Of a stretch of 64,000 nucleotides of DNA, positions 1 to 64,000 are shown piece by piece (position 1 is the stretch's first letter; each line of letters opens with the position of its first letter). The position numbers and the translations under genes were made by a program. The stretch is from Candidatus Alloclostridium intestinigallinarum (GTDB taxonomy: Bacteria > Bacillota > Clostridia > Christensenellales > UBA3700), in assembly GCA_904382605.1 (NCBI GenBank), contig CAJFJA010000005.1, forward strand, positions 66,529-130,528. Direction: 5' to 3'. The notes beneath the pieces were generated by a model that saw nothing but the letters and a program-made list of their open reading frames with translations, was not told the origin of the DNA and did no database searches.

Positions 1-24
1 ATGGGTGGAGCGCCACGCGCTCCC
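1..24 (-). repeat. Dispersed palindromic repeat fragment (family A core)
   Basis: Positions 1-18 are the exact reverse complement of an 18-base motif also found at 8252-8269 and 33633-33650 (GCGTGGCGCTCCACCCAT). The core GCGTGGCGC/GCGCCACGC is self-complementary. The window edge cuts this copy, so its full extent is unknown. The rest of 25-137 shows no gene. Confidence 0.75.
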
Positions 25-137
25 GCTGAAAGCAAAGCATTTTACAACCCGACATATACACATATTTTATGTTTTAGAGTAAAATGTGTTCTACTGAGGC
101 CCACTACGGGTAGATATATCCGCAGGAAGAGAAAACA

Positions 138-172
138 AAAAGGCTTATGCGTTTTAACCGTATAAGCCTTAA
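138..172 (-). terminator. Rho-independent terminator of the esterase gene
   Basis: The arms AAGGCTTAT and ATAAGCCTT enclose a short loop. Read on the minus strand the hairpin is followed by a T-rich stretch (TTTTTGTTTT), directly after the stop of the esterase gene. The plus strand also has a T-run, so it may act in both directions. Confidence 0.75.
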
Positions 173-1275
173 CTTTTTTGCAGGGAGCTTAAAAAACGGC
201 GGATTTGCTTCATGGCGTCCCTGCTTATTTTCAGCGCCATGGTTATGGCGAAAGCGTGCACGGCGAACCGTCCTTCGCCGTGGTAGTGGACGTAGGGCAC
301 TCCCAGCCGCATGAACTTGTCTATCAGATCGAAGGTGAGCAGGGCGAGTTTGTCGTTTTCCGCGGATATGGCAAATGTGGGCGGAAAGCGTTCGTTTACC
401 CAGTATATGGGCGAAATTTCTTTGCGGAACTCCTCATCGGTCTCCTTTACGGGCGTGCCGCCGCAGTAAGCCTGCGTGTATATGCCGCCGCGCTTAAAGC
501 CCGATTCCACCACTTTTTCCAGGTCGTAAACGCCGCAGTTGAGCACGGTCGCGGAAAACTTCTGCTCCTTTGCGCGCTTGTCCAGATTGAATTTTGCGGC
601 ATATTCGGGGTTGGTCGATATGCACGCCGCCATGGCGGCAAGGTGCGCGCCCGCGGATTCGCCGCTTACGACAATGCTTTCCATATCTATATCCAGTTCG
701 TCCGCGTGGTCGCGCAGCCAGCCTATCGCCTTGTATATGTTTTCTATCATTCTGGGGTGGGCGTATCTGGGCGCTTCGCCGTAATAAACGCTCGCCACGA
801 AGTATCCCGCCGTGGCTATGCGCGTGGTGAACGCCTCGCGCGATTCGGGCCAGCCGCCCATCCAGCCGCCGCCGTGGATATACAGAAAAACTTTGTATCT
901 GCCCTTGTGTTTGCCGAGCGGATAGTAGGTATTCAGGTAAAGTTTTTCGTCGGAAGGGTCGAAGCGTATATGCCGTTTTACGTGCAGAAATACCGCGCGC
1001 CCGAAGTTGTATACGGTGAGCATACCCACTATCTCGTTGCGCAGTCTGCCGCCCATCGCGTACGTATACTTTATTCCGAAAGAAATCCTGCGCGCCAGCT
1101 TTTTCGCCTTGGCCTTAGCCTGCGCGGTGTTCTCCTTCATAAGTTCGCGCCGGCGTTCGCGGTTTTCCTTCAGGGCGGCGTGGAAGAGCCGCTGGCGTTC
1201 GCGCAGACTTTCGTACTTTTCCCCGAAGGGGACGGGAGCCTTTTTTTCTTGTCCTTCATATATAAATAATACCAC
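169..1275 (-). CDS. Alpha/beta hydrolase, HSL/BD-FAE-type carboxylesterase
   Basis: Predicted cytoplasmic serine esterase that cleaves small ester bonds; the substrate is unknown. Seen in the sequence: an HGGGW oxyanion-hole motif, the nucleophile elbow GESAG, a downstream acidic site in SAEND and a late histidine in VHAF, which is the expected order of an alpha/beta-hydrolase catalytic triad. The first 60 residues are basic and charged, with no signal peptide. The start is uncertain. The listed GTG at 1275 has no ribosome-binding site and lies upstream of the transcription start expected from the promoter at 1266-1294. An ATG at 1259, in another frame, joins this frame if one base changes in a run of seven A at about 1241-1247. 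It is transcribed divergently from the trp operon and ends in its own terminator. Confidence 0.8.
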   Translation of the reverse strand: MVLFIYEGQEKKAPVPFGEKYESLRERQRLFHAALKENRERRRELMKENTAQAKAKAKKLARRISFGIKYTYAMGGRLRNEIVGMLTVYNFGRAVFLHVKRHIRFDPSDEKLYLNTYYPLGKHKGRYKVFLYIHGGGWMGGWPESREAFTTRIATAGYFVASVYYGEAPRYAHPRMIENIYKAIGWLRDHADELDIDMESIVVSGESAGAHLAAMAACISTNPEYAAKFNLDKRAKEQKFSATVLNCGVYDLEKVVESGFKRGGIYTQAYCGGTPVKETDEEFRKEISPIYWVNERFPPTFAISAENDKLALLTFDLIDKFMRLGVPYVHYHGEGRFAVHAFAITMALKISRDAMKQIRRFLSSLQKS

Positions 1276-1294
1276 TTTGCAAACGGTTTTTCAA
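1266..1294 (-). promoter_or_regulatory. Sigma-A promoter of the esterase gene
   Basis: On the minus strand TTGAAA, a 17-base spacer and TATTAT. The expected transcription start, near 1259, falls on an ATG, which would give a leaderless message. Confidence 0.55.
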
Positions 1295-1352
1295 GACCCG
1301 CTGTCGCCGGACGGCATTTTGGCGGCGCAATGTAAAAAATCCGAAAATACTG

Positions 1353-1381
1353 TTGACAATGCGGATAAAGAGTGCTATACT
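1353..1381 (+). promoter_or_regulatory. Sigma-A promoter of the trp operon
   Basis: TTGACA at 1353-1358, 17 bases, TATACT at 1376-1381. It sits just upstream of the T-box leader. Confidence 0.9.
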
Positions 1382-1387
1382 GAGCAC

Positions 1388-1712
1388 AATTCAATAAACC
1401 GTTGATGCGGAGATAACGGCAATCATGCCCTTACAGAGAGCCTGCGTCGGTGAGAGTCGGGTGGGAAACAAGTTGTCAAATGGACCGCGGAGGGCGCAGG
1501 TCAAATGCGGAAAACCGCAAAGTATTCTGCGACGTTGCAGGCAGACGTAATTTGCCGGGGATATGTTGGTATCCTGCTAAGTGCACGGGTCGTTCCGTGA
1601 ATTCAAGGTGGCACCGCGGATAATTTGTTATTCGTCCTTGACAAGAGTACTTTCTGTCAGGGACTTTTTGCTTCTTTGGCAGTAAGCCGAAGAAGCATTT
1701 TTTTATCCGGAG
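1388..1712 (+). promoter_or_regulatory. T-box riboswitch, tryptophan-specific
   Basis: The leader RNA binds uncharged tRNA and decides between termination and read-through. The conserved T-box sequence AAGGTGGCACCGCGG lies at 1605-1619. The Stem I region includes AGAGAG near 1434 and a candidate specifier loop with TGG at 1481-1483, which is the Trp codon and agrees with the downstream trp genes. A terminator hairpin follows at 1634-1669. Low charged tRNA-Trp should favour the antiterminator and expression of the operon. Confidence 0.93.
1634..1669 (+). terminator. T-box attenuator terminator
   Basis: GTCCTTGACA at 1634-1643 pairs with TGTCAGGGAC at 1655-1664 and is followed by TTTTT. It is the terminator half of the T-box switch. 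Confidence 0.9.
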
Positions 1713-1722
1713 GAATAAAGAT

Positions 1723-3189
1723 ATGGAAATCTTGCCCGCTTTGAGTGAAATCGGAAGGATAGCCGCGGACGGGAAATACCGCGTTCTGCCCGTCAGCTGT
1801 GAAATTCTGTCCGACTTCATCACGCCCATCGAGGCGCTGAGGATACTGAAAAACTCGTCCGCGCACTGCTATATGCTGGAATCCGCCCAGGCGGACGAAA
1901 AGTGGGGGAGATACACATTTCTGGGCTTTGAGCCGAAAACGGAGATAACCTGCGTAAACGGAGTCTTGCAGGCGGGCGGCGGAGAGATAAGAACGGACGA
2001 CCCGTCCGGATATATCCGCAAAATACTCAAAGAGTATAAAGCTCCGCGCTTTGACTATCTGCCGCCCTTCACGGGCGGTCTGGTGGGATATTTTTCCTAC
2101 GACTATCTGGGGTACAGCGAACCCGCGGTGAGATGCGACGCGGAGGATACGGAAAACTTCAAGGACGTAGACCTGATGCTTTTCGACAAGGTCATCGCCT
2201 TCGACAACCTGCGGCAGAAGATAATACTAATCGTCAATATGCCGCTTACGGACGTGGAGAGGGAGTATGGCAAAGCGGTTGAGGAAATAAAAGGGCTTAT
2301 CCGCCTTCTGCGCCGCGGAAACAGGGAAGAAGAGCCGGGCGGCAGACTGAAAGGCAAAGTCGTTCCGCTTTTCGGCAAAGAGCAGTACTGCGGCATGGTG
2401 GAGCGGGCGAAAAGATATATCCGCGAAGGGGATATATTCCAGATAGTGCTTTCCAACCGCCTGAGCGCGCCGTTCGAGGGCAGTTTATTGAATACCTACC
2501 GCGTTTTGCGCACGATAAATCCTTCCCCCTATATGTTCTATTTTTCGGGAACGGACGTGGAAGTGGCGGGGGCTTCGCCCGAAACGCTCGTCAGGCTGGA
2601 AGACGGAATCCTGCACACTTTTCCCCTTGCCGGGACGCGCCGGCGCGGCGTGACGGAAGAGGAGGACAAGGAGCTTGAAAGGGAACTGCTTGCGGACGAA
2701 AAGGAACTTTCCGAGCACGATATGCTGGTGGATTTGGGCAGGAACGACCTGGGAAAAATAAGCAAGTTCGGCTCGGTCAAAGTGGAAAAACTGCACGCGG
2801 TGGAGAAGTTTTCGCACGTCATGCACATCGGCTCGACCATTCGCGGAGAGATAAGGGAGGGCAAGGACGCGCTCGACGCGGTAGAGGCGGTACTGCCGGC
2901 GGGGACGCTTTCGGGAGCGCCCAAGATACGCGCGTGCGGGCTGATTGCGGAGCTTGAAAACAACAAGCGCGGCATATACGGCGGAGCCATCGGGTACATA
3001 GACTTTACGGGAAATATGGATACCTGCATTGCCATACGCATAGTTTACAAAAAAAACGGCAAGGTATTCGTGCGTAGCGGCGCGGGAATAGTTGCGGATT
3101 CCGATCCCGAAAAGGAGTATCTGGAATGCCTGAACAAGGCGAAGGCGTCGCTTAAAGCGCTGGAACTTGCGCAGGAGGATGAATTATGA
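1723..3189 (+). CDS. trpE: Anthranilate synthase component I
   Basis: Makes anthranilate from chorismate, using ammonia supplied by TrpG; first committed step of tryptophan synthesis. At 488 residues it has the usual length. Visible motifs are the MLESA segment near the N-terminus, part of the tryptophan feedback site in this family, and the C-terminal chorismate-binding signatures GRNDLG and PAGTLSGAPK. The ATG at 1723 follows a GGAGG site at 1709-1713. It is the first gene after the T-box and overlaps trpG by 4 bases. The feedback motif suggests control by end product as well as by tRNA charging. A paralogous aminodeoxychorismate synthase is unlikely given the complete trp operon. Confidence 0.96.
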   Translation: MEILPALSEIGRIAADGKYRVLPVSCEILSDFITPIEALRILKNSSAHCYMLESAQADEKWGRYTFLGFEPKTEITCVNGVLQAGGGEIRTDDPSGYIRKILKEYKAPRFDYLPPFTGGLVGYFSYDYLGYSEPAVRCDAEDTENFKDVDLMLFDKVIAFDNLRQKIILIVNMPLTDVEREYGKAVEEIKGLIRLLRRGNREEEPGGRLKGKVVPLFGKEQYCGMVERAKRYIREGDIFQIVLSNRLSAPFEGSLLNTYRVLRTINPSPYMFYFSGTDVEVAGASPETLVRLEDGILHTFPLAGTRRRGVTEEEDKELERELLADEKELSEHDMLVDLGRNDLGKISKFGSVKVEKLHAVEKFSHVMHIGSTIRGEIREGKDALDAVEAVLPAGTLSGAPKIRACGLIAELENNKRGIYGGAIGYIDFTGNMDTCIAIRIVYKKNGKVFVRSGAGIVADSDPEKEYLECLNKAKASLKALELAQEDEL

Positions 3190-3758
3190 TACTGCTCATC
3201 GACAATTACGACAGTTTTTCCTACAATCTGTACCAGCTGACCGGGGAAATAAACCCCGATATAACGGTGATCCGCAACGACGAACTCACCGTGGAGCAGA
3301 TAAGAAATCTGCACCCGGAACGCATTATCATATCCCCCGGACCGGGCAGACCGGAAAACGCCGGCGTAATAATAAACGTCGTAAAGACGCTGGGGAAGGA
3401 AATTCCCGTGCTGGGAGTGTGTCTGGGTCACCAGGCGGTATGCGCGGCGTACGGCGCAACCGTGACTTACGCGAAAAAACTCATGCACGGCAAGCAGTCC
3501 GCCGTGAAAATCGACCGGGAGTGTCCGCTGTTTTACGGGTGCGGCGAAGTCGAACTTGTGGCGCGATACCACTCGCTTGCGGCGGACGCGGACACCATTC
3601 CCGAATGTCTTAAAGTCACCGCGGTTACGTACGACGGCGAGGTTATGGCTGTGCAACATAAAAAATATCCCGTTTTCGGCGTGCAGTTCCACCCCGAATC
3701 CATACTCACCCCGAACGGAAAGCGTATGCTCGAAAACTTTATAAAGGAGATGCTGTAA
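3186..3758 (+). CDS. trpG: Anthranilate synthase component II, glutamine amidotransferase
   Basis: Releases ammonia from glutamine for TrpE. It is a class I amidotransferase of 190 residues, with the nucleophile motif GVCLGHQ at about residue 80, the oxyanion strand SPGPGRP, and the C-terminal FHPES that carries the catalytic histidine and glutamate. It is a single-domain form, not fused to trpD as in some bacteria. The start overlaps the trpE stop (ATGA) and the stop overlaps the trpD start, so translational coupling is likely. Some lineages share this subunit with folate synthesis. Confidence 0.95.
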
Positions 3759-4789
3759 TGATAAAGGAAGCCATAGTAAAGATAGTAAACAAAGAAGACC
3801 TTTCGTACGGCGAAGCGTACGCGGTGATGAACGAAATCATGGGCGGCGAAACTTCCGCCACGCAGAACGCCGCGTTTCTGGCGGCGCTGTCCACAAAGAG
3901 CGCAAGGGCGGAAACGAAGGACGAAATAGCCGGTTGCGCCGCCGCGATGAGGGAGCACGCCAAAAAGGTGGAAACGGGCATGGAGGTCATGGAGATAGTC
4001 GGCACGGGCGGCGATAACGCCGGAAGTTTCAACATCTCCACCACGTCCGCGCTCGTGGCGGCGGCGGGCGGAGTGAAGATTGCCAAACACGGCAACCGCG
4101 CGGCTTCTTCCCAATGCGGAACGGCAGACTGTCTGGAAGCGCTGGGCGTGAACATACGCCAAAGTCCGAAAAAATGTGTGGAACTGCTGGAAAAGGCCGG
4201 TATGTGCTTTTTCTTTGCGCAGGAATACCACACGTCCATGAAATACGTGGGCGCAATCCGCAAGGAGCTGGGATTCAGAACCGTGTTCAATATTCTCGGA
4301 CCTTTGACCAATCCCGCGCGTCCCGCCCTGCAGCTTCTGGGCGTGTACGACGAATATCTTATCGAGCCGCTGGCGCAGGTGCTCACCGAACTCGGAGTAA
4401 GGCGCGGCATGGTGGTTTACGGCAGGGACAAGCTGGACGAAATATCGCTGGGCGCGCCCACTTCGGTGTGCGAAATAAAGGACGGCTGGATAAAAAATTA
4501 TACGATAAAGCCGGAAGACTTCGGAATGGAGCGTTGCCGCAGGGAAGACCTGAGGGGCGGCACGCCGCAGGAGAACGCGCGTATAACCCTTTCGCTTTTA
4601 GACGGGGAAAGGGGCGCAAAGAGAAACGCGGTGCTTCTGAATGCGGGCGCGGCGCTGTATATCGGCGGAAAGGCGGAGAGCATGAAAGAGGGGATCGCGC
4701 TTGCGGGCGAGCTGATAGATTCGGGCAAGGCGCGCAAAACGCTTGACGACGTCGTACGGATAAGCAACGCCGCGGAGGAAGTGCAATGA
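3758..4789 (+). CDS. trpD: Anthranilate phosphoribosyltransferase
   Basis: Transfers phosphoribosyl from PRPP to anthranilate. It has 343 residues, the usual length. The glycine-rich PRPP loop [14 protein letters not shown] at about residue 80 and the KHGNRAASS segment are intact, and the N-terminal helical domain is complete. The ATG overlaps the preceding stop by one base (TAATG) after a GGAG site. It overlaps trpC by 4 bases. Confidence 0.96.
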
Positions 4790-5568
4790 CCATTCTGGAA
4801 GAACTTGCCGAAAGCGCGCGCGAACGCGTGAAGGCGGCGAAAGCTGCCGTGTCCGCGCAGGAGATAAGGCGGCGTGCGGAAGCGCTTGAAAGGGGAGAGT
4901 ACGCCTTTGAAAACGCGCTGAAAAAGCCGGGGCTTTCCTTCATATGCGAATGTAAGAAAGCGTCCCCGTCCAAAGGGCTTATTTCTCCCGATTTCCCCTA
5001 TCTGCTTATCGCAAAGGAGTACGAAGCGGCAGGGGCGGACTGCATATCCGTACTCACCGAACCCGGCCGTTTTCTGGGAAGCGGAGAATATCTGAAAGAG
5101 ATTGCCGCCGCCGTATCCGTCCCCTGCCTGCGCAAGGACTTCGTGGTGGACGAGTACATGATTTACGGGGCGAAACTGCTGGGAGCGCAGGCGGTGCTGC
5201 TCATCTGCGCGATACTGGGAAAAGAGCAATTGAAAGAATATATCGGCGTGTGCGACCTTCTCGGACTTACCGCCCTTGTCGAAGCGCACGACGAAGGCGA
5301 AGCCGAAGCGGCGGTAGAGGCGGGCGCGCGCGTCATCGGCGTGAACAACAGGAATCTGAAAGACTTTTCCGTGGATACGCGGAACAGTTGCAGACTGCGC
5401 GATCTGATTCCGCCCGGCATACTGTTCGTGTCGGAAAGCGGCGTTAAAAGCGCGGAGGACGTGGCAAAGATAAGGGACATTGGCGCGGACGCGGTATTGA
5501 TAGGCGAAACGCTCATGCGCGCGCCCGACAAGAGGGCGAAACTTGACGAATTGAGGAGCTTGCTTTGA
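4786..5568 (+). CDS. trpC: Indole-3-glycerol phosphate synthase
   Basis: Closes the indole ring from carboxyphenylaminodeoxyribulose phosphate. It is a TIM barrel of 260 residues. Family landmarks are [10 protein letters not shown] (phosphate and catalytic lysine strand), [10 protein letters not shown] (catalytic lysine and acid), GVNNRNLK and SESGV near the C-terminal phosphate site. It is monofunctional; trpF is a separate gene. ATGA overlaps occur at both ends. Confidence 0.96.
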
Positions 5569-6176
5569 CAAAGATAAAGATATGCGGGCTTTCCCGTTTA
5601 AGCGATATTTCCGCGGTAAACGCGTGTATGCCCGACTATGCCGGATTCGTATTCGCGCCCTCAAGCCGCCGCTTTATATCCTGTGAAAGGGCGGCGGAAC
5701 TCAAGGCGGCGCTGTCGCCCGGCATTACGGCGGTAGGGGTATTCGTCGACGAGGACTGCGGAAAAGTGGCTCGGCTGCTTAACGGCGGCGTTATAGATAT
5801 GGCACAGCTCCACGGGAGCGAAGACGACGGGTATATAGAGCGGCTGAAAGGGCTGACGGACAAAAAAATCATAAGGGCGTTCCGCGTTAAAACGGAAAAG
5901 GACGCGGAAGAAGCGGAGAAAAGCCGCGCAGACTATATCCTGCTAGATTCCGGCGCGGGCAGCGGCAAAGCGTTCGACTGGCGGCTGCTCCGCGGAATAA
6001 ACCGGCAGTATTTTCTGGCGGGCGGACTGTCCTGCGGCAATGCGGAAAATGCGGTACGAATCCTGCACCCGTTTGCGGTCGACGTGAGTTCGGGCGTGGA
6101 AACGGACGGATATAAAGACAAAAACAAAATAGCGGCGTTCGTCGCCGCAGTAAGGGAGGCAGACGGAATAATATGA
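5565..6176 (+). CDS. trpF: Phosphoribosylanthranilate isomerase
   Basis: Amadori rearrangement of phosphoribosylanthranilate. It is a small TIM barrel of 203 residues. It opens with the IKICGLS motif, whose cysteine is catalytic in the family. The segments YAGFVF, VFVDE, QLHG, LLDSG, LAGGL and DVSSGVE follow in the order of the family barrel strands. The start codon is TTG (TTGACAAAG), overlapping the trpC stop by 4 bases; no ATG lies nearby. Confidence 0.94.
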
Positions 6177-7363
6177 CAAATCCTGAAGGGAGATTCGGTA
6201 TTTACGGCGGACAGTATATCCCCGAAACGTTGATGAACGCCGTTATCGAATTGGAAAAAGCGTACAACCGCTACAAAAACGACAAGGCGTTCAACGACGA
6301 ACTCACCGAACTTCTAAACGAATACGCGGGCAGGCCGTCCAGACTGTATTTCGCCAAGAAGATGACGGCGGATCTCGGCGGCGCGAAGATATACCTGAAG
6401 CGCGAGGATCTGAACCACACGGGCGCGCATAAGATAAACAACGTGCTGGGGCAGGCGCTTCTTGCCAAAAAGATGGGCAAAACGCGCCTTATCGCGGAAA
6501 CGGGCGCGGGACAGCACGGCGTAGCCACAGCCACCGCCGCCGCGCTCATGGGTATGGAGTGCGTGGTTTTCATGGGCGCGGAAGACACCGTCCGCCAGGC
6601 GCTCAACGTATACCGTATGCGCCTGCTGGGCGCGGAAGTCGTCCCCGTAAAGACGGGTACGGCAACGCTGAAGGACGCCGTTTCAGAGGCAATGCGCGAA
6701 TGGACTTCCCGCATTTCCGACACGCACTACTGCCTGGGTTCGGTCATGGGTCCCCATCCTTTTCCCACTATCGTGCGCGATTTTCAGGCGGTCATATCGC
6801 GCGAGATAAAGGAGCAGATTCTGCAAAAGGAAGGAAGGCTTCCCGACGCGGTTATCGCGTGCGTGGGCGGCGGCTCCAACGCTATAGGCAGTTTCTACCA
6901 CTTCATACCGGATAAGACCGTCAGACTCATCGGATGCGAAGCCGCCGGCAGGGGAATAGACACTTTTGAAACGGCAGCCACCCTAAATACCGGTAAAGTG
7001 GGAATATTCCACGGTATGAAGTCGTATTTCTGCCAGGATAAATACGGACAGATAGCACCCGTGTACTCCATTTCCGCCGGACTTGACTATCCCGGGGTGG
7101 GACCCGAGCACGCGCATCTGCACGATACGGGCAGGGCGGAATACGTGCCCGTCACGGACGAAGAGGCGGTTAATGCGTTCGAATATCTGGCAAAGACGGA
7201 GGGCATTATTCCCGCGATAGAGTCGGCACACGCGGTGGCGCACGCCATGAAGATTGCTCCCGGTATGGAAAAGGACAAGATAATCGTCATAACCGTTTCG
7301 GGAAGAGGAGACAAAGACTGCGCGGCGATTGCCCGTTACAGAGGAGAAGACATATATGAGTAA
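6173..7363 (+). CDS. trpB: Tryptophan synthase beta chain
   Basis: PLP enzyme that joins indole and serine to make tryptophan. At 396 residues it is the usual length of the TrpB1 type that pairs with TrpA. The PLP lysine lies in HTGAHKINN, and the serine- and glycine-rich phosphate loop is [10 protein letters not shown]. The ATG overlaps the trpF stop by 4 bases, and the C-terminus overlaps the trpA start by 8 bases. Confidence 0.97.
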
Positions 7364-8126
7364 TATAAAGAAGGCGTTTGAAAAAGGCAAGGCGTTTATC
7401 GCGTTCATCACCTGCGGCGACCCCGATCTGGAAACTACGGAAAAAGCCGTCCGCGCGGCGGTAGACGGCGGCGCCGATTTAATAGAGCTGGGCATTCCCT
7501 TTTCCGATCCGACAGCCGAAGGACCTGTCATTCAGGGCGCAAACGTGCGCGCACTACGCGGCGGCGTCACGACGGACAAAATTTTCGCCTTCGTAAGCAG
7601 GCTTCGCCGCGACGTGACTGTTCCGCTGGTGTTTATGACGTACGCCAACGTCGTATTTTCCTACGGCGCGGAAAAGTTTATCTCCGCCTGCGCGGATATA
7701 GGTATAGACGGACTTATTCTGCCCGACGTTCCTTACGAGGAAAAGGACGAATTTCTGCCCGTATGCCGCAAGTACGGCGTGGACCTCATCTCCATGATTG
7801 CGCCCACTTCGCTTGACCGTATCGCCATGATAGCGAAAGAGGCGGAAGGATTTTTGTATATCGTCTCCAGCCTGGGCGTGACGGGCGCGAGAGAAAATAT
7901 AGACACAGACCTTTCCGCCATTGTCGCGGAAGTGAGAAAAAGCACGGATATCCCCTGCGCCGTGGGGTTCGGTATCTCCACACCCGTGCAGGCGAAAAAA
8001 ATGTCCGCTTCCGCCGACGGCATAATCGTCGGTTCCGCCATTATCAAATTACTTGAAAAGTACGGTAAGGACGCGCCCGCATATATACGGGACTTTGTCG
8101 CAAGTATGAAAAGCGCCCTCGTATAG
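7356..8126 (+). CDS. trpA: Tryptophan synthase alpha chain
   Basis: Cleaves indole-3-glycerol phosphate and channels indole to TrpB. It is a TIM barrel of 256 residues. Present are [12 protein letters not shown], the catalytic glutamate in [11 protein letters not shown], the catalytic aspartate in LPDVPYEE, and VGFGIS at the phosphate site. I place the start at the ATG at 7356 because AGGAGAA lies 7-13 bases upstream; a TTG at 7329 has no such site. It is the last gene of the operon. No clear terminator follows, but repeat family A begins at the stop codon. Confidence 0.95.
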
Positions 8127-8325
8127 CCGGGAGCGTGGGACGCTCCACCCCTGATTATACCTTGAAGTAGCAAGAATATGTTTTTATAGTATTATCTTCG
8201 CAATGCTTATATAGTATAAATAAAGCGCGGCAAAAGCGGCGAGCCGGGAGGGCGTGGCGCTCCACCCATGATTATGCCTTGAAGTAGCAAGAATATGTTT
8301 TTATAGCATTATCTTCGCAATGCTT
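8126..8325 (+). repeat. Tandem pair of repeat family A
   Basis: Two near-identical blocks of about 82 bases at 8126-8207 and 8243-8325, 117 bases apart. Each starts with a palindromic core (GCGTGGGACGCTCCACCC, GCGTGGCGCTCCACCC) and continues through CTTGAAGTAGCAAGAATATG to CTTCGCAATGCTT. A diverged inverted copy lies at 10880-10965. The blocks carry no ORF of note. Confidence 0.85.
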
Positions 8326-8354
8326 TTGATTTATACCGCTTTGTAGCCGTGCTG

Positions 8355-8482
8355 AAACGCACCGCGAAGAAGTGCCCTAATGCTAGGAAAGGTGCATTTT
8401 TACAAGGGGAGCGTACTAGGCGTACGTGACCCGCGGAAAAATGTGCCTTGACACCGCAGGAGGGTGCTTATGCGCGGTGCCC
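8355..8482 (+). repeat. Palindromic repeat family B, copy 1
   Basis: The 128-base element begins CGCACCGCG and ends CGCGGTGCCC, so its ends are inverted repeats. An inner stem pairs AAGGTGCATTTTT with AAAAATGTGCCTT, and an apical palindrome is built on GTACGCCTAGTACGC-like sequence. The second copy is at 10728-10852 on the other strand. No ORF is present. Confidence 0.85.
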
Positions 8483-8504
8483 TCGTGGGCGGAAAAAGTG
8501 TATG

Positions 8505-8540
8505 AAAAAATTACGGACGGCAAAATTGTTTGCCGCCCGT
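8505..8540 (-). terminator. Terminator of the DegV gene
   Basis: On the minus strand ACGGGCGGCAAA pairs with TTTGCCGTCCGT across a 4-base loop, followed by AATTTTTT. It lies about 30 bases after the DegV stop. Confidence 0.8.
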
Positions 8541-8572
8541 ATATTTTTGAATTAACGGTTTTCGCCTATATA

Positions 8573-9436
8573 TTATTTATTTTTTCCCAGGAAGAATAAG
8601 GCAACAACTCCCGCATTGGTATGCGCGCCTATGACGGGACCTATATCGCATATCTCCACGGTGCGCACGTCCAGTCTGTCTTCTATGAGTTTTTTGACCA
8701 AAAGGGCGTCTTCATAGCACGCGCCGTGGCCTATAAACACTTTTTTCTGTTCTTCTTTGGGCAGCATACGTTCTTCCATGCCGTCAACCAGAGCTTTCAG
8801 CGCCTTTTTGCGGGATATTACTTTGGTGTAGGGCATGAGTCTGCCTTCGTCGTCCACGTGCAGTACGGGTTTTATCTGCATCGCCGTGCCTATCATTGCC
8901 GAAGCCTTGGAACATCTGCCCAGGCGCGCGAGGTGGCGCAGATCGTCAACCGTGAACAGCGCCACGGTTTTGGGAACAAGATTCTTTACGTATTCGACGA
9001 GTTCTTCGAAAGAAGCGCCTTCGTCGCGCTTTTGAATGGTATACCACAAAAGCAGACCTTCGCCCGCGCTCGCGTTGAGCGAATCCACGGCGGCTATCTT
9101 GCGGTCGGGATATTCCCCGGCAAGTTCCGCTATTACGCGCGCACAGCCGGCATAAGTGCCCGAAAGCGCGGAAGAAAACCCGACGTAAAGCACGTCGTAA
9201 CCTTCCTTGAGCTTTTCTTCAAAAGCCTCTTTCGCAATATAAGGCTGTACCATCGCGGTATTCGTAAGCGCGCCCGCCTGCATACGCTCGTAAAATTCCT
9301 TGGGCGAGATGAACGTGGTGATATTGTCGTAAGAATCGTCGCCTATGCTTACCGTCATGGGCAGAACGGTCAGATCTTTTCCGGGACAGTCCTTCGGGTA
9401 ATCGGCGGTAATTTCGGTAAAAATATATATGCTCAT
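8573..9436 (-). CDS. DegV family fatty-acid-binding protein
   Basis: DegV/FakB-type proteins hold a single fatty acid; some present it to the kinase FakA for phosphorylation. This 287-residue protein has the family layout: an N-terminal ITADYPKD/DDSYDN region, TNTAMVQPYI with the conserved Thr-Ser-type contact loop, the VGFSSALSGTY motif, DSLNASAGEG, and a C-terminal IGPVIGAHTNAG loop that contacts the ligand head group. The start has a strong GGAGG site (AGGAGGATCATTAC) and a promoter at 9462-9490. No fakA lies nearby, so the partner is unknown. It is monocistronic, between repeats and the ribosomal operon. Confidence 0.92.
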   Translation of the reverse strand: MSIYIFTEITADYPKDCPGKDLTVLPMTVSIGDDSYDNITTFISPKEFYERMQAGALTNTAMVQPYIAKEAFEEKLKEGYDVLYVGFSSALSGTYAGCARVIAELAGEYPDRKIAAVDSLNASAGEGLLLWYTIQKRDEGASFEELVEYVKNLVPKTVALFTVDDLRHLARLGRCSKASAMIGTAMQIKPVLHVDDEGRLMPYTKVISRKKALKALVDGMEERMLPKEEQKKVFIGHGACYEDALLVKKLIEDRLDVRTVEICDIGPVIGAHTNAGVVALFFLGKNK

Positions 9437-9461
9437 TGTAATGATCCTCCTGTTTTTTCAC

Positions 9462-9490
9462 ATTATACAATAAATCGGCGGCAATATCAA
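9462..9490 (-). promoter_or_regulatory. Sigma-A promoter of the DegV gene
   Basis: On the minus strand TTGATA, a 17-base spacer and TATAAT, about 25 bases upstream of the start codon. Confidence 0.85.
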
Positions 9491-9564
9491 ATGTTTTTTA
9501 CGGCGTACGGCATATATTACGCGCAATTTACGGCAAAAAAGAGGGGAAAATTTGCTCATTTTGC

Positions 9565-9593
9565 TTTACTTTGCGCAATTCGTGTGGTATATT
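9565..9593 (+). promoter_or_regulatory. Promoter of the rpsF-ssb-rpsR operon
   Basis: TTTACT, 17 bases, TATATT, about 75 bases upstream of rpsF. Confidence 0.65.
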
Positions 9594-9602
9594 TATTACA
9601 CA

Positions 9603-9660
9603 TCGCATGAGGCGATTCCTTGCTCCCGCGTCAGGTGCGGGGGACGTAAGACCAAAAGGA
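9603..9660 (+). promoter_or_regulatory. Possible S6 ribosomal-protein leader hairpin
   Basis: The untranslated leader contains the hairpin CTCCCGC-loop-GCGGGGG at about 9621-9643. S6 and S18 often repress this operon by binding such a leader. I cannot confirm the family consensus by eye, so this rests mainly on position. Confidence 0.3.
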
Positions 9661-9668
9661 GGTAGACT

Positions 9669-9950
9669 ATGAACAAGTACGAAGCGCTTTACATTATCGA
9701 CAAAGACGTTACCGACGAAGGCAAGCAGGCTGTCATCGACAAGCTCAGCGAAGCCGTTACGGCAAGCGGCGGCGAAGTGCTGAACGTGGACAAGTGGGGC
9801 ATGCGCAAATACGCTTATCCCATCAACTTCAAAAACGAAGGCTACTACGTTCTTATGAACTTCAACGCGCCCGCTTCCGTTCCCGCGGAATTGGACAGAC
9901 TTGTACGCATAATGGACGAAACCGTCCGAATCATGACGGTAAGAAAGTAA
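9669..9950 (+). CDS. rpsF: 30S ribosomal protein S6
   Basis: Component of the small-subunit platform that binds 16S rRNA as a dimer with S18. It has 93 residues with the family pattern MNKYEALYIID, a WGMRKYAYPI strand and EGYYVLMNF. The ATG follows AAAGGAGG with ideal spacing. It is first in the classic rpsF-ssb-rpsR operon. There is no glutamate-rich tail. Confidence 0.96.
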   Translation: MNKYEALYIIDKDVTDEGKQAVIDKLSEAVTASGGEVLNVDKWGMRKYAYPINFKNEGYYVLMNFNAPASVPAELDRLVRIMDETVRIMTVRK

Positions 9951-9959
9951 GAGGGAAAA

Positions 9960-10388
9960 ATGAACAAAGTATTTTTGATTGGAAATCTGACGAGAGATCC
10001 GGAAGTGAGCACTACTGCCAGCGGTATTCCCATGTGCAGGTTCGCTATCGCGGTCAACCGTCGTTTTTCCAGGGACGACAACAACAATAACACCGACTTT
10101 TTTAACGTAGTAACCTGGAGAGGCGTTGCCGAATCCTGCGGCAAGGTCCTCAGCAAGGGCAGAAAAGTCGCGGTAAGCGGTTCCATACAACTCCGCAATT
10201 ACGAAGCCCAGGACGGCTCGCGCAGACAGGCTGTCGACGTGGTGGCGGACGAAGTGGAATTTTTGCCTTCCGGCGGCGACAGGAGCGGCGGCGAAAACAA
10301 TAACTATCACGAAGCGCCCGCTCGCAGGGAAGCGCCCCGTCCCGTCCAGGACCTCACGCCCGTGGACGACGACGACCTTCCGTTCTAA
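9960..10388 (+). CDS. ssb: Single-stranded DNA-binding protein
   Basis: Binds single-stranded DNA in replication, repair and recombination as a tetramer. It has 142 residues: an OB fold at about 1-105 opening MNKVFLIGNLTRDPEV, with FFNVVTWRG and GSIQLRNYEA, then a flexible linker rich in Gly, Asn and Arg. The acidic tip ends DDDDLPF, the standard docking peptide for partner proteins. It lies 9 bases after rpsF with an AGAGGG site. The position between two ribosomal genes is the normal Firmicutes order. Confidence 0.96.
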   Translation: MNKVFLIGNLTRDPEVSTTASGIPMCRFAIAVNRRFSRDDNNNNTDFFNVVTWRGVAESCGKVLSKGRKVAVSGSIQLRNYEAQDGSRRQAVDVVADEVEFLPSGGDRSGGENNNYHEAPARREAPRPVQDLTPVDDDDLPF

Positions 10389-10404
10389 TAAGGAGTAAAA
10401 TAAA

Positions 10405-10665
10405 ATGGCTGAAGAAAAAGAAAAGGTTGTAAAACCGGCACGCCCTGCCAAAAGGGTACCCCATAAGAAGGTTTGCAATTTCTGTGTGGACAAGGTTGAC
10501 GAAATCGACTACAAGGACGTCGCCAAGCTGCGCAGATACATCACCGAAAGCGGCAAGATTATGCCCCGCCGCATGACCGGTACCTGCGCCAGACACCAGC
10601 GCATGGTTGCCGAAGCAATCAAGAGAGCAAGGGTTATGGCGTTGCTGCCTTATGTAGCAGACTAA
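10405..10665 (+). CDS. rpsR: 30S ribosomal protein S18
   Basis: Binds 16S rRNA with S6 in the platform. It has 86 residues. CNFCVDK near the N-terminus keeps two cysteines, a zinc-type variant of S18. [12 protein letters not shown] and the C-terminal [19 protein letters not shown] are typical. An AAGGAG site precedes the ATG, and a strong terminator follows at 10691-10724. Confidence 0.96.
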
Positions 10666-10690
10666 CCCTTAGATTAACGTATATTGTAAA

Positions 10691-10724
10691 AAAAGAGAGG
10701 AGGCGGTTGCCTTCTCTCTTTTTT
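10691..10724 (+). terminator. Terminator of the rpsF-ssb-rpsR operon
   Basis: GAGAGGAGGC and GCCTTCTCTC form a 10-pair stem with a GGTT loop, followed by TTTTTT. Confidence 0.92.
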
Positions 10725-10727
10725 CGA

Positions 10728-10852
10728 GGGCACCGCGCATAAGCACCCTACTGCGGTGTCAAGCCAACTTTTTCCTCAGTCACGTACGCCTAGTACGCTC
10801 GCTCGCAAAAAGATTGCCTTTCCTAGCATTAGGGCACTTCTTCGCGGTGCGT
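10728..10852 (-). repeat. Palindromic repeat family B, copy 2
   Basis: The reverse complement matches 8355-8482 almost base for base outside one internal stem. In that stem both arms have changed together (CTTTTT/AAAAAG in place of ATTTTT/AAAAAT, and CAA/TTG in place of the neighbouring pairs), so folding is kept. It begins 4 bases after the rpsR terminator. Confidence 0.85.
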
Positions 10853-10879
10853 TTGGTTGCGGCTTTAACTAGGTGAAAG

Positions 10880-10965
10880 TTAAGGGCATTGCGAAGATAT
10901 TTGCTTAGAAATTCCGTTTTGTCACTTCAAAGAGTAATCAGTGGTGAAGCGCACACCGCTTCCGG
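10880..10965 (-). repeat. Diverged inverted copy of repeat family A
   Basis: GCATTGCGAAGATA at about 10886 and the CACTTCAAAGAGTAATCAGTGG segment at about 10916 match the reverse complement of the 8126-8325 blocks. The palindromic core has decayed. No gene is seen in 10853-11093. Confidence 0.6.
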
Positions 10966-11016
10966 TGCGTTTGGTTGCGGCGTTTAACAAGGTGGAACAA
11001 TTATAATATATAAGCG

Positions 11017-11087
11017 AAGCAAAACCGCGCTTTTGCGAGCGTTACCTATAAAATTCGCCGTGCGGATTTTCCCGTAAGGGCGGAAAG
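11017..11087 (+). repeat. Dispersed repeat family C, copy 1
   Basis: About 70 bases (AAAACCGCGCTTTTGCGA ... ATTCGCCGTGCGGATTTT ... AAGGGCGGAAAG) that match 30709-30776 on the other strand with only scattered differences. It holds no ORF. Confidence 0.8.
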
Positions 11088-11093
11088 GGTGAA

Positions 11094-11195
11094 TTTTCGC
11101 GCAAAAGGCAAGTTTGCTTAAATATATACTTTGCGCGAAAAGAAGGGGAAACCTGTTCTCAAGCAAGCATAGCTTGCGAATGAACGGGTTTCCCC
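11094..11195. repeat. Two consecutive long hairpins
   Basis: The first is a perfect 12-pair stem, TTTTCGCGCAAA (11094-11105) with TTTGCGCGAAAA (11130-11141). Three bases later GGGGAAACC...GGTTTCCCC forms a second stem (11145-11195), with an inner GCAAGC/GCTTGC stem. They lie between rpsR and nagA, which converge. No ORF is present. Confidence 0.75.
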
Positions 11196-11205
11196 TTAAA
11201 GCGTA

Positions 11206-11276
11206 GGCGCAAAGTGCCGTGCGAATGTTTTTTTCGCTTTGATTAATGCTTTATCGCACGGCACTTTCATTCGGCG
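11206..11276 (-). terminator. Long stem-loop after nagA
   Basis: AAAGTGCCGTGCGA and TCGCACGGCACTTT pair perfectly (11211-11224 with 11253-11266), extended by GGCGC/GCGCC. The 28-base loop and the lack of a U-run after the stem make it atypical, but it directly follows the nagA stop and is the only candidate terminator there. Confidence 0.5.
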
Positions 11277-11281
11277 CCTAA

Positions 11282-12418
11282 TTACAGCATCAGCGTTTTT
11301 ACCACGTTCAGACGCTCGTCGAGAAGATTTATATCCGCCAGAAGTCCGGGTCTTATATCTCCTCTATCCGTAAGTCCCGTAAGTTTTGCGGGGGTAAGGG
11401 TAGCCATCGTCAGAAGGTCTTCCGCGGGATAGCCCTGTTCGTACAGGCGCGAAACCATTCTGGATACGGGAGTGACCGAGCCGGCGTAGGTGTGTTTGTC
11501 GGGGAGCACGGCAACGCCGTCTTCTATGCGTATCGCCTGTGCGCTCTCGCCGCTTCCCAGGAAGTAGTCGCCGTCCTTCATTCCGGCTACGGAAAGAGAG
11601 TCGGAAACAAAGCATATTCCGTCCTTGCCTTTGAGGCGGTAGAAGATTTTGAACAGGGGATCGGGGACGTGGCGGTCGTCTGCGATGACTTCGCATACCA
11701 GCCTGTCGTCCGCAAGCGCCGTTTCGAAAAGCCCCAGGTGTTTTTTGGGCGAAGGGTAGCGGCGTGAAGCGTGGGAAGTGCAGTTCCCCATATGGGTGAC
11801 GCTGCTTGCGCCCGCTTCTATGCAGGCGTATATCTCGTCGTCGATACTGCCGTCGTGACCTATGGAAACCTGAATGCCCAGGCTTGAGCACAGCGCGGTT
11901 ACAAAGGGCGCTCCGGCAAGGTCGGGTGCCACGGTTATTCGGCGGACCATATCGCGGTTGCGCGTTATGAACGCGGTGTTGTTTTTATCCGGATTAAGCA
12001 GTTTGTCCAAAGGGTGCGCTCCCGCGGCTTTCGGAGAAAGGAAGGGACCTTCCAGATGCGCTCCGGCAAGGCGCGCGCCGTTTGTCTTGTACGAGCGCAT
12101 ATTGGCAAGCGCGGCTTCTACGTCCGCAATGTCCGCGGTCATGGTCGTGGGGCAGAACGAGGTAATGCCCGTGGACAGATGGTATTTTGCCACGGTATCT
12201 ATGGCCTCGTACGTGGGTTCCATGCAGTCCTTGCCCCAGCCGCCGTGGGTGTGGATGTCGATGTATCCCGCGCAGGCTATCATTCCGCCTCCGTCTATGA
12301 CGTCGCCCATAATCATATTGCCGACGGAAACTATTCTGCCGTCCTCCACGACTATGCTGCATTTGGATTTGATTTTGCCCTCGGAAAAGGGGCGTACGTT
12401 TACTATCGTCTTTTTCAT
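11282..12418 (-). CDS. nagA: N-acetylglucosamine-6-phosphate deacetylase
   Basis: Removes acetate from GlcNAc-6-phosphate, giving glucosamine-6-phosphate for glycolysis or wall synthesis. It is an amidohydrolase of 378 residues. Metal- and substrate-site segments are visible: HTHGGWG, AHLEGPF, the histidine in SIGHDGS, THMGNCTS, and the likely catalytic aspartate in CFVSDSLS. The last two differ slightly from the usual THLFNAM and VTDA. I place the start at the ATG at 12418, whose ATGA overlaps the upstream stop, with GGGAG upstream. It is co-transcribed with the GH20-like gene, which fits release and processing of amino sugars. Nothing for the next step (nagB) is in the window. Confidence 0.9.
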   Translation of the reverse strand: MKKTIVNVRPFSEGKIKSKCSIVVEDGRIVSVGNMIMGDVIDGGGMIACAGYIDIHTHGGWGKDCMEPTYEAIDTVAKYHLSTGITSFCPTTMTADIADVEAALANMRSYKTNGARLAGAHLEGPFLSPKAAGAHPLDKLLNPDKNNTAFITRNRDMVRRITVAPDLAGAPFVTALCSSLGIQVSIGHDGSIDDEIYACIEAGASSVTHMGNCTSHASRRYPSPKKHLGLFETALADDRLVCEVIADDRHVPDPLFKIFYRLKGKDGICFVSDSLSVAGMKDGDYFLGSGESAQAIRIEDGVAVLPDKHTYAGSVTPVSRMVSRLYEQGYPAEDLLTMATLTPAKLTGLTDRGDIRPGLLADINLLDERLNVVKTLML

Positions 12419-13989
12419 TTTCTGTTCTCCCGGACTTCGATGTACTGATCGGTCAGATTGTAGTAGTATTGTTTTCTCAACCGCGAAATGAAATTGCGCG
12501 GCATACATATCTTATCCTTTGCGTAATTTATACCGCTTCCTTCCAGAAGTTCGCGGTATGCGGCAAGCCGCCTGGTAAAGCGCTGCCTGTTCTTTTCCCC
12601 CGGTTCCGTCCACGCCGCTTCTGCAAGCGCCGCCATGCGCGGAAACAGGCACATATCGAATTTTTCCCTGTCGTATATCCATTCCGTCCACAGGTTTGCC
12701 TGGATGCCCATAACCTTGCCGTGCAGGTAGCGGCAGCCTTTCAGCTCCTTGTCCGGGTCGAATTCGTACGTCCTGAGCAGGGGCAGGGAGCAGTACGGCA
12801 GGTCGAAGTTCAGATATTCCGGACGGGACACGATATAGCTCCTTCCCCAGCGCAGCTGGTCGGGAATCGTTTTGTCGCGCCCGGCTGAAGAATAAATGCC
12901 TATTATGTCGCGGCTCATGCCGTCCGCCATTGCGCCGTTTTCGCACAGCATACGCCTGCCCCTTTTCTTCAGATGCTCCGATACGTCGTTCAGAAACGCC
13001 GCCTGAAGCTGTTTGGGATCGTGCATGAAGTGTTCCTGCATATACTTGCGGCAGCTGTCGCATTTCAGCCACTTTTCCGCGTGCAGATCCGCCGCCCGCA
13101 CCGATATGTACGGGGAGGGGAACAGCTCGCATATTTCATCGAGAACGCCCGTTATGAATTCGCGCGTTTCGCTGCCGCTTGCGCAAAGCAGAGTGCCGCG
13201 GTCGCCGAAAGACGTGGCGACGGGCATACTCCGGTCCGTGCAGGTTATCTGCGGATATGCCGCCGCCATGGCGCCAACGTGCGTGGGAAGGGAAATTTCC
13301 GGCATGACAAGGATTCCCATGGCGTGCGCTTTGGATACTATTTCTTTTATGTCTTCCTGCGTATAAAAGCCTTCGTAGCCCTGTCCGCAGAATTTTTCCG
13401 AACGTATTCCGCCCACCTGCGTGTCCGACCTGCGCGAACCTATCTCGTGGAGCAGGGGATAGCGCTTGCTCTCTATCCTCCAGCCCTGGTCGTCCGCAAG
13501 ATGCCAGCACAGCGCGTTCAGCTTGTGCATTGCCATTATCTCCAGAAGCCTCAGCACTTCGTCTTTGCCGAAAAAGTGGCGCGATTCGTCCAGCATAAGT
13601 CCGCGCCAGCGGAAACGCGGCTTGTCCGCAATATAGCAGTAGGGCAGTCCGGCCTCCGCCGCATGGAATTTGTGCAACTCCAGCATCTGGTAAAGCGTTT
13701 GGCATGCATAAATGAATCCGGAGGCTTTGGAAGCGCGGATGTCTATTCCCTTGCCGCTTATCTCAATCGAGTACTCTTCCTGTCCGTAATCCGTGACCGG
13801 ATTGAAGTCTATGATGATATCGCCTTCGTCCTCAACATGCAGCGAGGGCAGACTTTTATGCAGATCCGCCGTAAACTTTTCCGCAATGGAGGAGTATTTT
13901 TCCGGACAGCGCACGGTTACCGTGCCTTTCATCTCCAGACTGCCTTCGTGCAGACGTACTTTATTCGGATAAGGTATTACGTTCAACAT
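12415..13989 (-). CDS. Glycoside hydrolase family 20-like beta-N-acetylhexosaminidase
   Basis: GH20 enzymes remove terminal GlcNAc or GalNAc by substrate-assisted catalysis. This 524-residue protein has the GH20b N-terminal domain at about 1-115, then a TIM barrel starting RFRWRGLMLDESRHF, with WHLADDQGWRIE and a late WTEW-type segment. It has no signal peptide, so it is probably intracellular. The catalytic pair that normally reads GGDE is replaced: residues 296-305 read SVRAADLHAE, which puts Ala and Asp where Asp and Glu should be. MPEIDMPGH is also changed to MPEISLPTH. It may be inactive, altered in chemistry, or a binding protein. It has its own promoter and is followed by nagA with a 4-base overlap. 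Confidence 0.82.
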   Translation of the reverse strand: MLNVIPYPNKVRLHEGSLEMKGTVTVRCPEKYSSIAEKFTADLHKSLPSLHVEDEGDIIIDFNPVTDYGQEEYSIEISGKGIDIRASKASGFIYACQTLYQMLELHKFHAAEAGLPYCYIADKPRFRWRGLMLDESRHFFGKDEVLRLLEIMAMHKLNALCWHLADDQGWRIESKRYPLLHEIGSRRSDTQVGGIRSEKFCGQGYEGFYTQEDIKEIVSKAHAMGILVMPEISLPTHVGAMAAAYPQITCTDRSMPVATSFGDRGTLLCASGSETREFITGVLDEICELFPSPYISVRAADLHAEKWLKCDSCRKYMQEHFMHDPKQLQAAFLNDVSEHLKKRGRRMLCENGAMADGMSRDIIGIYSSAGRDKTIPDQLRWGRSYIVSRPEYLNFDLPYCSLPLLRTYEFDPDKELKGCRYLHGKVMGIQANLWTEWIYDREKFDMCLFPRMAALAEAAWTEPGEKNRQRFTRRLAAYRELLEGSGINYAKDKICMPRNFISRLRKQYYYNLTDQYIEVRENRK

Positions 13990-14034
13990 ATCTTTCCTAT
14001 TTATCTTCCTTATTAAACGATAGTATCTGTCATT

Positions 14035-14063
14035 ATTATATATCCAAACGAATATAATTGCAA
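14035..14063 (-). promoter_or_regulatory. Sigma-A promoter of the GH20-like/nagA operon
   Basis: On the minus strand TTGCAA, a 17-base spacer and TATAAT. A perfect 9-base palindrome GATAGTATC at 14019-14027 lies just downstream of the -10 and could be an operator half-site, which is a guess. Confidence 0.85.
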
Positions 14064-14306
14064 GGCTTTACGCTCTCCGCGCGGCCGTTTAGCGCCGCGG
14101 AGGAGGGGAATTTTCCTTTCCCACTTTACAAGTTTTTGACAAATAAAGACGATTTTGCGTCGTTTTTATAACCTATAGTATATAATGTCTGCAATAAAAA
14201 AGCCGGATGAGGCAGATTTTAATAATTAATGCTTTACAATACGCGCGGAATATAGTAAAATTAGTATGCGGCCGACAGGACGTAAAAGAAAATTAAGAGG
14301 TGGATT
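14064..14306 (+). other. Intergenic region before the secreted-type protein
   Basis: No ORF. It is AT-rich in 14120-14260, with several TATAAT-like boxes (14181-14186, 14251-14256), but none has a good -35 at 17 bases. TTGACA at 14136-14141 is wrongly spaced for all of them. A promoter is likely here, but I cannot place it. Confidence 0.4.
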
Positions 14307-15920
14307 ATGAACAAAAAGTTTACGTTGACGCTTATCATAGCCGTTGCGCTTGTCAGCGTCATCGCATTCTCCGCTTGTGGCTTTACCGCCGTTGCGGAAG
14401 GATCTGTTTGGGACGATATGGAGTATCCTTATCCCAAAGCAAGCGTTACATCGCCCGGCTTCAGCGGCTATACCGCTGCTTCCGATATGATTCTGGAGGA
14501 AGGGGAAACCCTTACTGCTATTAGCGCGGAAATAGCTTCCGATCCCTGGCTGCTCTATCAGACCATGCGTAAAAACCAGGGCAAGGTAAGCGGTTACGCA
14601 CAGGTTACCAATACCGTATCTCAAATTGAAATCACCCTTACGGAAGCGCTTATAGTTATCGGCGCGGGAACGTCTACCGTGGGCGATCCGATAACTCAAT
14701 ATGCAAGCTGGATGACTGCTCAGGACGGAAATGGCAATTCGTATTCCCAGACCGTCAGTCAGATGGACAGGCTTTTGCCCGGACTTAATTCCATCGCTTC
14801 TATGTTCGGTGTATGGGAAAAGAGCGCGACTATCGACGACGTCAGCTATTGGCAGGAGGGCGATAAGGCTTCCCGTAAATTTGACGAAACCGCACCTGCG
14901 GGCGTTTCCGCAAGCTGGATAGGAGAGGTTAAGGTCAGTGAAGGCGGCGTCACCTACGATACGTCCGACTTTGATTACAATAAACGTGTAACCGAGAATG
15001 TAGCCGCCGATACTTACAGAGTATATGCCGGGAGCGCCAGCGAACTCGGCGAATATGCTACGCCCAACTCGAACGGAAAGAACGCATCCAACTGGGACGA
15101 AGTCGGTAACAGAGTTATCAAGGTCCAGTTCATGGGTTCCGACGGAAAATGGGGCTATGATACGTGGCTGGTATGGGATGACCAGGAAGGTAACATCGAA
15201 GGCCGTTATGTCGGATTTGATCGTGACAGGTGGTATACCGCTCTGCCCAGCCGTGGCGACGGCATCTCCAACTACCTGGTAAACGAAGAAACTTTTGATA
15301 AGACAAACAGCACCGTTACCACCCAGACCGTGGACGGACATACGCTCTATGTGCTTGACGTCAAGCTGCAGGAAACGGATAATTACAGCTGGGATCTTAT
15401 CACTTCCGGCGAATTCGGGTCTTTGCAGGGCGGCATTGTCGACTTCGTAGGTTTTTCCGCAGTTGACTCTCTGTTCAGTAAAGATCTTACCCTGACGTAC
15501 GAAATCTGGGATACCGGCGTTATCCGCCGCGTCATCAAGCAATATTCCGTTGAAAGTGTTGAAGGGGCCGCTGGTGACAAGTCTATGCAGATAGACGTGC
15601 TTAACGGAAGTTCCAAGGCGTACGGATCCGCAACCAACAGCCAGATACAGGAGTATGCTTATGCCGGTTCCGTAGTTGACATTTCCGGAAGTAATGCAAT
15701 GTATGCGTTTGCAGCCGGCGGACTCGGTTTGTTCGAAAGAATAGGCGTGGGCGTAGGCGTAGGCGCTGCGGTGCTTATCGTTCTTATCGTTACCCTGGTA
15801 GTGCTCGCCAAGAAGGGCGTTATCGGCAAGAAGAAGAACAAGAAAGCTGCGGCTGAAGGTCCCGCTGAAGACGCCGGCGTTTCCGAAGGCGACGGCGCTG
15901 ACGAAGAAAACAAGAATTAA
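14307..15920 (+). CDS. Secreted or membrane-anchored protein of unknown function
   Basis: I do not recognise the family. Residues 1-25 form a signal peptide (MNKKF then a hydrophobic stretch). A cysteine in FSACG could be a weak lipobox, but Phe at -3 is unusual. The body of about 450 residues is polar and rich in Ser, Thr, Gly and Asp, with no cysteines, as in extracellular beta-rich proteins. Near the C-terminus a glycine-valine-rich transmembrane segment (about 482-506) is followed by a lysine cluster KKKNKK and a short acidic tail. This predicts an exported domain held by a C-terminal anchor with a cytoplasmic tail. The start has an AAGAGGTGG site. It lies 48 bases before the kinase gene, possibly in one transcript. 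Confidence 0.7.
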   Translation: MNKKFTLTLIIAVALVSVIAFSACGFTAVAEGSVWDDMEYPYPKASVTSPGFSGYTAASDMILEEGETLTAISAEIASDPWLLYQTMRKNQGKVSGYAQVTNTVSQIEITLTEALIVIGAGTSTVGDPITQYASWMTAQDGNGNSYSQTVSQMDRLLPGLNSIASMFGVWEKSATIDDVSYWQEGDKASRKFDETAPAGVSASWIGEVKVSEGGVTYDTSDFDYNKRVTENVAADTYRVYAGSASELGEYATPNSNGKNASNWDEVGNRVIKVQFMGSDGKWGYDTWLVWDDQEGNIEGRYVGFDRDRWYTALPSRGDGISNYLVNEETFDKTNSTVTTQTVDGHTLYVLDVKLQETDNYSWDLITSGEFGSLQGGIVDFVGFSAVDSLFSKDLTLTYEIWDTGVIRRVIKQYSVESVEGAAGDKSMQIDVLNGSSKAYGSATNSQIQEYAYAGSVVDISGSNAMYAFAAGGLGLFERIGVGVGVGAAVLIVLIVTLVVLAKKGVIGKKKNKKAAAEGPAEDAGVSEGDGADEENKN

Positions 15921-15929
15921 GACACAAAT

Positions 15930-16021
15930 TCAAGGCAAGGAAGAGTATTCTTCCGAAAAAGGTAGTAAATGAATTTATTTGACATTGCAGGGCAATTCTC
16001 CACTTTGGGGAATTGCCTTGA
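15930..16021 (+). promoter_or_regulatory. Alternative RNA pairing around the kinase start codon
   Basis: GGCAATTC (15991-15998) and GAATTGCC (16010-16017) form a perfect hairpin just inside the coding region. TCAAGGCAA (15930-15938), upstream of the start, is a perfect complement of TTGCCTTGA (16013-16021). The two pairings exclude each other and span the ribosome-binding site. The role is inferred. Confidence 0.35.
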
Positions 16022-17081
16022 TGTGAAACCGTTCGGAAACGGACACATCAACGATACATACGCCGTCACTTGCGCAAGCGAGGGCGGCGTGCGCAGGTAT
16101 ATTTTGCAGAGGCTGAATTCCCGCGTATTTCCCCATCCCACCGCGCTGATGAACAATTTCGCGGCGGTAAGCGCTTATTTGCGTTCAATCGTGAAAAAAG
16201 ACGGAGGGGACGCCGATACGGAATGTTTACGCCTTATTCCCACGCTAAACGGAGCGGATTATTATGTGGATAAGCAGGGCGAAGTGTGGAGAATGACCCA
16301 GCTTATCGAAAATACGGACGCCTATCTTATAGCGGAGAACAGGGATATGTTCGAAGACGCGGGCAGGGCGTTCGGCCTTTTCATCAAGCGACTGGAAGGG
16401 TTTGACGCTTCCACGCTTATCGAAGTGATTCCCGATTTTCACAACACGGTCAAGAGGTACGAAAACCTGGAAAAAGCCGTTGCCGAAGATAAAGCGGGCA
16501 GAGCGGCGGGCGTTTCCGACCTTATAGACTTTGCGCGTGCGCGTAGGGACAAGACGGGTATAATTACCGGCGCCCTTGCAAAGGGTGAAATTCCGCTGCG
16601 CGTCACCCATAACGATACCAAACTCAACAACGTGCTCATCGACGTGGCGACCAAAAAAGCCGTCTGCGTGATAGACCTGGATACGGTCATGCCCGGAAGT
16701 CTGCTTTACGACTTCGGCGACGCGATAAGGGTGGGCTGTTCCACGGCAAAAGAAGACGAGCCGGATTTGGACAAGGTACATTTCGACAAGGAAAATTTCG
16801 TCGCGTTTACCCGCGGATTCATGCGCGGGCTGGGCGACAGTATAACGGATAAAGAACGCGAACTGCTCCCCGTAGGGGCGATACTTATGACGTTTGAATG
16901 CGGAATGCGGTTCCTCACCGATTATCTGGAAGGGGACGTGTATTTCAAAATCGCGTATCCCGAGCACAATCTGGTCAGGTGCCGCGCGCAGTTCAGGCTG
17001 GTGGAGGAGTTGGAAGAAAATCTTCCGTTCATGCATGAAACGGTGCAGAAGGTGTATGCCGGGCTGCATCAAAAGAGATAA
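15969..17081 (+). CDS. Phosphotransferase (APH fold), N-acetylhexosamine 1-kinase-like
   Basis: Predicted to phosphorylate a sugar at the anomeric hydroxyl with ATP. It has 370 residues in the aminoglycoside-phosphotransferase/choline-kinase fold. The nucleotide loop is GNGHINDTY, the catalytic loop THNDTKLNNVLID holds the base aspartate and Asn, and the metal-binding aspartate follows in VIDLDTVMPG. The opening and length match NahK-type enzymes, which convert GlcNAc or GalNAc to the 1-phosphate. The next gene is galE, the same order as in the lacto-N-biose/galacto-N-biose pathway. Neither a lacto-N-biose phosphorylase nor a nucleotidyltransferase is in the window, so the substrate is inferred. 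A weak AAGG site precedes the start. Confidence 0.78.
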   Translation: MNLFDIAGQFSTLGNCLDVKPFGNGHINDTYAVTCASEGGVRRYILQRLNSRVFPHPTALMNNFAAVSAYLRSIVKKDGGDADTECLRLIPTLNGADYYVDKQGEVWRMTQLIENTDAYLIAENRDMFEDAGRAFGLFIKRLEGFDASTLIEVIPDFHNTVKRYENLEKAVAEDKAGRAAGVSDLIDFARARRDKTGIITGALAKGEIPLRVTHNDTKLNNVLIDVATKKAVCVIDLDTVMPGSLLYDFGDAIRVGCSTAKEDEPDLDKVHFDKENFVAFTRGFMRGLGDSITDKERELLPVGAILMTFECGMRFLTDYLEGDVYFKIAYPEHNLVRCRAQFRLVEELEENLPFMHETVQKVYAGLHQKR

Positions 17082-17105
17082 TATATAAAAGAAGGAGGCG
17101 GCAAA

Positions 17106-18119
17106 ATGAGCGTTTTGGTTACAGGCGGAGCCGGATACATCGGCAGTCATACCGTAATCGACCTGGTGGAAAACGGTTACGATCCCATCATAGCGGACAA
17201 TCTGTGCAACAGTAAAATCGAGGCGGTAAAGCGCGTGCGCAAGCTGTGCGGCAAGGACGTGAAGTTCTACGAATACGACCTGTGCGACATAGACAAGGTG
17301 CGCGACATCTTCAAAAAGGAAAAGATAGACTGCGTCATACATTTCGCGGGGCTTAAAGCGGTGGGCGAATCGTGCGCCAAGCCGCTGGAATATTATATCA
17401 ACAACCTCACCAACACTTTGAATCTGCTCAAAGTGATGAGAGAGTTCGGCTGCAGGAACTTCGTGTTCTCTTCCTCCGCCACCGTATACGGACAGCCCAA
17501 GAGCGTGCCGATAAAAGAAGACTTTCCTCTGTCGGTCACCAATCCTTACGGTCACACCAAACTGATGATAGAGGATATGCTCCGCTACATTTTTAAGGCG
17601 GACAGCAGTCTGAATATCGCGCTTTTGCGTTATTTCAACCCTATCGGCGCGCATAAGAGCGGCATGATAGGCGAAGATCCGCACGGCATTCCCAACAACC
17701 TCATGCCCTATATCACGCAGGTGGCAATAGGCAAACTGAAACAGCTCAACGTGTTCGGCGACGACTATCCCACCCACGACGGGACGGGCGTAAGGGATTA
17801 TATCCACGTTCTCGACCTGGCGCACGCGCACTCGCTTGCCGTTAAGAAGCTGGAAGAAAAGCCCGGACTCGTCACCTACAATCTGGGTACGGGACACGGA
17901 TACAGCGTGCTGGACATAGTCAAGGCGTTTGAAAAGGCAAGCGGCAGGAAGATCCCCTACGTAATCGCGCCCAGAAGGGCGGGCGACATAGCGGAATGCT
18001 ATGCCGATGCGTCTTTGGCGGAAAAAGAGATGGGATTCAAATGCAAGTACGGGCTTGAGGATATGTGCGAGGACAGCTGGCGCTGGCAGAGCATGAATCC
18101 GAACGGATACGGAGAGTAA
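17106..18119 (+). CDS. galE: UDP-glucose 4-epimerase
   Basis: Interconverts UDP-Glc and UDP-Gal, and possibly the N-acetyl forms. It is a short-chain dehydrogenase-type enzyme of 337 residues. It has the NAD-binding GGAGYIGSHT at the N-terminus, the catalytic Ser-x24-Tyr-x3-Lys layout (SSSATVYG and NPYGHTKLMIE), and GTGVRDYIHV. GAAGGAGG precedes the ATG. It lies between the hexosamine kinase-like gene and polysaccharide genes, so it can serve either catabolism or supply of galactose-type sugar nucleotides. Confidence 0.95.
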   Translation: MSVLVTGGAGYIGSHTVIDLVENGYDPIIADNLCNSKIEAVKRVRKLCGKDVKFYEYDLCDIDKVRDIFKKEKIDCVIHFAGLKAVGESCAKPLEYYINNLTNTLNLLKVMREFGCRNFVFSSSATVYGQPKSVPIKEDFPLSVTNPYGHTKLMIEDMLRYIFKADSSLNIALLRYFNPIGAHKSGMIGEDPHGIPNNLMPYITQVAIGKLKQLNVFGDDYPTHDGTGVRDYIHVLDLAHAHSLAVKKLEEKPGLVTYNLGTGHGYSVLDIVKAFEKASGRKIPYVIAPRRAGDIAECYADASLAEKEMGFKCKYGLEDMCEDSWRWQSMNPNGYGE

Positions 18120-18121
18120 AA

Positions 18122-19552
18122 ATGACGCTCGCCCGTGCGGCAAGGAGGGCAAGGGAAGGCTTTGACGACTTCGTGCACTCCAAACTGTATATAGCGTTTA
18201 TCGCCGTAGTGGCGTACGTGCTGTGGTATAGCGAAAATCTGCTTGCAGCCATCGCCGTATTGGGCGTGACAGGCGGCCTGGTGCTCGCCCTGGTGCGCGA
18301 TATGGTGCCTATGGTTCCCTTCGTGACCATGGCGCCCTGCGTCGTGCACGTGGATAAAATGCCGGGAGAGCTTTGGCAGTATGCCCTGGCGGTACTGCCC
18401 GTCGTTGCGGGGCTTGCGATACATATTGCGTGTTACAGGCGCAATAAGGTCGCGTCGCCGAAGTCAAATCTGCTTGCCATGGCGTTGCTTGTGGTCGCGA
18501 TGGCGTTGGGCGGACTGTTCTCGCCCGCGGCACAGGACGGCATGACAGCTTTTATCAATGTGCTTTACGTCGGCGTGGCGCCTTTCGGAGTATATCTTTT
18601 CGTGAAGCTGTACGGAGAGGCCAAATGCAGGCTGGGCGATTATGCCGCCGCGGTAATGGCGATATGGGGCATACTCACCGCAGCGCAGGCGGTTACGGTG
18701 ATAGGCGGAGCGTATGCCGACGGCATAGATATTGCCTCCAACGGATATGTGCCCAGGCTCGGCTGGGGCAACAGCAACGTGTACCCCACCGTGCTGATGA
18801 TGTGCATGGCGTTCAACTTCTATTTTATGGGCAAATCGTGGAAGTTGGTAGTGCCGTACGCGTTTCTTACCGGCATACAGTTCGCGTGCGTGATGTACGC
18901 GCACTCCCGAGGAGCGCTGATATTCACAATAGTCGTAATCGCCGCCGGACTTATAGCGGTTACAGTATATAACAGGAAAAATCCGCTGTACTGGGCGGTG
19001 CTGGCGGTCGCTCTGGCGGCGTTGGCGCTGGTGCTGACCTTCTATTGGGAAAGACTCACGCTCATACTCGGCAATACGTTTGAGGACAAGTTGCAGTCTT
19101 CGGGCAGGGATTACCTTTATATAGAGGCGCTGGACAGATTTTTTGAAAATCCCATGTTCGGAGCGGGCTTCGGCTATGTTGGGTACGTTACGCGCCTGCA
19201 TACGGAATCGGGGTTTTACCAACTGCACTCCACCCTGTTCCAGACGCTGGGCAGTATGGGACTTGTCGGGGTGCTTGCGATGGCGTATGTGTACGTCATG
19301 CGCTATTATACGGTATTTGCCCGTGCCACACGCGTAAAGATATTCTTCTTTATAGCCATGATAGGCTTTGAAGGATATTCGCTCATAAATACGAGCACAT
19401 TCACCGGTCTGCCGTGCATGACCGTGATATATATGCTGTTGGCGCTGTTCGAGTTGGAAACGGCGCATAACGCCGGGGATATACCGGTCGGAGCGACAGT
19501 AAAGCAATTGTTTGCAGAAAGGAGAGAGGTATGGAAGAAGAAAAGGGCGTGA
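18122..19552 (+). CDS. O-antigen ligase/polymerase family membrane protein
   Basis: A polytopic membrane protein of 476 residues with about ten to twelve hydrophobic spans. It has the Wzy/WaaL-type region near the C-terminus: SSGRDYLYIEALDRFFENP, then a stretch with GAGFGYVGY and HSTLFQTLGSMG. Such proteins join or transfer lipid-linked glycan units outside the membrane. I start it at the ATG at 18122, after GGAGAG and two bases beyond the galE stop; the GTG at 18065 lies inside galE. It precedes a Wzz-like gene and overlaps it by 22 bases. Whether it polymerises or ligates cannot be told. Confidence 0.8.
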   Translation: MTLARAARRAREGFDDFVHSKLYIAFIAVVAYVLWYSENLLAAIAVLGVTGGLVLALVRDMVPMVPFVTMAPCVVHVDKMPGELWQYALAVLPVVAGLAIHIACYRRNKVASPKSNLLAMALLVVAMALGGLFSPAAQDGMTAFINVLYVGVAPFGVYLFVKLYGEAKCRLGDYAAAVMAIWGILTAAQAVTVIGGAYADGIDIASNGYVPRLGWGNSNVYPTVLMMCMAFNFYFMGKSWKLVVPYAFLTGIQFACVMYAHSRGALIFTIVVIAAGLIAVTVYNRKNPLYWAVLAVALAALALVLTFYWERLTLILGNTFEDKLQSSGRDYLYIEALDRFFENPMFGAGFGYVGYVTRLHTESGFYQLHSTLFQTLGSMGLVGVLAMAYVYVMRYYTVFARATRVKIFFFIAMIGFEGYSLINTSTFTGLPCMTVIYMLLALFELETAHNAGDIPVGATVKQLFAERREVWKKKRA

Positions 19553-20793
19553 GGTATGACGCAAAAAAGCTGACACTTGAAGTGATAAGAAAATGGAAAA
19601 TCATCATTATTATTACACTTGTTGTGGCCGTAATATTTTGTGTTATTTCTATAACCGGAAATGCAACTCATTCTTATGAAGCCAAGGAAGGCTTTTCCAT
19701 TATATATCCTGCGTTAAATTATAATCCCGATGATGTAGTTTCAGATGGTGATATTGAGGGAATTCTCAAATTAAAGCTGGAGGAACAGCAGCGGGCTGTC
19801 GCAAGGGCGGTGGATACGCTGAACAATACCGTATACATCAACGTATACAACGCGCTTGAAAATACGGACGGGACGTATAAGATGGACGGACTGAAGTCCG
19901 GCATCAAACTCGAACTCGGAAACAGCAACACCACGCTTACCGTGACCGTGAGCGCCGAAAGCGCAAGGGACGCCGTATTTATGCTCGACAACATCGAACA
20001 GCAGGTTATGGCGGCGATAGGCAGCGGAGAAACGGAGGGATTTTCCGTACAGCTGACTTACAAGAACGCGGAAGAAGACCTGAACGCAATGTATGCCGTC
20101 GATAACGGCGGGGCGCTGTCCGTTATCATCTCCGTGGTGGAAGGATTGGTCATCGGCTTTGTGGTTGCGGTGGTGGTTCTGCTCATCTGGAGCGCGGTAT
20201 TCATGCGCGTGACGTATGAAAGCGACATAACCATGCAGACGAAATACCCGGTACTCGCCACGGTTTACGAGGGTGAGAACAATATGGGCGAAGCCGTTAT
20301 AAAGAGCGCCATGGTCAGGGGCGGCAACGACGGAGTCACCTATGTGATGGGCGTGACGAAGAGCGCGGCGGATATTGCCGGCGCGTGGGCGGAGCGCGAA
20401 AAGCAGTCCCGTGACGCGCTTTACGTGGATTTCGACGATGAAAGCGGAGAGGGAATAGCCCGCATTTTAGAAGGCGAAGATGCCGAAAACGTCGTAAAAG
20501 ACGGAAAACTCGGTGCCGGAGCGGGTCTTGACATATACGGAAAGCGCGAACAGATAGCCGCACTTTTCGGCATACTGAGGGAGAAATATTCCAGAGTAAT
20601 AGTGAGCGGATATTCCGGCGCGGACGTGAGGAGCGAATTGCTTTCGGCGTTTGCCGGCGACACGGCGCTGGTGGTGGACGAGGGGTACTCCATCAAAAAG
20701 CTGATAGCTCTGGAAGAAAAATACGAAACGGAAGGGCGCAAGGTAGAGGGAGTTGTCCTGCGCAAGAAAAACGCCCGCAAAAAGAGTAAGTAA
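19531..20793 (+). CDS. Wzz/CapA-type chain-length regulator with a degenerate BY-kinase domain
   Basis: It has 420 residues: one membrane span at about 20-42, an outer domain, a second span at about 190-215, then a cytoplasmic domain. The topology is that of polysaccharide co-polymerases that set glycan chain length. The C-terminal part follows the BY-kinase (CapB-type) pattern strand by strand: VMGVTKS in place of the Walker A, YVDFDDE for A', SRVIVSGYS for B, and ALVVDEGYSIKKL. The P-loop glycines and lysine are missing and there is no tyrosine cluster, so it should not bind ATP normally. Bases from about 19580 to 19780 are richer in A and T than the rest. The start has GGAGAGAGG. Confidence 0.75.
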   Translation: MEEEKGVRYDAKKLTLEVIRKWKIIIIITLVVAVIFCVISITGNATHSYEAKEGFSIIYPALNYNPDDVVSDGDIEGILKLKLEEQQRAVARAVDTLNNTVYINVYNALENTDGTYKMDGLKSGIKLELGNSNTTLTVTVSAESARDAVFMLDNIEQQVMAAIGSGETEGFSVQLTYKNAEEDLNAMYAVDNGGALSVIISVVEGLVIGFVVAVVVLLIWSAVFMRVTYESDITMQTKYPVLATVYEGENNMGEAVIKSAMVRGGNDGVTYVMGVTKSAADIAGAWAEREKQSRDALYVDFDDESGEGIARILEGEDAENVVKDGKLGAGAGLDIYGKREQIAALFGILREKYSRVIVSGYSGADVRSELLSAFAGDTALVVDEGYSIKKLIALEEKYETEGRKVEGVVLRKKNARKKSK

Positions 20794-20799
20794 GGAAAA

Positions 20800-22929
20800 A
20801 TGGGCAAAAAGAAGATAGACTTAAAGTCTTATTCCATGCGCACGCTGCGCGAGTGGATACTCGCGGCGGCTGATATGTTTATGGTTGCGGCGGTGTTTTT
20901 CGCCACCGCACTGCTTACCCAGTCCTACGTCGTGGACGAGTACGGCAGCGAATACGTGATTTCCGTTCTGATAAGCACGCCCGTCGTGGTTGTCTGCTTC
21001 TTTTTGTTTTTCGTACTGTTCAAAATATTCAAGGTGGTGTGGCGCTTTGCGCGCATAAAGGAGTATATGCGCATAGTGCTCGCCTGCATATGCGGCACGC
21101 TGCTGTTCACGGGCGTGGACCAGTTCGCCCACTTCGTGTCGTCGCACGAATTTATCGTGGGCGACGTATACCGCGGATTTCCCGTGTATATCGTCATGGC
21201 GTTTTCCACGTCCATGTCGGTTGCGGTTATGCACCTGATATACGAAATGCTGTATTCGTACTGGACTCCCAAGATAAAACCTGCGGAGCGCAAGCGTACC
21301 ATGATAGTGGGCGCGGGCAGTACGGGCAGTACGGTGGTAGAGGAACTCAGCCGCAAGAACAGTATTTACATTCCCGTCTGTCTTGTGGACGACGACCTGG
21401 AAAAGCAGGGCAGAACGATAGACAACGTGCCGATAGTCGGTTCCACGCAGGAAATACCGCGCCTGGCAACGAAATATTCCATATCCACTATAATATTCGC
21501 AATACCTTCGATAAGCGCGCAGGCGCGCAAGAGTATGCTGGCGACGTGTATGTCCACGGGGTGCCAGGTAAAGGTACTGCCCTATATCAGCGAACTTGTG
21601 GGCACCACCGATATGGTCAGCCAGATACGAGACATAAATATCGGCGACTTGCTGGGAAGGCCGCAGATAGCCTTTACGGATAAGGGCGTTGCGGCGTATA
21701 TAGAGGGCAAGGTGTGTATGATCACGGGCGGCGGCGGTTCGATAGGCTCGGAACTTGTCAGGCAGATAGTCAAGTATAAGCCCGCGAAGGTCGTGATAGT
21801 GGACGTTTACGAAAACTCGGCGTATGAAATACAGCAGGAGATACTGCGTACGTACGGCGCCGACTATCCCATAAGGATAGAGATAGCTTCCGTCACGGAC
21901 AGGGATAAGATGGACGAGCTGTTTATGGAGCACCGCCCGAAGATTGTTTTCCACGCGGCGGCGCACAAACACGTTCCGCTCATGGAAACCAATCCGGAGG
22001 AAGCGTGCAAGAACAATATATTCGGCACGCTGAACGTGGCGCAGATGGCGGACAAGCACGGAGTGGAAAAGTTCGTCATGATATCCACGGATAAGGCGGT
22101 AAATCCCACTAACGTCATGGGCGCGACAAAGCGCTGCTGCGAGGAGATAGTGCAGATGATGGCGCAGTCGGGCAGCAAGACGGAGTTTGCCGCGGTGCGC
22201 TTCGGCAACGTGCTCGGTTCCAACGGCTCGGTAATTCCGCTGTTCAGGGAACAGATCAAAAACGGCGGACCGGTCACCGTGACGCACCCCGATATAATAC
22301 GCTATTTCATGACCATACCTGAAGCTGTCAGCCTGGTATTGCAGGCGGGCACGTTTGCAAAGGGCGGCGAGATATTCATTCTGAACATGGGCGAGCCTGT
22401 CAAGATACTTACGCTCGCGGAAAACCTTATCACCATGATGGGTTACACGCCGTATAAGGATATAGAGATAAAATTCACGGGACTGCGCCCCGGCGAGAAG
22501 CTGTTTGAAGAACTGCTTATGAAGGAAGAAGGGTTGCAGAAAACGCCCAACGAAAAGATATTCATAGGCAAACAGGTGACGATAGACAAGCCCTGGCTTA
22601 TGGAACAGCTGCAAAAGATGCACGACATATGCGCCACCAACGATAAAGAAGCGGTCGTGGAACAGCTTAAAGTGCTCGTTCCCACGTTCAACCACGACAA
22701 GTCATATCTGCGCGCCATAAGCGGCACGGGCAAGATAGTGGCTTCGGGCGAAGGCGCGGCGCAGGGCGTGATAGGAAGCAAGCCCGTGGCGGCGGAACAG
22801 CCCGCGGGCGGCAGAAAGGCCGATAAGAGCAAGAGGGCGGAGAAAAAGGCGGGTAAAGCGGATAAAAAAGAAGTGAAGAAAGCGGAAAAATCCGCCGGTA
22901 AAAAGGCGAAAAAGAAGGCGGAAGAGTGA
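20800..22929 (+). CDS. CapD/PglF-like nucleotide-sugar 4,6-dehydratase, membrane-bound
   Basis: Likely converts UDP-GlcNAc to a 4-keto-6-deoxy sugar for envelope glycans. It has 709 residues: about four membrane spans in 1-140, a Rossmann-like domain with VGAGSTGSTVVEEL, then the catalytic SDR domain opening ITGGGGSIGSELVRQI, with AAHKHVPLME, STDKAVNPTNVMGATK and RFGNVLGSNGS. The residues in the active-site segment (STDKAVNPTNVMGATK) are those of the long PglF/WbpM/CapD branch. The last 50 residues are unusual: a lysine- and alanine-rich tail (KKAEKS, KKAKKK). It follows the Wzz-like gene by 6 bases. Confidence 0.88.
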   Translation: MGKKKIDLKSYSMRTLREWILAAADMFMVAAVFFATALLTQSYVVDEYGSEYVISVLISTPVVVVCFFLFFVLFKIFKVVWRFARIKEYMRIVLACICGTLLFTGVDQFAHFVSSHEFIVGDVYRGFPVYIVMAFSTSMSVAVMHLIYEMLYSYWTPKIKPAERKRTMIVGAGSTGSTVVEELSRKNSIYIPVCLVDDDLEKQGRTIDNVPIVGSTQEIPRLATKYSISTIIFAIPSISAQARKSMLATCMSTGCQVKVLPYISELVGTTDMVSQIRDINIGDLLGRPQIAFTDKGVAAYIEGKVCMITGGGGSIGSELVRQIVKYKPAKVVIVDVYENSAYEIQQEILRTYGADYPIRIEIASVTDRDKMDELFMEHRPKIVFHAAAHKHVPLMETNPEEACKNNIFGTLNVAQMADKHGVEKFVMISTDKAVNPTNVMGATKRCCEEIVQMMAQSGSKTEFAAVRFGNVLGSNGSVIPLFREQIKNGGPVTVTHPDIIRYFMTIPEAVSLVLQAGTFAKGGEIFILNMGEPVKILTLAENLITMMGYTPYKDIEIKFTGLRPGEKLFEELLMKEEGLQKTPNEKIFIGKQVTIDKPWLMEQLQKMHDICATNDKEAVVEQLKVLVPTFNHDKSYLRAISGTGKIVASGEGAAQGVIGSKPVAAEQPAGGRKADKSKRAEKKAGKADKKEVKKAEKSAGKKAKKKAEE

Positions 22930-23429
22930 TGAAATATACTTTGCGTGCCAACAGCGGTGAAAAAGCGGACAGGCTGACCACGCTTGAAATTAAAGAGGAA
23001 GAGGGCGGTCTGCGCCTTTATTACTCCGCGTACGACAGCAGCTTTTATTCTCCGTTCAAAAAAGATAACGAGCCTATTTACGACGGTTGCGTCGTGGAGA
23101 TATTCTTTTCCCCGGACGGCAACGAAAACGAGTATTTCGAATACGAATTTTCCCCCGGAGGGCTTGTGTGGGCGGGCAAGATCCGCCACGTAAACGGACG
23201 CCGCCTGACGGAAATGCTCGATCCCTGCGTGCCGCATGAGGTGCGCCGCGAGGGAAACAATTACTTCGTGGAGGCGTTTATTCCCGTGGAATACGCGGCA
23301 GGGAAGTCGAAGTTCAACGCGTTCAGGATAGAGCGCAACGGCGCGGATTCCCCTTATCTTCTGTACGCGGTATTCCCCACTTTATGCGATACGTTCCACG
23401 TTCCGTCCAAACTTGCGGCGCTCGGATAA
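22929..23429 (+). CDS. Carbohydrate-binding family 9-like protein
   Basis: It has 166 residues and matches the small CBM9-like family of single-domain beta-sandwich proteins: acidic central strands YDGCVVEIFFSP, YFEYEFSPGG and YFVEAFIPV, and an ending LCDTFHVPSKLAALG. The role is probably glycan binding, but there is no signal peptide, so it may act in the cytoplasm. I chose the ATG at 22929, which overlaps the preceding stop by one base (TGATG). It is the last gene of the polysaccharide set, ahead of a terminator. Confidence 0.75.
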   Translation: MKYTLRANSGEKADRLTTLEIKEEEGGLRLYYSAYDSSFYSPFKKDNEPIYDGCVVEIFFSPDGNENEYFEYEFSPGGLVWAGKIRHVNGRRLTEMLDPCVPHEVRREGNNYFVEAFIPVEYAAGKSKFNAFRIERNGADSPYLLYAVFPTLCDTFHVPSKLAALG

Positions 23430-23478
23430 GTCCGGGTGGCGCCGGGATACGGGGCGGACGGAAGAAAAAAAGTAAAAC

Positions 23479-23502
23479 GGCGCGTCGGGACGCGCTTTTT
23501 TT
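23479..23502 (+). terminator. Terminator of the polysaccharide operon
   Basis: GCGCGTC and GACGCGC with a GG loop, followed by TTTTTTT. Confidence 0.9.
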
Positions 23503-23723
23503 ACGTCCTTCCGGCGCAGGGAGCCGGTCGCGGCGGAAGCGGGCAAAAGACGGCGCAATTTTGCGGTACGCCGCGGCTAAAGGGCATATGTGTATTATTA
23601 GGGCGGCTGTCGTCGGGTAAACGGCTGGGCACGGGACGTCGATTTCCGCCGACGGAACAGAAACGAGCCATGTAAAAGAAAGGTATATATTTGCCGTATC
23701 CGCTTTTGCGGAGTAAAAAGTGT
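23503..23723 (+). other. Intergenic region without a gene
   Basis: GC-rich to about 23640, then AT-rich. Short open frames here have no ribosome-binding site and no recognisable product. Confidence 0.5.
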
Positions 23724-23752
23724 TTGCAATATACTAATATTTATATTATAAT
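23724..23752 (+). promoter_or_regulatory. Sigma-A promoter of the lipoprotein-metG operon
   Basis: TTGCAA at 23724-23729, 17 bases, TATAAT at 23747-23752. Confidence 0.88.
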
Positions 23753-23794
23753 ATTATGTGCGTTAAAGCAAAACGACCTATATAGGAGTCAGAT

Positions 23795-25486
23795 ATGAAA
23801 AAAATCGCAAAACTCGCTCTTATCGTCCTGGTAGTGGCTGTTGCCGCGACCGCCGTGCTTGCGGCGTGCCAGGATTATACGTGGGGACCCGTGGGCACTA
23901 CCGATCCCGAAGCGGCCGTATCCGGTAACGGCAGCGTTGCGGTGGCGCAGGGCAACACGGTATACTTCGTCAACGGCAAAGGCGACACCTCTTCCATCAC
24001 CGAACCCGAAAACAACTGGTTCGGACAGGCCGGCTACAAGGGCAGCATCATGAAGGGCACTCTTGCCGCCGACGGCAGCGTCAGGGACGTTGCGGTGGTT
24101 GTTCCCAAGATGTTCTACAACGGTCAGGCGGAAGGCGGACTTTACGTGTTCGGCAACTGGATATACTATACTTCCCCTTCCACCGATACCCAGTCGGACG
24201 GCACCGTGCTTACCTCCCAGCAGGACTTCTACCGCACCCGCACCGACGGAACCCGGACCCAGCTCGTAACCACGCTGGCGGCGAATACGTACGAATATAT
24301 CTGGACGGACGAAGCGCTGTTCTACTACGATACGGCAAATTCGCAGATAGTCAGGATTTCCTATACCGATGAGGAAATCGGCGCGAAGGAAGTCGTCGCG
24401 GAAGAAGTAACCGACGTGCTTTTCGTAAAGGACGGCGAATATTCTTACGGCAGCGACAGGGTGAGCGATATGTTCTTCTACACCAAAGCCGCGGACAGCG
24501 AAAATTCTTCCGTGCTCTACGGCAACAGGGTATACGTCTGCAACTATGCGGGCGTGAGCACGCTTCTTATTGACAACACCTCGTTCGTGCCCGAGGGCGC
24601 GAGCGTGGCGGCGCAGTACCAGTACACCGTGGCTCTTCTCGATTACAGCATAGAAGATACGGGCGTGGCGATCTTCTATTCGCGCACTCCCGGTTCGTCC
24701 TCGACGTCCAACGCAAGGACTGCCACCGCGGAATATCTGGTTACTCCCGATATGATAGGCGCAGGCGACGGCGCGGCGCTCGATATGACGAACGAAAAGG
24801 TAATAGCCAATTCCGCGCTTTCGTCCATCGAAGCGGTAAGCTATGAATACGGCGCGCTTTCGGTGAGCAGCTCCAATATCAACCGTTACTACAACGATAA
24901 CGGCACTCCCGTCACCGTGAAGATAGGTACGGACGAAGACGGCACCCAGCAGGCGCTCGAAGGCGCTCCCACCATCGTGGCGGTGAGGGACGAAGCCGCA
25001 AACGCCACCAACAACAACGTGGCGGGCAAGTATATGTACTACACCGTATCCAACGCGCTTTACAAATTCAATCTGGACGGCGAATACGCGCTGGGCATGG
25101 TAATCGACAGCACCACAGATACCGTATACGTGGACTACATTTCCGCGTCCGTGATAACGCGCACAATTGACGGCAGCGAAGTCACCTTCTTCTTCTATAT
25201 GAACGGCATAACCGGCGACTACACTTCCGTGGCGGCTCTCAGCTCCCTCAACTACGCGCAGGAGGGAGGCGAATGGATGCTGGCGGGCGTCGTGGCTTCC
25301 GGATACTGGACGGTCGGCGAAGAGGGCTGCACCGATTCCAAATATGCGTATAACGAAGAAGACGGCACCTACACCGTTACCAATCCCGAGGACAGCAGTG
25401 CGACCGTGACCATAACCAAGCCTCTGCCCAAGTTTATGGAATCGGCGGGACTGAGCACTTATATCAGCGCGTATACGGCGAAATAA
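23795..25486 (+). CDS. Lipoprotein with a propeller-like repeat region, unknown function
   Basis: It has 563 residues. The signal sequence ends in a good lipobox, LAAC, so it should be lipid-anchored outside the membrane. The body has recurring short strands of the type NTVYFVNGK, NWIYYTSPS, EALFYYDT and KYMYYTVSNALYKFNLDG, as in beta-propeller proteins of the DUF5050 kind; that assignment is tentative. The only cysteines are the lipobox Cys and one in EEGCTDS. AGGAGTCAG precedes the ATG. It ends one base before metG and seems to share its promoter, an odd partnership. Confidence 0.72.
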   Translation: MKKIAKLALIVLVVAVAATAVLAACQDYTWGPVGTTDPEAAVSGNGSVAVAQGNTVYFVNGKGDTSSITEPENNWFGQAGYKGSIMKGTLAADGSVRDVAVVVPKMFYNGQAEGGLYVFGNWIYYTSPSTDTQSDGTVLTSQQDFYRTRTDGTRTQLVTTLAANTYEYIWTDEALFYYDTANSQIVRISYTDEEIGAKEVVAEEVTDVLFVKDGEYSYGSDRVSDMFFYTKAADSENSSVLYGNRVYVCNYAGVSTLLIDNTSFVPEGASVAAQYQYTVALLDYSIEDTGVAIFYSRTPGSSSTSNARTATAEYLVTPDMIGAGDGAALDMTNEKVIANSALSSIEAVSYEYGALSVSSSNINRYYNDNGTPVTVKIGTDEDGTQQALEGAPTIVAVRDEAANATNNNVAGKYMYYTVSNALYKFNLDGEYALGMVIDSTTDTVYVDYISASVITRTIDGSEVTFFFYMNGITGDYTSVAALSSLNYAQEGGEWMLAGVVASGYWTVGEEGCTDSKYAYNEEDGTYTVTNPEDSSATVTITKPLPKFMESAGLSTYISAYTAK

Positions 25487-25487
25487 A

Positions 25488-27449
25488 ATGGAAAAGGAAA
25501 AATATTATATCACCACACCCATATATTACCCCAGCGGCAAGTGGCACATAGGAACGTGCTACACCACCGTGGTCTGCGACGCCTTGGCGCGCTTCAACCG
25601 TCTGGACGGCAAGGACGTGTTCTTCCTGACGGGTACGGACGAGCACGGGCAGAAGATACAGCGCGCGGCTGAGGCGGCGGGGATTACGCCCAAGCAGTAC
25701 GTGGACAAGCTGGTGAACGACCTGAAAAGGCTGTGGAAGAGGCTTGATATCACCTACGACAAGTTTATCCGCACCACTGACGAGTACCACGAAAAGGCGG
25801 TGCAGAAGATATTCGAAAAGCTCTATGAAAAGGGCGACATATACAAAAGCGAATACGAGGGAATGTACTGCGTGCCCTGCGAATCCTTCTGGACGAAAAG
25901 CCAGCTTGTTGACGGTAAATGCCCCGACTGCGGCAGGGAAGTGCAGACGGCGCGCGAAGAAAGCTACTTCTTCCGCCTGAGCAAGTATCAGGACGTGATA
26001 GAAAAACTGCTTTCGGAAGGCGATTTTCTCATGCCCGCGTCCCGCCGCAAGGAGATGCTCAACAACTTCGTCAAGCCGGGATTGCAGGATCTGTGCGTAT
26101 CGCGTACTTCTTTCGATTGGGGCGTAAAAGTGCCTTTCGACGGCAAGCACGTCATATACGTGTGGCTGGACGCGCTCTTCAACTATATCACCGCGCTCGG
26201 ATACGCGGGCGGCGACGACGAACTGTTCAGAAAATACTGGCCCGCCGACGTGCATATGATGGCAAAGGAGATAGTCAGGTTCCATTCCGTCATATGGCCC
26301 GCGTTTTTGACCGCGCTCGACCTGCCTCTTCCCAAAAAGGTGTTCGGACACGGCTGGATAATGTTCGACGGCGGCAAGATGAGCAAGTCGAAGGGCAACG
26401 TGGTGGATCCCTTCATTTTGAGCGACAGATACGGGGTGGACACCCTGCGCTACTATATTCTGCACATAGTGCCCTTCGGCGAGGACGGCGAATACAGCAA
26501 CGAAATGCTCGTGCGCTCTTACAATTCCGACCTTGCAAACACGCTGGGCAACCTGGTATCGCGTACCACCGCCATGATAGACAAATACTTCGGAAGCGTT
26601 CCCGCGCCCGAGGGAGATAACGGGCAGAAGGACGGCGAGCTCAAAGCGCTTACGGCAAACCTGCTTGAAAAGGTGAGGCAGGAGCTGAAAAAGCCCGACG
26701 TCACCACGGCTATGGACGCTATATGGGAAGTGCTTCACCGCGCGAATAAGTATATCGACGAAACCGCGCCCTGGACTTTGGGCGCAAGCGAAGAAGGCAA
26801 GGTGCGCCTTTCGAGCGTACTGTTCAATCTGGCAAACGCCATTCGCACCTGCGCGGTGGTATTGCAGGCGTTCCTGCCCGAAACGGCGGAAAAGATACTG
26901 AACAAACTCGGCGTTCCCGAGGGCGAGCGCACGTTCGCTTCCCTCGAAAAGCCCATGAGCTACGGCGGCAGGGTGGACAAGGGCGCACACCTGTTCAACA
27001 GGCTGGACATAGAAAAGGAGCTGAAAGAGTTGGAAAAAATAGCGGAAGACCTTGCTACCGAAAAGGAGAAAAAATCCGCGGCAGGGGCGGAAAAAACCGC
27101 CGAAAAACCCGAGGAAAAGGCTGAAATAGGCATAGAGGACTTTGATAAAGTACAGCTCAAAGTGGGCGTTATCCTCGATTGCAAAAAGGTGGAAAAGGCG
27201 GATAAACTGCTGTGCTCCACCGTTGACCTGGGCGAGGAAAAGCCGCGCACGATAGTAAGCGGCATTGCAAAGTATTATGCTCCCGAAGATATGGTGGGCA
27301 GAAGAGTGGTGGTAGTTTCCAACTTAAAGCCCGTCAAACTGCGCGGCATACTTTCGCAGGGCATGCTGCTTTGCGCTTCCGATCAAGAAGGCAGGCTCAA
27401 CCTGCTTAAACCGGACGGGGACATGCCCGCCGGCAGCGACATTTCTTAG
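25488..27449 (+). CDS. metG: Methionyl-tRNA synthetase
   Basis: Charges tRNA-Met. It has 653 residues with a complete class I catalytic domain: the HIGH box as HIGT at about residue 20, a zinc-binding insert (CVPC and CPDC at about 126-145), the KMSKS loop GKMSKSKGN at about 297, the anticodon-binding helical domain, a lysine- and glutamate-rich linker, and a C-terminal EMAP-type tRNA-binding domain from about residue 545 (DFDKVQLKVG, VVVSNLKPVKLRG). It is of the MetG1 type with one zinc knuckle. It starts the housekeeping run metG-tatD-rSAM-rsmA. Confidence 0.96.
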   Translation: MEKEKYYITTPIYYPSGKWHIGTCYTTVVCDALARFNRLDGKDVFFLTGTDEHGQKIQRAAEAAGITPKQYVDKLVNDLKRLWKRLDITYDKFIRTTDEYHEKAVQKIFEKLYEKGDIYKSEYEGMYCVPCESFWTKSQLVDGKCPDCGREVQTAREESYFFRLSKYQDVIEKLLSEGDFLMPASRRKEMLNNFVKPGLQDLCVSRTSFDWGVKVPFDGKHVIYVWLDALFNYITALGYAGGDDELFRKYWPADVHMMAKEIVRFHSVIWPAFLTALDLPLPKKVFGHGWIMFDGGKMSKSKGNVVDPFILSDRYGVDTLRYYILHIVPFGEDGEYSNEMLVRSYNSDLANTLGNLVSRTTAMIDKYFGSVPAPEGDNGQKDGELKALTANLLEKVRQELKKPDVTTAMDAIWEVLHRANKYIDETAPWTLGASEEGKVRLSSVLFNLANAIRTCAVVLQAFLPETAEKILNKLGVPEGERTFASLEKPMSYGGRVDKGAHLFNRLDIEKELKELEKIAEDLATEKEKKSAAGAEKTAEKPEEKAEIGIEDFDKVQLKVGVILDCKKVEKADKLLCSTVDLGEEKPRTIVSGIAKYYAPEDMVGRRVVVVSNLKPVKLRGILSQGMLLCASDQEGRLNLLKPDGDMPAGSDIS

Positions 27450-27450
27450 T

Positions 27451-28209
27451 ATGCTTATCGACAGTCACTGCCACCTGCTCGACGAAAGGCTGGACGCGGA
27501 AGAAGAGATTGCGCGCATGCCTGAGGACGGCTTGTTCGCCGTGGTTGAAAACGGATTCGACCTGTCGTCGTCCCGCCGCGCTTCCGCCCTTGCGGAGGGG
27601 CATGCGGGCGTGTACTGCGCCGTGGGCTGTCACCCGGAGGAGGCGGCGGGCTTTGAAAAGGGGCACGTCGACGAATATCTTGCGCTTGCCGCCCTGCCCA
27701 AAACGGTCGCGGTGGGCGAAATAGGGCTTGACTACTGTTACGAAATTGCGCCCAGAAGCGTACAGCGGCAGGTATTTATAACACAGCTTGAGATGGCACA
27801 CAGGGCGAAAAAGCCCGTCAACCTGCATATACGCGACGCCTACGGCGACGCGTTTGCCATTTTAAGCGAGTGCAGGGAACTGCTTGAAAACGGAGTTCTT
27901 CTGCATTGTTACGGCGGCAGCCGCGAGATGGCGGAGCGGTTTTCCGAATTCGACGCATATTTTGCATTCGGCGGAGTGATTACTTTCAAAAACGCGAAAA
28001 AGGACGATATAGTCCGCGCCGTGCCGAAAGACAGACTGCTTGCGGAAACTGACTGTCCCTACATGACCCCCGTTCCGTTCAGAGGGCAGGTCAACCGCCC
28101 CGCTTACGTGAGGTATGTCGTGGAAAAGATGGCGCAGATTCTGGGCGTTACTTTCGATGAGGCGGAAAGGCTGACCGCGGAGAACGCGCGGCGGTATTAC
28201 GGTTTTTAA
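27451..28209 (+). CDS. tatD: TatD family metal-dependent hydrolase
   Basis: Putative metal-dependent DNase or related phosphoesterase. It has 252 residues in an amidohydrolase-like TIM barrel with DSHCHLLD at the start, GCHPEE, GEIGLDY, the histidine in LHIRDA, LLHCYGGS and the late ETDCPYM. All metal-site residues expected of TatD are present. The ATG at 27451 lies immediately after the metG stop. The order metG-tatD-rsmA is common in Firmicutes. Confidence 0.93.
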   Translation: MLIDSHCHLLDERLDAEEEIARMPEDGLFAVVENGFDLSSSRRASALAEGHAGVYCAVGCHPEEAAGFEKGHVDEYLALAALPKTVAVGEIGLDYCYEIAPRSVQRQVFITQLEMAHRAKKPVNLHIRDAYGDAFAILSECRELLENGVLLHCYGGSREMAERFSEFDAYFAFGGVITFKNAKKDDIVRAVPKDRLLAETDCPYMTPVPFRGQVNRPAYVRYVVEKMAQILGVTFDEAERLTAENARRYYGF

Positions 28210-28221
28210 GCGGAGGCGGAG

Positions 28222-28848
28222 ATGAACACATACGTATACACCATTTACGGAAATATCTATATAAATCTGACCAATTACTGTTCCAACGCCTGCGAATTTT
28301 GCCTGCGCAACCACGAATCCGTCATGGACGGCAGGGAGTTCGGCAGTCATAAGGGCGAGGGCGACTACGACCTTTGGCTGGACAGGGAACCTTCTTATAC
28401 GGACGTTACGGAAATTTTGGATAAAATGGATTTCAGCCGCTACAAGGAGATGGTATTCTGCGGCTACGGCGAACCGAGCGCGCGTTTCGACCTGGTGGAG
28501 ATGCTGGCGGGATATGCCCACGACAGGGGTATAAAGACGCGCATCAACACCAACGGACAGGGCAGCGCCATTTTGGGTAAGGACATAGCTCCGCGCATGG
28601 CGAAGTGCATAGATACGATAAACGTATCGTTAAACGCCACCGACCCCGAGTCGTACGACAAACTTTGCCACAGCCGTTTCGGGCTGAAAGCGTTCGATAT
28701 AATGCTTGACTTTGCCAAGGAGTGCGTCAGGTGCGGCGGAAACGTGGTACTCAGTATAGTGGACTGCGTGCCGCCCGAACAGCTTCGGAGGGCGGCGGAG
28801 ATAGCGCGCGGAATAGGCGCGAAACTCAGGGTGAGGAAACTTATATGA
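28222..28848 (+). CDS. TatD-linked radical SAM protein
   Basis: A radical S-adenosylmethionine protein of 208 residues with its iron-sulfur motif in YCSNACEFCLR (C-x3-C-x2-C) near residue 20. GYGEPSARFDLVEML and NTNGQGS are further landmarks. A family of this size is repeatedly found beside tatD. The substrate is unknown to me. GGAGGCGGAG precedes the ATG. The stop overlaps the rsmA start by 4 bases. Confidence 0.88.
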   Translation: MNTYVYTIYGNIYINLTNYCSNACEFCLRNHESVMDGREFGSHKGEGDYDLWLDREPSYTDVTEILDKMDFSRYKEMVFCGYGEPSARFDLVEMLAGYAHDRGIKTRINTNGQGSAILGKDIAPRMAKCIDTINVSLNATDPESYDKLCHSRFGLKAFDIMLDFAKECVRCGGNVVLSIVDCVPPEQLRRAAEIARGIGAKLRVRKLI

Positions 28849-29660
28849 GCATAGCCGAAATTCTTGCCGGGGCGAATTTTTCATTTGAAAAAAAGTTCGG
28901 ACAGAATTTTATCACGGATAAAAACCTGCTTGCCGCAATCGTGGACGAGGCGGGAATTTCGGGCGGCACCGTGCTGGAAATAGGCGCGGGCGCGGGTACG
29001 CTTACCGCCGCTCTCGCCGCTAAGGCGGACAGGGTGGTAAGTTACGAGATAGACAAAAATCTTATGCCCGTCCTTTCGCAAACGCTTGCGGGACTCGATG
29101 ACAAGGTGGAAGTCGTCTTCCGCGACATTATGAAGGAAAGCGACGAAGACCTTGATAAAATTTTGGGCGGGGAGTATAAGCTCGCGGCGAACTTGCCTTA
29201 TTATATCACCACCCCCGTGATAATGCGCTTTCTGGAAAGAAAGACCCGACCTTCAAGCATATCCGTAATGGTGCAGAAAGAGGTGGGCGAACGGCTTACC
29301 GCCGCGCCCGGCACCGCAGACTACGGCGCGATAACCGCCGCCGTCGCGCTGGAAGGTACTGCCAAGATAACGCGCGTCGTGCCGCGTACCATGTTCACTC
29401 CGCGCCCCAACGTGGACAGCTGCGTCGTGCGCATAGATATGCACGACAAGTACGCGGACGTGAATAAGCCGCTTGTGAAAAAACTTATCAAGGCGGCGTT
29501 CGCCATGCGCCGCAAGACGCTGGTCAACAATTTATGCTCTTCATTCCCCTTGACGCGGGCGCAGGCGGAAGAAATGCTCTTGTCGTGCGGCTACGACGTG
29601 CGCATACGCGGAGAAAAACTCGGTATAGACGACTTTATCAGATTATCGAAGTTGTTTTGA
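28845..29660 (+). CDS. rsmA: 16S rRNA dimethyladenosine transferase
   Basis: Dimethylates two adjacent adenines near the 3' end of 16S rRNA. It has 271 residues: FGQNFITDKN, the SAM motif EIGAGAGTLT, the catalytic NLPYYITTP, and the C-terminal helical domain ending DDFIRLSKLF. I chose the ATG at 28845 (ATGA overlap with the radical SAM gene) rather than the upstream extension, because homology starts there. It is also known as ksgA; loss gives kasugamycin resistance in other bacteria. Confidence 0.95.
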   Translation: MSIAEILAGANFSFEKKFGQNFITDKNLLAAIVDEAGISGGTVLEIGAGAGTLTAALAAKADRVVSYEIDKNLMPVLSQTLAGLDDKVEVVFRDIMKESDEDLDKILGGEYKLAANLPYYITTPVIMRFLERKTRPSSISVMVQKEVGERLTAAPGTADYGAITAAVALEGTAKITRVVPRTMFTPRPNVDSCVVRIDMHDKYADVNKPLVKKLIKAAFAMRRKTLVNNLCSSFPLTRAQAEEMLLSCGYDVRIRGEKLGIDDFIRLSKLF

Positions 29661-29709
29661 TAAAGTACTGTAAAATCTGAAATTCAACGTTCGATCCGTA
29701 ATAAAAGAA

Positions 29710-29749
29710 ACCTTCGGAGCATATGCTTAAACAGCACATATTCGGAGGT
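29710..29749 (+). promoter_or_regulatory. Hairpin that buries the ribosome-binding site of the next gene
   Basis: ACCTTCGGA...TATG pairs with CATATTCGGAGGT, so the GGAGG site of the gene at 29756 is in the stem. A CTTTTC run follows. It could be a weak terminator or a translational switch. Confidence 0.4.
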
Positions 29750-29755
29750 CTTTTC

Positions 29756-30625
29756 ATGTTCGTTGTCAAGAAAAATATCGTGCTCGCGCGCACCGACGGC
29801 GGCGCGCCCGGGCTTATCAAACTGGAATATTTCGGCGGCAGAACCACGGGAGAGGTAAAGACGCATTGTCCCGAGGGCGCAATTGCCGAACTCATGGTGG
29901 ACGGCAGGTATTTTTCCGCCCCCGCGGCAAGCAAATTCAACCTGCCTTATCCGCTCACGCGCGAAAGCAAGGTGGCGGCGCGCATAGTAAAGGGCGGAGC
30001 GGTCATCGCGCTGTCGTCCCCCGCTCCCGTATTCGGGGAAGAAGAGGTGTTCAAATCCAATCAAGAGCCGGACGGACAGGAAGAAGAACCCTCGGATATG
30101 GCGCAACCTGCCGAAAATGCAGAACAAGTGCCCGAAGAGCAGGCTTTTTCGGAAGAAGTACAGCCTGAGGAGCAGGAAGATATTGCGGCGGCGGTGCAGG
30201 CGGCGGAAGAGGCGGCAGAAGAAGACAAAAAGGAACAGCCCGTTTCCGCCGCGCAGACAAGGCCGGCAGGCAGAAAGGGGAAAAGCAGGGGCAGGGGCGG
30301 AAAAAGCGACTTTTTGGACGGGATAAAGGAAAATCTCGACGAGCTTTTCGCAACTTATCCCAAGCAGGAAAAACTCGCCGGAATCGTGCCCAACTCCGTA
30401 TGGGTAAGCGTGCCCGCGGAAAGCGGCGGCTACGTGGTGGGAATAATCGCCGACGAGGACGGCCAGGCGCGCTATTTATGCTACGGTATTCCCGATAAGG
30501 ACAATACCGCTCCGCCCACCGTCCGACCCGAATGCCGCGGCTGGCTGCCCGTTGAAGAAGAGGGCGCCGGCTATTGGGTCATGTATCAGGACATAAATTC
30601 GGGGGAGATTGTGTTGCACCCATAG
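29756..30625 (+). CDS. Hypothetical protein with acidic linker
   Basis: I do not recognise it. It has 289 residues in three parts: an N-terminal beta-rich domain of about 90 residues (FVVKKNIVLAR, KLEYFGGRTTGEV), an acidic low-complexity stretch of about 90 residues rich in Glu, Ala and Gln, and a C-terminal domain from about residue 185 (FLDGIKENLDELFATYP, VWVSVP, YVVGIIAD, YLCYGIPD). It has no signal peptide or membrane span. The layout suggests a scaffold or adaptor. The ATG at 29756 has GGAGG at good spacing; the upstream ATG at 29723 has none. A hairpin without a U-run overlaps the stop (30620-30653). Confidence 0.7.
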   Translation: MFVVKKNIVLARTDGGAPGLIKLEYFGGRTTGEVKTHCPEGAIAELMVDGRYFSAPAASKFNLPYPLTRESKVAARIVKGGAVIALSSPAPVFGEEEVFKSNQEPDGQEEEPSDMAQPAENAEQVPEEQAFSEEVQPEEQEDIAAAVQAAEEAAEEDKKEQPVSAAQTRPAGRKGKSRGRGGKSDFLDGIKENLDELFATYPKQEKLAGIVPNSVWVSVPAESGGYVVGIIADEDGQARYLCYGIPDKDNTAPPTVRPECRGWLPVEEEGAGYWVMYQDINSGEIVLHP

Positions 30626-30708
30626 ACGGGTGACTCGCCGCACCCGTCTGTGGACGCTATATTAAAGATATTACTTCTTAAGTATTTTGTTGAATGCAGA
30701 GAGAACGT

Positions 30709-30776
30709 CTTTCCGCCCTTGCGGTAAAATCCGCACGGCGAATTTCGAGGTGACGTTCGCAAAAGCGCGGTTTTGC
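30709..30776 (-). repeat. Dispersed repeat family C, copy 2
   Basis: The reverse complement matches 11017-11087. It runs directly into the 98-base repeats that follow. Confidence 0.8.
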
Positions 30777-31112
30777 CGCGCTTTATTTACAATATAAAGC
30801 ATTGCGGAGAAAAAGCCTTGCAGCACTTTTTAGTTACTTCAAGGCGGTTAAGGGGGCGGCGGCTCGCCGCTTGCCGCGCTTTATTTACAATATAAAGCAT
30901 TGCGAAGAAAAAGCCTTGAAGCACTTTTCAGTCATTTCAAGGCTTAATCGGCCCGCGGCGAAATGTTATTTTGCGAAGAACTTATTCCCGTTGACCCTTA
31001 TCGGGGCGCAACAGCCGCGCTTTCTTTATAACGGATACAGCCGTGCGAAGACGGCAAGTCATACATTCCCACCTAGCCACTTCAAGGCGGTTAAGGGGGC
31101 GGCGGCTCGCCG
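30774..31112 (+). repeat. Repeat cluster between two genes
   Basis: Blocks of about 70 bases at 30774-30844 and 30872-30942 (TGCCGCGCTTTATTTACAAT onwards) repeat at 98-base spacing. The segment ACTTCAAGGCGGTTAAGGGG with GGCGGCTCGCCGC follows the first block and recurs at about 31079-31112, at the glnN stop. The GGCGGC/GCCGCC core is palindromic and may end glnN transcription. There is no gene in 30626-31112. Confidence 0.8.
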
Positions 31113-33206
31113 CTATTCGTTGACGGAGAAGAGTATTTCGCCGTAAGTGGGCATAGGCCAATATTCGGCGGCGGTGAGTTGTTCCATACTGTCGGCGCAG
31201 GCGCGGACTTTTTCCATTATCGGAATGACCTTATCCTTATAAGTCATGGACTTTTTCTCAACGCCCTCGACTTTTTCCGTCTTATCGGTAGCGGCTTTCA
31301 GATTGCCCGTCTGCTTATAAGCCTCGGCGACGAGCGAGGAGAGCTTGTTCACCATATCCGACTGCGCAGTCATGTTCGCGGCGGGGCAAGCCTTTATTGC
31401 GTCGGTAATACTGCGCGAAAGGTCGCCTATATACTTATTCACGGCGGGGATCACGTCGCGGATAATCATTTCCTGCATGGTCAGGGATTCTATATGCAGA
31501 ACTTTGCAGTAGTTATCCAGCATTATCTCCGTTCTGGTGACCACCTCTTCTTCGGTGAACACGCCGTGGCGCACGAACAGGTCGATATTCTTCTTCGACT
31601 TGAACAGAGGCATAGCTTCGGGCGTGGTGCGCAGATTGAGCAGACCGCGGCGTTCCGCTTCTTTCACCCATTCGTCGGAATAGTTGTTGCCGTTGAATAT
31701 TATGCGGCGGTGTTTTAAGAAAGTATCTTTTATGATTGCCGTGACTTCGTCCATTATGTCGCCCGTGGCGGCGTCCAGTCTGTCGGCGAACTTATCCAGC
31801 GAATCGGCGACTATCGTATTGAGCACGATATTCGGTCCGGAGATGGAGAAGGTGGAACCGAGCATGCGGAACTCGAACTTATTGCCCGTAAACGCGAAAG
31901 GCGAAGTGCGGTTGCGGTCGGTGGAGTCCTTGGGGAAGTGCGGCAGTACCTTTACGCCCACTTCGACTTCGCACTTCGCGCGCTTGGAGTAGGGTCTGTC
32001 TTCCGCTATCGCGCTTAAAATGCCGTCCAGCTCTTCGCCCAGATACATGGACACGATTGCGGGCGGAGCCTCGTTCGCGCCCAGACGGTGGTCGTTGCCC
32101 GCGCTTGCCACGCAAAGGCGGAGCAGATCCTGATAATCGTCCACAGCCTTTATGACCGCCGAGAGGAAGAGCAGGAACTGCGCGTTGTCTTCGGGAGTGC
32201 TTCCGGGATCGAGCAGATTTTCGCCCTTGTCCGTGCACATGGACCAGTTGTTGTGCTTGCCGCTTCCGTTCACGCCGGCAAACGGCTTTTCGTGCAGAAG
32301 GCATGCCATGCCGTGGCGCGCCGCCACTTTCTTCATGGTTTCCATAGTCAGCTGGTTGTGGTCGGTGGCTATGTTGGTGGAGGTGAATATGGGCGCAAGT
32401 TCGTGCTGGGCGGGAGCAACTTCGTTGTGCTTGGTCTTGGAGAGTATACCCAGCTTCCACAGCTCGCGGTCAAGGTCTTTCATGAACTCGCTTACGCGCG
32501 TTTTGATCGCACCGAAGTAGTGGTCCTCAAGCTCCTGACCCTTGGGCGCGGGCGCACCCATGATAGTCCTGCCCGTGTAGACGAGGTCCTTGCGCTTTTC
32601 GTATACCTTTCTGTCTATGAGGAAATATTCCTGTTCGGGTCCCACGGTGGTATCGACGTGTTCCGCGTCCTTGCCGAAAAAGCGGAGTATGCGCAACGCC
32701 TGGCGGTTGATTGCCGCCATGGAGCGCAAAAGGGGCGTTTTCTTGTCCAAAGCCTGACCGCCGTAGGAGCAGAACGCGGTGGGAATGCACAAAGTGCCGT
32801 CCTTTATGAACGCGTAAGAGGTGGGGTCCCACGCCGTATAGCCGCGCGCTTCGAAGGTGGCGCGCAGACCGCCGGAGGGGAAGGAGGAAGCGTCCGGCTC
32901 GCCTTTGATAAGTTCCGCACCGGAAAATTCCATTATGACTTTGCCGTTTTTTGCACGCGATATGAACGAATCGTGCTTTTCTGCGGTAACGCCCGTCATA
33001 GGCTGGAACCAGTGCGTGAAGTGGGTGCAGCCCTTTTCAATCGCCCAGTCCTTCATGGCGTTCGCCACCACGTTGGCAACTTCCAGCGAAAGCGAGCGGT
33101 CCTCCTTGATGCACCTGTTCAATTCCTTGTAGGTGGCGTTGGGCAGGCGCTCCTGCATGACCGCGTCGTTGAAAACAAGAGTCCCGAAAATTTCGTTCAT
33201 GTCCAT
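31113..33206 (-). CDS. glnN: Glutamine synthetase, type III
   Basis: Makes glutamine from glutamate, ammonia and ATP; the type III enzyme is a large dodecamer. It has 697 residues, typical of GSIII and far longer than GSI. Landmarks are [20 protein letters not shown] with the metal-binding glutamates, [27 protein letters not shown] and [23 protein letters not shown] precedes the ATG, and a promoter lies at 33251-33279. It is monocistronic. It supplies the glutamine used by the neighbouring carA and by trpG. Confidence 0.96.
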
Positions 33207-33250
33207 AAATACCTCTCCTTTGTGCGCGCAATAAAAATAAATACAGAATC

Positions 33251-33279
33251 AGTATAAAATTTTTGCGGAAAAAAGTAAA
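33251..33279 (-). promoter_or_regulatory. Promoter of glnN
   Basis: On the minus strand TTTACT, a 17-base spacer and TATACT. Confidence 0.72.
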
Positions 33280-33347
33280 GAAATTTGCGCTTATGCGGAT
33301 AAAATTCTTCACGCGAAAAATTTTTGGGATTGGAAAGGCAAAAATAA

Positions 33348-33376
33348 TTGAAGAAATGTTTCCGGTGTGCTATACT
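33348..33376 (+). promoter_or_regulatory. Promoter of the carA leader
   Basis: TTGAAG at 33348-33353, 17 bases, TATACT at 33371-33376. The transcript would read through a tiny ORF and a terminator before carA. Confidence 0.75.
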
Positions 33377-33402
33377 ATATAAAATACCTTGAGGAGAAAG
33401 CC

Positions 33403-33510
33403 GTGAGAAGGAAAGTTTTGCAGCACGTTACGCCCGGCAAAGTTTTCATCCGTTCCGAAATATATTCGGAGCTGTGCGGCGTTTTTCCCGAAATAACTGT
33501 TTGTATTTGA
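33403..33510 (+). CDS. Possible leader peptide before the carA attenuator
   Basis: A 35-codon frame starting GTG at 33403 with GAGGAG seven bases upstream and a promoter just before it. It ends TGA at 33510, two bases before a strong terminator. The peptide starts MRRKVLQHV and holds three arginines, one product of the carbamoyl phosphate pathway. It resembles no known protein. The coding assignment rests on start signal, position and size only. Confidence 0.4.
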   Translation: MRRKVLQHVTPGKVFIRSEIYSELCGVFPEITVCI

Positions 33511-33511
33511 C

Positions 33512-33542
33512 AAAAACCTTGGCTTTTCCGCCAAGGTTTTTT
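33512..33542 (+). terminator. Terminator in the carA leader
   Basis: AAAAACCTTGGC and GCCAAGGTTTTTT form a perfect stem with a short loop and U-run. The loop-side segment GGCTTTTCC (33521-33529) can instead pair with GGAGAAAGCC (33393-33402), the ribosome-binding region of the leader ORF, which would break the terminator. Confidence 0.85.
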
Positions 33543-33795
33543 GCAACGTGGGACGTTGCATCCCTGAAGGTAAGCGCGGCTGCCGCGCCCCGAAGGGAGT
33601 ACATGGGAATAGCGTTCTCCGCAAAAAATATTGCGTGGCGCTCCACCCATGAAGGTAAGCGCGGCTGCTGCGCCCCGAAGGGAGTATATGGGAATAGCTT
33701 CTTCGCAGGAAAATATTGCGCGGCGCTCCACCCGTGAAGGTAAGCGCGGCTGCCGCGCCCCGAAGGGAGAATGCGGAAAAGCGGTTTTCGCAGGG
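33541..33795 (+). repeat. Three tandem 85-base repeats
   Basis: The segment GAAGGTAAGCGCGGCTG starts at 33566, 33651 and 33736, exactly 85 bases apart. Each unit has a palindromic GCGCGGCTGCCGCGC-type core, and two units carry the family A core (exact 18-mer at 33633-33650). It lies in the untranslated leader of carA. Minus-strand open frames here are an artefact of the repeat. Confidence 0.92.
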
Positions 33796-33855
33796 TAGAG
33801 AAAAAATAAGGAAACAACTTCTGAGTAAGAAGAATAAACGAATAAGGACGGGCTT

Positions 33856-34935
33856 ATGGACAAGGTTTATCTGATTTTGGCAAGCGGCGACGTTTTCGAG
33901 GGTACCTCTATCGGCGCGCAGGGAGAAGCCGTGGGCGAGGTGGTGTTCACCACCGCCATGACCGGCTATCTGGAAACCATCACCGACCCCAGCTATTACG
34001 GGCAGATAGTGGTGCAGACATTTCCGCTCATCGGCAACGTGGGCGTTATCCCCGAGGACTTCGAGAGCAGCGGCATAAGGCTGAAAGGGTATATCGTGCG
34101 CGATCTGTGCGAATATCCCTCCAACTTCCGTTGCAAAGGTAAGTTGGGCGATTTTCTGAAGGAACAGGGTATAATAGGAATTCAGGGAATAGATACCCGC
34201 CACCTCACGAAGATAGTGCGCGAAAGGGGCGTTATGAACGGCATAATCACTTCTTCGCCCAAGCTCACCGCCGCGCAGAAGAAGATGTTGAAGGAATACA
34301 CCATCAAGGGCGCGGTGCAGGAAACTTCCTGCAAGGAAAAGTATGTGGTTGCCGCAAGCGGCGAAAAGAAGCGTTCCGTCGCGCTCATCGACTACGGCAG
34401 CAAGTCCAATATCGAGCGCGAACTCGTAAAGCGCGGGTGCGAAGTCACGGTGTTCCCCTGCTCCACTCCCGCGGAAGAGATAATCGCAGGGAAATTTGAC
34501 GGCGTAATGCTTTCCAACGGCCCCGGCGACCCGGCGGACAACGTGTTTGAAATAGAGCAGGTGCGCAAAATAATGGATAGTAAACTTCCCGTTTTCGGCA
34601 TATGCCTGGGCCATCAGCTCATGGCGCTTTCGCAGGGCGCGAAGACGAGCAAGTTAAAGTACGGCCACCGCGGCGGCAACCAGCCGGCGATGGAAGTGGA
34701 TACGGGCAGAATTTACGTAACTTCGCAGAACCACGGCTATGCGGTGGACGGTTCCACCATACCCGCGGGCAAGGGATACGCCAGCTTTATCAACGTAAAC
34801 GATGGCACCTGCGAGGGCGTGAATTACACCAAGGCGAACGCCTTTTCCGTACAGTTCCACCCGGAAGCGTGCGCGGGTCCGCTCGATACCCGGTTTTTAT
34901 TCGACAGATTTATCAGCAGAATGGAGGTGAAGTAA
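33856..34935 (+). CDS. carA: Carbamoyl-phosphate synthase small chain
   Basis: Glutaminase subunit that delivers ammonia to CarB for carbamoyl phosphate, feeding arginine and pyrimidine synthesis. It has 359 residues: an N-terminal CPSase domain with TAMTGYLETITDPSYYGQI, and a C-terminal class I amidotransferase with the nucleophile in GICLGHQL and the His-Glu pair in FHPEA. It is immediately followed by carB. The leader upstream suggests attenuation. The start has AAGGACGGG nearby. Confidence 0.95.
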   Translation: MDKVYLILASGDVFEGTSIGAQGEAVGEVVFTTAMTGYLETITDPSYYGQIVVQTFPLIGNVGVIPEDFESSGIRLKGYIVRDLCEYPSNFRCKGKLGDFLKEQGIIGIQGIDTRHLTKIVRERGVMNGIITSSPKLTAAQKKMLKEYTIKGAVQETSCKEKYVVAASGEKKRSVALIDYGSKSNIERELVKRGCEVTVFPCSTPAEEIIAGKFDGVMLSNGPGDPADNVFEIEQVRKIMDSKLPVFGICLGHQLMALSQGAKTSKLKYGHRGGNQPAMEVDTGRIYVTSQNHGYAVDGSTIPAGKGYASFINVNDGTCEGVNYTKANAFSVQFHPEACAGPLDTRFLFDRFISRMEVK

Positions 34936-37900
34936 ATGCCGCTCAATAAGAATTTGCACAAAGTAATGGTGATAGGCTCCGGTCCTATCGTGATAGGTCA
35001 GGCAGCGGAATTCGACTATGCGGGAACGCAGGCATGCCGCGCCCTGAAGGAAGACGGGCTGGAAGTGGTGCTTGTAAACTCCAACCCCGCGACGATCATG
35101 ACGGATAACGCGGTGGCGGACAGAATTTATATCGAGCCGCTCACTTTAACCACCGTCAAGAGGATAATAGAAAAAGAACGTCCCGACAGCCTTTTGTCCA
35201 CGCTGGGCGGGCAGACGGGTCTTACCCTTTCCATGCAGCTGGCAAAGGAAGGTTTTCTGGAAAAGATGAACGTCACCCTGCTGGGCGCCGATCCCGAAAC
35301 CATAGACAGGGCTGAGGACAGGGAACGCTTCAAGGAAACGCTTGCGGAGATAAACGAACCCGTCATTCCTTCCGACATAGCAGAGGACATAGATACGGCT
35401 ATCGACGTGGCAAGAAGGATAGGCTACCCCGTGATAGTGCGCCCCGCATTCACGCTCGGCGGCAGCGGCGGCGGCATTGCGGAGGACGAAGCGCAGTTTA
35501 TAGAGATAGCTTCGGGCGGTCTGCGCGTTTCGCCCATTCACCAGATTCTGGTGGAAAAGTGCATAAGCGGCTGGAAGGAGATAGAGTTCGAGGTGATGCG
35601 CGACTCCAAGGGCAACGTAATCACCATCTGCTCCATGGAAAACTTCGACCCCGTGGGCGTGCACACCGGCGACAGCATAGTCATCGCCCCCGCGGTCACG
35701 CTGGCGGATAAGGAATACCAGATGCTGCGTTCTTCCGCGCTCAGGATAGTGGATAAACTGAAGGTGAACGGCGGCTGCAACGTGCAGTTCGCCTTGAAGC
35801 CCGACTCTTTTGAATATGCGGTTATAGAAGTCAATCCGCGCGTCAGCCGTTCTTCCGCCCTGGCAAGTAAGGCTACGGGATATCCCATTGCTAAGGTGGC
35901 TACCAAAATAGCTATAGGCTACACGCTGGACGAAATTCTGAATAAGGTCACGGGCAAGACGTACGCCTGCTTCGAACCCGCAATCGACTATGTGGTGGTA
36001 AAATTCCCCAAGTGGCCGTTCGACAAATTCTATTACGCAAACCGCAAGCTGGGCACGCAGATGAAAGCCACCGGCGAGGTTATGGCGATAGGCACCACGT
36101 TCGAACAGGCTATCATGAAAGCCGTGCGCGGCGCGGAAATATCCAAGGACAGCCTTACGGACAAAAAGTATGCGGGCTGGACGGATTCGCAGGTGTGGGA
36201 CAAACTTCACGACTGCGACGACGAGAGAATTTTCGTCATATACGAAGCGCTGAAGAGGGGCGTGGAGATATCCGCAATCAACATGATAACCAAGATAGAC
36301 CCCTGGTTTATCGCAAAGCTGAAAAAGCTGGTGGATATGGACGCGGAACTTGCTTCGGGCAAGCTCACCGACGAGCTGTATCTGCGCGCCAAGAAGATGG
36401 GTTACCTCGACTCCACGATAGAAAACATAAGCGGACAGAAGGTGGAAAATCCCAGATACGCTTCCTATAAAATGGTCGACACTTGCGCGGCGGAGTTTGC
36501 CGCCCAGACGCCTTACTTCTACTCCACGTACGACGACGAGAACGAGGCGCGCGAATTTATCGACAACCTGGGGAGCGACAAGAAGAAGGTGATAGTCTTC
36601 GGCTCCGGTCCCATAAGAATAGGCCAGGGCATAGAATTCGACTATGCTTCCGTGCACTGCGTGTGGGCGCTGAAAAACAAGGGGTACGAAGTGGTCATCG
36701 TCAACAACAACCCCGAAACCGTGTCCACCGACTTCGACACCGCCGACAGGCTTTATTTCGAGCCGCTTTCCAACGAGGACGTGCTTTCCATAATCAACAC
36801 GGAAAAGCCGGACGGCGTGGTCGTGGCTTTCGGCGGACAGACGGCTATAAAGCTGACCAAAATGCTGCGCAAGAAGAATATTCCCATACTCGGCACGCAG
36901 GCGGAATACATCGACATGGCGGAGGACAGGGAACGCTTTGACGAACTGCTGGAAGAGCTGGAAATCAAGCGTCCCCGCGGCTACACCGTCATGACCAAGG
37001 AAGAGGCAATCAAGGTGGCGGGCGAGATAGGCTATCCCGCGCTGCTCCGTCCTTCCTACGTGCTGGGCGGCCAGAACATGGAGATATGCTATTCCGAAGC
37101 GGACGTGTCGCAGTACATGGACGTAATACTTGCGCAGAAGATAGAAAATCCCGTGCTTGTGGATAAGTACCTGATGGGCACGGAGATAGAAGTGGACGCC
37201 ATCTGCGACGGAGAGGATATTCTCATTCCCGGCGTTATGGAGCACATTGAAAGAACGGGTATCCACTCGGGCGACTCCATTGCCGTTTATCCTTCGTGGA
37301 ACATAAGCGACGAGATGATAGAAAGGATTGTGGACTGCTCGCGCAGGCTGGCGCTTTCGCTGCACACAATCGGACTTGTGAATATACAGTACCTTATCTA
37401 TCACGGCGAACTTTACGTTATAGAGGTAAATCCCCGCTCCTCGCGTACCGTACCTTATATAAGCAAGGTGACGGGCATACCCATGGTCGACCTGGCTACA
37501 AGAGCTATCCTCGGCGAAAAGCTGAAGGATATGGGCTTCGGCACGGGGCTGTACCGCAACTCGCCTTACGTGGCGGTCAAAGTGCCCGTATTCAGCTTTG
37601 AAAAACTGAGCAACGTGGACACCCAGCTGGGACCCGAAATGAAGTCCACCGGCGAAGTGCTGGGCATAGCCTCCACCCTTGAAGAAGCGCTGTTCAAAGG
37701 ACTTGTCGCCGCAGGCTACAAGATGCGCAAGAAGGGCGGCGTGTTCATCACCGTCCGCGACCAGGACAAGGGCGAAATAGGCGAGATAGCGCAGAAGTTC
37801 GACGACCTCGGCTACACCATTTACGCCACGGAAGGCACCGCCAACGTGCTTAAAAAGGCGGGAATAGACGTGCACGTGGTGGCGAAAATACACCAGAACC

Positions 37901-38982
37901 AGTTCGACAACAACTTAACGCTTATCGAAAGCGGCAAGGTGAATTACATTATCTCCACTTCCGCAAAGGGCAAACTGCCCACGCGCGACAGCGTGAAAAT
38001 ACGCCGCAAGGCAATCGAACGCGCAATTCCCTGCCTTACGTCCATAGACACCGCCGAAGCGGTTGTGAACAGCCTGATGAGCCGCTATTCGGAATACAAT
38101 ACCGAACTTGTGGACATCAACAAACTGCGCACGGGCAAGGTGAAGAGGGAATTCGTCAAGATGGAAGGCTGCGGCAACGACTACATTTACTTCGACTGCA
38201 TGAACGGCAACGACCTCGACAACCCCGAAGGTCTGGCGGTAAGGCTTTCCGACAGGCATTTCGGAATAGGCGGCGACGGAGTCATTCTCATCTGCGATTC
38301 CAAGGTTGCGGACGCGAAGATGCGTATGTTCAACCTGGACGGCTCGGAGGGCAGAATGTGCGGCAACGGCATACGCTGCGTGGCGAAGTACCTTTACGAT
38401 ACGCATGTGGTGAATAAAAAGGAATTCACCGTAGAAACGCTTTCGGGCATTAAGAACGTCAAGGTGATAACCCGCGCGGGAGAAGTCATACAGGTGCGCG
38501 TGGATATGGGCAAGGCGGAATTCGCTCCCGCGGCGGTACCCGTCGCGCTGGACGGCGAAAACGTAGTCAACCGCGCCGTAAACGTGGGCGGCAAAGAATA
38601 TAACGTGACCTGCCTGTCCATGGGCAACCCCCACTGCGTGGTATTCCTGCCCGCCGTAGACAACCTCGACATATCCGGAATCGGACCCGCGTTCGAAGAA
38701 AGCGAGCTGTTCCCCGAGGGCGTGAACGTCGAGTTCGTAAAGGTGTTGGACGACCACACTTTGAAAATGCGCGTATGGGAGCGCGGCAGCGGCGAAACCT
38801 TCGCCTGCGGTACGGGCGCGTGCGCCACGGCGGTCGCGGCATGCCTCAACGGTTACTGCAGGAAGGGAGAGGACATCACCGTGCGCCTGCTCGGCGGCGA
38901 CCTCACCGTCAACTATACCGACGACGCCGTGTATATGACGGGCAACGCGGTCAAAGTTTTCGACGGCACCGTGGAAATTTAA
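34936..38982 (+). CDS. carB-dapF: Carbamoyl-phosphate synthase large chain fused to diaminopimelate epimerase
   Basis: One open frame of 1348 residues. Residues 1 to about 1070 are CarB: two ATP-grasp halves, each opening with a VIGSGPIVIGQ or VFGSGPIRIGQ motif, and an MGS-like allosteric domain (GVFITVRDQDKG, YATEGTANVLK). Residues from about 1072 are DapF, starting KMEGCGNDYIYFD, with its two catalytic cysteines at 1142 (GRMCGNG) and 1291 (FACGTGA). DapF converts LL- to meso-diaminopimelate for lysine and peptidoglycan. The two enzymes share no pathway. An ATG at 38161, with AGAGGG about 12 bases upstream, could also give free DapF. The carB part starts one base after the carA stop. A terminator follows. 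Confidence 0.93.
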   Translation: MPLNKNLHKVMVIGSGPIVIGQAAEFDYAGTQACRALKEDGLEVVLVNSNPATIMTDNAVADRIYIEPLTLTTVKRIIEKERPDSLLSTLGGQTGLTLSMQLAKEGFLEKMNVTLLGADPETIDRAEDRERFKETLAEINEPVIPSDIAEDIDTAIDVARRIGYPVIVRPAFTLGGSGGGIAEDEAQFIEIASGGLRVSPIHQILVEKCISGWKEIEFEVMRDSKGNVITICSMENFDPVGVHTGDSIVIAPAVTLADKEYQMLRSSALRIVDKLKVNGGCNVQFALKPDSFEYAVIEVNPRVSRSSALASKATGYPIAKVATKIAIGYTLDEILNKVTGKTYACFEPAIDYVVVKFPKWPFDKFYYANRKLGTQMKATGEVMAIGTTFEQAIMKAVRGAEISKDSLTDKKYAGWTDSQVWDKLHDCDDERIFVIYEALKRGVEISAINMITKIDPWFIAKLKKLVDMDAELASGKLTDELYLRAKKMGYLDSTIENISGQKVENPRYASYKMVDTCAAEFAAQTPYFYSTYDDENEAREFIDNLGSDKKKVIVFGSGPIRIGQGIEFDYASVHCVWALKNKGYEVVIVNNNPETVSTDFDTADRLYFEPLSNEDVLSIINTEKPDGVVVAFGGQTAIKLTKMLRKKNIPILGTQAEYIDMAEDRERFDELLEELEIKRPRGYTVMTKEEAIKVAGEIGYPALLRPSYVLGGQNMEICYSEADVSQYMDVILAQKIENPVLVDKYLMGTEIEVDAICDGEDILIPGVMEHIERTGIHSGDSIAVYPSWNISDEMIERIVDCSRRLALSLHTIGLVNIQYLIYHGELYVIEVNPRSSRTVPYISKVTGIPMVDLATRAILGEKLKDMGFGTGLYRNSPYVAVKVPVFSFEKLSNVDTQLGPEMKSTGEVLGIASTLEEALFKGLVAAGYKMRKKGGVFITVRDQDKGEIGEIAQKFDDLGYTIYATEGTANVLKKAGIDVHVVAKIHQNQFDNNLTLIESGKVNYIISTSAKGKLPTRDSVKIRRKAIERAIPCLTSIDTAEAVVNSLMSRYSEYNTELVDINKLRTGKVKREFVKMEGCGNDYIYFDCMNGNDLDNPEGLAVRLSDRHFGIGGDGVILICDSKVADAKMRMFNLDGSEGRMCGNGIRCVAKYLYDTHVVNKKEFTVETLSGIKNVKVITRAGEVIQVRVDMGKAEFAPAAVPVALDGENVVNRAVNVGGKEYNVTCLSMGNPHCVVFLPAVDNLDISGIGPAFEESELFPEGVNVEFVKVLDDHTLKMRVWERGSGETFACGTGACATAVAACLNGYCRKGEDITVRLLGGDLTVNYTDDAVYMTGNAVKVFDGTVEI

Positions 38983-39026
38983 GCAAAAAGCGGAATCCGC
39001 ATTAAAGAAAAGACTGAATCCGCGGG

Positions 39027-39057
39027 GCGGATACGGCGCAAAGCCGTATCCGCTCTT
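39027..39057 (+). terminator. Terminator of carA-carB-dapF
   Basis: GCGGATACGGC and GCCGTATCCGC form an 11-pair stem, followed by TCTTT. The stem resembles the one at 62215-62249. Confidence 0.8.
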
Positions 39058-39173
39058 TGGTTTTCAGCAGTCTTTCAACGGGCGCAAAGACGGGCGTTGT
39101 CCGCTCCGCGTCCGTTTTGCTTAACCTCAGAAAGCGGTATTTTTTAAACTTCAATTTATTTTACGCAAAATTG

Positions 39174-39202
39174 TTGCCTTTCTTGTCGAATAGTGGTAGA
39201 AT
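39174..39202 (+). promoter_or_regulatory. Promoter of the 11-gene operon
   Basis: TTGCCT at 39174-39179, 17 bases, TAGAAT at 39197-39202. Transcription would start near 39209, which rules out the upstream GTG at 39193 as the start of the next gene. Confidence 0.8.
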
Positions 39203-39234
39203 ATGTATTGCATAAAAATATCGGGGGAACAAAA

Positions 39235-41316
39235 GTGCCTGTCACATTAAACGTCAGTATTGATTTGGGCAGCGACACCATGAAAGTCGCCTACGCTTTC
39301 GAATACGAAGGCGCGGTATATTACGGTAAAATTTCCAAAAAAGGTCTGCCTACGGAAGTCGCGATTCCCGCTGTCGCATACTACGACACCCAGTCCAAGG
39401 CGTGGAGCTACGGTTACAACATATCCGGCAGAAGAAGCGCGTCTTATACCACAGTGGTCAAAATCAAATCGCTTATCAATCTGCTTGCGCCCGTGCCCTC
39501 GGGAAGCGGCGGAAGGAAACAGGCGGCGGCTATACGCAATCGCAACGGAATGTTTTACAACAAGGGCACGAATTTTCCCAAGTTTTATTTCCCGGTAAGC
39601 AGGAGGATACTCAGCGACTTCAACGAGATGGTCTCGATGGATATGACTTTCGACGCCGCGCCGGCCACTCCGAAACGGATATGCGAGGAGTTTTTCAAGT
39701 ATGCGGCGGAGCTGGTGGAAGAGCGCGTTTCCGCACTCAGGGACAAAATGCGCGCGGAGATAGAAAGGAAGGGCGGAAATGGCGGGGACTTCAAGTTTGC
39801 TCGCGGCATAAAGCTGGCGGTGGTATATCCTTCCGGCGCGGGCAAGCAGGTGCAGGCGGAAATTGCGCGGCTTGCGGAAAAGGCGTTCGGCGTCGCGCCG
39901 GACAAGACGCTGAGTTCCACCAAGGCGCTGAGCATATACGCCCGCTACCGCGGCAAGATATCGAGCGGAGATTCCGCGCTGGTATTCGATATGGGCGAAA
40001 CGGATATATCCGTGGCGCGCGCATACGCCGACAATAACGGAGAACTCATCATCGACGGGGCGGACGGTCACAGCGCGCCCTGTGAAATAGGCGGCAACGA
40101 CGTGGACAGGGCGGTGTCCGAGTACATCGAAAGCGGCGTTCACGGCAGAGAAACCGTGGGCACGCCCTCTTTCGGACAGGAAGGACATATAGTCGAAAGC
40201 GGGCTGAGGGAAAAACAGTACCTTCTTATGAAGGATATCAAGAAGGCGAAGATATTTTTGAGTATGCCCGAAAGCACGGATATTTTCCCCGAAGGCGTGC
40301 CCGTCAATCTGGTCAGGGATCTGTGCATCCCGCGCAATCTGACGCGCGGCAGCTTCACCGCCTGCATAGGCATAGGCGGAAAGAAAGCTGGCGTTGCAGG
40401 GGAGATAGCCGCATATATATTGAACGAACTCGCGCTTGAGATAAACGTGGGCGTGAAGAAGGTGATAATCTCCGGCGGTCTTGCGGAGACGTACGGACTT
40501 CTGGACTACATCAAAAAGGCGGTCGGGCGCAATCATCCCGACGTGCGGATAATCACTTTCGACGACGAAACGACAGGTTCGGACGGCTTTTCGGTGGGTT
40601 CGTACGAAGATTCCACCTATGCCGCCGCGGTGGGCGCGGCGATAGTTGCGCTCAAAAACATCGACGTCAAGACGCGCCTTTCCCTGTCGTACGCCTCGTG
40701 GGTGTATCCCCGTTACAGGGAGTCGTGGGAAAACGAGCGTTACAGGCACAAGACGCTCAAAATCATCGCCGACAAAGGTTCGGTGGTGGAAGGGGAAACG
40801 GTGTTCACAATGGGCTGCTCGCTGGGGCTGAGCAACGGCACGGTGGAGGCTACGGAAGGGGACGAGATATACTCGCTCACCGTGGAGAAAAGCCGGATAG
40901 ACGGCATAATAAGAAGCCGCAGGGAGCTTGCCGGCCAGCACTACAATAACAACCTTTTTATAGAAAAATCGGGCGATTACGTCACCGCGGCGGAGCGTAA
41001 ATGGAGGGCGAATCTGGAAAAATATCTGGGTCTGAAAGTGGTTTCCGGCGGCAGGGATTCGCGCATCCTCTACTACCACAACGGCATACGCGTCAGACTT
41101 GTGAACAGCGAGATAATCTACCGCGAAGGCGTAAAGGTGGACAAGGACGGCAGGGCGCTGCCCATCATCATGAACGACAAACCGGAAAACGAGGGAATCG
41201 CCGCGGCGGTCAACTATCTGATAAACGGCAAGTGGTCGGGCGTAAAAGTCGTGCCCGCAAAAGAGATAGAGCTCAGGTTCGAGGGCATGGAAGAATTCGA
41301 TATAGCGGGGGAATAG
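39235..41316 (+). CDS. Hsp70-like actin-fold ATPase
   Basis: It has 693 residues. The N-terminal part follows the Hsp70 nucleotide-binding domain: phosphate-1 loop VSIDLGSDTMKVAY, a ...AVVYPSG strand, phosphate-2 loop LVFDMGETDISVA at about 248, an IGGNDVDRAV segment, a KKAKIFLS helix, and adenosine motif KKVIISGGLAE at about 408. About 220 residues follow that do not look like the standard substrate-binding domain, although a beta-strand block (VVEGETVFTMGCSLGL) is present. I start it at the GTG at 39235, with GGGGGAA upstream, because the promoter excludes the earlier start. It is the first gene of the operon. It probably acts as a client-specific chaperone ATPase; no DnaJ or GrpE is nearby. 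Confidence 0.8.
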   Translation: MPVTLNVSIDLGSDTMKVAYAFEYEGAVYYGKISKKGLPTEVAIPAVAYYDTQSKAWSYGYNISGRRSASYTTVVKIKSLINLLAPVPSGSGGRKQAAAIRNRNGMFYNKGTNFPKFYFPVSRRILSDFNEMVSMDMTFDAAPATPKRICEEFFKYAAELVEERVSALRDKMRAEIERKGGNGGDFKFARGIKLAVVYPSGAGKQVQAEIARLAEKAFGVAPDKTLSSTKALSIYARYRGKISSGDSALVFDMGETDISVARAYADNNGELIIDGADGHSAPCEIGGNDVDRAVSEYIESGVHGRETVGTPSFGQEGHIVESGLREKQYLLMKDIKKAKIFLSMPESTDIFPEGVPVNLVRDLCIPRNLTRGSFTACIGIGGKKAGVAGEIAAYILNELALEINVGVKKVIISGGLAETYGLLDYIKKAVGRNHPDVRIITFDDETTGSDGFSVGSYEDSTYAAAVGAAIVALKNIDVKTRLSLSYASWVYPRYRESWENERYRHKTLKIIADKGSVVEGETVFTMGCSLGLSNGTVEATEGDEIYSLTVEKSRIDGIIRSRRELAGQHYNNNLFIEKSGDYVTAAERKWRANLEKYLGLKVVSGGRDSRILYYHNGIRVRLVNSEIIYREGVKVDKDGRALPIIMNDKPENEGIAAAVNYLINGKWSGVKVVPAKEIELRFEGMEEFDIAGE

Positions 41317-41323
41317 AAGGACT

Positions 41324-44143
41324 ATGGCAGAAAGAAATTTCAACATAAAAGTCGACGGCGCCGCCTTTGATGGGGATATGCAGAGAAGCGGCATTTCCAC
41401 GAGCAAAAAGGCGTTCGACAGGGACGTGTACGAAAACAACAAGGCGGTGGAAGAGCTGGACAGATACGACGACTTCGGCTTTTTCAAGATTGACCCTTCC
41501 GCATACGCGAGCGACGGCGGGGAATACGGAATCCCCGTAAGGCGCGGCTTCAACGACGACGTAATTCTGGGACACCAGAGGGTGGCGGCGCTTTCCTTCC
41601 TGCGCGATCTGCGCGGTTTCGGCCTGCTTGCCGACGTGGTCGGCAGCGGAAAGACGTACGAAGCGTGCGTGGTTCTGAGCGAACTTGCCGCAAGGGATAA
41701 ACTGCACTCCATACTGCTCATAATTCCCGACCAGGTGTACAACACGTGGAAAGAGGTGCTGGAAGTGCAGTTCGGTCTGGGCAAGGGCGTACTGTACGAG
41801 GCGGGCAGAAATCTCGACGCGGGAAGCATAGAGTGCGACCATGTGGGCGACGGGATTCTGCGCCCCAGGCGTCCAATGATAGTCAAAACGGAAGATTTCG
41901 TCACCTGGCACGAGGACGCGCAGCGGCTGCTGTTCGACGTGATAGTCGTGGACGAGGCGCACCACCTGTGCGCGGAAGAGGGCAGATACGCCAAGGCGAT
42001 GAAACTGCTTTCGCTCATGATACAAACCAAAAAGAAGGCGGATTCCACCTACTGTCTGTTACTTTCCGCCACGCCCCATACGGGCAATCTGGAGCATATG
42101 TTCCGCCTGTGGTATTTTATCCGTTGCAGCGGCGGCAATCCTTCCGACTTTGACGAGAAGGACGATATGAAGCGCAGCGAGCAGTACCGCAAGGAAAAAG
42201 AATACTATAAAAACCATATATGTTACGGCGCGACCACCGTTATGGAGTTCATCAAGAAAGTGAAGATGAAAGTGGTGGCAGAGGAGTATTCCGCGGAGTT
42301 TGAAAAGTATCTTGCGCGGGAAAAGGTCAGACCGGAGAATTTCGAAAAACTGACCGAGGGCGAAAGATTCCTGTACGTGCAGGGCTTTCTGAAAGACAAC
42401 GCGGAGATAAGGAAAAACGTGCTCGACCGCGTGGCAAGCGCATACCACAACGGCGTACTGCGTTCGATAATGATACGCCAGCCCAATACCATAGCAAAGA
42501 GCAAGGTGCTGGACAACTACCTGTTCTTCCCCATGGCGGAAGAGCCGGGCGTTATCCGGACGGAAGGCATTCTGGGCGACAAGGTGGAAGTGGACCTTGC
42601 CGATCTCTACTCGGATACCGCCGTGCGCACGCAGGACGGGGAGAAGATGTCTTTGAGAAAGTATCTGGAAGACAACCGCGGCAACAGGGAATTCACCCAG
42701 GTGTACGCGGAGATGCTCAGCGCGCACGTTATAAACAAGGTGGGTACGCCCGAAAGCATATTTGCCAAGAAAAATTCGGGCACTTACTACGGCAGCCAGA
42801 TGGGACAGATAAACCCCGACGAGGCGCGTTACAGGTTGGTGCCGTACAAGTACGAAGCGGACGGTTTCGCCCATAAAATGGCGGTGGCTAAGGAGATTCT
42901 GGCAAAGCACGAAGGCAAGCGCGTGCTGGTGTTTTTCGACTACGACGTGAAAGACCCGTCCGCGGTTGCAAAGCGCTTTGAAGAAGAGCTGAAAGCGGAC
43001 GGAAGATTCGCAAAAAGGCTGCTCGTCGGCGGCGCGCTGAACAAGAGCAGAACGGTGGAAAAGTTCAACAAGACGGAAAACGCCGTGCTCGTGGTGGAGG
43101 ACCCGTCCTTTACCGAGGGCGTGAATCTGCAGGCTTCGAGCACGATAATCAACTTCGAAGTGACCCCCGACCCGCTTTCCATGGACCAGCGCATAGGCAG
43201 AATATTCCGTCTGGGACAGACGGAAAAACAGGTGCATATCTATTCGCTTGCGGACATGAACAGGCTGGAAGGATATGTGCTCATGTACTTTTTGCGCATA
43301 GGGCTTATGTTCAGCAACAGCGGCGACGCCACGATAATCGCGGGCAGTAACAGCGAACGCATGGTGACGGTGCGCTGTCCCGCGTGCAAGAGCGTAAGAC
43401 TGTATTCGCTGGAAGATTACGAGGCGAAAAAGAAGAAGGGCGAACTTTACTGTAAGGAAACGCCTCTTTGCAGGCAGTACGATCCGAAAGGCACGCTGAT
43501 GGAAGAGATAAGCGTGTACGACTTCAAGTGCGGCGACTGCGGCAAGGTGTTCGCCCGTTCGGTCACGGAAGAAGGCTATATGTGCCTTGCCGCCAACAAC
43601 GGCAGCGGCGGCGTAATGCGCAACAGCGGAGAGGCGGGTGACAGGAGCGTTTACTGCAGTAAGATATGTGCAATGTCGCACTGTTCTTTCTTCAAAAAGC
43701 AGTGTAAGGAAAACGGCGACGACTGGTGCCCCGCGCTGAAAGCGTACAGGGAAACGCCGGAAATAGGGGACGCCGACCTGGACTTTTTGTGTTACAACTG
43801 TCCCAACCGCTACGAATGTCCCGACGAGTGCAAGCTGTGGGTGAAGGACGGCGGCGGACTTGTCAAGGGCAAAAGAGCGATAAAGGCGTGCGGCAGCTGC
43901 GAGTATGCCGAATGCCACCCCAAACCCCACGTGCTTTCGTTCAACGAAAAGTGGGAGGCGGACTGTCCCGTATGCGGAAAGGGAACGCTCCGTCCGATAG
44001 TGGCGCGCACGTTCGCAACTTATATACGCGCGGCGTGGAAATACGAGCACGACGGCGGCGCGGCGTTCTGCAACAATCTGCTGGCAGAGGCGGATAAGGT
44101 GGCGGACATCAAGGAAATTTTGGCTAACGACAGGACGGATTGA
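41324..44143 (+). CDS. Snf2/RapA-type SF2 helicase with cysteine-rich C-terminus
   Basis: It has 939 residues. The ATPase core is complete: GHQRVAAL (Q-like), motif I ADVVGSGKTYE (residues 103-113), motif II VVDEAHH at about 208, motif III LLLSATPHTG, motif V GVNLQASS and motif VI QRIGRIFRLGQ at about 621. These enzymes translocate on double-stranded nucleic acid or remodel protein complexes on it. From about residue 682 there are many CxxC pairs (CPAC, CGDC, CYNC, CGSC, CPVC), enough for several zinc sites. This tail is not part of standard RapA. It starts 7 bases after the Hsp70-like gene and abuts the next gene. Confidence 0.85.
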   Translation: MAERNFNIKVDGAAFDGDMQRSGISTSKKAFDRDVYENNKAVEELDRYDDFGFFKIDPSAYASDGGEYGIPVRRGFNDDVILGHQRVAALSFLRDLRGFGLLADVVGSGKTYEACVVLSELAARDKLHSILLIIPDQVYNTWKEVLEVQFGLGKGVLYEAGRNLDAGSIECDHVGDGILRPRRPMIVKTEDFVTWHEDAQRLLFDVIVVDEAHHLCAEEGRYAKAMKLLSLMIQTKKKADSTYCLLLSATPHTGNLEHMFRLWYFIRCSGGNPSDFDEKDDMKRSEQYRKEKEYYKNHICYGATTVMEFIKKVKMKVVAEEYSAEFEKYLAREKVRPENFEKLTEGERFLYVQGFLKDNAEIRKNVLDRVASAYHNGVLRSIMIRQPNTIAKSKVLDNYLFFPMAEEPGVIRTEGILGDKVEVDLADLYSDTAVRTQDGEKMSLRKYLEDNRGNREFTQVYAEMLSAHVINKVGTPESIFAKKNSGTYYGSQMGQINPDEARYRLVPYKYEADGFAHKMAVAKEILAKHEGKRVLVFFDYDVKDPSAVAKRFEEELKADGRFAKRLLVGGALNKSRTVEKFNKTENAVLVVEDPSFTEGVNLQASSTIINFEVTPDPLSMDQRIGRIFRLGQTEKQVHIYSLADMNRLEGYVLMYFLRIGLMFSNSGDATIIAGSNSERMVTVRCPACKSVRLYSLEDYEAKKKKGELYCKETPLCRQYDPKGTLMEEISVYDFKCGDCGKVFARSVTEEGYMCLAANNGSGGVMRNSGEAGDRSVYCSKICAMSHCSFFKKQCKENGDDWCPALKAYRETPEIGDADLDFLCYNCPNRYECPDECKLWVKDGGGLVKGKRAIKACGSCEYAECHPKPHVLSFNEKWEADCPVCGKGTLRPIVARTFATYIRAAWKYEHDGGAAFCNNLLAEADKVADIKEILANDRTD

Positions 44144-44148
44144 CGCTT

Positions 44149-45855
44149 ATGAACGAAATATTGATAGGTAAAGAATATAAGAGCGCGTTCGACAGCGTAC
44201 TCAAACTGCTCAAACGCAGCGTGAGTTACGGCGACGTGCACGTGAAGGAAGTGGACGAGCGGGCAAAGCGCATAGTCACAAACACCTGCGTGTTCAGATA
44301 TTCCGAAAACGCTTCGTCGTCGGAAAATCCCGCCAGGGCAATGTGCTTTACGCCGTCGGGCGCAAGCTGGTTCGAGGGGCTGCGCAGCGGCAAAAACGAC
44401 GCGGGCGACGGCACGGCGCAATGGCTCGGCTTTATAGAAAGCGTGGCAAAGGCGTACCACAGGGAATATTCCCTGCTTGAATTCAAACAGCCCGACAACG
44501 CCGTGAGCGAAGAGGATATGCGCAGATGCCGCGCCGTTCTGGAAAAGGTGCTCGAACTGTTTTTCCCTTCGCTCAAAGGCGTGCAGATAGCGCGCGCGGA
44601 CGGGAAGAGCGAGCCGGACGACATATACGGCGTTTCGCTGAAAACGGAGATGTCGGGCGGAACGGGCGCGTCCGTGCCCGTGCTGGGCAGCGTGTACTTC
44701 CGCAGGCGCGGAAACTCTGCGGAAGGAAAGCTCAATCCGGTAGTCGCGGAAGAGGCGGCGGAAATAGCCGCAAGTCTTTACGCGGCAATACCCGAAAGCG
44801 GCAGGGCGGACGGCGCGGACAAAACAGGCTCCACACGTCTTATAGACTCGGTTATTCTCGCCATGAGCCGTCTGCTGGGCGGAAAGATGAGCCATTCTTT
44901 CGGCGAATGCGTGAACTTCGGGGAAAAAGACGAAGAAGTCATCGGCGAGCTTACGGAAAAACTTTCGCACGACGGCGCGTGTCTTGAATGCCGCAACATA
45001 ACGGTGCTGGGAATTTCGCACGTGCGGTGGAGCAACTCCGCATTCTATGTTTACCGCGGGGAAAAGCCCGTACTGCGCGCCATGGTGGGGCTCAACGGCA
45101 GCGTCACGCTCATGTGCGAAAACTGCACGTCGGGCGGCGCGCTGATAGACAACGACAACATAGTGTGCAGGTATAAGGACGCCGGCGGCAGGGAAGTAAG
45201 GGAAAACATACGCATAAAGCCGAACGAGGAAAACCTGGGACTTACGGAAGAACAGATAGATAAAGTGCTGGAATACAGCGAAATATCCAGGCATTTGCAG
45301 AGCATAACGTGCGGCGAAAATCCGCGCGCGGAGGACGGCTGCACCCGCTGCGTATGTTCCGCCCAGCTGCAGAATCTGGGCACGGCGGACGAACCCGTGT
45401 GGAAGTGCAGGGACTGCCCTTATCCGGAAATAGTGTTCGAGGACGCGGAAGGGGAACTGCATTATACCCCGTCCATGCACTTTGCGCGCGATAAGATGAC
45501 CATGACGGAAGAAGAGGTCTCCGAATGCGTCTGCTGCGGCAGAAAGTTCACCGCGGCGGTGATGAAGGGCACAAATATGTGCCCGACGTGCAGGGCAGGT
45601 TCCCTTGACAGCGAGGAGGGCAAGAAGGGATACGCCAGGTATTCGGGACTGCTTTCCCCCGCCTTGCGCGTCAGGTATATCGGCAAAGTGAAAAGATGCC
45701 TTGAAGACGAGGATATGCTCGTGTTCCTGATGGGCGGCGACAGATATATTTTCGATAAAAAGGATTTGGAAAAGGACGGGTACCTTCCCGCGCCGGTAAC
45801 CCCGCTGCGCCGTAAACAGAAGGCGCAGAATGCGGGAAAGGAGGGACGTAAATGA
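44149..45855 (+). CDS. Multi-CxxC protein of unknown function
   Basis: I do not recognise it. It has 568 residues. The N-terminal 250 are mixed alpha/beta without a known motif. A possible restriction-like or zinc-dependent core could lie in 280-370 (CLECRNITVLGISHVRWSN, MCENCTSGG). The C-terminal third has cysteine pairs CTRCVC, CRDC, CVCC and CPTC, like the tail of the preceding helicase. The DNECR-like spacing of a nuclease is not evident. The start may instead be the TTG at 44140, overlapping the helicase stop. It overlaps the next gene by 4 bases (ATGA). Confidence 0.65.
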   Translation: MNEILIGKEYKSAFDSVLKLLKRSVSYGDVHVKEVDERAKRIVTNTCVFRYSENASSSENPARAMCFTPSGASWFEGLRSGKNDAGDGTAQWLGFIESVAKAYHREYSLLEFKQPDNAVSEEDMRRCRAVLEKVLELFFPSLKGVQIARADGKSEPDDIYGVSLKTEMSGGTGASVPVLGSVYFRRRGNSAEGKLNPVVAEEAAEIAASLYAAIPESGRADGADKTGSTRLIDSVILAMSRLLGGKMSHSFGECVNFGEKDEEVIGELTEKLSHDGACLECRNITVLGISHVRWSNSAFYVYRGEKPVLRAMVGLNGSVTLMCENCTSGGALIDNDNIVCRYKDAGGREVRENIRIKPNEENLGLTEEQIDKVLEYSEISRHLQSITCGENPRAEDGCTRCVCSAQLQNLGTADEPVWKCRDCPYPEIVFEDAEGELHYTPSMHFARDKMTMTEEEVSECVCCGRKFTAAVMKGTNMCPTCRAGSLDSEEGKKGYARYSGLLSPALRVRYIGKVKRCLEDEDMLVFLMGGDRYIFDKKDLEKDGYLPAPVTPLRRKQKAQNAGKEGRK

Positions 45856-48800
45856 AAGGTGCGACTTTGACGGAAAAAAGGCTGAAAAGCCGTAAGTGGC
45901 CTGTTATCGCGGCGGCGGCAGTCGCGGCGGTTGCGGACATATTCGTGATAACCGCGCTGGGCGTCGGAGGTTTCGGTGCGCGCTACTTCGTAATGCCGTG
46001 CCTTCTGCTTGCGCTGGATATTGTTTTAATCGCGCTGTCCGCCGTCACCAACTTCCGTTTCCGCTACTCGGCGGCGGTGTTTACCGGTTACGGCGTTGCC
46101 GCCGTGCTGTTTGGCGCGCTCGGCATTGTCATAGGCAAAGGTACCGGCTCCGGCTCGCCGCTGACAACCGCGGCAACGGTGCTGTGGCTGCTTATGCATA
46201 TTGTTACGGTGGCTGTCATTGTGCTCACTTCGCTTTATGCGGCAAAAATCAAAGGTTTTTCGTTTACCGTTGCGGCGGCTATGGCGGCGGTAGTACTGGT
46301 TGCGGCGCTGTATTCGGCGTTCTTATTCGACCGCGGCTTTTTCGGCCAGCAGTTCGGGGACGTACAGCGCACCCTGACATACCGCTACGTAAGCGAAACG
46401 GACTCCTACGAGGTGACCGGCGCGCTTGAAGGAAAGGGCGAAACCGCCGTCATACCCGAAACCTTCAACGGCAAGGAGGTAAGTTCGGTAAACGCGTCCC
46501 TTCTCACCACCGAGGGGATAAGCAGTATATATATACAGTCTGGCGCGGATACCGTCTTCAAGAACACGTTCGTGCTGACGGGATATACGGGCGGATATCC
46601 TTCAATCTACATCGACAAAGACGAAGTGGACGAATTCCGCACCGCGGTGTATGCGGCGGCGTATGAAGAAAACAGCGAGGAGTTCTTCTCCGCGGCGGCG
46701 AATATTCTTCCGTGCAATCTGGGCAGCGGCGAAGTGTACGTCATATTCAAATACGATTTGCAGTCTTACTCGCAGGTGGAAGGGGATATTTTCCCCACCT
46801 GGTTCGGAAGAGCGGGCGAAAGATTCGACATAAGCGTTTACGAGGACGACTTCCCCTACGTCATGCACTCGGATAAAACTTCCGACGTGGATTTGCACTG
46901 GAACTACCTGAACTTCGGCGGAATAATCTTCACCTCGCCCTCGGACGAGGCGGGCAACGACCTGTCGGGGCAGACGGTAAGGGAAGGGGTAACGGCGCAG
47001 GTCTCCTTTGAAAAGATATATAAGGTATATATAGGCGACGACAACGACGAGGTGTACGAAACCGCGCTTTCCTATAAGCAGACCCGGGTGGACGGAAAGT
47101 CCCTGGACTACCGCTACGCAGTGCCTAGCACCGCGCAGAATCTTATCGACGAACTTCCGGAAAGAGACGGTTTTACCAATAGCGCCTGGAATTATTCGTG
47201 GACGGAAGAGGGCATTGTGGACGGAATGGCGACATCGCTCGGCAGGCTGCTCGAAGACAATCCCGGCAGGGATTCGGTGATAATATATCCGCAGTGGAGA
47301 GTGAACGACGCGGAGATAGTCCTCGATTCCGTGCAGGGCGGCACTTCCTTTACATACGGAGATGAAATAACCCTGCAGGCGGACGCCACGGCTCCGGCGG
47401 AAGGTTTTTCGCTCGCGTACTCGTGGCGCGACGGCAACGGCACGATAGAGGGGGAAGAGGGCGAAACGCTTGACCTCGGCGTGCCCACTCCTTCTGAAAG
47501 CGGCAGATATTACGTGACGGTCACGGCAACCGCGCCGGAGATAACTTCTTTGCAGAGCGAAACGACCGTAAGCGTGCGCCTTGACGTAGCCAGGAAGGAG
47601 ATTACGCTGGAATGGACGCTGCCCGACACTTATACGGGCGCCACGCAGTATGTGTCCTGTTCGCCCGCGGAAGGGTCGGCAGTGGGCGATGACGTAATAA
47701 ATATGTCCGTGACGGGCAGCCAGTCCGTAAGGAATGCGGGAGATTACTACGTCAGAGCCGTTCTTTATACTTCTTCGGCGGAAAATTACACCATTGCGGA
47801 GGATTCCGAAAGCAGGAATTTCACGGTTGCGCCCGCGCAGGTGAGCGTTACCTGGGGTTCCGATGTGAGTTTCACCTATAACGGAAGCGACCAGTATCCC
47901 GCGGCAACGGTGAACGGCGTGGGAAGCGACGGCGATTTTGCCGCGGTCGTGAGCGGAACCGCGAAAGACGTGGGCACGCATACCGTTACCGCTTCTTCCG
48001 GCAACGGCAATTATATCATAACCAATCACACGGCGAAGGTGACGATAACGCCGCGCGAAATAACCGTGGGCAGTTGGGAGAACTCCCCGTTCATCTATAA
48101 CGGAAAGCGGCAGTATCCGCTTGCGACGGCGCTGAACAACGAAGTTTCCGGTGAAGAAGAAGACGTGCTTTCCGGGCTGGTGTATTCGGTGGAAGGCGGC
48201 GTGGACGCCGGCTCTTATACCGTGCATGCCGCATTGCCCGCCGGCAGCAATTACAGCTTCTCTTCCGCCCAGACGCACGGGTATTCCATAGCGAAACGCA
48301 CGGTTACCGTGTCCGGCTGGAGCGGCAGCACGCTGACATACAACGGCGCTTCCCAGCACCCGGTAGTGACGGGCATTTCCAATGAACTGGACGGCGACGA
48401 AGAAGAGATAATAGGCAATATCGTTTACAGCGGAGGCCAGACTAATGCCGGCAGCGGTTACCGCGTCACTCCTTCGCTGGATATGGACAATTACACGCTT
48501 TCTTCCGTGCCCTATACCTATTCCATAGCGCAGCTTGAAGTTACTCTGGTATGGAGCGACGCGGAACTGACTTATACGGGCGCGGTGCAGTATCCCGCCG
48601 TCCTGCGCGCCGAGGGCGCCGTAGAGGGCGACAATCTGGTCGAAAGTCTGACTTACAGGGTGACGACGGGCGGAATCAACGCCGGACTGCATACAGTAAC
48701 AGCCTCCACGACGAACGGCAATTACACGCTTTCGGACAGAACGCACGGCTACACTATTGCGAGAAAGGGCATATCCCTCACCTGGGAGGATGACAGAACG

Positions 48801-49256
48801 TTCACCTACACGGGAAGCGCTGTCCATCCTGAAGTTACGGGCGCCGGCGGCACGGCGGGCGGCGACGGCGTGGACGAGCTGGATATTACCTATTCGGGCG
48901 CCGGCGTCGACGTGGGCAGCCATACGGTAACGGCGAACGTGGGCAACACCAACTATACCGTGACTTCGGGCGCGACGTGCGCGTACTCCATAACCGCAAA
49001 ACAGGTCACGCTTACCTGGAACGCGGAAGACGGCGTGGAATTTACCGCGGACGGTGAAGTGCACGCGCCCGAGGCGTCCGCGGACGACAGCGGGGCGGAT
49101 TCGTCGATAACGTATACCTATTACAGGCAGGACGGCACGCTTCTCGGCGGCAGACCTTCCGCCGCCGGCAGCTATTACGCGCTGGCGCAGGCGGGCGGAA
49201 ATTATTCTTCGGAACAAATCCGCATAAACTTCACGATAGCAGCTTCCGGCATATAA
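45852..49256 (+). CDS. Five-span membrane protein with long MBG-repeat exterior
   Basis: It has 1134 residues. Five hydrophobic spans lie in about 10-160. A strand-rich region follows with a BspA-like segment (GALEGKGETAVIPETFNGKEV), then an Ig-like stretch, and from about 575 to the end roughly seven repeats of 75-80 residues of the MBG type. Repeats share a (F/L)TYNG or TYTGS start, a YP or HP two residues later, DAGSYTV or DVGTHTV, and GNYT endings (for example ITLEWTLPDTYTG, VSVTWGSDVSFTYNG). The long exterior should project from the membrane. It has no LPXTG signal. In this operon it is the only obvious membrane component and could anchor or sense at the surface. Confidence 0.8.
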   Translation: MKGATLTEKRLKSRKWPVIAAAAVAAVADIFVITALGVGGFGARYFVMPCLLLALDIVLIALSAVTNFRFRYSAAVFTGYGVAAVLFGALGIVIGKGTGSGSPLTTAATVLWLLMHIVTVAVIVLTSLYAAKIKGFSFTVAAAMAAVVLVAALYSAFLFDRGFFGQQFGDVQRTLTYRYVSETDSYEVTGALEGKGETAVIPETFNGKEVSSVNASLLTTEGISSIYIQSGADTVFKNTFVLTGYTGGYPSIYIDKDEVDEFRTAVYAAAYEENSEEFFSAAANILPCNLGSGEVYVIFKYDLQSYSQVEGDIFPTWFGRAGERFDISVYEDDFPYVMHSDKTSDVDLHWNYLNFGGIIFTSPSDEAGNDLSGQTVREGVTAQVSFEKIYKVYIGDDNDEVYETALSYKQTRVDGKSLDYRYAVPSTAQNLIDELPERDGFTNSAWNYSWTEEGIVDGMATSLGRLLEDNPGRDSVIIYPQWRVNDAEIVLDSVQGGTSFTYGDEITLQADATAPAEGFSLAYSWRDGNGTIEGEEGETLDLGVPTPSESGRYYVTVTATAPEITSLQSETTVSVRLDVARKEITLEWTLPDTYTGATQYVSCSPAEGSAVGDDVINMSVTGSQSVRNAGDYYVRAVLYTSSAENYTIAEDSESRNFTVAPAQVSVTWGSDVSFTYNGSDQYPAATVNGVGSDGDFAAVVSGTAKDVGTHTVTASSGNGNYIITNHTAKVTITPREITVGSWENSPFIYNGKRQYPLATALNNEVSGEEEDVLSGLVYSVEGGVDAGSYTVHAALPAGSNYSFSSAQTHGYSIAKRTVTVSGWSGSTLTYNGASQHPVVTGISNELDGDEEEIIGNIVYSGGQTNAGSGYRVTPSLDMDNYTLSSVPYTYSIAQLEVTLVWSDAELTYTGAVQYPAVLRAEGAVEGDNLVESLTYRVTTGGINAGLHTVTASTTNGNYTLSDRTHGYTIARKGISLTWEDDRTFTYTGSAVHPEVTGAGGTAGGDGVDELDITYSGAGVDVGSHTVTANVGNTNYTVTSGATCAYSITAKQVTLTWNAEDGVEFTADGEVHAPEASADDSGADSSITYTYYRQDGTLLGGRPSAAGSYYALAQAGGNYSSEQIRINFTIAASGI

Positions 49257-49266
49257 GGAGAGACGT

Positions 49267-50385
49267 ATGAATTGCGAAAAATGTAAAACGGCGATAGATC
49301 AGCCCCTCGAACTGTACAACGGCGAGTGGGCGTGCCCCAATTGCAAGGCGAAACTGGGTAGCGTGATGTCCGACTTTGAAATCAACGCGGATAACGAGCA
49401 GCTGTTCAATCTTGCGGAATGCAGTTATTATACCTGGCTGGACGAAGCGTCGCACGGGAACGCCGAAGGCGCGCGTGAAAACCTGGAAAAGGCGATAGAG
49501 CTTACGCGCGAAGCCGCCGCCATGGGCAATCCGGAAGCGGTCATACGGCTGGGATATTATTACGACAAGGACTATACCGAAGTCAACAGGAGCGAGGCTA
49601 CGCGCTGCCGCGCGGCGTACGCTTATTACAGCGCGGTATGTTATGCCTCTTCCGAACTAAAAGTGGCGAAAGAGGGGGTAAAGGGAACTTACGACCTCCA
49701 CGCCATGCGTGTAAAGGCGGCAAGGTATATGCTGAAAATGCTTGCCGCGGCGCCGGAAGAGCTGACCGTGAACAAGCTGTTTGCGTACGATGACAACCAC
49801 GAGCGCGTAAAAGCGGTGCTGGGCGTGGATTTTCCCCGTCCGCAGAACGTCGCGGGAGTAAGGACGGGCGCGGAGGAGACGGCGTTTGTCAAACTGCTTT
49901 CCTGTTTCCGCCAGAAGGCGCCCCTGTTCGGAGTTATGAAACTGAAGGGAGAGGAGCTTAAGCGGCTTGCAAAGATGAATATCGGCGGCGAAAGCGTGAT
50001 AAGGGCGATAAGGCGCGGACTTTTCCTTGCCGCGGCTATCGCCAACGAAAACGGCAAGGTGGACATAGACGACACGTTTATCGCCCTTAAAAACGAAAGG
50101 GCGTTCAAAGACTTCGTAAACGGGGAAGTATCCGACGGCGGATACTGCTGGCTGTTCTTCTTCAACGATAAAGGCGGACACCGCTTTTTCGGCAAATTCG
50201 CGCTGGGAAGAATACACAAGGCGCTTACGTCTTCGCGCTATACTCTCGTAAAGACGTTTATAGACAGGGTCGGAGAAGATCTCACCTTCCTCGACGACGA
50301 CGTCTATATGTGTAAATCGAAAATGGGCACGGTCAAAGACGCGGTTGTCAAACTGGCGGATTGCGTGCAAAACGGAGGTTTTTGA
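49267..50385 (+). CDS. Zinc-ribbon and Sel1-like repeat protein
   Basis: It has 372 residues. An N-terminal zinc ribbon uses Cys3, Cys6, Cys23 and Cys26 (CEKC and CPNC). About residues 40-130 are helical repeats of the Sel1/TPR type (AAAMGNPEAVIRLGYYYDKDY), usually a protein-binding scaffold. The rest (about 200-372) is a mixed domain with WLFFFNDKGGHRFFGKF, unknown to me. AAGGAGA precedes the ATG. The stop overlaps the next start by one base. It is likely an adaptor of the complex. Confidence 0.7.
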   Translation: MNCEKCKTAIDQPLELYNGEWACPNCKAKLGSVMSDFEINADNEQLFNLAECSYYTWLDEASHGNAEGARENLEKAIELTREAAAMGNPEAVIRLGYYYDKDYTEVNRSEATRCRAAYAYYSAVCYASSELKVAKEGVKGTYDLHAMRVKAARYMLKMLAAAPEELTVNKLFAYDDNHERVKAVLGVDFPRPQNVAGVRTGAEETAFVKLLSCFRQKAPLFGVMKLKGEELKRLAKMNIGGESVIRAIRRGLFLAAAIANENGKVDIDDTFIALKNERAFKDFVNGEVSDGGYCWLFFFNDKGGHRFFGKFALGRIHKALTSSRYTLVKTFIDRVGEDLTFLDDDVYMCKSKMGTVKDAVVKLADCVQNGGF

Positions 50386-51893
50386 TGGATAAAAAGAGCA
50401 AGTTGAACAGGATAATTTCCGTATTGGACGCGAACAATGTCCCCTATGACGGCGATTTCCGCGAACTGCTTACGCGCGGCTACGACAGCGACGGCTGCCA
50501 GGACTTGTCCGACGTTCTGGTCGACGACATATACAAACTTACCGCCAGGGGAATCAACGACAACTTTTCCAGGGAAAGGGACGCGATAAAGGAGCTTGTT
50601 TCCATCGCCGTAAAGCTGGGCAAGCGCAAGGCGGCGGCAAAACTTGACAAATACAAAAAACAGCGCGACGAAATTTTATCGGACGTGAAAGACCGCAAGG
50701 TAAAGGAGGAAAATATGGATATAAAAGGCGAAGTTCTCAAATATATCGAGGTTGCCGAAGAGGCGGCGGGCGCGCTCGGTATGCAGGAAATCAACGATAA
50801 TATAAGCGCAAATCTTGAGCGCTCGCTCCAACTTCTCGGAGAGTTGAGGGAGCTTGTTTCCGGGGTATTCGACAACGGTACCAAAACCGCTTTGCAAAAA
50901 GCGGAAGATGTGATAGACCAGATTTACGAATGGATGGAGTGCGGACAGACGCAGGCGTGCGAAACGCGGCATGTGCGCGCCCTTGAAAAAGCCGTGGAAA
51001 GGGCGAGGGAGTGGAACTCTCTCAACCAGGCGGTGACTACGGGACTTTTCGGCAACAAGGCGAGCGAAAAAGAGATAAGGGAAAGGGTGTCCTTCAACGA
51101 CGGCGCGGACAGGATAATCCAGATACGAATGACCATAAAGGGCGCCGCCTACTTTACGGAAAGTCTGGAATCGGCAAAGGCGATGATAGACAGGGTAAGC
51201 AGGCAGAACGACGAAAGGTTTGACGTGAGCGAGATACAGCAGGATATAGACGGCAAAAGGGAGAAGATAGACGAGAAAAAGGCGGAATTCAAAGCCCTGG
51301 TGATAAGACAGAGAAACGGCGAAATATCCGAAAGGCAGGTAAAGGAAAAAGCACCCGGGATAAAGGCGGTAATCGACAGGCTGGAGAGCGAAATCGCAAG
51401 GCTGCAAAAGAGGATGGAAGACAGACTGGCGGACGAGCCGGTTGCAAGACAAATAGAAGGCACAATGAAGGACATCTATTACGAGCTGAGCGCGCTTGCT
51501 TCCAATCCGGCGGAACTTGCCAAGTCCATGGAAAAACTGGGCGTGGGCAACTTCCATAAATTCATCAACGGCAATCTGAAACCCAAAGAGATGGAAGCAT
51601 TCCTCAACGGAATTGTGAATATAAGGGCAAGAAAGGTTGCCAAAGTGAATACAGAAAGGCAGACGGTAAACGAAATAGAAAAAATAATCGACATGGTGGA
51701 CAAACACAGGCAAAAAGACGCGCCTATGTCCAAGGCGGATAACGAAAAACTCAGGCAGAAACAGGACAGCGACTATGCCGAACTTTACGGAGATGTATTC
51801 GGCAACGAAGGCGCGGGAGAAGTCGAAACGGAGGAAGAGGAAGAAGAAAAGCTGCGCAATAAGGGCAAGCCTTATTCGGACGGCGACATTTAA
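50385..51893 (+). CDS. Long helical coiled-coil protein
   Basis: It has 502 residues, almost all predicted helix, with charged heptads. A region of about 280-400 (IQQDIDGKREKIDEKKAEFK, then VIDRLESEIARLQKRMED) has the long basic-acidic hairpin pattern seen in Snf7-type proteins; this is weak and could be an ordinary coiled coil. The C-terminal 30 residues are very acidic (a run of Glu after VET). It has no membrane span or catalytic motif. The GGAGG site and TGATG overlap fix the start at 50385. It may be a second filament-forming or structural subunit. Confidence 0.65.
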   Translation: MDKKSKLNRIISVLDANNVPYDGDFRELLTRGYDSDGCQDLSDVLVDDIYKLTARGINDNFSRERDAIKELVSIAVKLGKRKAAAKLDKYKKQRDEILSDVKDRKVKEENMDIKGEVLKYIEVAEEAAGALGMQEINDNISANLERSLQLLGELRELVSGVFDNGTKTALQKAEDVIDQIYEWMECGQTQACETRHVRALEKAVERAREWNSLNQAVTTGLFGNKASEKEIRERVSFNDGADRIIQIRMTIKGAAYFTESLESAKAMIDRVSRQNDERFDVSEIQQDIDGKREKIDEKKAEFKALVIRQRNGEISERQVKEKAPGIKAVIDRLESEIARLQKRMEDRLADEPVARQIEGTMKDIYYELSALASNPAELAKSMEKLGVGNFHKFINGNLKPKEMEAFLNGIVNIRARKVAKVNTERQTVNEIEKIIDMVDKHRQKDAPMSKADNEKLRQKQDSDYAELYGDVFGNEGAGEVETEEEEEEKLRNKGKPYSDGDI

Positions 51894-51899
51894 CGGCGG

Positions 51900-53834
51900 A
51901 TGAAAACGGCAAAGGACATCCTGGAAAGGGCGAATTCCGCATATTACTACTTTGTAAAAATTCCGGAACTGGGCGCGGCGGCGGACGAACTTGCGGCGCT
52001 GCTGAAACAAAGTTGGCTTTCTGCGGAAAACAGGGATAAGGTGCAGTCGCTGCTGTGGCGCATTACCGCAAAGCGGCTTGCCCTTATCTACTTTGAAGAG
52101 GGATACGACGGCGCCGACGCCGACGCGGTCAAAGACTTTGCCTTGCAAAAACAAAAAGCCGCCCTGGAAAAGGGGTACGAAAACACCGCGCGCATACTTT
52201 CTGACCTTGCCATGCTCGCGGAGCGGGTGGATAAGGTCATGCGCGACGCCGACGAGCAGGCAAGCAAAATACGCACGCGTTCGTGGACGGGCGTTTCCGA
52301 ATCGGAAGGCGAGTGCAGACAGGCGGAAAAACTTTTCAAAAGCAAGGCGGAAGAGATAGAAAAAATATCCTTTCCCGATCCGCTTTTCAACAAAGGGGTA
52401 AAGTTTCCCGACGTGAAAAGCGAGATACTGCGCGAACTCAAAAAAGTGTCCGACTTTGCCGCAAAGCGCGCATTCGAGCTGGAGTGCAGAAAGAACAAGG
52501 ACATAATAACGGGGGTGCGCGATCTGCGCGAAAGTACGGACTGGAAATACTGTGAATATACCGCGACGACGGACAAGTCCGTGCGGTTGCCCAAAACCGT
52601 GTTTCTGTGCACTCCGTTCACGGACGAAGCGGAACTTTTCGCGGTGCAGAATTCTTCTGGTCCGGTGTATCTTCTGGAGCGGGAAACGCTTGCCGGAAAG
52701 AGCGCGGCGGGACTTGAAAAGTCGTTTGAACTGTTCGCGCGGGAGGGCGCGGCCCTGCTGGTGACGGGACTGAACGGTTACGGCGGCGACAATAAAAACG
52801 ACATATTCCGTGAGCTGGCAAAGTACGGCAGGAGCGGTTGCAGGGCGTTTATAGCCGACGAAAGCGGCGACCACGAGCTGTATTCGCAGGCGGCGGACGT
52901 CACGGGCGCGGAGGATATATGCTTTATATATCTCACCATGCCGGGCTTTTCCGACGTGAAGGAATTTTTGCGGGAGAGGGGTATGATATCCGATACCGCG
53001 GAGGATATGAAATTCGTGCGCGAAAATCTGGCGTTTATGGGCTACGTCGGGCTGAACAGGGCCGTACAGGCGCGCACGCGCGACAAAAATTGGAAAAAAG
53101 AAGCGCTTGCCGTCGTGCGCGGCAGGGCGGAAAAGGCGCGGAGATACATAGAAAAACTGCCCACGCAAAGCCAGCTTCTGGACAGCGGCTGGGGCGACTA
53201 TTCGGAAATGGTGAAAGGCGCGCCGGGCGCAAAGGCGGAGTTCAGTTACGACGACGTGGCGCATGTGGACAGGGAAAATATCCGAAAGATAATGAACGCG
53301 CCCGTAACTTTTTACCAAAGGTGCGGACTGCTGGCGACTTACTGCTGCGGCGCGGGTTCGGATCTGTCCGCGTGGGAGTCCACCGATATGGCGGAAAAGC
53401 AGAACAGGGTGGCGCTCGCCACGCGCCTTCTTCTGCGCGCCATGGGCGTTACCGTGAATGGGAGAGTGGAATTTCACGATAGAATTCCCGGCGCGTCGGA
53501 CGCGAACGGCGTGTGCTGCAACGGCGGACAGGTGATAAAATACAGAACCGGTTTGCTCAGAAAAAAGTTTGAAGAAACCGTGCACACCGTCGCCCACGAA
53601 TGTATGCACGCCCTGCAATTCCAGGCAAAGAACGCCGGCTGGAGCGGGTGGATGTTCAGCGATCTCGGGGTGACTTCCTCGCGCGTTGAGGAGTGGTCGC
53701 TCAACTACGACCATCTGATAGACAAGCCTTACGAGGCTTACCGCAACCAGATTCTCGAAGCGGACGCGGACGCGTTTGCATACGACTGCGTACGCGCCAT
53801 AGCGGACGTATGGCACACGGTGGATTTGACTTAG
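51900..53834 (+). CDS. Putative zinc metallopeptidase, paralog 1
   Basis: It has 644 residues. The last 100 carry HECMH at 566-570 and a downstream glutamate in EADADAFA (residue 620), the layout of a gluzincin zinc site, so peptidase activity is predicted. The N-terminal 200 residues are helical, with AKDILERANSAYY. The middle (about 230-370) looks like a Rossmann-type domain with LLVTGLNGYGGDNKNDIFREL, which resembles a worn nucleotide-binding site. It shares its whole length with the next gene. The ribosome-binding site is weak (GGCGG). Target unknown. Confidence 0.75.
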   Translation: MKTAKDILERANSAYYYFVKIPELGAAADELAALLKQSWLSAENRDKVQSLLWRITAKRLALIYFEEGYDGADADAVKDFALQKQKAALEKGYENTARILSDLAMLAERVDKVMRDADEQASKIRTRSWTGVSESEGECRQAEKLFKSKAEEIEKISFPDPLFNKGVKFPDVKSEILRELKKVSDFAAKRAFELECRKNKDIITGVRDLRESTDWKYCEYTATTDKSVRLPKTVFLCTPFTDEAELFAVQNSSGPVYLLERETLAGKSAAGLEKSFELFAREGAALLVTGLNGYGGDNKNDIFRELAKYGRSGCRAFIADESGDHELYSQAADVTGAEDICFIYLTMPGFSDVKEFLRERGMISDTAEDMKFVRENLAFMGYVGLNRAVQARTRDKNWKKEALAVVRGRAEKARRYIEKLPTQSQLLDSGWGDYSEMVKGAPGAKAEFSYDDVAHVDRENIRKIMNAPVTFYQRCGLLATYCCGAGSDLSAWESTDMAEKQNRVALATRLLLRAMGVTVNGRVEFHDRIPGASDANGVCCNGGQVIKYRTGLLRKKFEETVHTVAHECMHALQFQAKNAGWSGWMFSDLGVTSSRVEEWSLNYDHLIDKPYEAYRNQILEADADAFAYDCVRAIADVWHTVDLT

Positions 53835-53843
53835 GAGGGGGAT

Positions 53844-55727
53844 ATGGAAAGCGTAACCGACATTCTGGACAGTGCGAATTCCGTATATTACCGCTCCGCG
53901 TCCGCCGCGGAACTGAGGGCGCAGGAGGCGCGGCTTGCCGCCGCGATGAAGGACGCTTTTGTAAACGAAAAAAACAAAAGGAGTCTGGAAGGCCTTTTAT
54001 GGCGCGTCACGGCAAAGCGCCTTCTTTCGGAATATCTTGAAGGAAATTGCAGCGTGCAGACGGCGGAAGAGATAGCCGCCTTTGCGGAAAAGACCGTGCC
54101 CGCGGCGCGCGAAAAAGGGTACGGCAATACCGAAAGGATAATATCGAATGTATCCGCGTTGGTGCGGGACATATCGGAAATAATCAGCGACGCGCCCGTA
54201 CAGGCGGCGCGCGTAAGGTCGGACGACTGGAAGCCCATGACTTCGTCGAAGGCGGAGTGCGCGCAGGTGGCGGCGATATTCGACGAAAAGGCGGAAAAAA
54301 TAAACGGACTGCTCATTCCCGACCCTCTTTTCAACAAGGGCGTGGAGTTCGCCGATATAAAAGGCGTTGTCACGGCGGAGCTGAAAAAGGTGAGCGCGTT
54401 TGCGAAAAAGTGCGCCGGGGATATAAGAAAGAAGGAAGAGGAGCTGTTCATGCGCGGCGTGCGCGAGTTGCGCGCTTCCACCGATTTCGGCGGATACGCC
54501 TATTATCCGTCCCTGCCCGAGCATACGGGCGCGGTCGTGCTGAATACCCCGTTCATCGAGGAGGCGGAAATTGCCGCCGTATGCAACAATGCGGGCGCGG
54601 TATTCGAAGTCGGCGCAGACAGATTCGCCGGTATGGACGGCACGGATCTGGGCGGGATATTCGCTCGTTTCGCCGCAAAAAACGCGGCGGTGCTCATAAC
54701 TGATCTGGACAGCTATGAAAACGCCAACAAGAGGGATATAATAAGCGCCGCGGCAACATACGGCGCAAGCGGCGGAAGGGTATTTCTGACGGACGAGAGC
54801 GGTAAAGGGGTGCTGTCGGCGTGCGGCGCGGCGTATGAAAAAATTCCGCTCCCGTGCAGAGAGTACGCCGTACGCGTTTTCAGGGAAGAAGGACTTTTAT
54901 CCGAAGGGGAAGAGCTGCCGGACAGATATATGTTAATGGGGTATCTGGGCGTAAATCTCGCCGTGCGCGGGCACGAGGCGGGAAAAAGCTGGCAAAAGCC
55001 GCTAGACTGGCTGTGCGACGGCGGCAGAAAGAGGACGGCGTTCGTCTTTATGCGCGGCGCGGGCGGACAGCAGCCTTTTCTTCCGGAGGACTGGGGCGAT
55101 TTTACCGAGGAACTCGACAGTAAATTCGGCGGGAAAACGCCTTTCGATTACGCGTTTTTCGGGGAAGAGAGAGCTGAAACCATACAGACAATTATGGAAT
55201 CGAAAGCCTCGCTTGATAAAAAGTGCGCCATGCTCATCTCCTACGCCGCGGACTGCGACAACTCGCAGGCGCAGTGGGAGAAGCTGCCGGAAGAGGAAAA
55301 GAAGAAGAGGGTGACTCTTATGACGCAGCTTGTAATGCAGGCGCTGGGGACAGGGATAATTCCCGACGTGCAGTTCCACGACGACATGAGCTTTTTGGGC
55401 AAAGGCTATGAAACGGCGGCAGGAGTGTGCTGTAAAGGCGGAAAGGAGATACTGTTCAAAAACAACTGGGTGGAAATGCTCGATCAAGTTGCGGGCACTG
55501 CGGCTCATGAATGTATGCACGCCCTGCAACACGCTGCGGAAAGGAACGGCTGGCAGCAGTGGATGTGGGAAGAACTGGGCATAACGGAAGGCAGAGTCAG
55601 GGCATGGGAATATAATTCCGCACACTATATGGCGGTTATAGATTACTGGATATACCGCGTGCAGATTATGGAAACGGACGCAAACGCGTTCTCCGCCGAA
55701 TGCAAAAGGCATCTGCGCATTATATGA
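53844..55727 (+). CDS. Putative zinc metallopeptidase, paralog 2
   Basis: It has 627 residues and is a diverged paralog of the preceding protein: the same NSVYY start, the PDPLFNKGVEFADIK segment, GAAVLITDLDSYENANKRDI, and a C-terminal HECMH at 555-559 with METDANAFSAEC (Glu610). Both zinc motifs are intact, so neither looks like a dead copy. A strong AGGAGGGGG site precedes the ATG, so it may be made in larger amounts than paralog 1. A heterodimer or processing of two clients is possible. Confidence 0.75.
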   Translation: MESVTDILDSANSVYYRSASAAELRAQEARLAAAMKDAFVNEKNKRSLEGLLWRVTAKRLLSEYLEGNCSVQTAEEIAAFAEKTVPAAREKGYGNTERIISNVSALVRDISEIISDAPVQAARVRSDDWKPMTSSKAECAQVAAIFDEKAEKINGLLIPDPLFNKGVEFADIKGVVTAELKKVSAFAKKCAGDIRKKEEELFMRGVRELRASTDFGGYAYYPSLPEHTGAVVLNTPFIEEAEIAAVCNNAGAVFEVGADRFAGMDGTDLGGIFARFAAKNAAVLITDLDSYENANKRDIISAAATYGASGGRVFLTDESGKGVLSACGAAYEKIPLPCREYAVRVFREEGLLSEGEELPDRYMLMGYLGVNLAVRGHEAGKSWQKPLDWLCDGGRKRTAFVFMRGAGGQQPFLPEDWGDFTEELDSKFGGKTPFDYAFFGEERAETIQTIMESKASLDKKCAMLISYAADCDNSQAQWEKLPEEEKKKRVTLMTQLVMQALGTGIIPDVQFHDDMSFLGKGYETAAGVCCKGGKEILFKNNWVEMLDQVAGTAAHECMHALQHAAERNGWQQWMWEELGITEGRVRAWEYNSAHYMAVIDYWIYRVQIMETDANAFSAECKRHLRII

Positions 55728-55743
55728 AAGGGAAGGAGGAGTT

Positions 55744-58700
55744 ATGGAAGAATATCTCGAACCGTTTATAGAAGAACTGCTTCATATCGACGAGGGCGCA
55801 AGGAACAAGCTGATCGACCTGGGCGCCGGGGATAAGGGCAGTACATATTATCTTTCGCACTATATGTATTCCGACCTGGCGGGATATGCCCTGCGCGTCA
55901 TAAACGAGAGGATAGGCAAGCCGGGCAATACCGTTCTGCGCGGCTCGTGCGCGGCGGGAGAGCAGATAGTGGGCAGGAGAATAAACGACTTCGACTGGAT
56001 AGCCGGCGACGGCACCAAAAACCCCGCGGGGCTGGACGACTTTGTCAAAGCCATGCACAAGGAGCTGAAATTAAAGGGGAACAATCCGCTTTTCCTGAGT
56101 GTGGGCGCGCTCAGGTGGAAGGTGAACGTGACGGTTGACGAAGTGCGCGAAGTCACTTCCCCTCTGCTCATATTCCCCATCAGGCTGGTGAGAAGTTCTT
56201 CCACCACGCCCGTGTACATAGAGTTCGTGGACGACGACGCCTATTTCAACCCCTGTCTTATCCACAAGCTGCGCCGAACGCTTGTGCCCGAGGTGGCGGA
56301 AGGGTTTCCGCATCCCAACGGAAACGCGCTGTTCGACGACCCTGTCGATCTGGAAAAGCTGGGCGACGGTACGGAATATTTCGCCGCCGTGTCCGCGTAT
56401 GCGGAAAGTTGCAGGCGCGCGGATATAAATGCGGATACCGTATTCGAGTTCGATAAGGACGTAATCGCGATTGCGCAATACAACCACGACGATATATGTA
56501 TGTATTACGACATAAAGCGCAACCGCGACAGGATATACGCAAGTCCGCTGGTGAGGCGCGTATTTACGGAAAACACGCCCGGGGAAAAGGCGGGGACTAA
56601 AACCGTGCCCGACTTTGTCCTGCCTTACGACAGCGTGCAGGAAGATATGATACGCCGCGTGGTGAACGGCGAATCGCTTATTATCAAAGGACCGCCCGGC
56701 ACGGGCAAAACGCTGACCATAGCCAATATGATAGCGGCGCTTTTGTCGCAGGGCAAGAAGGTACTTCTGGCTTCAAAAAAGCTGTCCGCGCTGGGCGAAG
56801 TGAACGCGAAACTGCCCGAATCCCTGAGAAAGTTCGTAATGCTCATGAATTACGAAACGGAAAAACAGGCGGCAAAAATAGACCCGTCCGCCGTGCTCAG
56901 GGAATTCGGGGAGCTTGTGAAAAAGCGCAAGAGTTATACTTTCGACAAAAAACACGAACGCGACCTGGCGGCGGCGAACGCGGAAAAGGCTTCGGCAATT
57001 TCCTTCCTCGCCGGATATTACGAGGATATGTTCACGGGCGAAAAAATGCTAGGCGGCAGTTATTACGAAGCGCTCAACGTCTACCTTAAAAACAATCTGC
57101 CCGTAATAAACTTCCTTTCCCCCGCGGAAGCCGCCCGTGTGGACGTCAGGCATTACAACGAAATGTACAAACTCGTCGTGCGTGCGGCGGAGCACTTCAA
57201 CGCGCTCACCGGCGGCGGAGCCCATTCCGTCGCAAAAAGTCCCTGGCGCGGCGTGACCGTTGAAACGGACGCGGAAGGCGCGTTTGCGGAAAACTCCGCC
57301 CTTGCCCGTAAGGCGGAAAAAATAATGCCTTCCGTCCTGTCCCTTCTGGAGTGCGGCGATGCGGAAAAGGGCAAATTCCGTATCTGCGACATATACGAAC
57401 TCATGCGTTCGGACATGGGCAGGGAAGAGTTCGAAAAGACGACCGGCGGCGGCGCGGACTTTTCCGCCCTTGAAGCGGCGCTCGGAAAATACGAACTTTT
57501 CGCCTCCGCAAAACGCGACCTGCACGGCTGCGATACGGAAAAAATGCGCAGCGCCGTCGCGGCGGTTTCCGGCAACCTCGACAACGTCGCCGTTGCCGAC
57601 GTAAACAAGCTGGGCAAAAATATCGGAATATTCCTGTACGGCTCGGAGCCGGTCACGGGAGATATGCTTGCCCGTATGCTGGGGCTTATAGACGCAATAG
57701 ACAAAAACAACTCCGCCCGCGCCGCGCATATCGACGCCGCGCGCACGGTGTTCACGGAAGATGCGTGCAGGGAAAGTTATGCGCGCATATTGCAGGCGGG
57801 AGAGGCGCTTTCGCGTTACTTTGAAGGGGGAGAAAAACCCGCCGTGTTCGACTTCAGGGGCAAAAAGGCGGCGGAGGAAATGCGCGCGCTCAGCTTTTTG
57901 TCGGACGTCACTTTCCGTGAAACGGTGCAGGCGGTGAGGCAGATATGCCTGGCGAAAGAGTGCGACGACGATTCGGAAAAGCAGGTGCGTCTGCTTTGCC
58001 GACTTATGCGCAAGGAGATTACGAAAACCGACCTTGAATGTCTGTTTACGCTGAAAAGGGCGGCTAAGAAGGGCGGTATGGCTCCGGAAACGCTTATCGG
58101 AGAGATAGTGCGCATGGGCGCGCCCGTACGCGCGCTTGCCGAAGCGGCGGGACTAACCGATCCCGGCGAAATTACGGTGGGCGGGCTCAAAGCGGCGGCA
58201 ACGGCGGAGATATGTTTTGAAGAATTGGCGGAAGAAGCGGATAAAATCCGCCGCAAATTGAAGATAGAGGCCTGCGGAGGGGAGGAAGAATTCGCCCGCA
58301 CCGCGCTCGCCGCGCGCAGAACGTTCTCTCTTGCGCCCTTTGCATACGCTCCGGCGGAGGAAAAGTACGCCCGGCTTGTGAAACTGCAGGGCGCGGACGA
58401 AAGAATAAAGAGGGGGCTGGGAGAACTTATCGGCGGATTGCGCGCTTTCGGCGGCAGATATTACGAAAGCCATTACAGCCGCGTGCGCGCGGTGACCGTC
58501 GGCGATATGGATATATTCGTGCGCGAAGCGGAAAACAGAGACCTGCTTTCCGCCGCCGTAGATTACGACTGCATAGCGGGCGGACGGACCGTGCTCGCGC
58601 CCTTCTTTGAAAAATTCGAATCGGAAGAGGTAAAGGGCAATATCCCCGACGTATTCGAACACTCCTTTTACGGCATAATCACGGAAGGAAGAATGCGCGA

Positions 58701-60246
58701 AATGGGCGCAAACCGCAACGGTCTGGGCAAAAGGGTGGAAAGCTCGCTCAGAAGCCTTATGAAGGCGGAAGAAAAGATACAAAAGGCGACCGCCGCGATT
58801 ATAGAAAGACGGTGTATGGAGAGTATCGACCCCGACGATCCGCGCCTTGCCTTCGTGCAGGCGGAGCGCAATCCTTCCGCCACGTTGCGGTCGCTGTTCA
58901 AAAAACACCCCGACGGCATATTGCAGCTGAAAAAGTGCTTTATACTCACCCCGTCCACCGCAAGCGTCATTTTCCGCCCGGAAGAGTACGCGGACTTCGA
59001 CATAGTGATAGTGGACGAGGCAAGCCAGCTTGAACCGGTAAATCTGCTGCCCGTGCTGTTCAGGTCGAAGCAGTGCGTAATAGTGGGCGACGAGTGGCAG
59101 ATGCCGCCCATCAAGCACTTCGTGTCGCAGTACGAAAAGCGCGTTACGGGTCCCGACGGCAAAGAAGAAATCGTCCTCGAACCCGAACTTTCCGCGCTTA
59201 CGCTCGCTTTGCGCAACCAGGCTTTCCACGCCGAAGAACTGCTGTGCCATTACAGGAGCCGCACGGAATCGCTCATAGCGTTTTCCCAGCAGGAATTTTA
59301 TCCGCATATGCGCACCTTCCCCGCGTGCAGACCCAAGGGCGAAGGGCTCGGATTCAGGGACGTGTTTGTGGAGGGATTTTGCAAAAACGGCGTGAACGAG
59401 GAGGAAGCGCGGGCGATAGTGGGACTGATAAGGGAACACTTCGACAAGTATTACGACGAAAAGACTGGCGTGCTGGCGGAGTCCTTCGGCGTGGTCGCGT
59501 TCGGCGAAAAGCAGACAGAGCGCATAAAGGGACTTGTAGCGGCGGATAAAGAGCTTTACGAAAGGATGAACAGGGCGCTTGACAAGTTCGACGACGTGCC
59601 CGAAAAGCTCATCTTCTTCAAGACGATAGAAACCGTGCAGGGTCAGGAAACGGCGCATCTGTTCCTCTCCCTCACGTACGGCAGAACGCCGGAGGGCAAA
59701 GCGACGAACGCGTTCGGACAGCTCAACCGCGACAAGCTGGGCAAGTGCATCTTCAACGTGGCGGTGACCCGCGCGCAGTCGAGCGTAACTCTCGTGCACT
59801 CCGTCCACGCTTACGAGATAACGGGCGTCAACGTGTCGTATATCCACGATTATCTGGTAAAAGCGGAACTGTTTGACAGGGACGGTCTGGCGCAGTTCGT
59901 GTCGTCCGATCCGGGCAGGGGTTTTGTTTCGGACGTTGCGGATTACATAGCTTCTCTCGGTATAAGCCGCGACAGGATAGTGCTGGGTTACGGCGTGACG
60001 GAAGGGTCGGTAAAAATCCCCGTCGCAGTGCTTTCGCCCGACCTGAAACAGGCGCAGCTGGGAATCTGGTGCGAAACGCCCACGAAAAAGGACTATAATT
60101 ACCTTGATTACAATATGAGGTATTTCGACATTCTGAAAGAGCGCGGCTGGGAGATGTATCCGGTATACGCGCACGAATGGGTAAACAATGCCGAAGCGGA
60201 AAGGGATAACCTTGCCGCGGCGATAAAAAAATACGTAACCAAATAA
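55744..60246 (+). CDS. DUF4011-type SF1 helicase with degenerate terminal nuclease domain
   Basis: It has 1500 residues. The N-terminus has the DUF4011 pattern (FLSVGALRWKV, PLLIFPIRLV, NPCLIHKLR). The SF1 core follows: Walker A KGPPGTGKTLTI at about 315, then a long helical insertion of some 700 residues, motif II VDEASQLEP at about 1091, VGDEWQMPP, CHYRSRTESL, ETVQGQE and NVAVTRAQSS. The last 105 residues match the Vsr-like domain that closes many such helicases, but the usual acid-x-Asp and ECD signature reads KIPVAV and GIWCET, so catalytic residues are gone. It probably acts on nucleic acid without cutting. GGAGGAG precedes the ATG. Confidence 0.85.
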   Translation: MEEYLEPFIEELLHIDEGARNKLIDLGAGDKGSTYYLSHYMYSDLAGYALRVINERIGKPGNTVLRGSCAAGEQIVGRRINDFDWIAGDGTKNPAGLDDFVKAMHKELKLKGNNPLFLSVGALRWKVNVTVDEVREVTSPLLIFPIRLVRSSSTTPVYIEFVDDDAYFNPCLIHKLRRTLVPEVAEGFPHPNGNALFDDPVDLEKLGDGTEYFAAVSAYAESCRRADINADTVFEFDKDVIAIAQYNHDDICMYYDIKRNRDRIYASPLVRRVFTENTPGEKAGTKTVPDFVLPYDSVQEDMIRRVVNGESLIIKGPPGTGKTLTIANMIAALLSQGKKVLLASKKLSALGEVNAKLPESLRKFVMLMNYETEKQAAKIDPSAVLREFGELVKKRKSYTFDKKHERDLAAANAEKASAISFLAGYYEDMFTGEKMLGGSYYEALNVYLKNNLPVINFLSPAEAARVDVRHYNEMYKLVVRAAEHFNALTGGGAHSVAKSPWRGVTVETDAEGAFAENSALARKAEKIMPSVLSLLECGDAEKGKFRICDIYELMRSDMGREEFEKTTGGGADFSALEAALGKYELFASAKRDLHGCDTEKMRSAVAAVSGNLDNVAVADVNKLGKNIGIFLYGSEPVTGDMLARMLGLIDAIDKNNSARAAHIDAARTVFTEDACRESYARILQAGEALSRYFEGGEKPAVFDFRGKKAAEEMRALSFLSDVTFRETVQAVRQICLAKECDDDSEKQVRLLCRLMRKEITKTDLECLFTLKRAAKKGGMAPETLIGEIVRMGAPVRALAEAAGLTDPGEITVGGLKAAATAEICFEELAEEADKIRRKLKIEACGGEEEFARTALAARRTFSLAPFAYAPAEEKYARLVKLQGADERIKRGLGELIGGLRAFGGRYYESHYSRVRAVTVGDMDIFVREAENRDLLSAAVDYDCIAGGRTVLAPFFEKFESEEVKGNIPDVFEHSFYGIITEGRMREMGANRNGLGKRVESSLRSLMKAEEKIQKATAAIIERRCMESIDPDDPRLAFVQAERNPSATLRSLFKKHPDGILQLKKCFILTPSTASVIFRPEEYADFDIVIVDEASQLEPVNLLPVLFRSKQCVIVGDEWQMPPIKHFVSQYEKRVTGPDGKEEIVLEPELSALTLALRNQAFHAEELLCHYRSRTESLIAFSQQEFYPHMRTFPACRPKGEGLGFRDVFVEGFCKNGVNEEEARAIVGLIREHFDKYYDEKTGVLAESFGVVAFGEKQTERIKGLVAADKELYERMNRALDKFDDVPEKLIFFKTIETVQGQETAHLFLSLTYGRTPEGKATNAFGQLNRDKLGKCIFNVAVTRAQSSVTLVHSVHAYEITGVNVSYIHDYLVKAELFDRDGLAQFVSSDPGRGFVSDVADYIASLGISRDRIVLGYGVTEGSVKIPVAVLSPDLKQAQLGIWCETPTKKDYNYLDYNMRYFDILKERGWEMYPVYAHEWVNNAEAERDNLAAAIKKYVTK

Positions 60247-60259
60247 AGGAGGACAGCAT

Positions 60260-61030
60260 ATGTCACGTTTTCACGATCCGAGCGAAAAACCGGTAGAAGA
60301 GGGAATGGACGAAGGCGAACTTATCGCAAGCGAAATTACCATAAACAGGCAGAAGGAAGAGTATGCCGAACAGGTTAAAAGGCTGGCGAAGAAGGCGGCG
60401 GAGTGCACCCTGAAATACGGCGAGGACCACTATCTTACCGAAACCATGGTGATGTTTCTGGAAATGGCGCTGGAAATGCAGAACGCAATAGACATGATAA
60501 CCACCGCGCAGGTGGCGATAAGCACCATTCAGAAGGCGATCGGGGTCGTCAGGAACTCGCTCAACTTCAACAGTATGGTCATGCAGAACATCAGCAGCCA
60601 GAATATGGGCTTTTTCGCCCGCTTAAAGCGCAGGCGCGAGATGAGAAAGGCCACGCGCAACGCCGTAAATTCCATAACCACGAGCTTTGAAGAGATAATG
60701 GGCTTTTCCAAAATGTCGCAGGAAATGGTCGTGGCTTTGCAGGAAGTTATGGACAAGATGCACCGTTCCACCGCCAGAGCAAAGCGCAGAAGGCAGAAAA
60801 TGCAGCAGCGCAAGGAAAAGAGGAAGGTCAAGGAGGGCGTGGCTCTCGGACCCAGCCCCGCGAAGGCGCTTATCGACGAAGCCATTGCCGAACTTAAAGG
60901 CGAGGGCGGTTTTGAAGGCGGTGCGGCTCCCGCGGCGGGCGGAGTTGCCGGCGGAACGCCGGGCGGCGGTTCCAAGACTCTCAAGAGCAAGGGCATAGAC
61001 AATATAGACGACATAACCGGAGACGTATAA
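60260..61030 (+). CDS. ESCRT-III/Snf7-like helical protein
   Basis: It has 256 residues. Helices cover about 20-185: a first pair at 27-115, with A-rich heptads and the TTAQVAISTIQKAIGVV segment, then basic (RLKRRREMRK) and further helices to about 190. From 190 the chain is acidic, Gly/Ala-rich and probably loose, with a small helix AKALIDEAIAELKG at 201-214 and an acidic end IDNIDDITGDV. The size, basic helical core, loose tail and short C-terminal helix are those of ESCRT-III proteins such as CHMP1/CdvB, and the tail helix could serve as a MIT-interacting motif. Sequence identity cannot be judged by eye. The next gene, a Vps4-like ATPase, overlaps it by one base (TAATG), which supports the call. 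Confidence 0.6.
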   Translation: MSRFHDPSEKPVEEGMDEGELIASEITINRQKEEYAEQVKRLAKKAAECTLKYGEDHYLTETMVMFLEMALEMQNAIDMITTAQVAISTIQKAIGVVRNSLNFNSMVMQNISSQNMGFFARLKRRREMRKATRNAVNSITTSFEEIMGFSKMSQEMVVALQEVMDKMHRSTARAKRRRQKMQQRKEKRKVKEGVALGPSPAKALIDEAIAELKGEGGFEGGAAPAAGGVAGGTPGGGSKTLKSKGIDNIDDITGDV

Positions 61031-62187
61031 TGGCAGGCATAGGGAAAGTAAAAAAGGAAGACAAGGCGGAAGATTCCATAGAAAGCCTTGAACGGGAATT
61101 CGGCGAAAGCACCGATAAAATAAGGCAGCTGCTCGCCGGGAAGAAGGACAAGAACAGCATCTCCGAAGAAGTCAAGACCAAACTGCGCGCCGAGTATTCG
61201 CGCGCGGCGCAGATAGCGCGCACTCTTTCCCAAAGGGTGACCGACGAAGACGAGGTCAAAAAATACGAGGACTTTTTCAAACGGCTCAGCGATAGGGCGG
61301 CAAGCTACGGTTCGGTAATAAAAAGCCGCGTGCCCAAGACCACTTTCGACGACGTCAAGGGACTTGACAACGTGAAAAAGCTGGTAAAAAGCTTTATGTT
61401 CATGGCGCAGAATCCGGAGATACTCAAATATTATAAGCTGGAAGGCGGGCTGGGTATGCTCATGTACGGCGCGCCCGGCACGGGTAAGACCATGTTTGCG
61501 GAAGCCATTGCAAACGCCATGAATCTGCCGCTGTTCATCGTCACCCCGGCGGACATCTTCAAGTCGTATGTGGGCGAATCGGAACAGGCGGTAAAGCAGA
61601 TATTCCAGGAAATAGACGCCTGCCCGGAAGGAGCCATCTTATTCGTGGACGAATGCGAATCCATCTTCAGCCGCCGCAACCAGGACACCAAGGATTACAA
61701 GGCGGCAGTCACCACGGAGCTTTTGCAACGCATAAACGGCTTCGGGGTGGACGGCAGCAAACGTATTATGATTGCCGCCACCAACCGTCCCGACGTCATC
61801 GACCCGGCTTATCTGCGTTACAAGCGCTTTTCACATCTCATCCACGTCACTCCGCCCGACGAAGAGGCGAAACGCGCCATTATCGAAAGCAAACTTTCCG
61901 GCATCGCCCTGGACGGCATAACGGCGGCGGAAGTGCTGGATATGAGCAAGGGCGTAACTTATAAGGAAACGGCGCTGGGCATGGTCGCCGCACAGACGGC
62001 TTACTATTCCGCCGCAGACCTGTGCGGCATAATAGAGGAAGCCTGCCGTCTCGCCCTTGAAAAATTGCAGGAGAGCGGCTCGACAACGCCCATTCCGCTT
62101 ACGCGCGATATGTTCGAAAGGGCGTTCAAAAAGATACCGCCGAGCATTTCGCAGGAGCTTCTCGACGAGTATAATAATTTCAGATAG
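61030..62187 (+). CDS. Vps4/katanin-type AAA ATPase
   Basis: It has 385 residues. N-terminal residues 14-98 are helical, with the length of a MIT domain. The AAA module starts TTFDDVKGLDNVK at 104 and has Walker A GAPGTGKT (147-154), a pore-loop aromatic in KSYVGESE (Tyr180), Walker B ILFVDECES (Asp207, Glu208), sensor 1 ATNRP, and arginines at 263 and 266 in the finger region. The C-terminus ends FERAFKKIPPSISQELLDEY, the short helix typical of the Vps4/katanin/spastin group. In Vps4 such hexamers pull ESCRT-III filaments apart. FtsH, ClpX or Cdc48 are excluded by its single AAA module and ending. It is the last gene of the operon. Confidence 0.88.
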   Translation: MAGIGKVKKEDKAEDSIESLEREFGESTDKIRQLLAGKKDKNSISEEVKTKLRAEYSRAAQIARTLSQRVTDEDEVKKYEDFFKRLSDRAASYGSVIKSRVPKTTFDDVKGLDNVKKLVKSFMFMAQNPEILKYYKLEGGLGMLMYGAPGTGKTMFAEAIANAMNLPLFIVTPADIFKSYVGESEQAVKQIFQEIDACPEGAILFVDECESIFSRRNQDTKDYKAAVTTELLQRINGFGVDGSKRIMIAATNRPDVIDPAYLRYKRFSHLIHVTPPDEEAKRAIIESKLSGIALDGITAAEVLDMSKGVTYKETALGMVAAQTAYYSAADLCGIIEEACRLALEKLQESGSTTPIPLTRDMFERAFKKIPPSISQELLDEYNNFR

Positions 62188-62214
62188 GAGCTTCGCCCGA
62201 GCGAAAAACAAAAC

Positions 62215-62249
62215 GGCGGATACGGTATTGTGCCGTATCCGCCTTTTTA
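62215..62249 (+). terminator. Terminator of the 11-gene operon
   Basis: GGCGGATACGG and CCGTATCCGCC with a TATTGTG loop, followed by TTTTT. Confidence 0.93.
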
Positions 62250-62480
62250 TTTTCCTCTTGCTCCGAAGAGTAGCGCCGTCCGCAGGCGCAAGGGGCGGCA
62301 GCGTACTGCTCCCGGAACGTCCCGCGTTGCCGGGGCGGTGTGCGTTTACGAAAAACTTACAAAAAAATGTATTTGTATGATAGCGGGAAATTTTCGTCCG
62401 TTCTACAATTTTAAGTAAAGAAACGAAGAAGACAACTGCCCGGGGAAAAGAGCGGCCGGGGAGCGGGGAAAAGGTTGTAT

Positions 62481-63983
62481 ATGGACGAAAATAAGAAATA
62501 CATAGGCAAAAAAGAAAAGTTTTCATACGGAATAGCGGCGGTCGGCAGTTATATGATAGCCAACGTCATCGCCAGCTATCTGCAGATTTTTTTGACGGAT
62601 ATTCTCATAGTATCACCCGTATTCATACTCGTGCTTATGGTCGCGGCGCGTTTCTGGGATATGGCTAACGACCCCATAATGGGAATAGTCATAGACAAGA
62701 CCAACACTCCGCGGGGCAAGATGCGCCCTTACATAAAAGTGGGCGCGTTTTTGATTTTCGGCGTGTCGCTTCTGATATTCCTGCCCATATCTTCCGCGCC
62801 TTCCTGGCCGAAAATGATATTTGCGGCGGTGATGTATCTGGCGTTCGACACCGCTTATACGGTTGTGGACGTGCCCGCCATGGGACTGATGAGCGTGGCT
62901 ACGCCCAACGGAAAGGAAAGGGCGTCGCTTCTTTCTTTCTACGTCACAATCGGCAGTATCGGCACCGTGCTTCCCATAGGACTTATGGCGGTTCTGGGCA
63001 GTTTTATCCCCGAACGCTGGGTATATTTCGCAATAGCAGCGATAACGGGCGTGGTGATATTCACCGGGTACAGCCTGCTTTACCGCAATTCCAAAGAACG
63101 CTTTGCCATGCACTCGGAAAAAGTGAAGGTAAAGGATATGTTCAAAACGGCAATCAAAAACAAACCCATGCTGCTGACCCTGCTCACATCCATGATAGCC
63201 GCGCCGCGCTACCTCATAATGCTCGCGGCGGCGTATATAGCCACGTACGTCATAGCTATTCCCGGCATGAGTTCGGAAACCGTTCTGCTCGTGCTCTATC
63301 TGGTGGTGGGCGGCGGAATGTTCGCGGGAATTCTTATCACGCCGCTTATATATAAGAAAATAGGTTACAAGCGCACGTCCATACTCTTCGGCATAGTGGG
63401 CGGGGTATTCCTGACGGCGACCTTCCTTGCCGGATACACCAACTACTTTGTCGCCCTGCCGCTTATGTGCATCGGCGGACTTGCGCTGGGCGCGTACAAC
63501 GTGCTTCCTTATCCCATGGTGGGCGACAGCCTGGATTATCTGGAATGGAAGACGGGCAGCAGAATGGAAGGCGTGTGCTTTTCACTCAACTCCTTCGTCA
63601 CCAAATTCAATAACGCGATAGGCGCGATAATGCTTTCAGTCGGCATAATAGTTTTCGGATTTCAACAGCCGGAAGTTTCGGGCGTGCCCCTTCCGCAGTC
63701 GGAATTCACGCTTAACGGACTGTTCGCAATGGTCACGCTTATCCCCGCCGTGTTCTTCCTGCTGTCGATAATACCCATGGCGTTCAATACGTTCACGGGC
63801 AAAAACAGGGCGCGTATTCTGGCGGAACTTTCGCAAAGAAGGGCGGAGTCGAAGGCGTTTGCGGCATTCGTGAACGAAGAGTGCGGAGAAATCGCTGCGG
63901 CGGCGGAAGAAGCGGATACGGAAGAAGAATCACCCGCGCCGGACGGTGCGCAGCAGAACACGCCCGCCAACAACCACATTTAG
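62481..63983 (+). CDS. GPH-family glycoside:cation symporter
   Basis: Imports a sugar or glycoside with sodium or protons, in the MelB/XylP-type superfamily. It has 500 residues and twelve hydrophobic spans. The cytoplasmic loop after span 2 carries DMANDPIMGIVIDKTNTPRGKMRPY, the best-known signature of the family, with the cation-site aspartates. The last 60 residues are a charged tail. Substrate unknown. I start at the ATG at 62481, with AAAAGG upstream; a TTG at 62475 has poor spacing. No promoter with canonical spacing was found in 62250-62480, and no other gene is seen there. Confidence 0.9.
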   Translation: MDENKKYIGKKEKFSYGIAAVGSYMIANVIASYLQIFLTDILIVSPVFILVLMVAARFWDMANDPIMGIVIDKTNTPRGKMRPYIKVGAFLIFGVSLLIFLPISSAPSWPKMIFAAVMYLAFDTAYTVVDVPAMGLMSVATPNGKERASLLSFYVTIGSIGTVLPIGLMAVLGSFIPERWVYFAIAAITGVVIFTGYSLLYRNSKERFAMHSEKVKVKDMFKTAIKNKPMLLTLLTSMIAAPRYLIMLAAAYIATYVIAIPGMSSETVLLVLYLVVGGGMFAGILITPLIYKKIGYKRTSILFGIVGGVFLTATFLAGYTNYFVALPLMCIGGLALGAYNVLPYPMVGDSLDYLEWKTGSRMEGVCFSLNSFVTKFNNAIGAIMLSVGIIVFGFQQPEVSGVPLPQSEFTLNGLFAMVTLIPAVFFLLSIIPMAFNTFTGKNRARILAELSQRRAESKAFAAFVNEECGEIAAAAEEADTEEESPAPDGAQQNTPANNHI

Positions 63984-64000
63984 CCTTTTCTCTCTATTGG

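What the first reader, a model, noticed from the sequence alone, without database searches (positions are those of the whole stretch)
39174..62249. Eleven-gene operon joining chaperone, two helicases, two proteases, membrane protein and ESCRT-like pair
Seen: one strand, a clear promoter, a clear terminator, overlaps of 1-4 bases or gaps under 20, and base use like the neighbours. The product types are Hsp70-like, Snf2, multi-CxxC, five-span MBG, zinc-ribbon/Sel1, coiled coil, two HExxH paralogs, SF1 with dead nuclease, ESCRT-III-like and Vps4-like. I know no described system with this set. Inferred: it makes one multi-part machine that may link nucleic acid handling to membrane remodelling; a defence role is one option, a particle- or vesicle-forming role another.
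Basis: partly seen in the sequence, partly recalled or inferred. Interest (0 to 1): 0.93.

Follow-up and report, generated by a model that had tools for sequence, protein, structure and literature searches.

The report
Tail-recognising multi-ATPase machine in gut Clostridia
An eleven-gene operon in an uncultured gut Clostridia genome is a real, conserved and apparently undescribed molecular machine, in which a ring-shaped motor protein seems to grab partner proteins by a short tail, as the ESCRT/Vps4 system does in archaea and eukaryotes, although its proteins are not detectably related to ESCRT-III.

Summary
The operon is real. Its gene order recurs in more than 30 related genomes, nearly all of one order (Christensenellales-like Clostridia): 21 of 297 sampled. 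The rest of the class, the phylum sample, plasmids, phages and viral contigs gave no convincing match. Comparison shows an eight-gene core (Hsp70-like, Snf2, Cys-rich, membrane/repeat, zinc-ribbon, coiled-coil, helical g10, AAA g11) plus an optional zincin + SF1-helicase module (g7-g9). One genus lacks the module (13 of 17 genomes carry the core); one further locus has FtsK fused to g6 instead.
"ESCRT-like pair" is not supported as homology: g10 has no Snf7/PspA match by profile, profile-profile or fold, and g11 lacks the Vps4 beta-domain. But ESCRT-like logic gains support. g10 ends in a disordered linker and a C-terminal [IV]DDI[LV] tail (34/40, against 4/417 background ORFs), also on some g6 proteins and the FtsK fusion. 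One locus (L057) carries a gene with three copies of the g11 N-terminal three-helix domain, and only its g9 has gained two such tails. I infer that the AAA ring binds and remodels tailed partners.
Defence is plausible but unproven: no active nuclease, no defence island. No described system with this set was found.

The parts
39174..39202 (+). promoter-like site (TTGCCT-17-TAGAAT, TG before the -10)
   Evidence: consensus match only
39235..41316 (+). g1: actin/Hsp70-fold ATPase (core); GTG start corrected from 39193, which lies in the -10 box
   Evidence: DnaK, E 0.0019; conserved DLGxD, GG; homologues
41324..44143 (+). g2: Snf2-family ATPase with Cys-rich C-terminus (core)
   Evidence: Pfam SNF2-rel_dom, Helicase_C; nearest PADLOC/NCBIfam relatives DrmD, DpdE, BrxHI, far below cut-offs
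44140..45855 (+). g3: multi-CxxC protein, no known family (core; most specific marker)
   Evidence: no Pfam or PDB match; invariant cysteines
45852..49256 (+). g4: five TM helices at the N-terminus, then MBG-like repeats, probably extracellular; length 990-1748 aa across homologues (core)
   Evidence: no Pfam match
49267..50385 (+). g5: zinc ribbon (CEKC...CPNC) with weak Sel1 similarity (core)
50385..51893 (+). g6: coiled-coil protein, ATG start corrected; conserved acidic C-terminus; fused to FtsK in L060 (core)
51900..53834 (+). g7: zincin, invariant HExxH..Q and ExDA..F (optional module)
53844..55727 (+). g8: paralogue of g7 (37% identity), found only in this species and its sister (L032/G698)
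55744..60246 (+). g9: DUF4011 + SF1 (UPF1-like) helicase + degenerate MTES_1575/Vsr nuclease domain (optional module)
   Evidence: catalytic Asp and Glu replaced in the homologues whose motif could be read, L068 less clear
60260..61030 (+). g10: four-helix protein (18-53, 58-112, 118-185, 200-216), disordered linker, C-terminal NIDDI tail (core)
   Evidence: AF2 pLDDT 70; tail statistics
60968..61027 (+). sequence for the C-terminal tail region of g10 (last 20 residues, ...SKGIDNIDDITGDV)
61030..62187 (+). g11: classical AAA ATPase with an N-terminal three-helix domain (17-35, 46-69, 73-92), intact Walker A/B and arginine fingers (core)
62216..62242 (+). intrinsic terminator hairpin followed by TTTTTATTTT

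Best explanation
The operon encodes one membrane-anchored, multi-ATPase remodelling machine, an accessory chromosomal system of one Clostridia order. Proposed working: g4 anchors it at the membrane and shows a repeat domain outside. The Hsp70-like g1, Snf2 g2 and Cys-rich g3/g5 form the nucleic-acid- or protein-sensing part. Helical g10 and coiled-coil g6 form an assembly. The AAA ring g11 catches the C-terminal [IV]DDI[LV] tails of g10 (and, in some lineages, of g6 or g9) with its N-terminal three-helix domain, then unfolds or disassembles them: ESCRT-III/Vps4 logic on an unrelated scaffold. A zincin and an SF1 motor (or, in one locus, an FtsK motor fused to g6) plug into the slot between g6 and g10. 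The likeliest biological role is conflict with mobile DNA. Shown: operon, conserved order, modularity, tail enrichment, joint amplification of tail and receptor in L057. Inferred: physical binding, unfolding, membrane action, defence.
For: Conserved order across more than 30 loci. All 12 g7+ genomes lie among the 21 g3+ of the same 297. A core without g7-g9 is kept in one genus (13/17) and forms a clade, 100/98. g10 tail in 34/40 proteins and 21/25 clusters at 60% identity, against 4/417 background ORFs (Fisher 1e-40); g6 6/34 (2e-5). L060 g6-FtsK ends in ADIDDITR. L057 has a 288-aa ORF with three copies of the g11 N-domain, the only non-g11 hit among all ORFs (E 8e-14), and its g9 alone has gained VDDIL and IDDIL tails. 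AF2 gives a three-helix N-domain on g11 and a disordered g10 linker. For defence: three ATPases (g2, g9, g11) match anti-phage families among the curated models; distribution within the order is sporadic; in G168 a Sir2-like ORF occupies the operon's site; divergence between sister species is faster than in most neighbours.
Against: The receptor/tail amplification rests on one metagenomic locus. No complex was modelled and no binding tested. Against defence: no intact nuclease; downstream flanks are mostly metabolic genes with no defence or mobile-element enrichment; the core is retained at mostly the same flanks in one genus; no phage, viral or plasmid copy was found. The family similarities of g2, g9 and g11 are far below the curated cut-offs. 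g10 lacks the tail in a few members (L056; L059 and L065 atypical).
Confidence: 0.5

Rival explanations
1. Same machine, but its role is not defence: it builds or turns over an envelope, DNA-transport, chromosome or cell-surface structure.
For: Core retained in 13 of 17 genomes of one genus with largely conserved flanks. Surface-type membrane protein with a variable number of repeats. FtsK-type DNA translocase fused to g6 in L060. No nuclease, no defence island. Strong purifying selection on g11 and g2.
Against: Absent from most of the family and order, so not essential. Nearest curated relatives of the recognisable ATPases include anti-phage proteins.
Confidence: 0.35
2. g10/g11 are true but extremely diverged members of the ESCRT-III/Vps4 superfamily carrying out membrane fission.
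For: Helix lengths, basic stretch, disordered linker and C-terminal motif next to an AAA with a three-helix N-domain. Vps4_C Pfam matches weakly in 32 of 33 members. The top PDB fold hits, none significant, include many membrane-bending helical proteins, with Vipp1 among them.
Against: No significant fold match; no Snf7/PspA among the families listed for 31 members at E<=10; profile-profile against PspA 0.5%; no Vps4-type beta-domain, AAA nearest Cdc48 D2. Long helical proteins give BAR-like hits by chance.
Confidence: 0.12
3. Several independent stress or defence genes merely packed in one transcription unit.
For: The module g7-g9 is separable; a partial locus (g1-g5 only) exists in G002.
Against: Order conserved over deep divergence; the core stays together; tails on different operon proteins covary with extra receptor domains.
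Confidence: 0.05

Closest known systems
ESCRT-III/Vps4 (CdvB/CdvC) of archaea and eukaryotes
   Same: Helical partner with a flexible linker and a C-terminal motif, encoded next to an AAA ATPase with an N-terminal three-helix domain; weak Vps4_C similarity
   Different: No detectable homology of g10 to ESCRT-III or PspA; no Vps4-type beta-domain; the tail was not matched to an MIM1/MIM2 consensus; embedded with Hsp70, Snf2, zincin and SF1. PMC11188069 reports ESCRT homologues in archaea but not in bacteria, apart from PspA/Vipp1.
DUF4011 SF1 helicase defence proteins (Hhe, ProA, PDC-S37)
   Same: g9 has the DUF4011-SF1-Vsr-like layout
   Different: 360 bits against a ProA cut-off of 1500 and 247 against a Hhe cut-off of 2000; nuclease dead; part of a large operon
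DISARM DrmD, Dpd DpdE, BREX BrxHI (Snf2 proteins)
   Same: Snf2 ATPase of related type
   Different: Scores far below cut-offs; no methyltransferase or other partner genes in the operon
IetA/IteA AAA ATPase (IetAS)
   Same: AAA core similarity
   Different: 104 bits against a 510 cut-off; no IetS (serine protease) partner gene seen
CoCoNuT type III-A extensions (PMC11090510)
   Same: Hsp70-like, coiled coils, UPF1-like helicase, Cdc48-like or FtsK-like add-on ATPases in one operon
   Different: No McrB GTPase, McrC or vWA genes here; McrB/McrC homologues define CoCoNuTs

Membership tests
ESCRT-III superfamily (Snf7, CdvB, PspA/Vipp1) | Snf7/PspA sequence profile in g10 | tested here: not met
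   31 members against Pfam at E<=10: neither family among the 25 listed; hhalign to PspA probability 0.5%
ESCRT-III superfamily (Snf7, CdvB, PspA/Vipp1) | ESCRT-III fold | tested here: inconclusive
   AF2 pLDDT 70, four helices; no PDB match below E 0.14, Vipp1 at E 1.0
ESCRT-III superfamily (Snf7, CdvB, PspA/Vipp1) | C-terminal MIM motif | tested here: inconclusive
   A conserved [IV]DDI[LV] tail is present but was not matched to the leucine-rich MIM1 or proline-rich MIM2
Vps4/CdvC | Classical AAA domain with catalytic residues | tested here: met
   Invariant Walker A/B, sensor 1 and arginine fingers; nearest Cdc48 D2
Vps4/CdvC | N-terminal MIT domain | tested here: inconclusive
   Three-helix domain predicted; MIT not among the Pfam families matched by most members
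Vps4/CdvC | Beta-domain after the sensor-2 helix | tested here: not met
   The only inserted hairpin (310-321) lies before that helix; placement of the Vps4 beta-domain is from my own knowledge
Vps4/CdvC | Vps4_C terminal region | tested here: inconclusive
   32/33 members match weakly, best E 3e-7; window 18.2 bits against cut-off 21.3
Hhe/ProA SF1 defence proteins | NCBIfam equivalog cut-off | tested here: not met
DISARM | DrmD cut-off and DrmA/B/C or methyltransferase partners | tested here: not met
   109 against 610 bits; no such genes in the operon
CoCoNuT | McrB-type GTPase | tested here: not met
   No such gene in the window operon or noted among the extra ORFs inside homologous operons; definition from PMC11090510
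Anti-phage defence system in general | Protects against phage | not testable with these tools
   Needs an infection assay
Anti-phage defence system in general | Sits in defence islands or on mobile elements | tested here: not met
   100 downstream flanking ORFs give scattered single PADLOC matches and mostly metabolic Pfam families; none in plasmids, phages or viral contigs

The most novel reading that the evidence does not exclude
Bacteria without detectable PspA evolved an independent ESCRT/Vps4-like machine: tailed helical polymers disassembled by an AAA ring through an autonomous three-helix tail receptor, coupled to Hsp70, Snf2 and swappable SF1, FtsK or protease modules at the membrane.
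Probability: 0.3. Interest if true: 0.92.

Novelty: categorically new. Interest (0 to 1): 0.8.

Why it matters
It is a 23-kb machine, conserved across an order of gut bacteria, with no description found, combining parts not known to work together. If the tail/receptor reading holds, ESCRT-like turnover logic arose in bacteria on a separate scaffold, and a six-residue tail can be tested directly with a peptide. If it defends against mobile DNA, it would be a large modular system missed by island-based searches because it does not sit in islands.

Tried and rejected
Homology of g10 to ESCRT-III: rejected by Pfam, hhalign and Foldseek. Viral or plasmid origin: rejected. Recent foreign import by composition: not supported. 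CoCoNuT: read and rejected; MoxR-vWA ternary systems: passages read, no match. Flanking 27-bp hairpins as boundaries of a mobile unit: rejected, since a third copy lies elsewhere in the genome as part of a 106-bp repeat and the sister species has none. PDB profile searches for g3, g6 and g7 gave nothing or coiled-coil noise. Literature searches for the gene set gave no match.

Full report
WHAT IS THERE. The window lies in a 1.8-Mb MAG. Eleven co-directional genes g1-g11 fill 39.2-62.19 kb, with junctions between -4 and +16 bases. A promoter-like site with TG before the -10 precedes g1, and a hairpin plus T-run follows g11. Two starts need correction: g1 to GTG 39235 and g6 to ATG 50385. Composition is like the neighbours, with g6 slightly apart.

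WHAT THE PROTEINS ARE. g2 is Snf2 with a Cys-rich tail, g9 is DUF4011-SF1 with an MTES_1575 domain, g11 is AAA. The nuclease motif of g9 reads RIPVAVLS...IWCE where an active enzyme would need Asp and Glu; this holds in the homologues whose motif could be read, so it is a structural remnant (the canonical residues are from my own knowledge). g7 and g8 keep HExxH..Q...ExDA..F. g1 is Hsp70-like at profile level. g4 is the only membrane protein, with five TM segments and MBG-like repeats of variable number. g3, g6 and g10 match no known family convincingly.

CONSERVATION. A g7 search of 297 genomes of the order found 12 carriers, and fetched neighbourhoods show the same order g1-g2-g3-g4-g5-g6-g7-g9-g10-g11 wherever the contigs are long enough. 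A g3 profile found 21 of 297 in the order. Outside the order only two marginal matches appeared in a sample of 391 genomes of the class, and g7 gave one marginal match in the phylum sample. No viral orthologue appeared. NCBI places Candidatus Borkfalkia, a carrier, in Christensenellales; the order of the window itself is inferred from this.

MODULARITY. Two layouts exist. Type A has g7-g9. Type B, in one genus of the same family (13 of 17 genomes carry the core), has g1-g6 directly followed by g10-g11. Type B is one clade (100/98) apart from L060, and deep-branching loci are type A, so loss is the simpler reading. L060 is rearranged: its g6 is fused to an FtsK/SpoIIIE motor, and a CvpA-like protein and an RNA ligase lie within the unit. 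g8 occurs only in the window species and its sister.

LOCATION. In the window and its sister G698 the operon follows carB-dapF. In G168, which lacks it, a Sir2-like ORF sits there, and the gene beyond matches the gene that follows the operon in G698. Two of six congeners carry the operon; four other genera of the family do not. Between window and sister the operon proteins are 41-88% identical against 72-97% for neighbours, dS tends to be higher, yet dN/dS is 0.08-0.26: functional, fast-evolving, possibly exchanged. Flanks across loci are mostly housekeeping genes.

IS IT ESCRT? Not by homology. g10 is predicted as four helices plus a disordered tail, with no significant fold match (best BAR/F-BAR/eisosome, E 0.14 and above; Vipp1 at E 1.0), no Snf7/PspA match among the families listed, and 0.5% in hhalign against PspA. 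g11 is nearest to Cdc48, with a weak Vps4_C match and without a beta-domain after the sensor-2 helix. The genome has no PspA detectable by PF04012.

DOES IT WORK LIKE ESCRT? This is the main new evidence. g10 sequences end in a G/A/S/P-rich linker and then [IV]DDI[LV] or a close variant at or near the C-terminus: 34 of 40 unique proteins, 21 of 25 clusters, against 4 of 417 background ORFs. Six of 34 g6 proteins carry the same tail, including several of type B and the FtsK fusion; type A g6 often ends in another conserved acidic tail. L057 (JAFVYW010000146.1) has, between g10 and g11, a 288-aa gene made of three copies of the g11 N-terminal domain: 49.4 bits with a model built without L057, and the only non-g11 hit among all ORFs examined. 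Only its g9 carries an extension, with VDDIL and IDDIL. Joint gain of receptor copies and ligand tails is what tail recognition predicts, parallel to MIT-MIM in Vps4 (PMC7240154). It is one locus, and binding is inferred. The motif was chosen after looking at the g10 tails, so the g10 count describes conservation; the g6, FtsK and L057 cases are the more independent evidence.

FUNCTION. Three of the ATPases resemble anti-phage proteins among the curated families (for g11 the general Cdc48 and CdvC models score higher); distribution is patchy; the slot between g6 and g10 is swappable. These favour a conflict role. Against it stand the missing nuclease, the housekeeping flanks and the retention in one genus. 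I put a conflict role slightly ahead of an envelope or DNA-transport role. I found no description in the papers searched, but the library lacks most subscription journals.

Noticed in passing
window 39027-39053 and 62216-62242: The hairpin GCGGATACGG-N7-CCGTATCCGC brackets the operon; only one more copy exists in the genome (C6:75478), sharing a 106-bp repeat with the right-hand copy; none in five congeners.
   Followed up: yes
window 62190-63983: The MFS gene after the operon lies next to a cation-transporter gene in congeners G699 and G168; in this genome that transporter is beside the third hairpin near the end of contig C6. A rearrangement or assembly join at the repeat is possible.
   Followed up: partly
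L060:8172-8792 and 5394-6221: An RNA-ligase gene (PF09414) and a CvpA-like membrane gene lie inside the rearranged operon of a Clostridiales MAG.
   Followed up: no
L057:7053-7919: Stand-alone gene with three copies of the g11 N-terminal domain.
   Followed up: yes
L297:4669-5535: Sir2-like ORF (Pfam SIR2 E 2e-4, below cut-off) occupies the operon's insertion site in congener G168.
   Followed up: partly
G002 (L249/L250): Locus with only g1-g5 recognisable, directly upstream of hrcA-grpE-dnaK-dnaJ.
   Followed up: partly
L049:9421-9987: Second, tail-less g10-like gene between g10 and g11 in one type B genome.
   Followed up: no
G698 contig C4, reverse of L287-L289, 52383-53702: Protein that looks TIR-like by eye (VFISYRRADG...) about 8 kb downstream of the operon in the sister species; not tested.
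   Followed up: no
window 34936-38982: carB fused to a diaminopimelate epimerase (DapF) domain in one 1348-aa protein, also in relatives.
   Followed up: no
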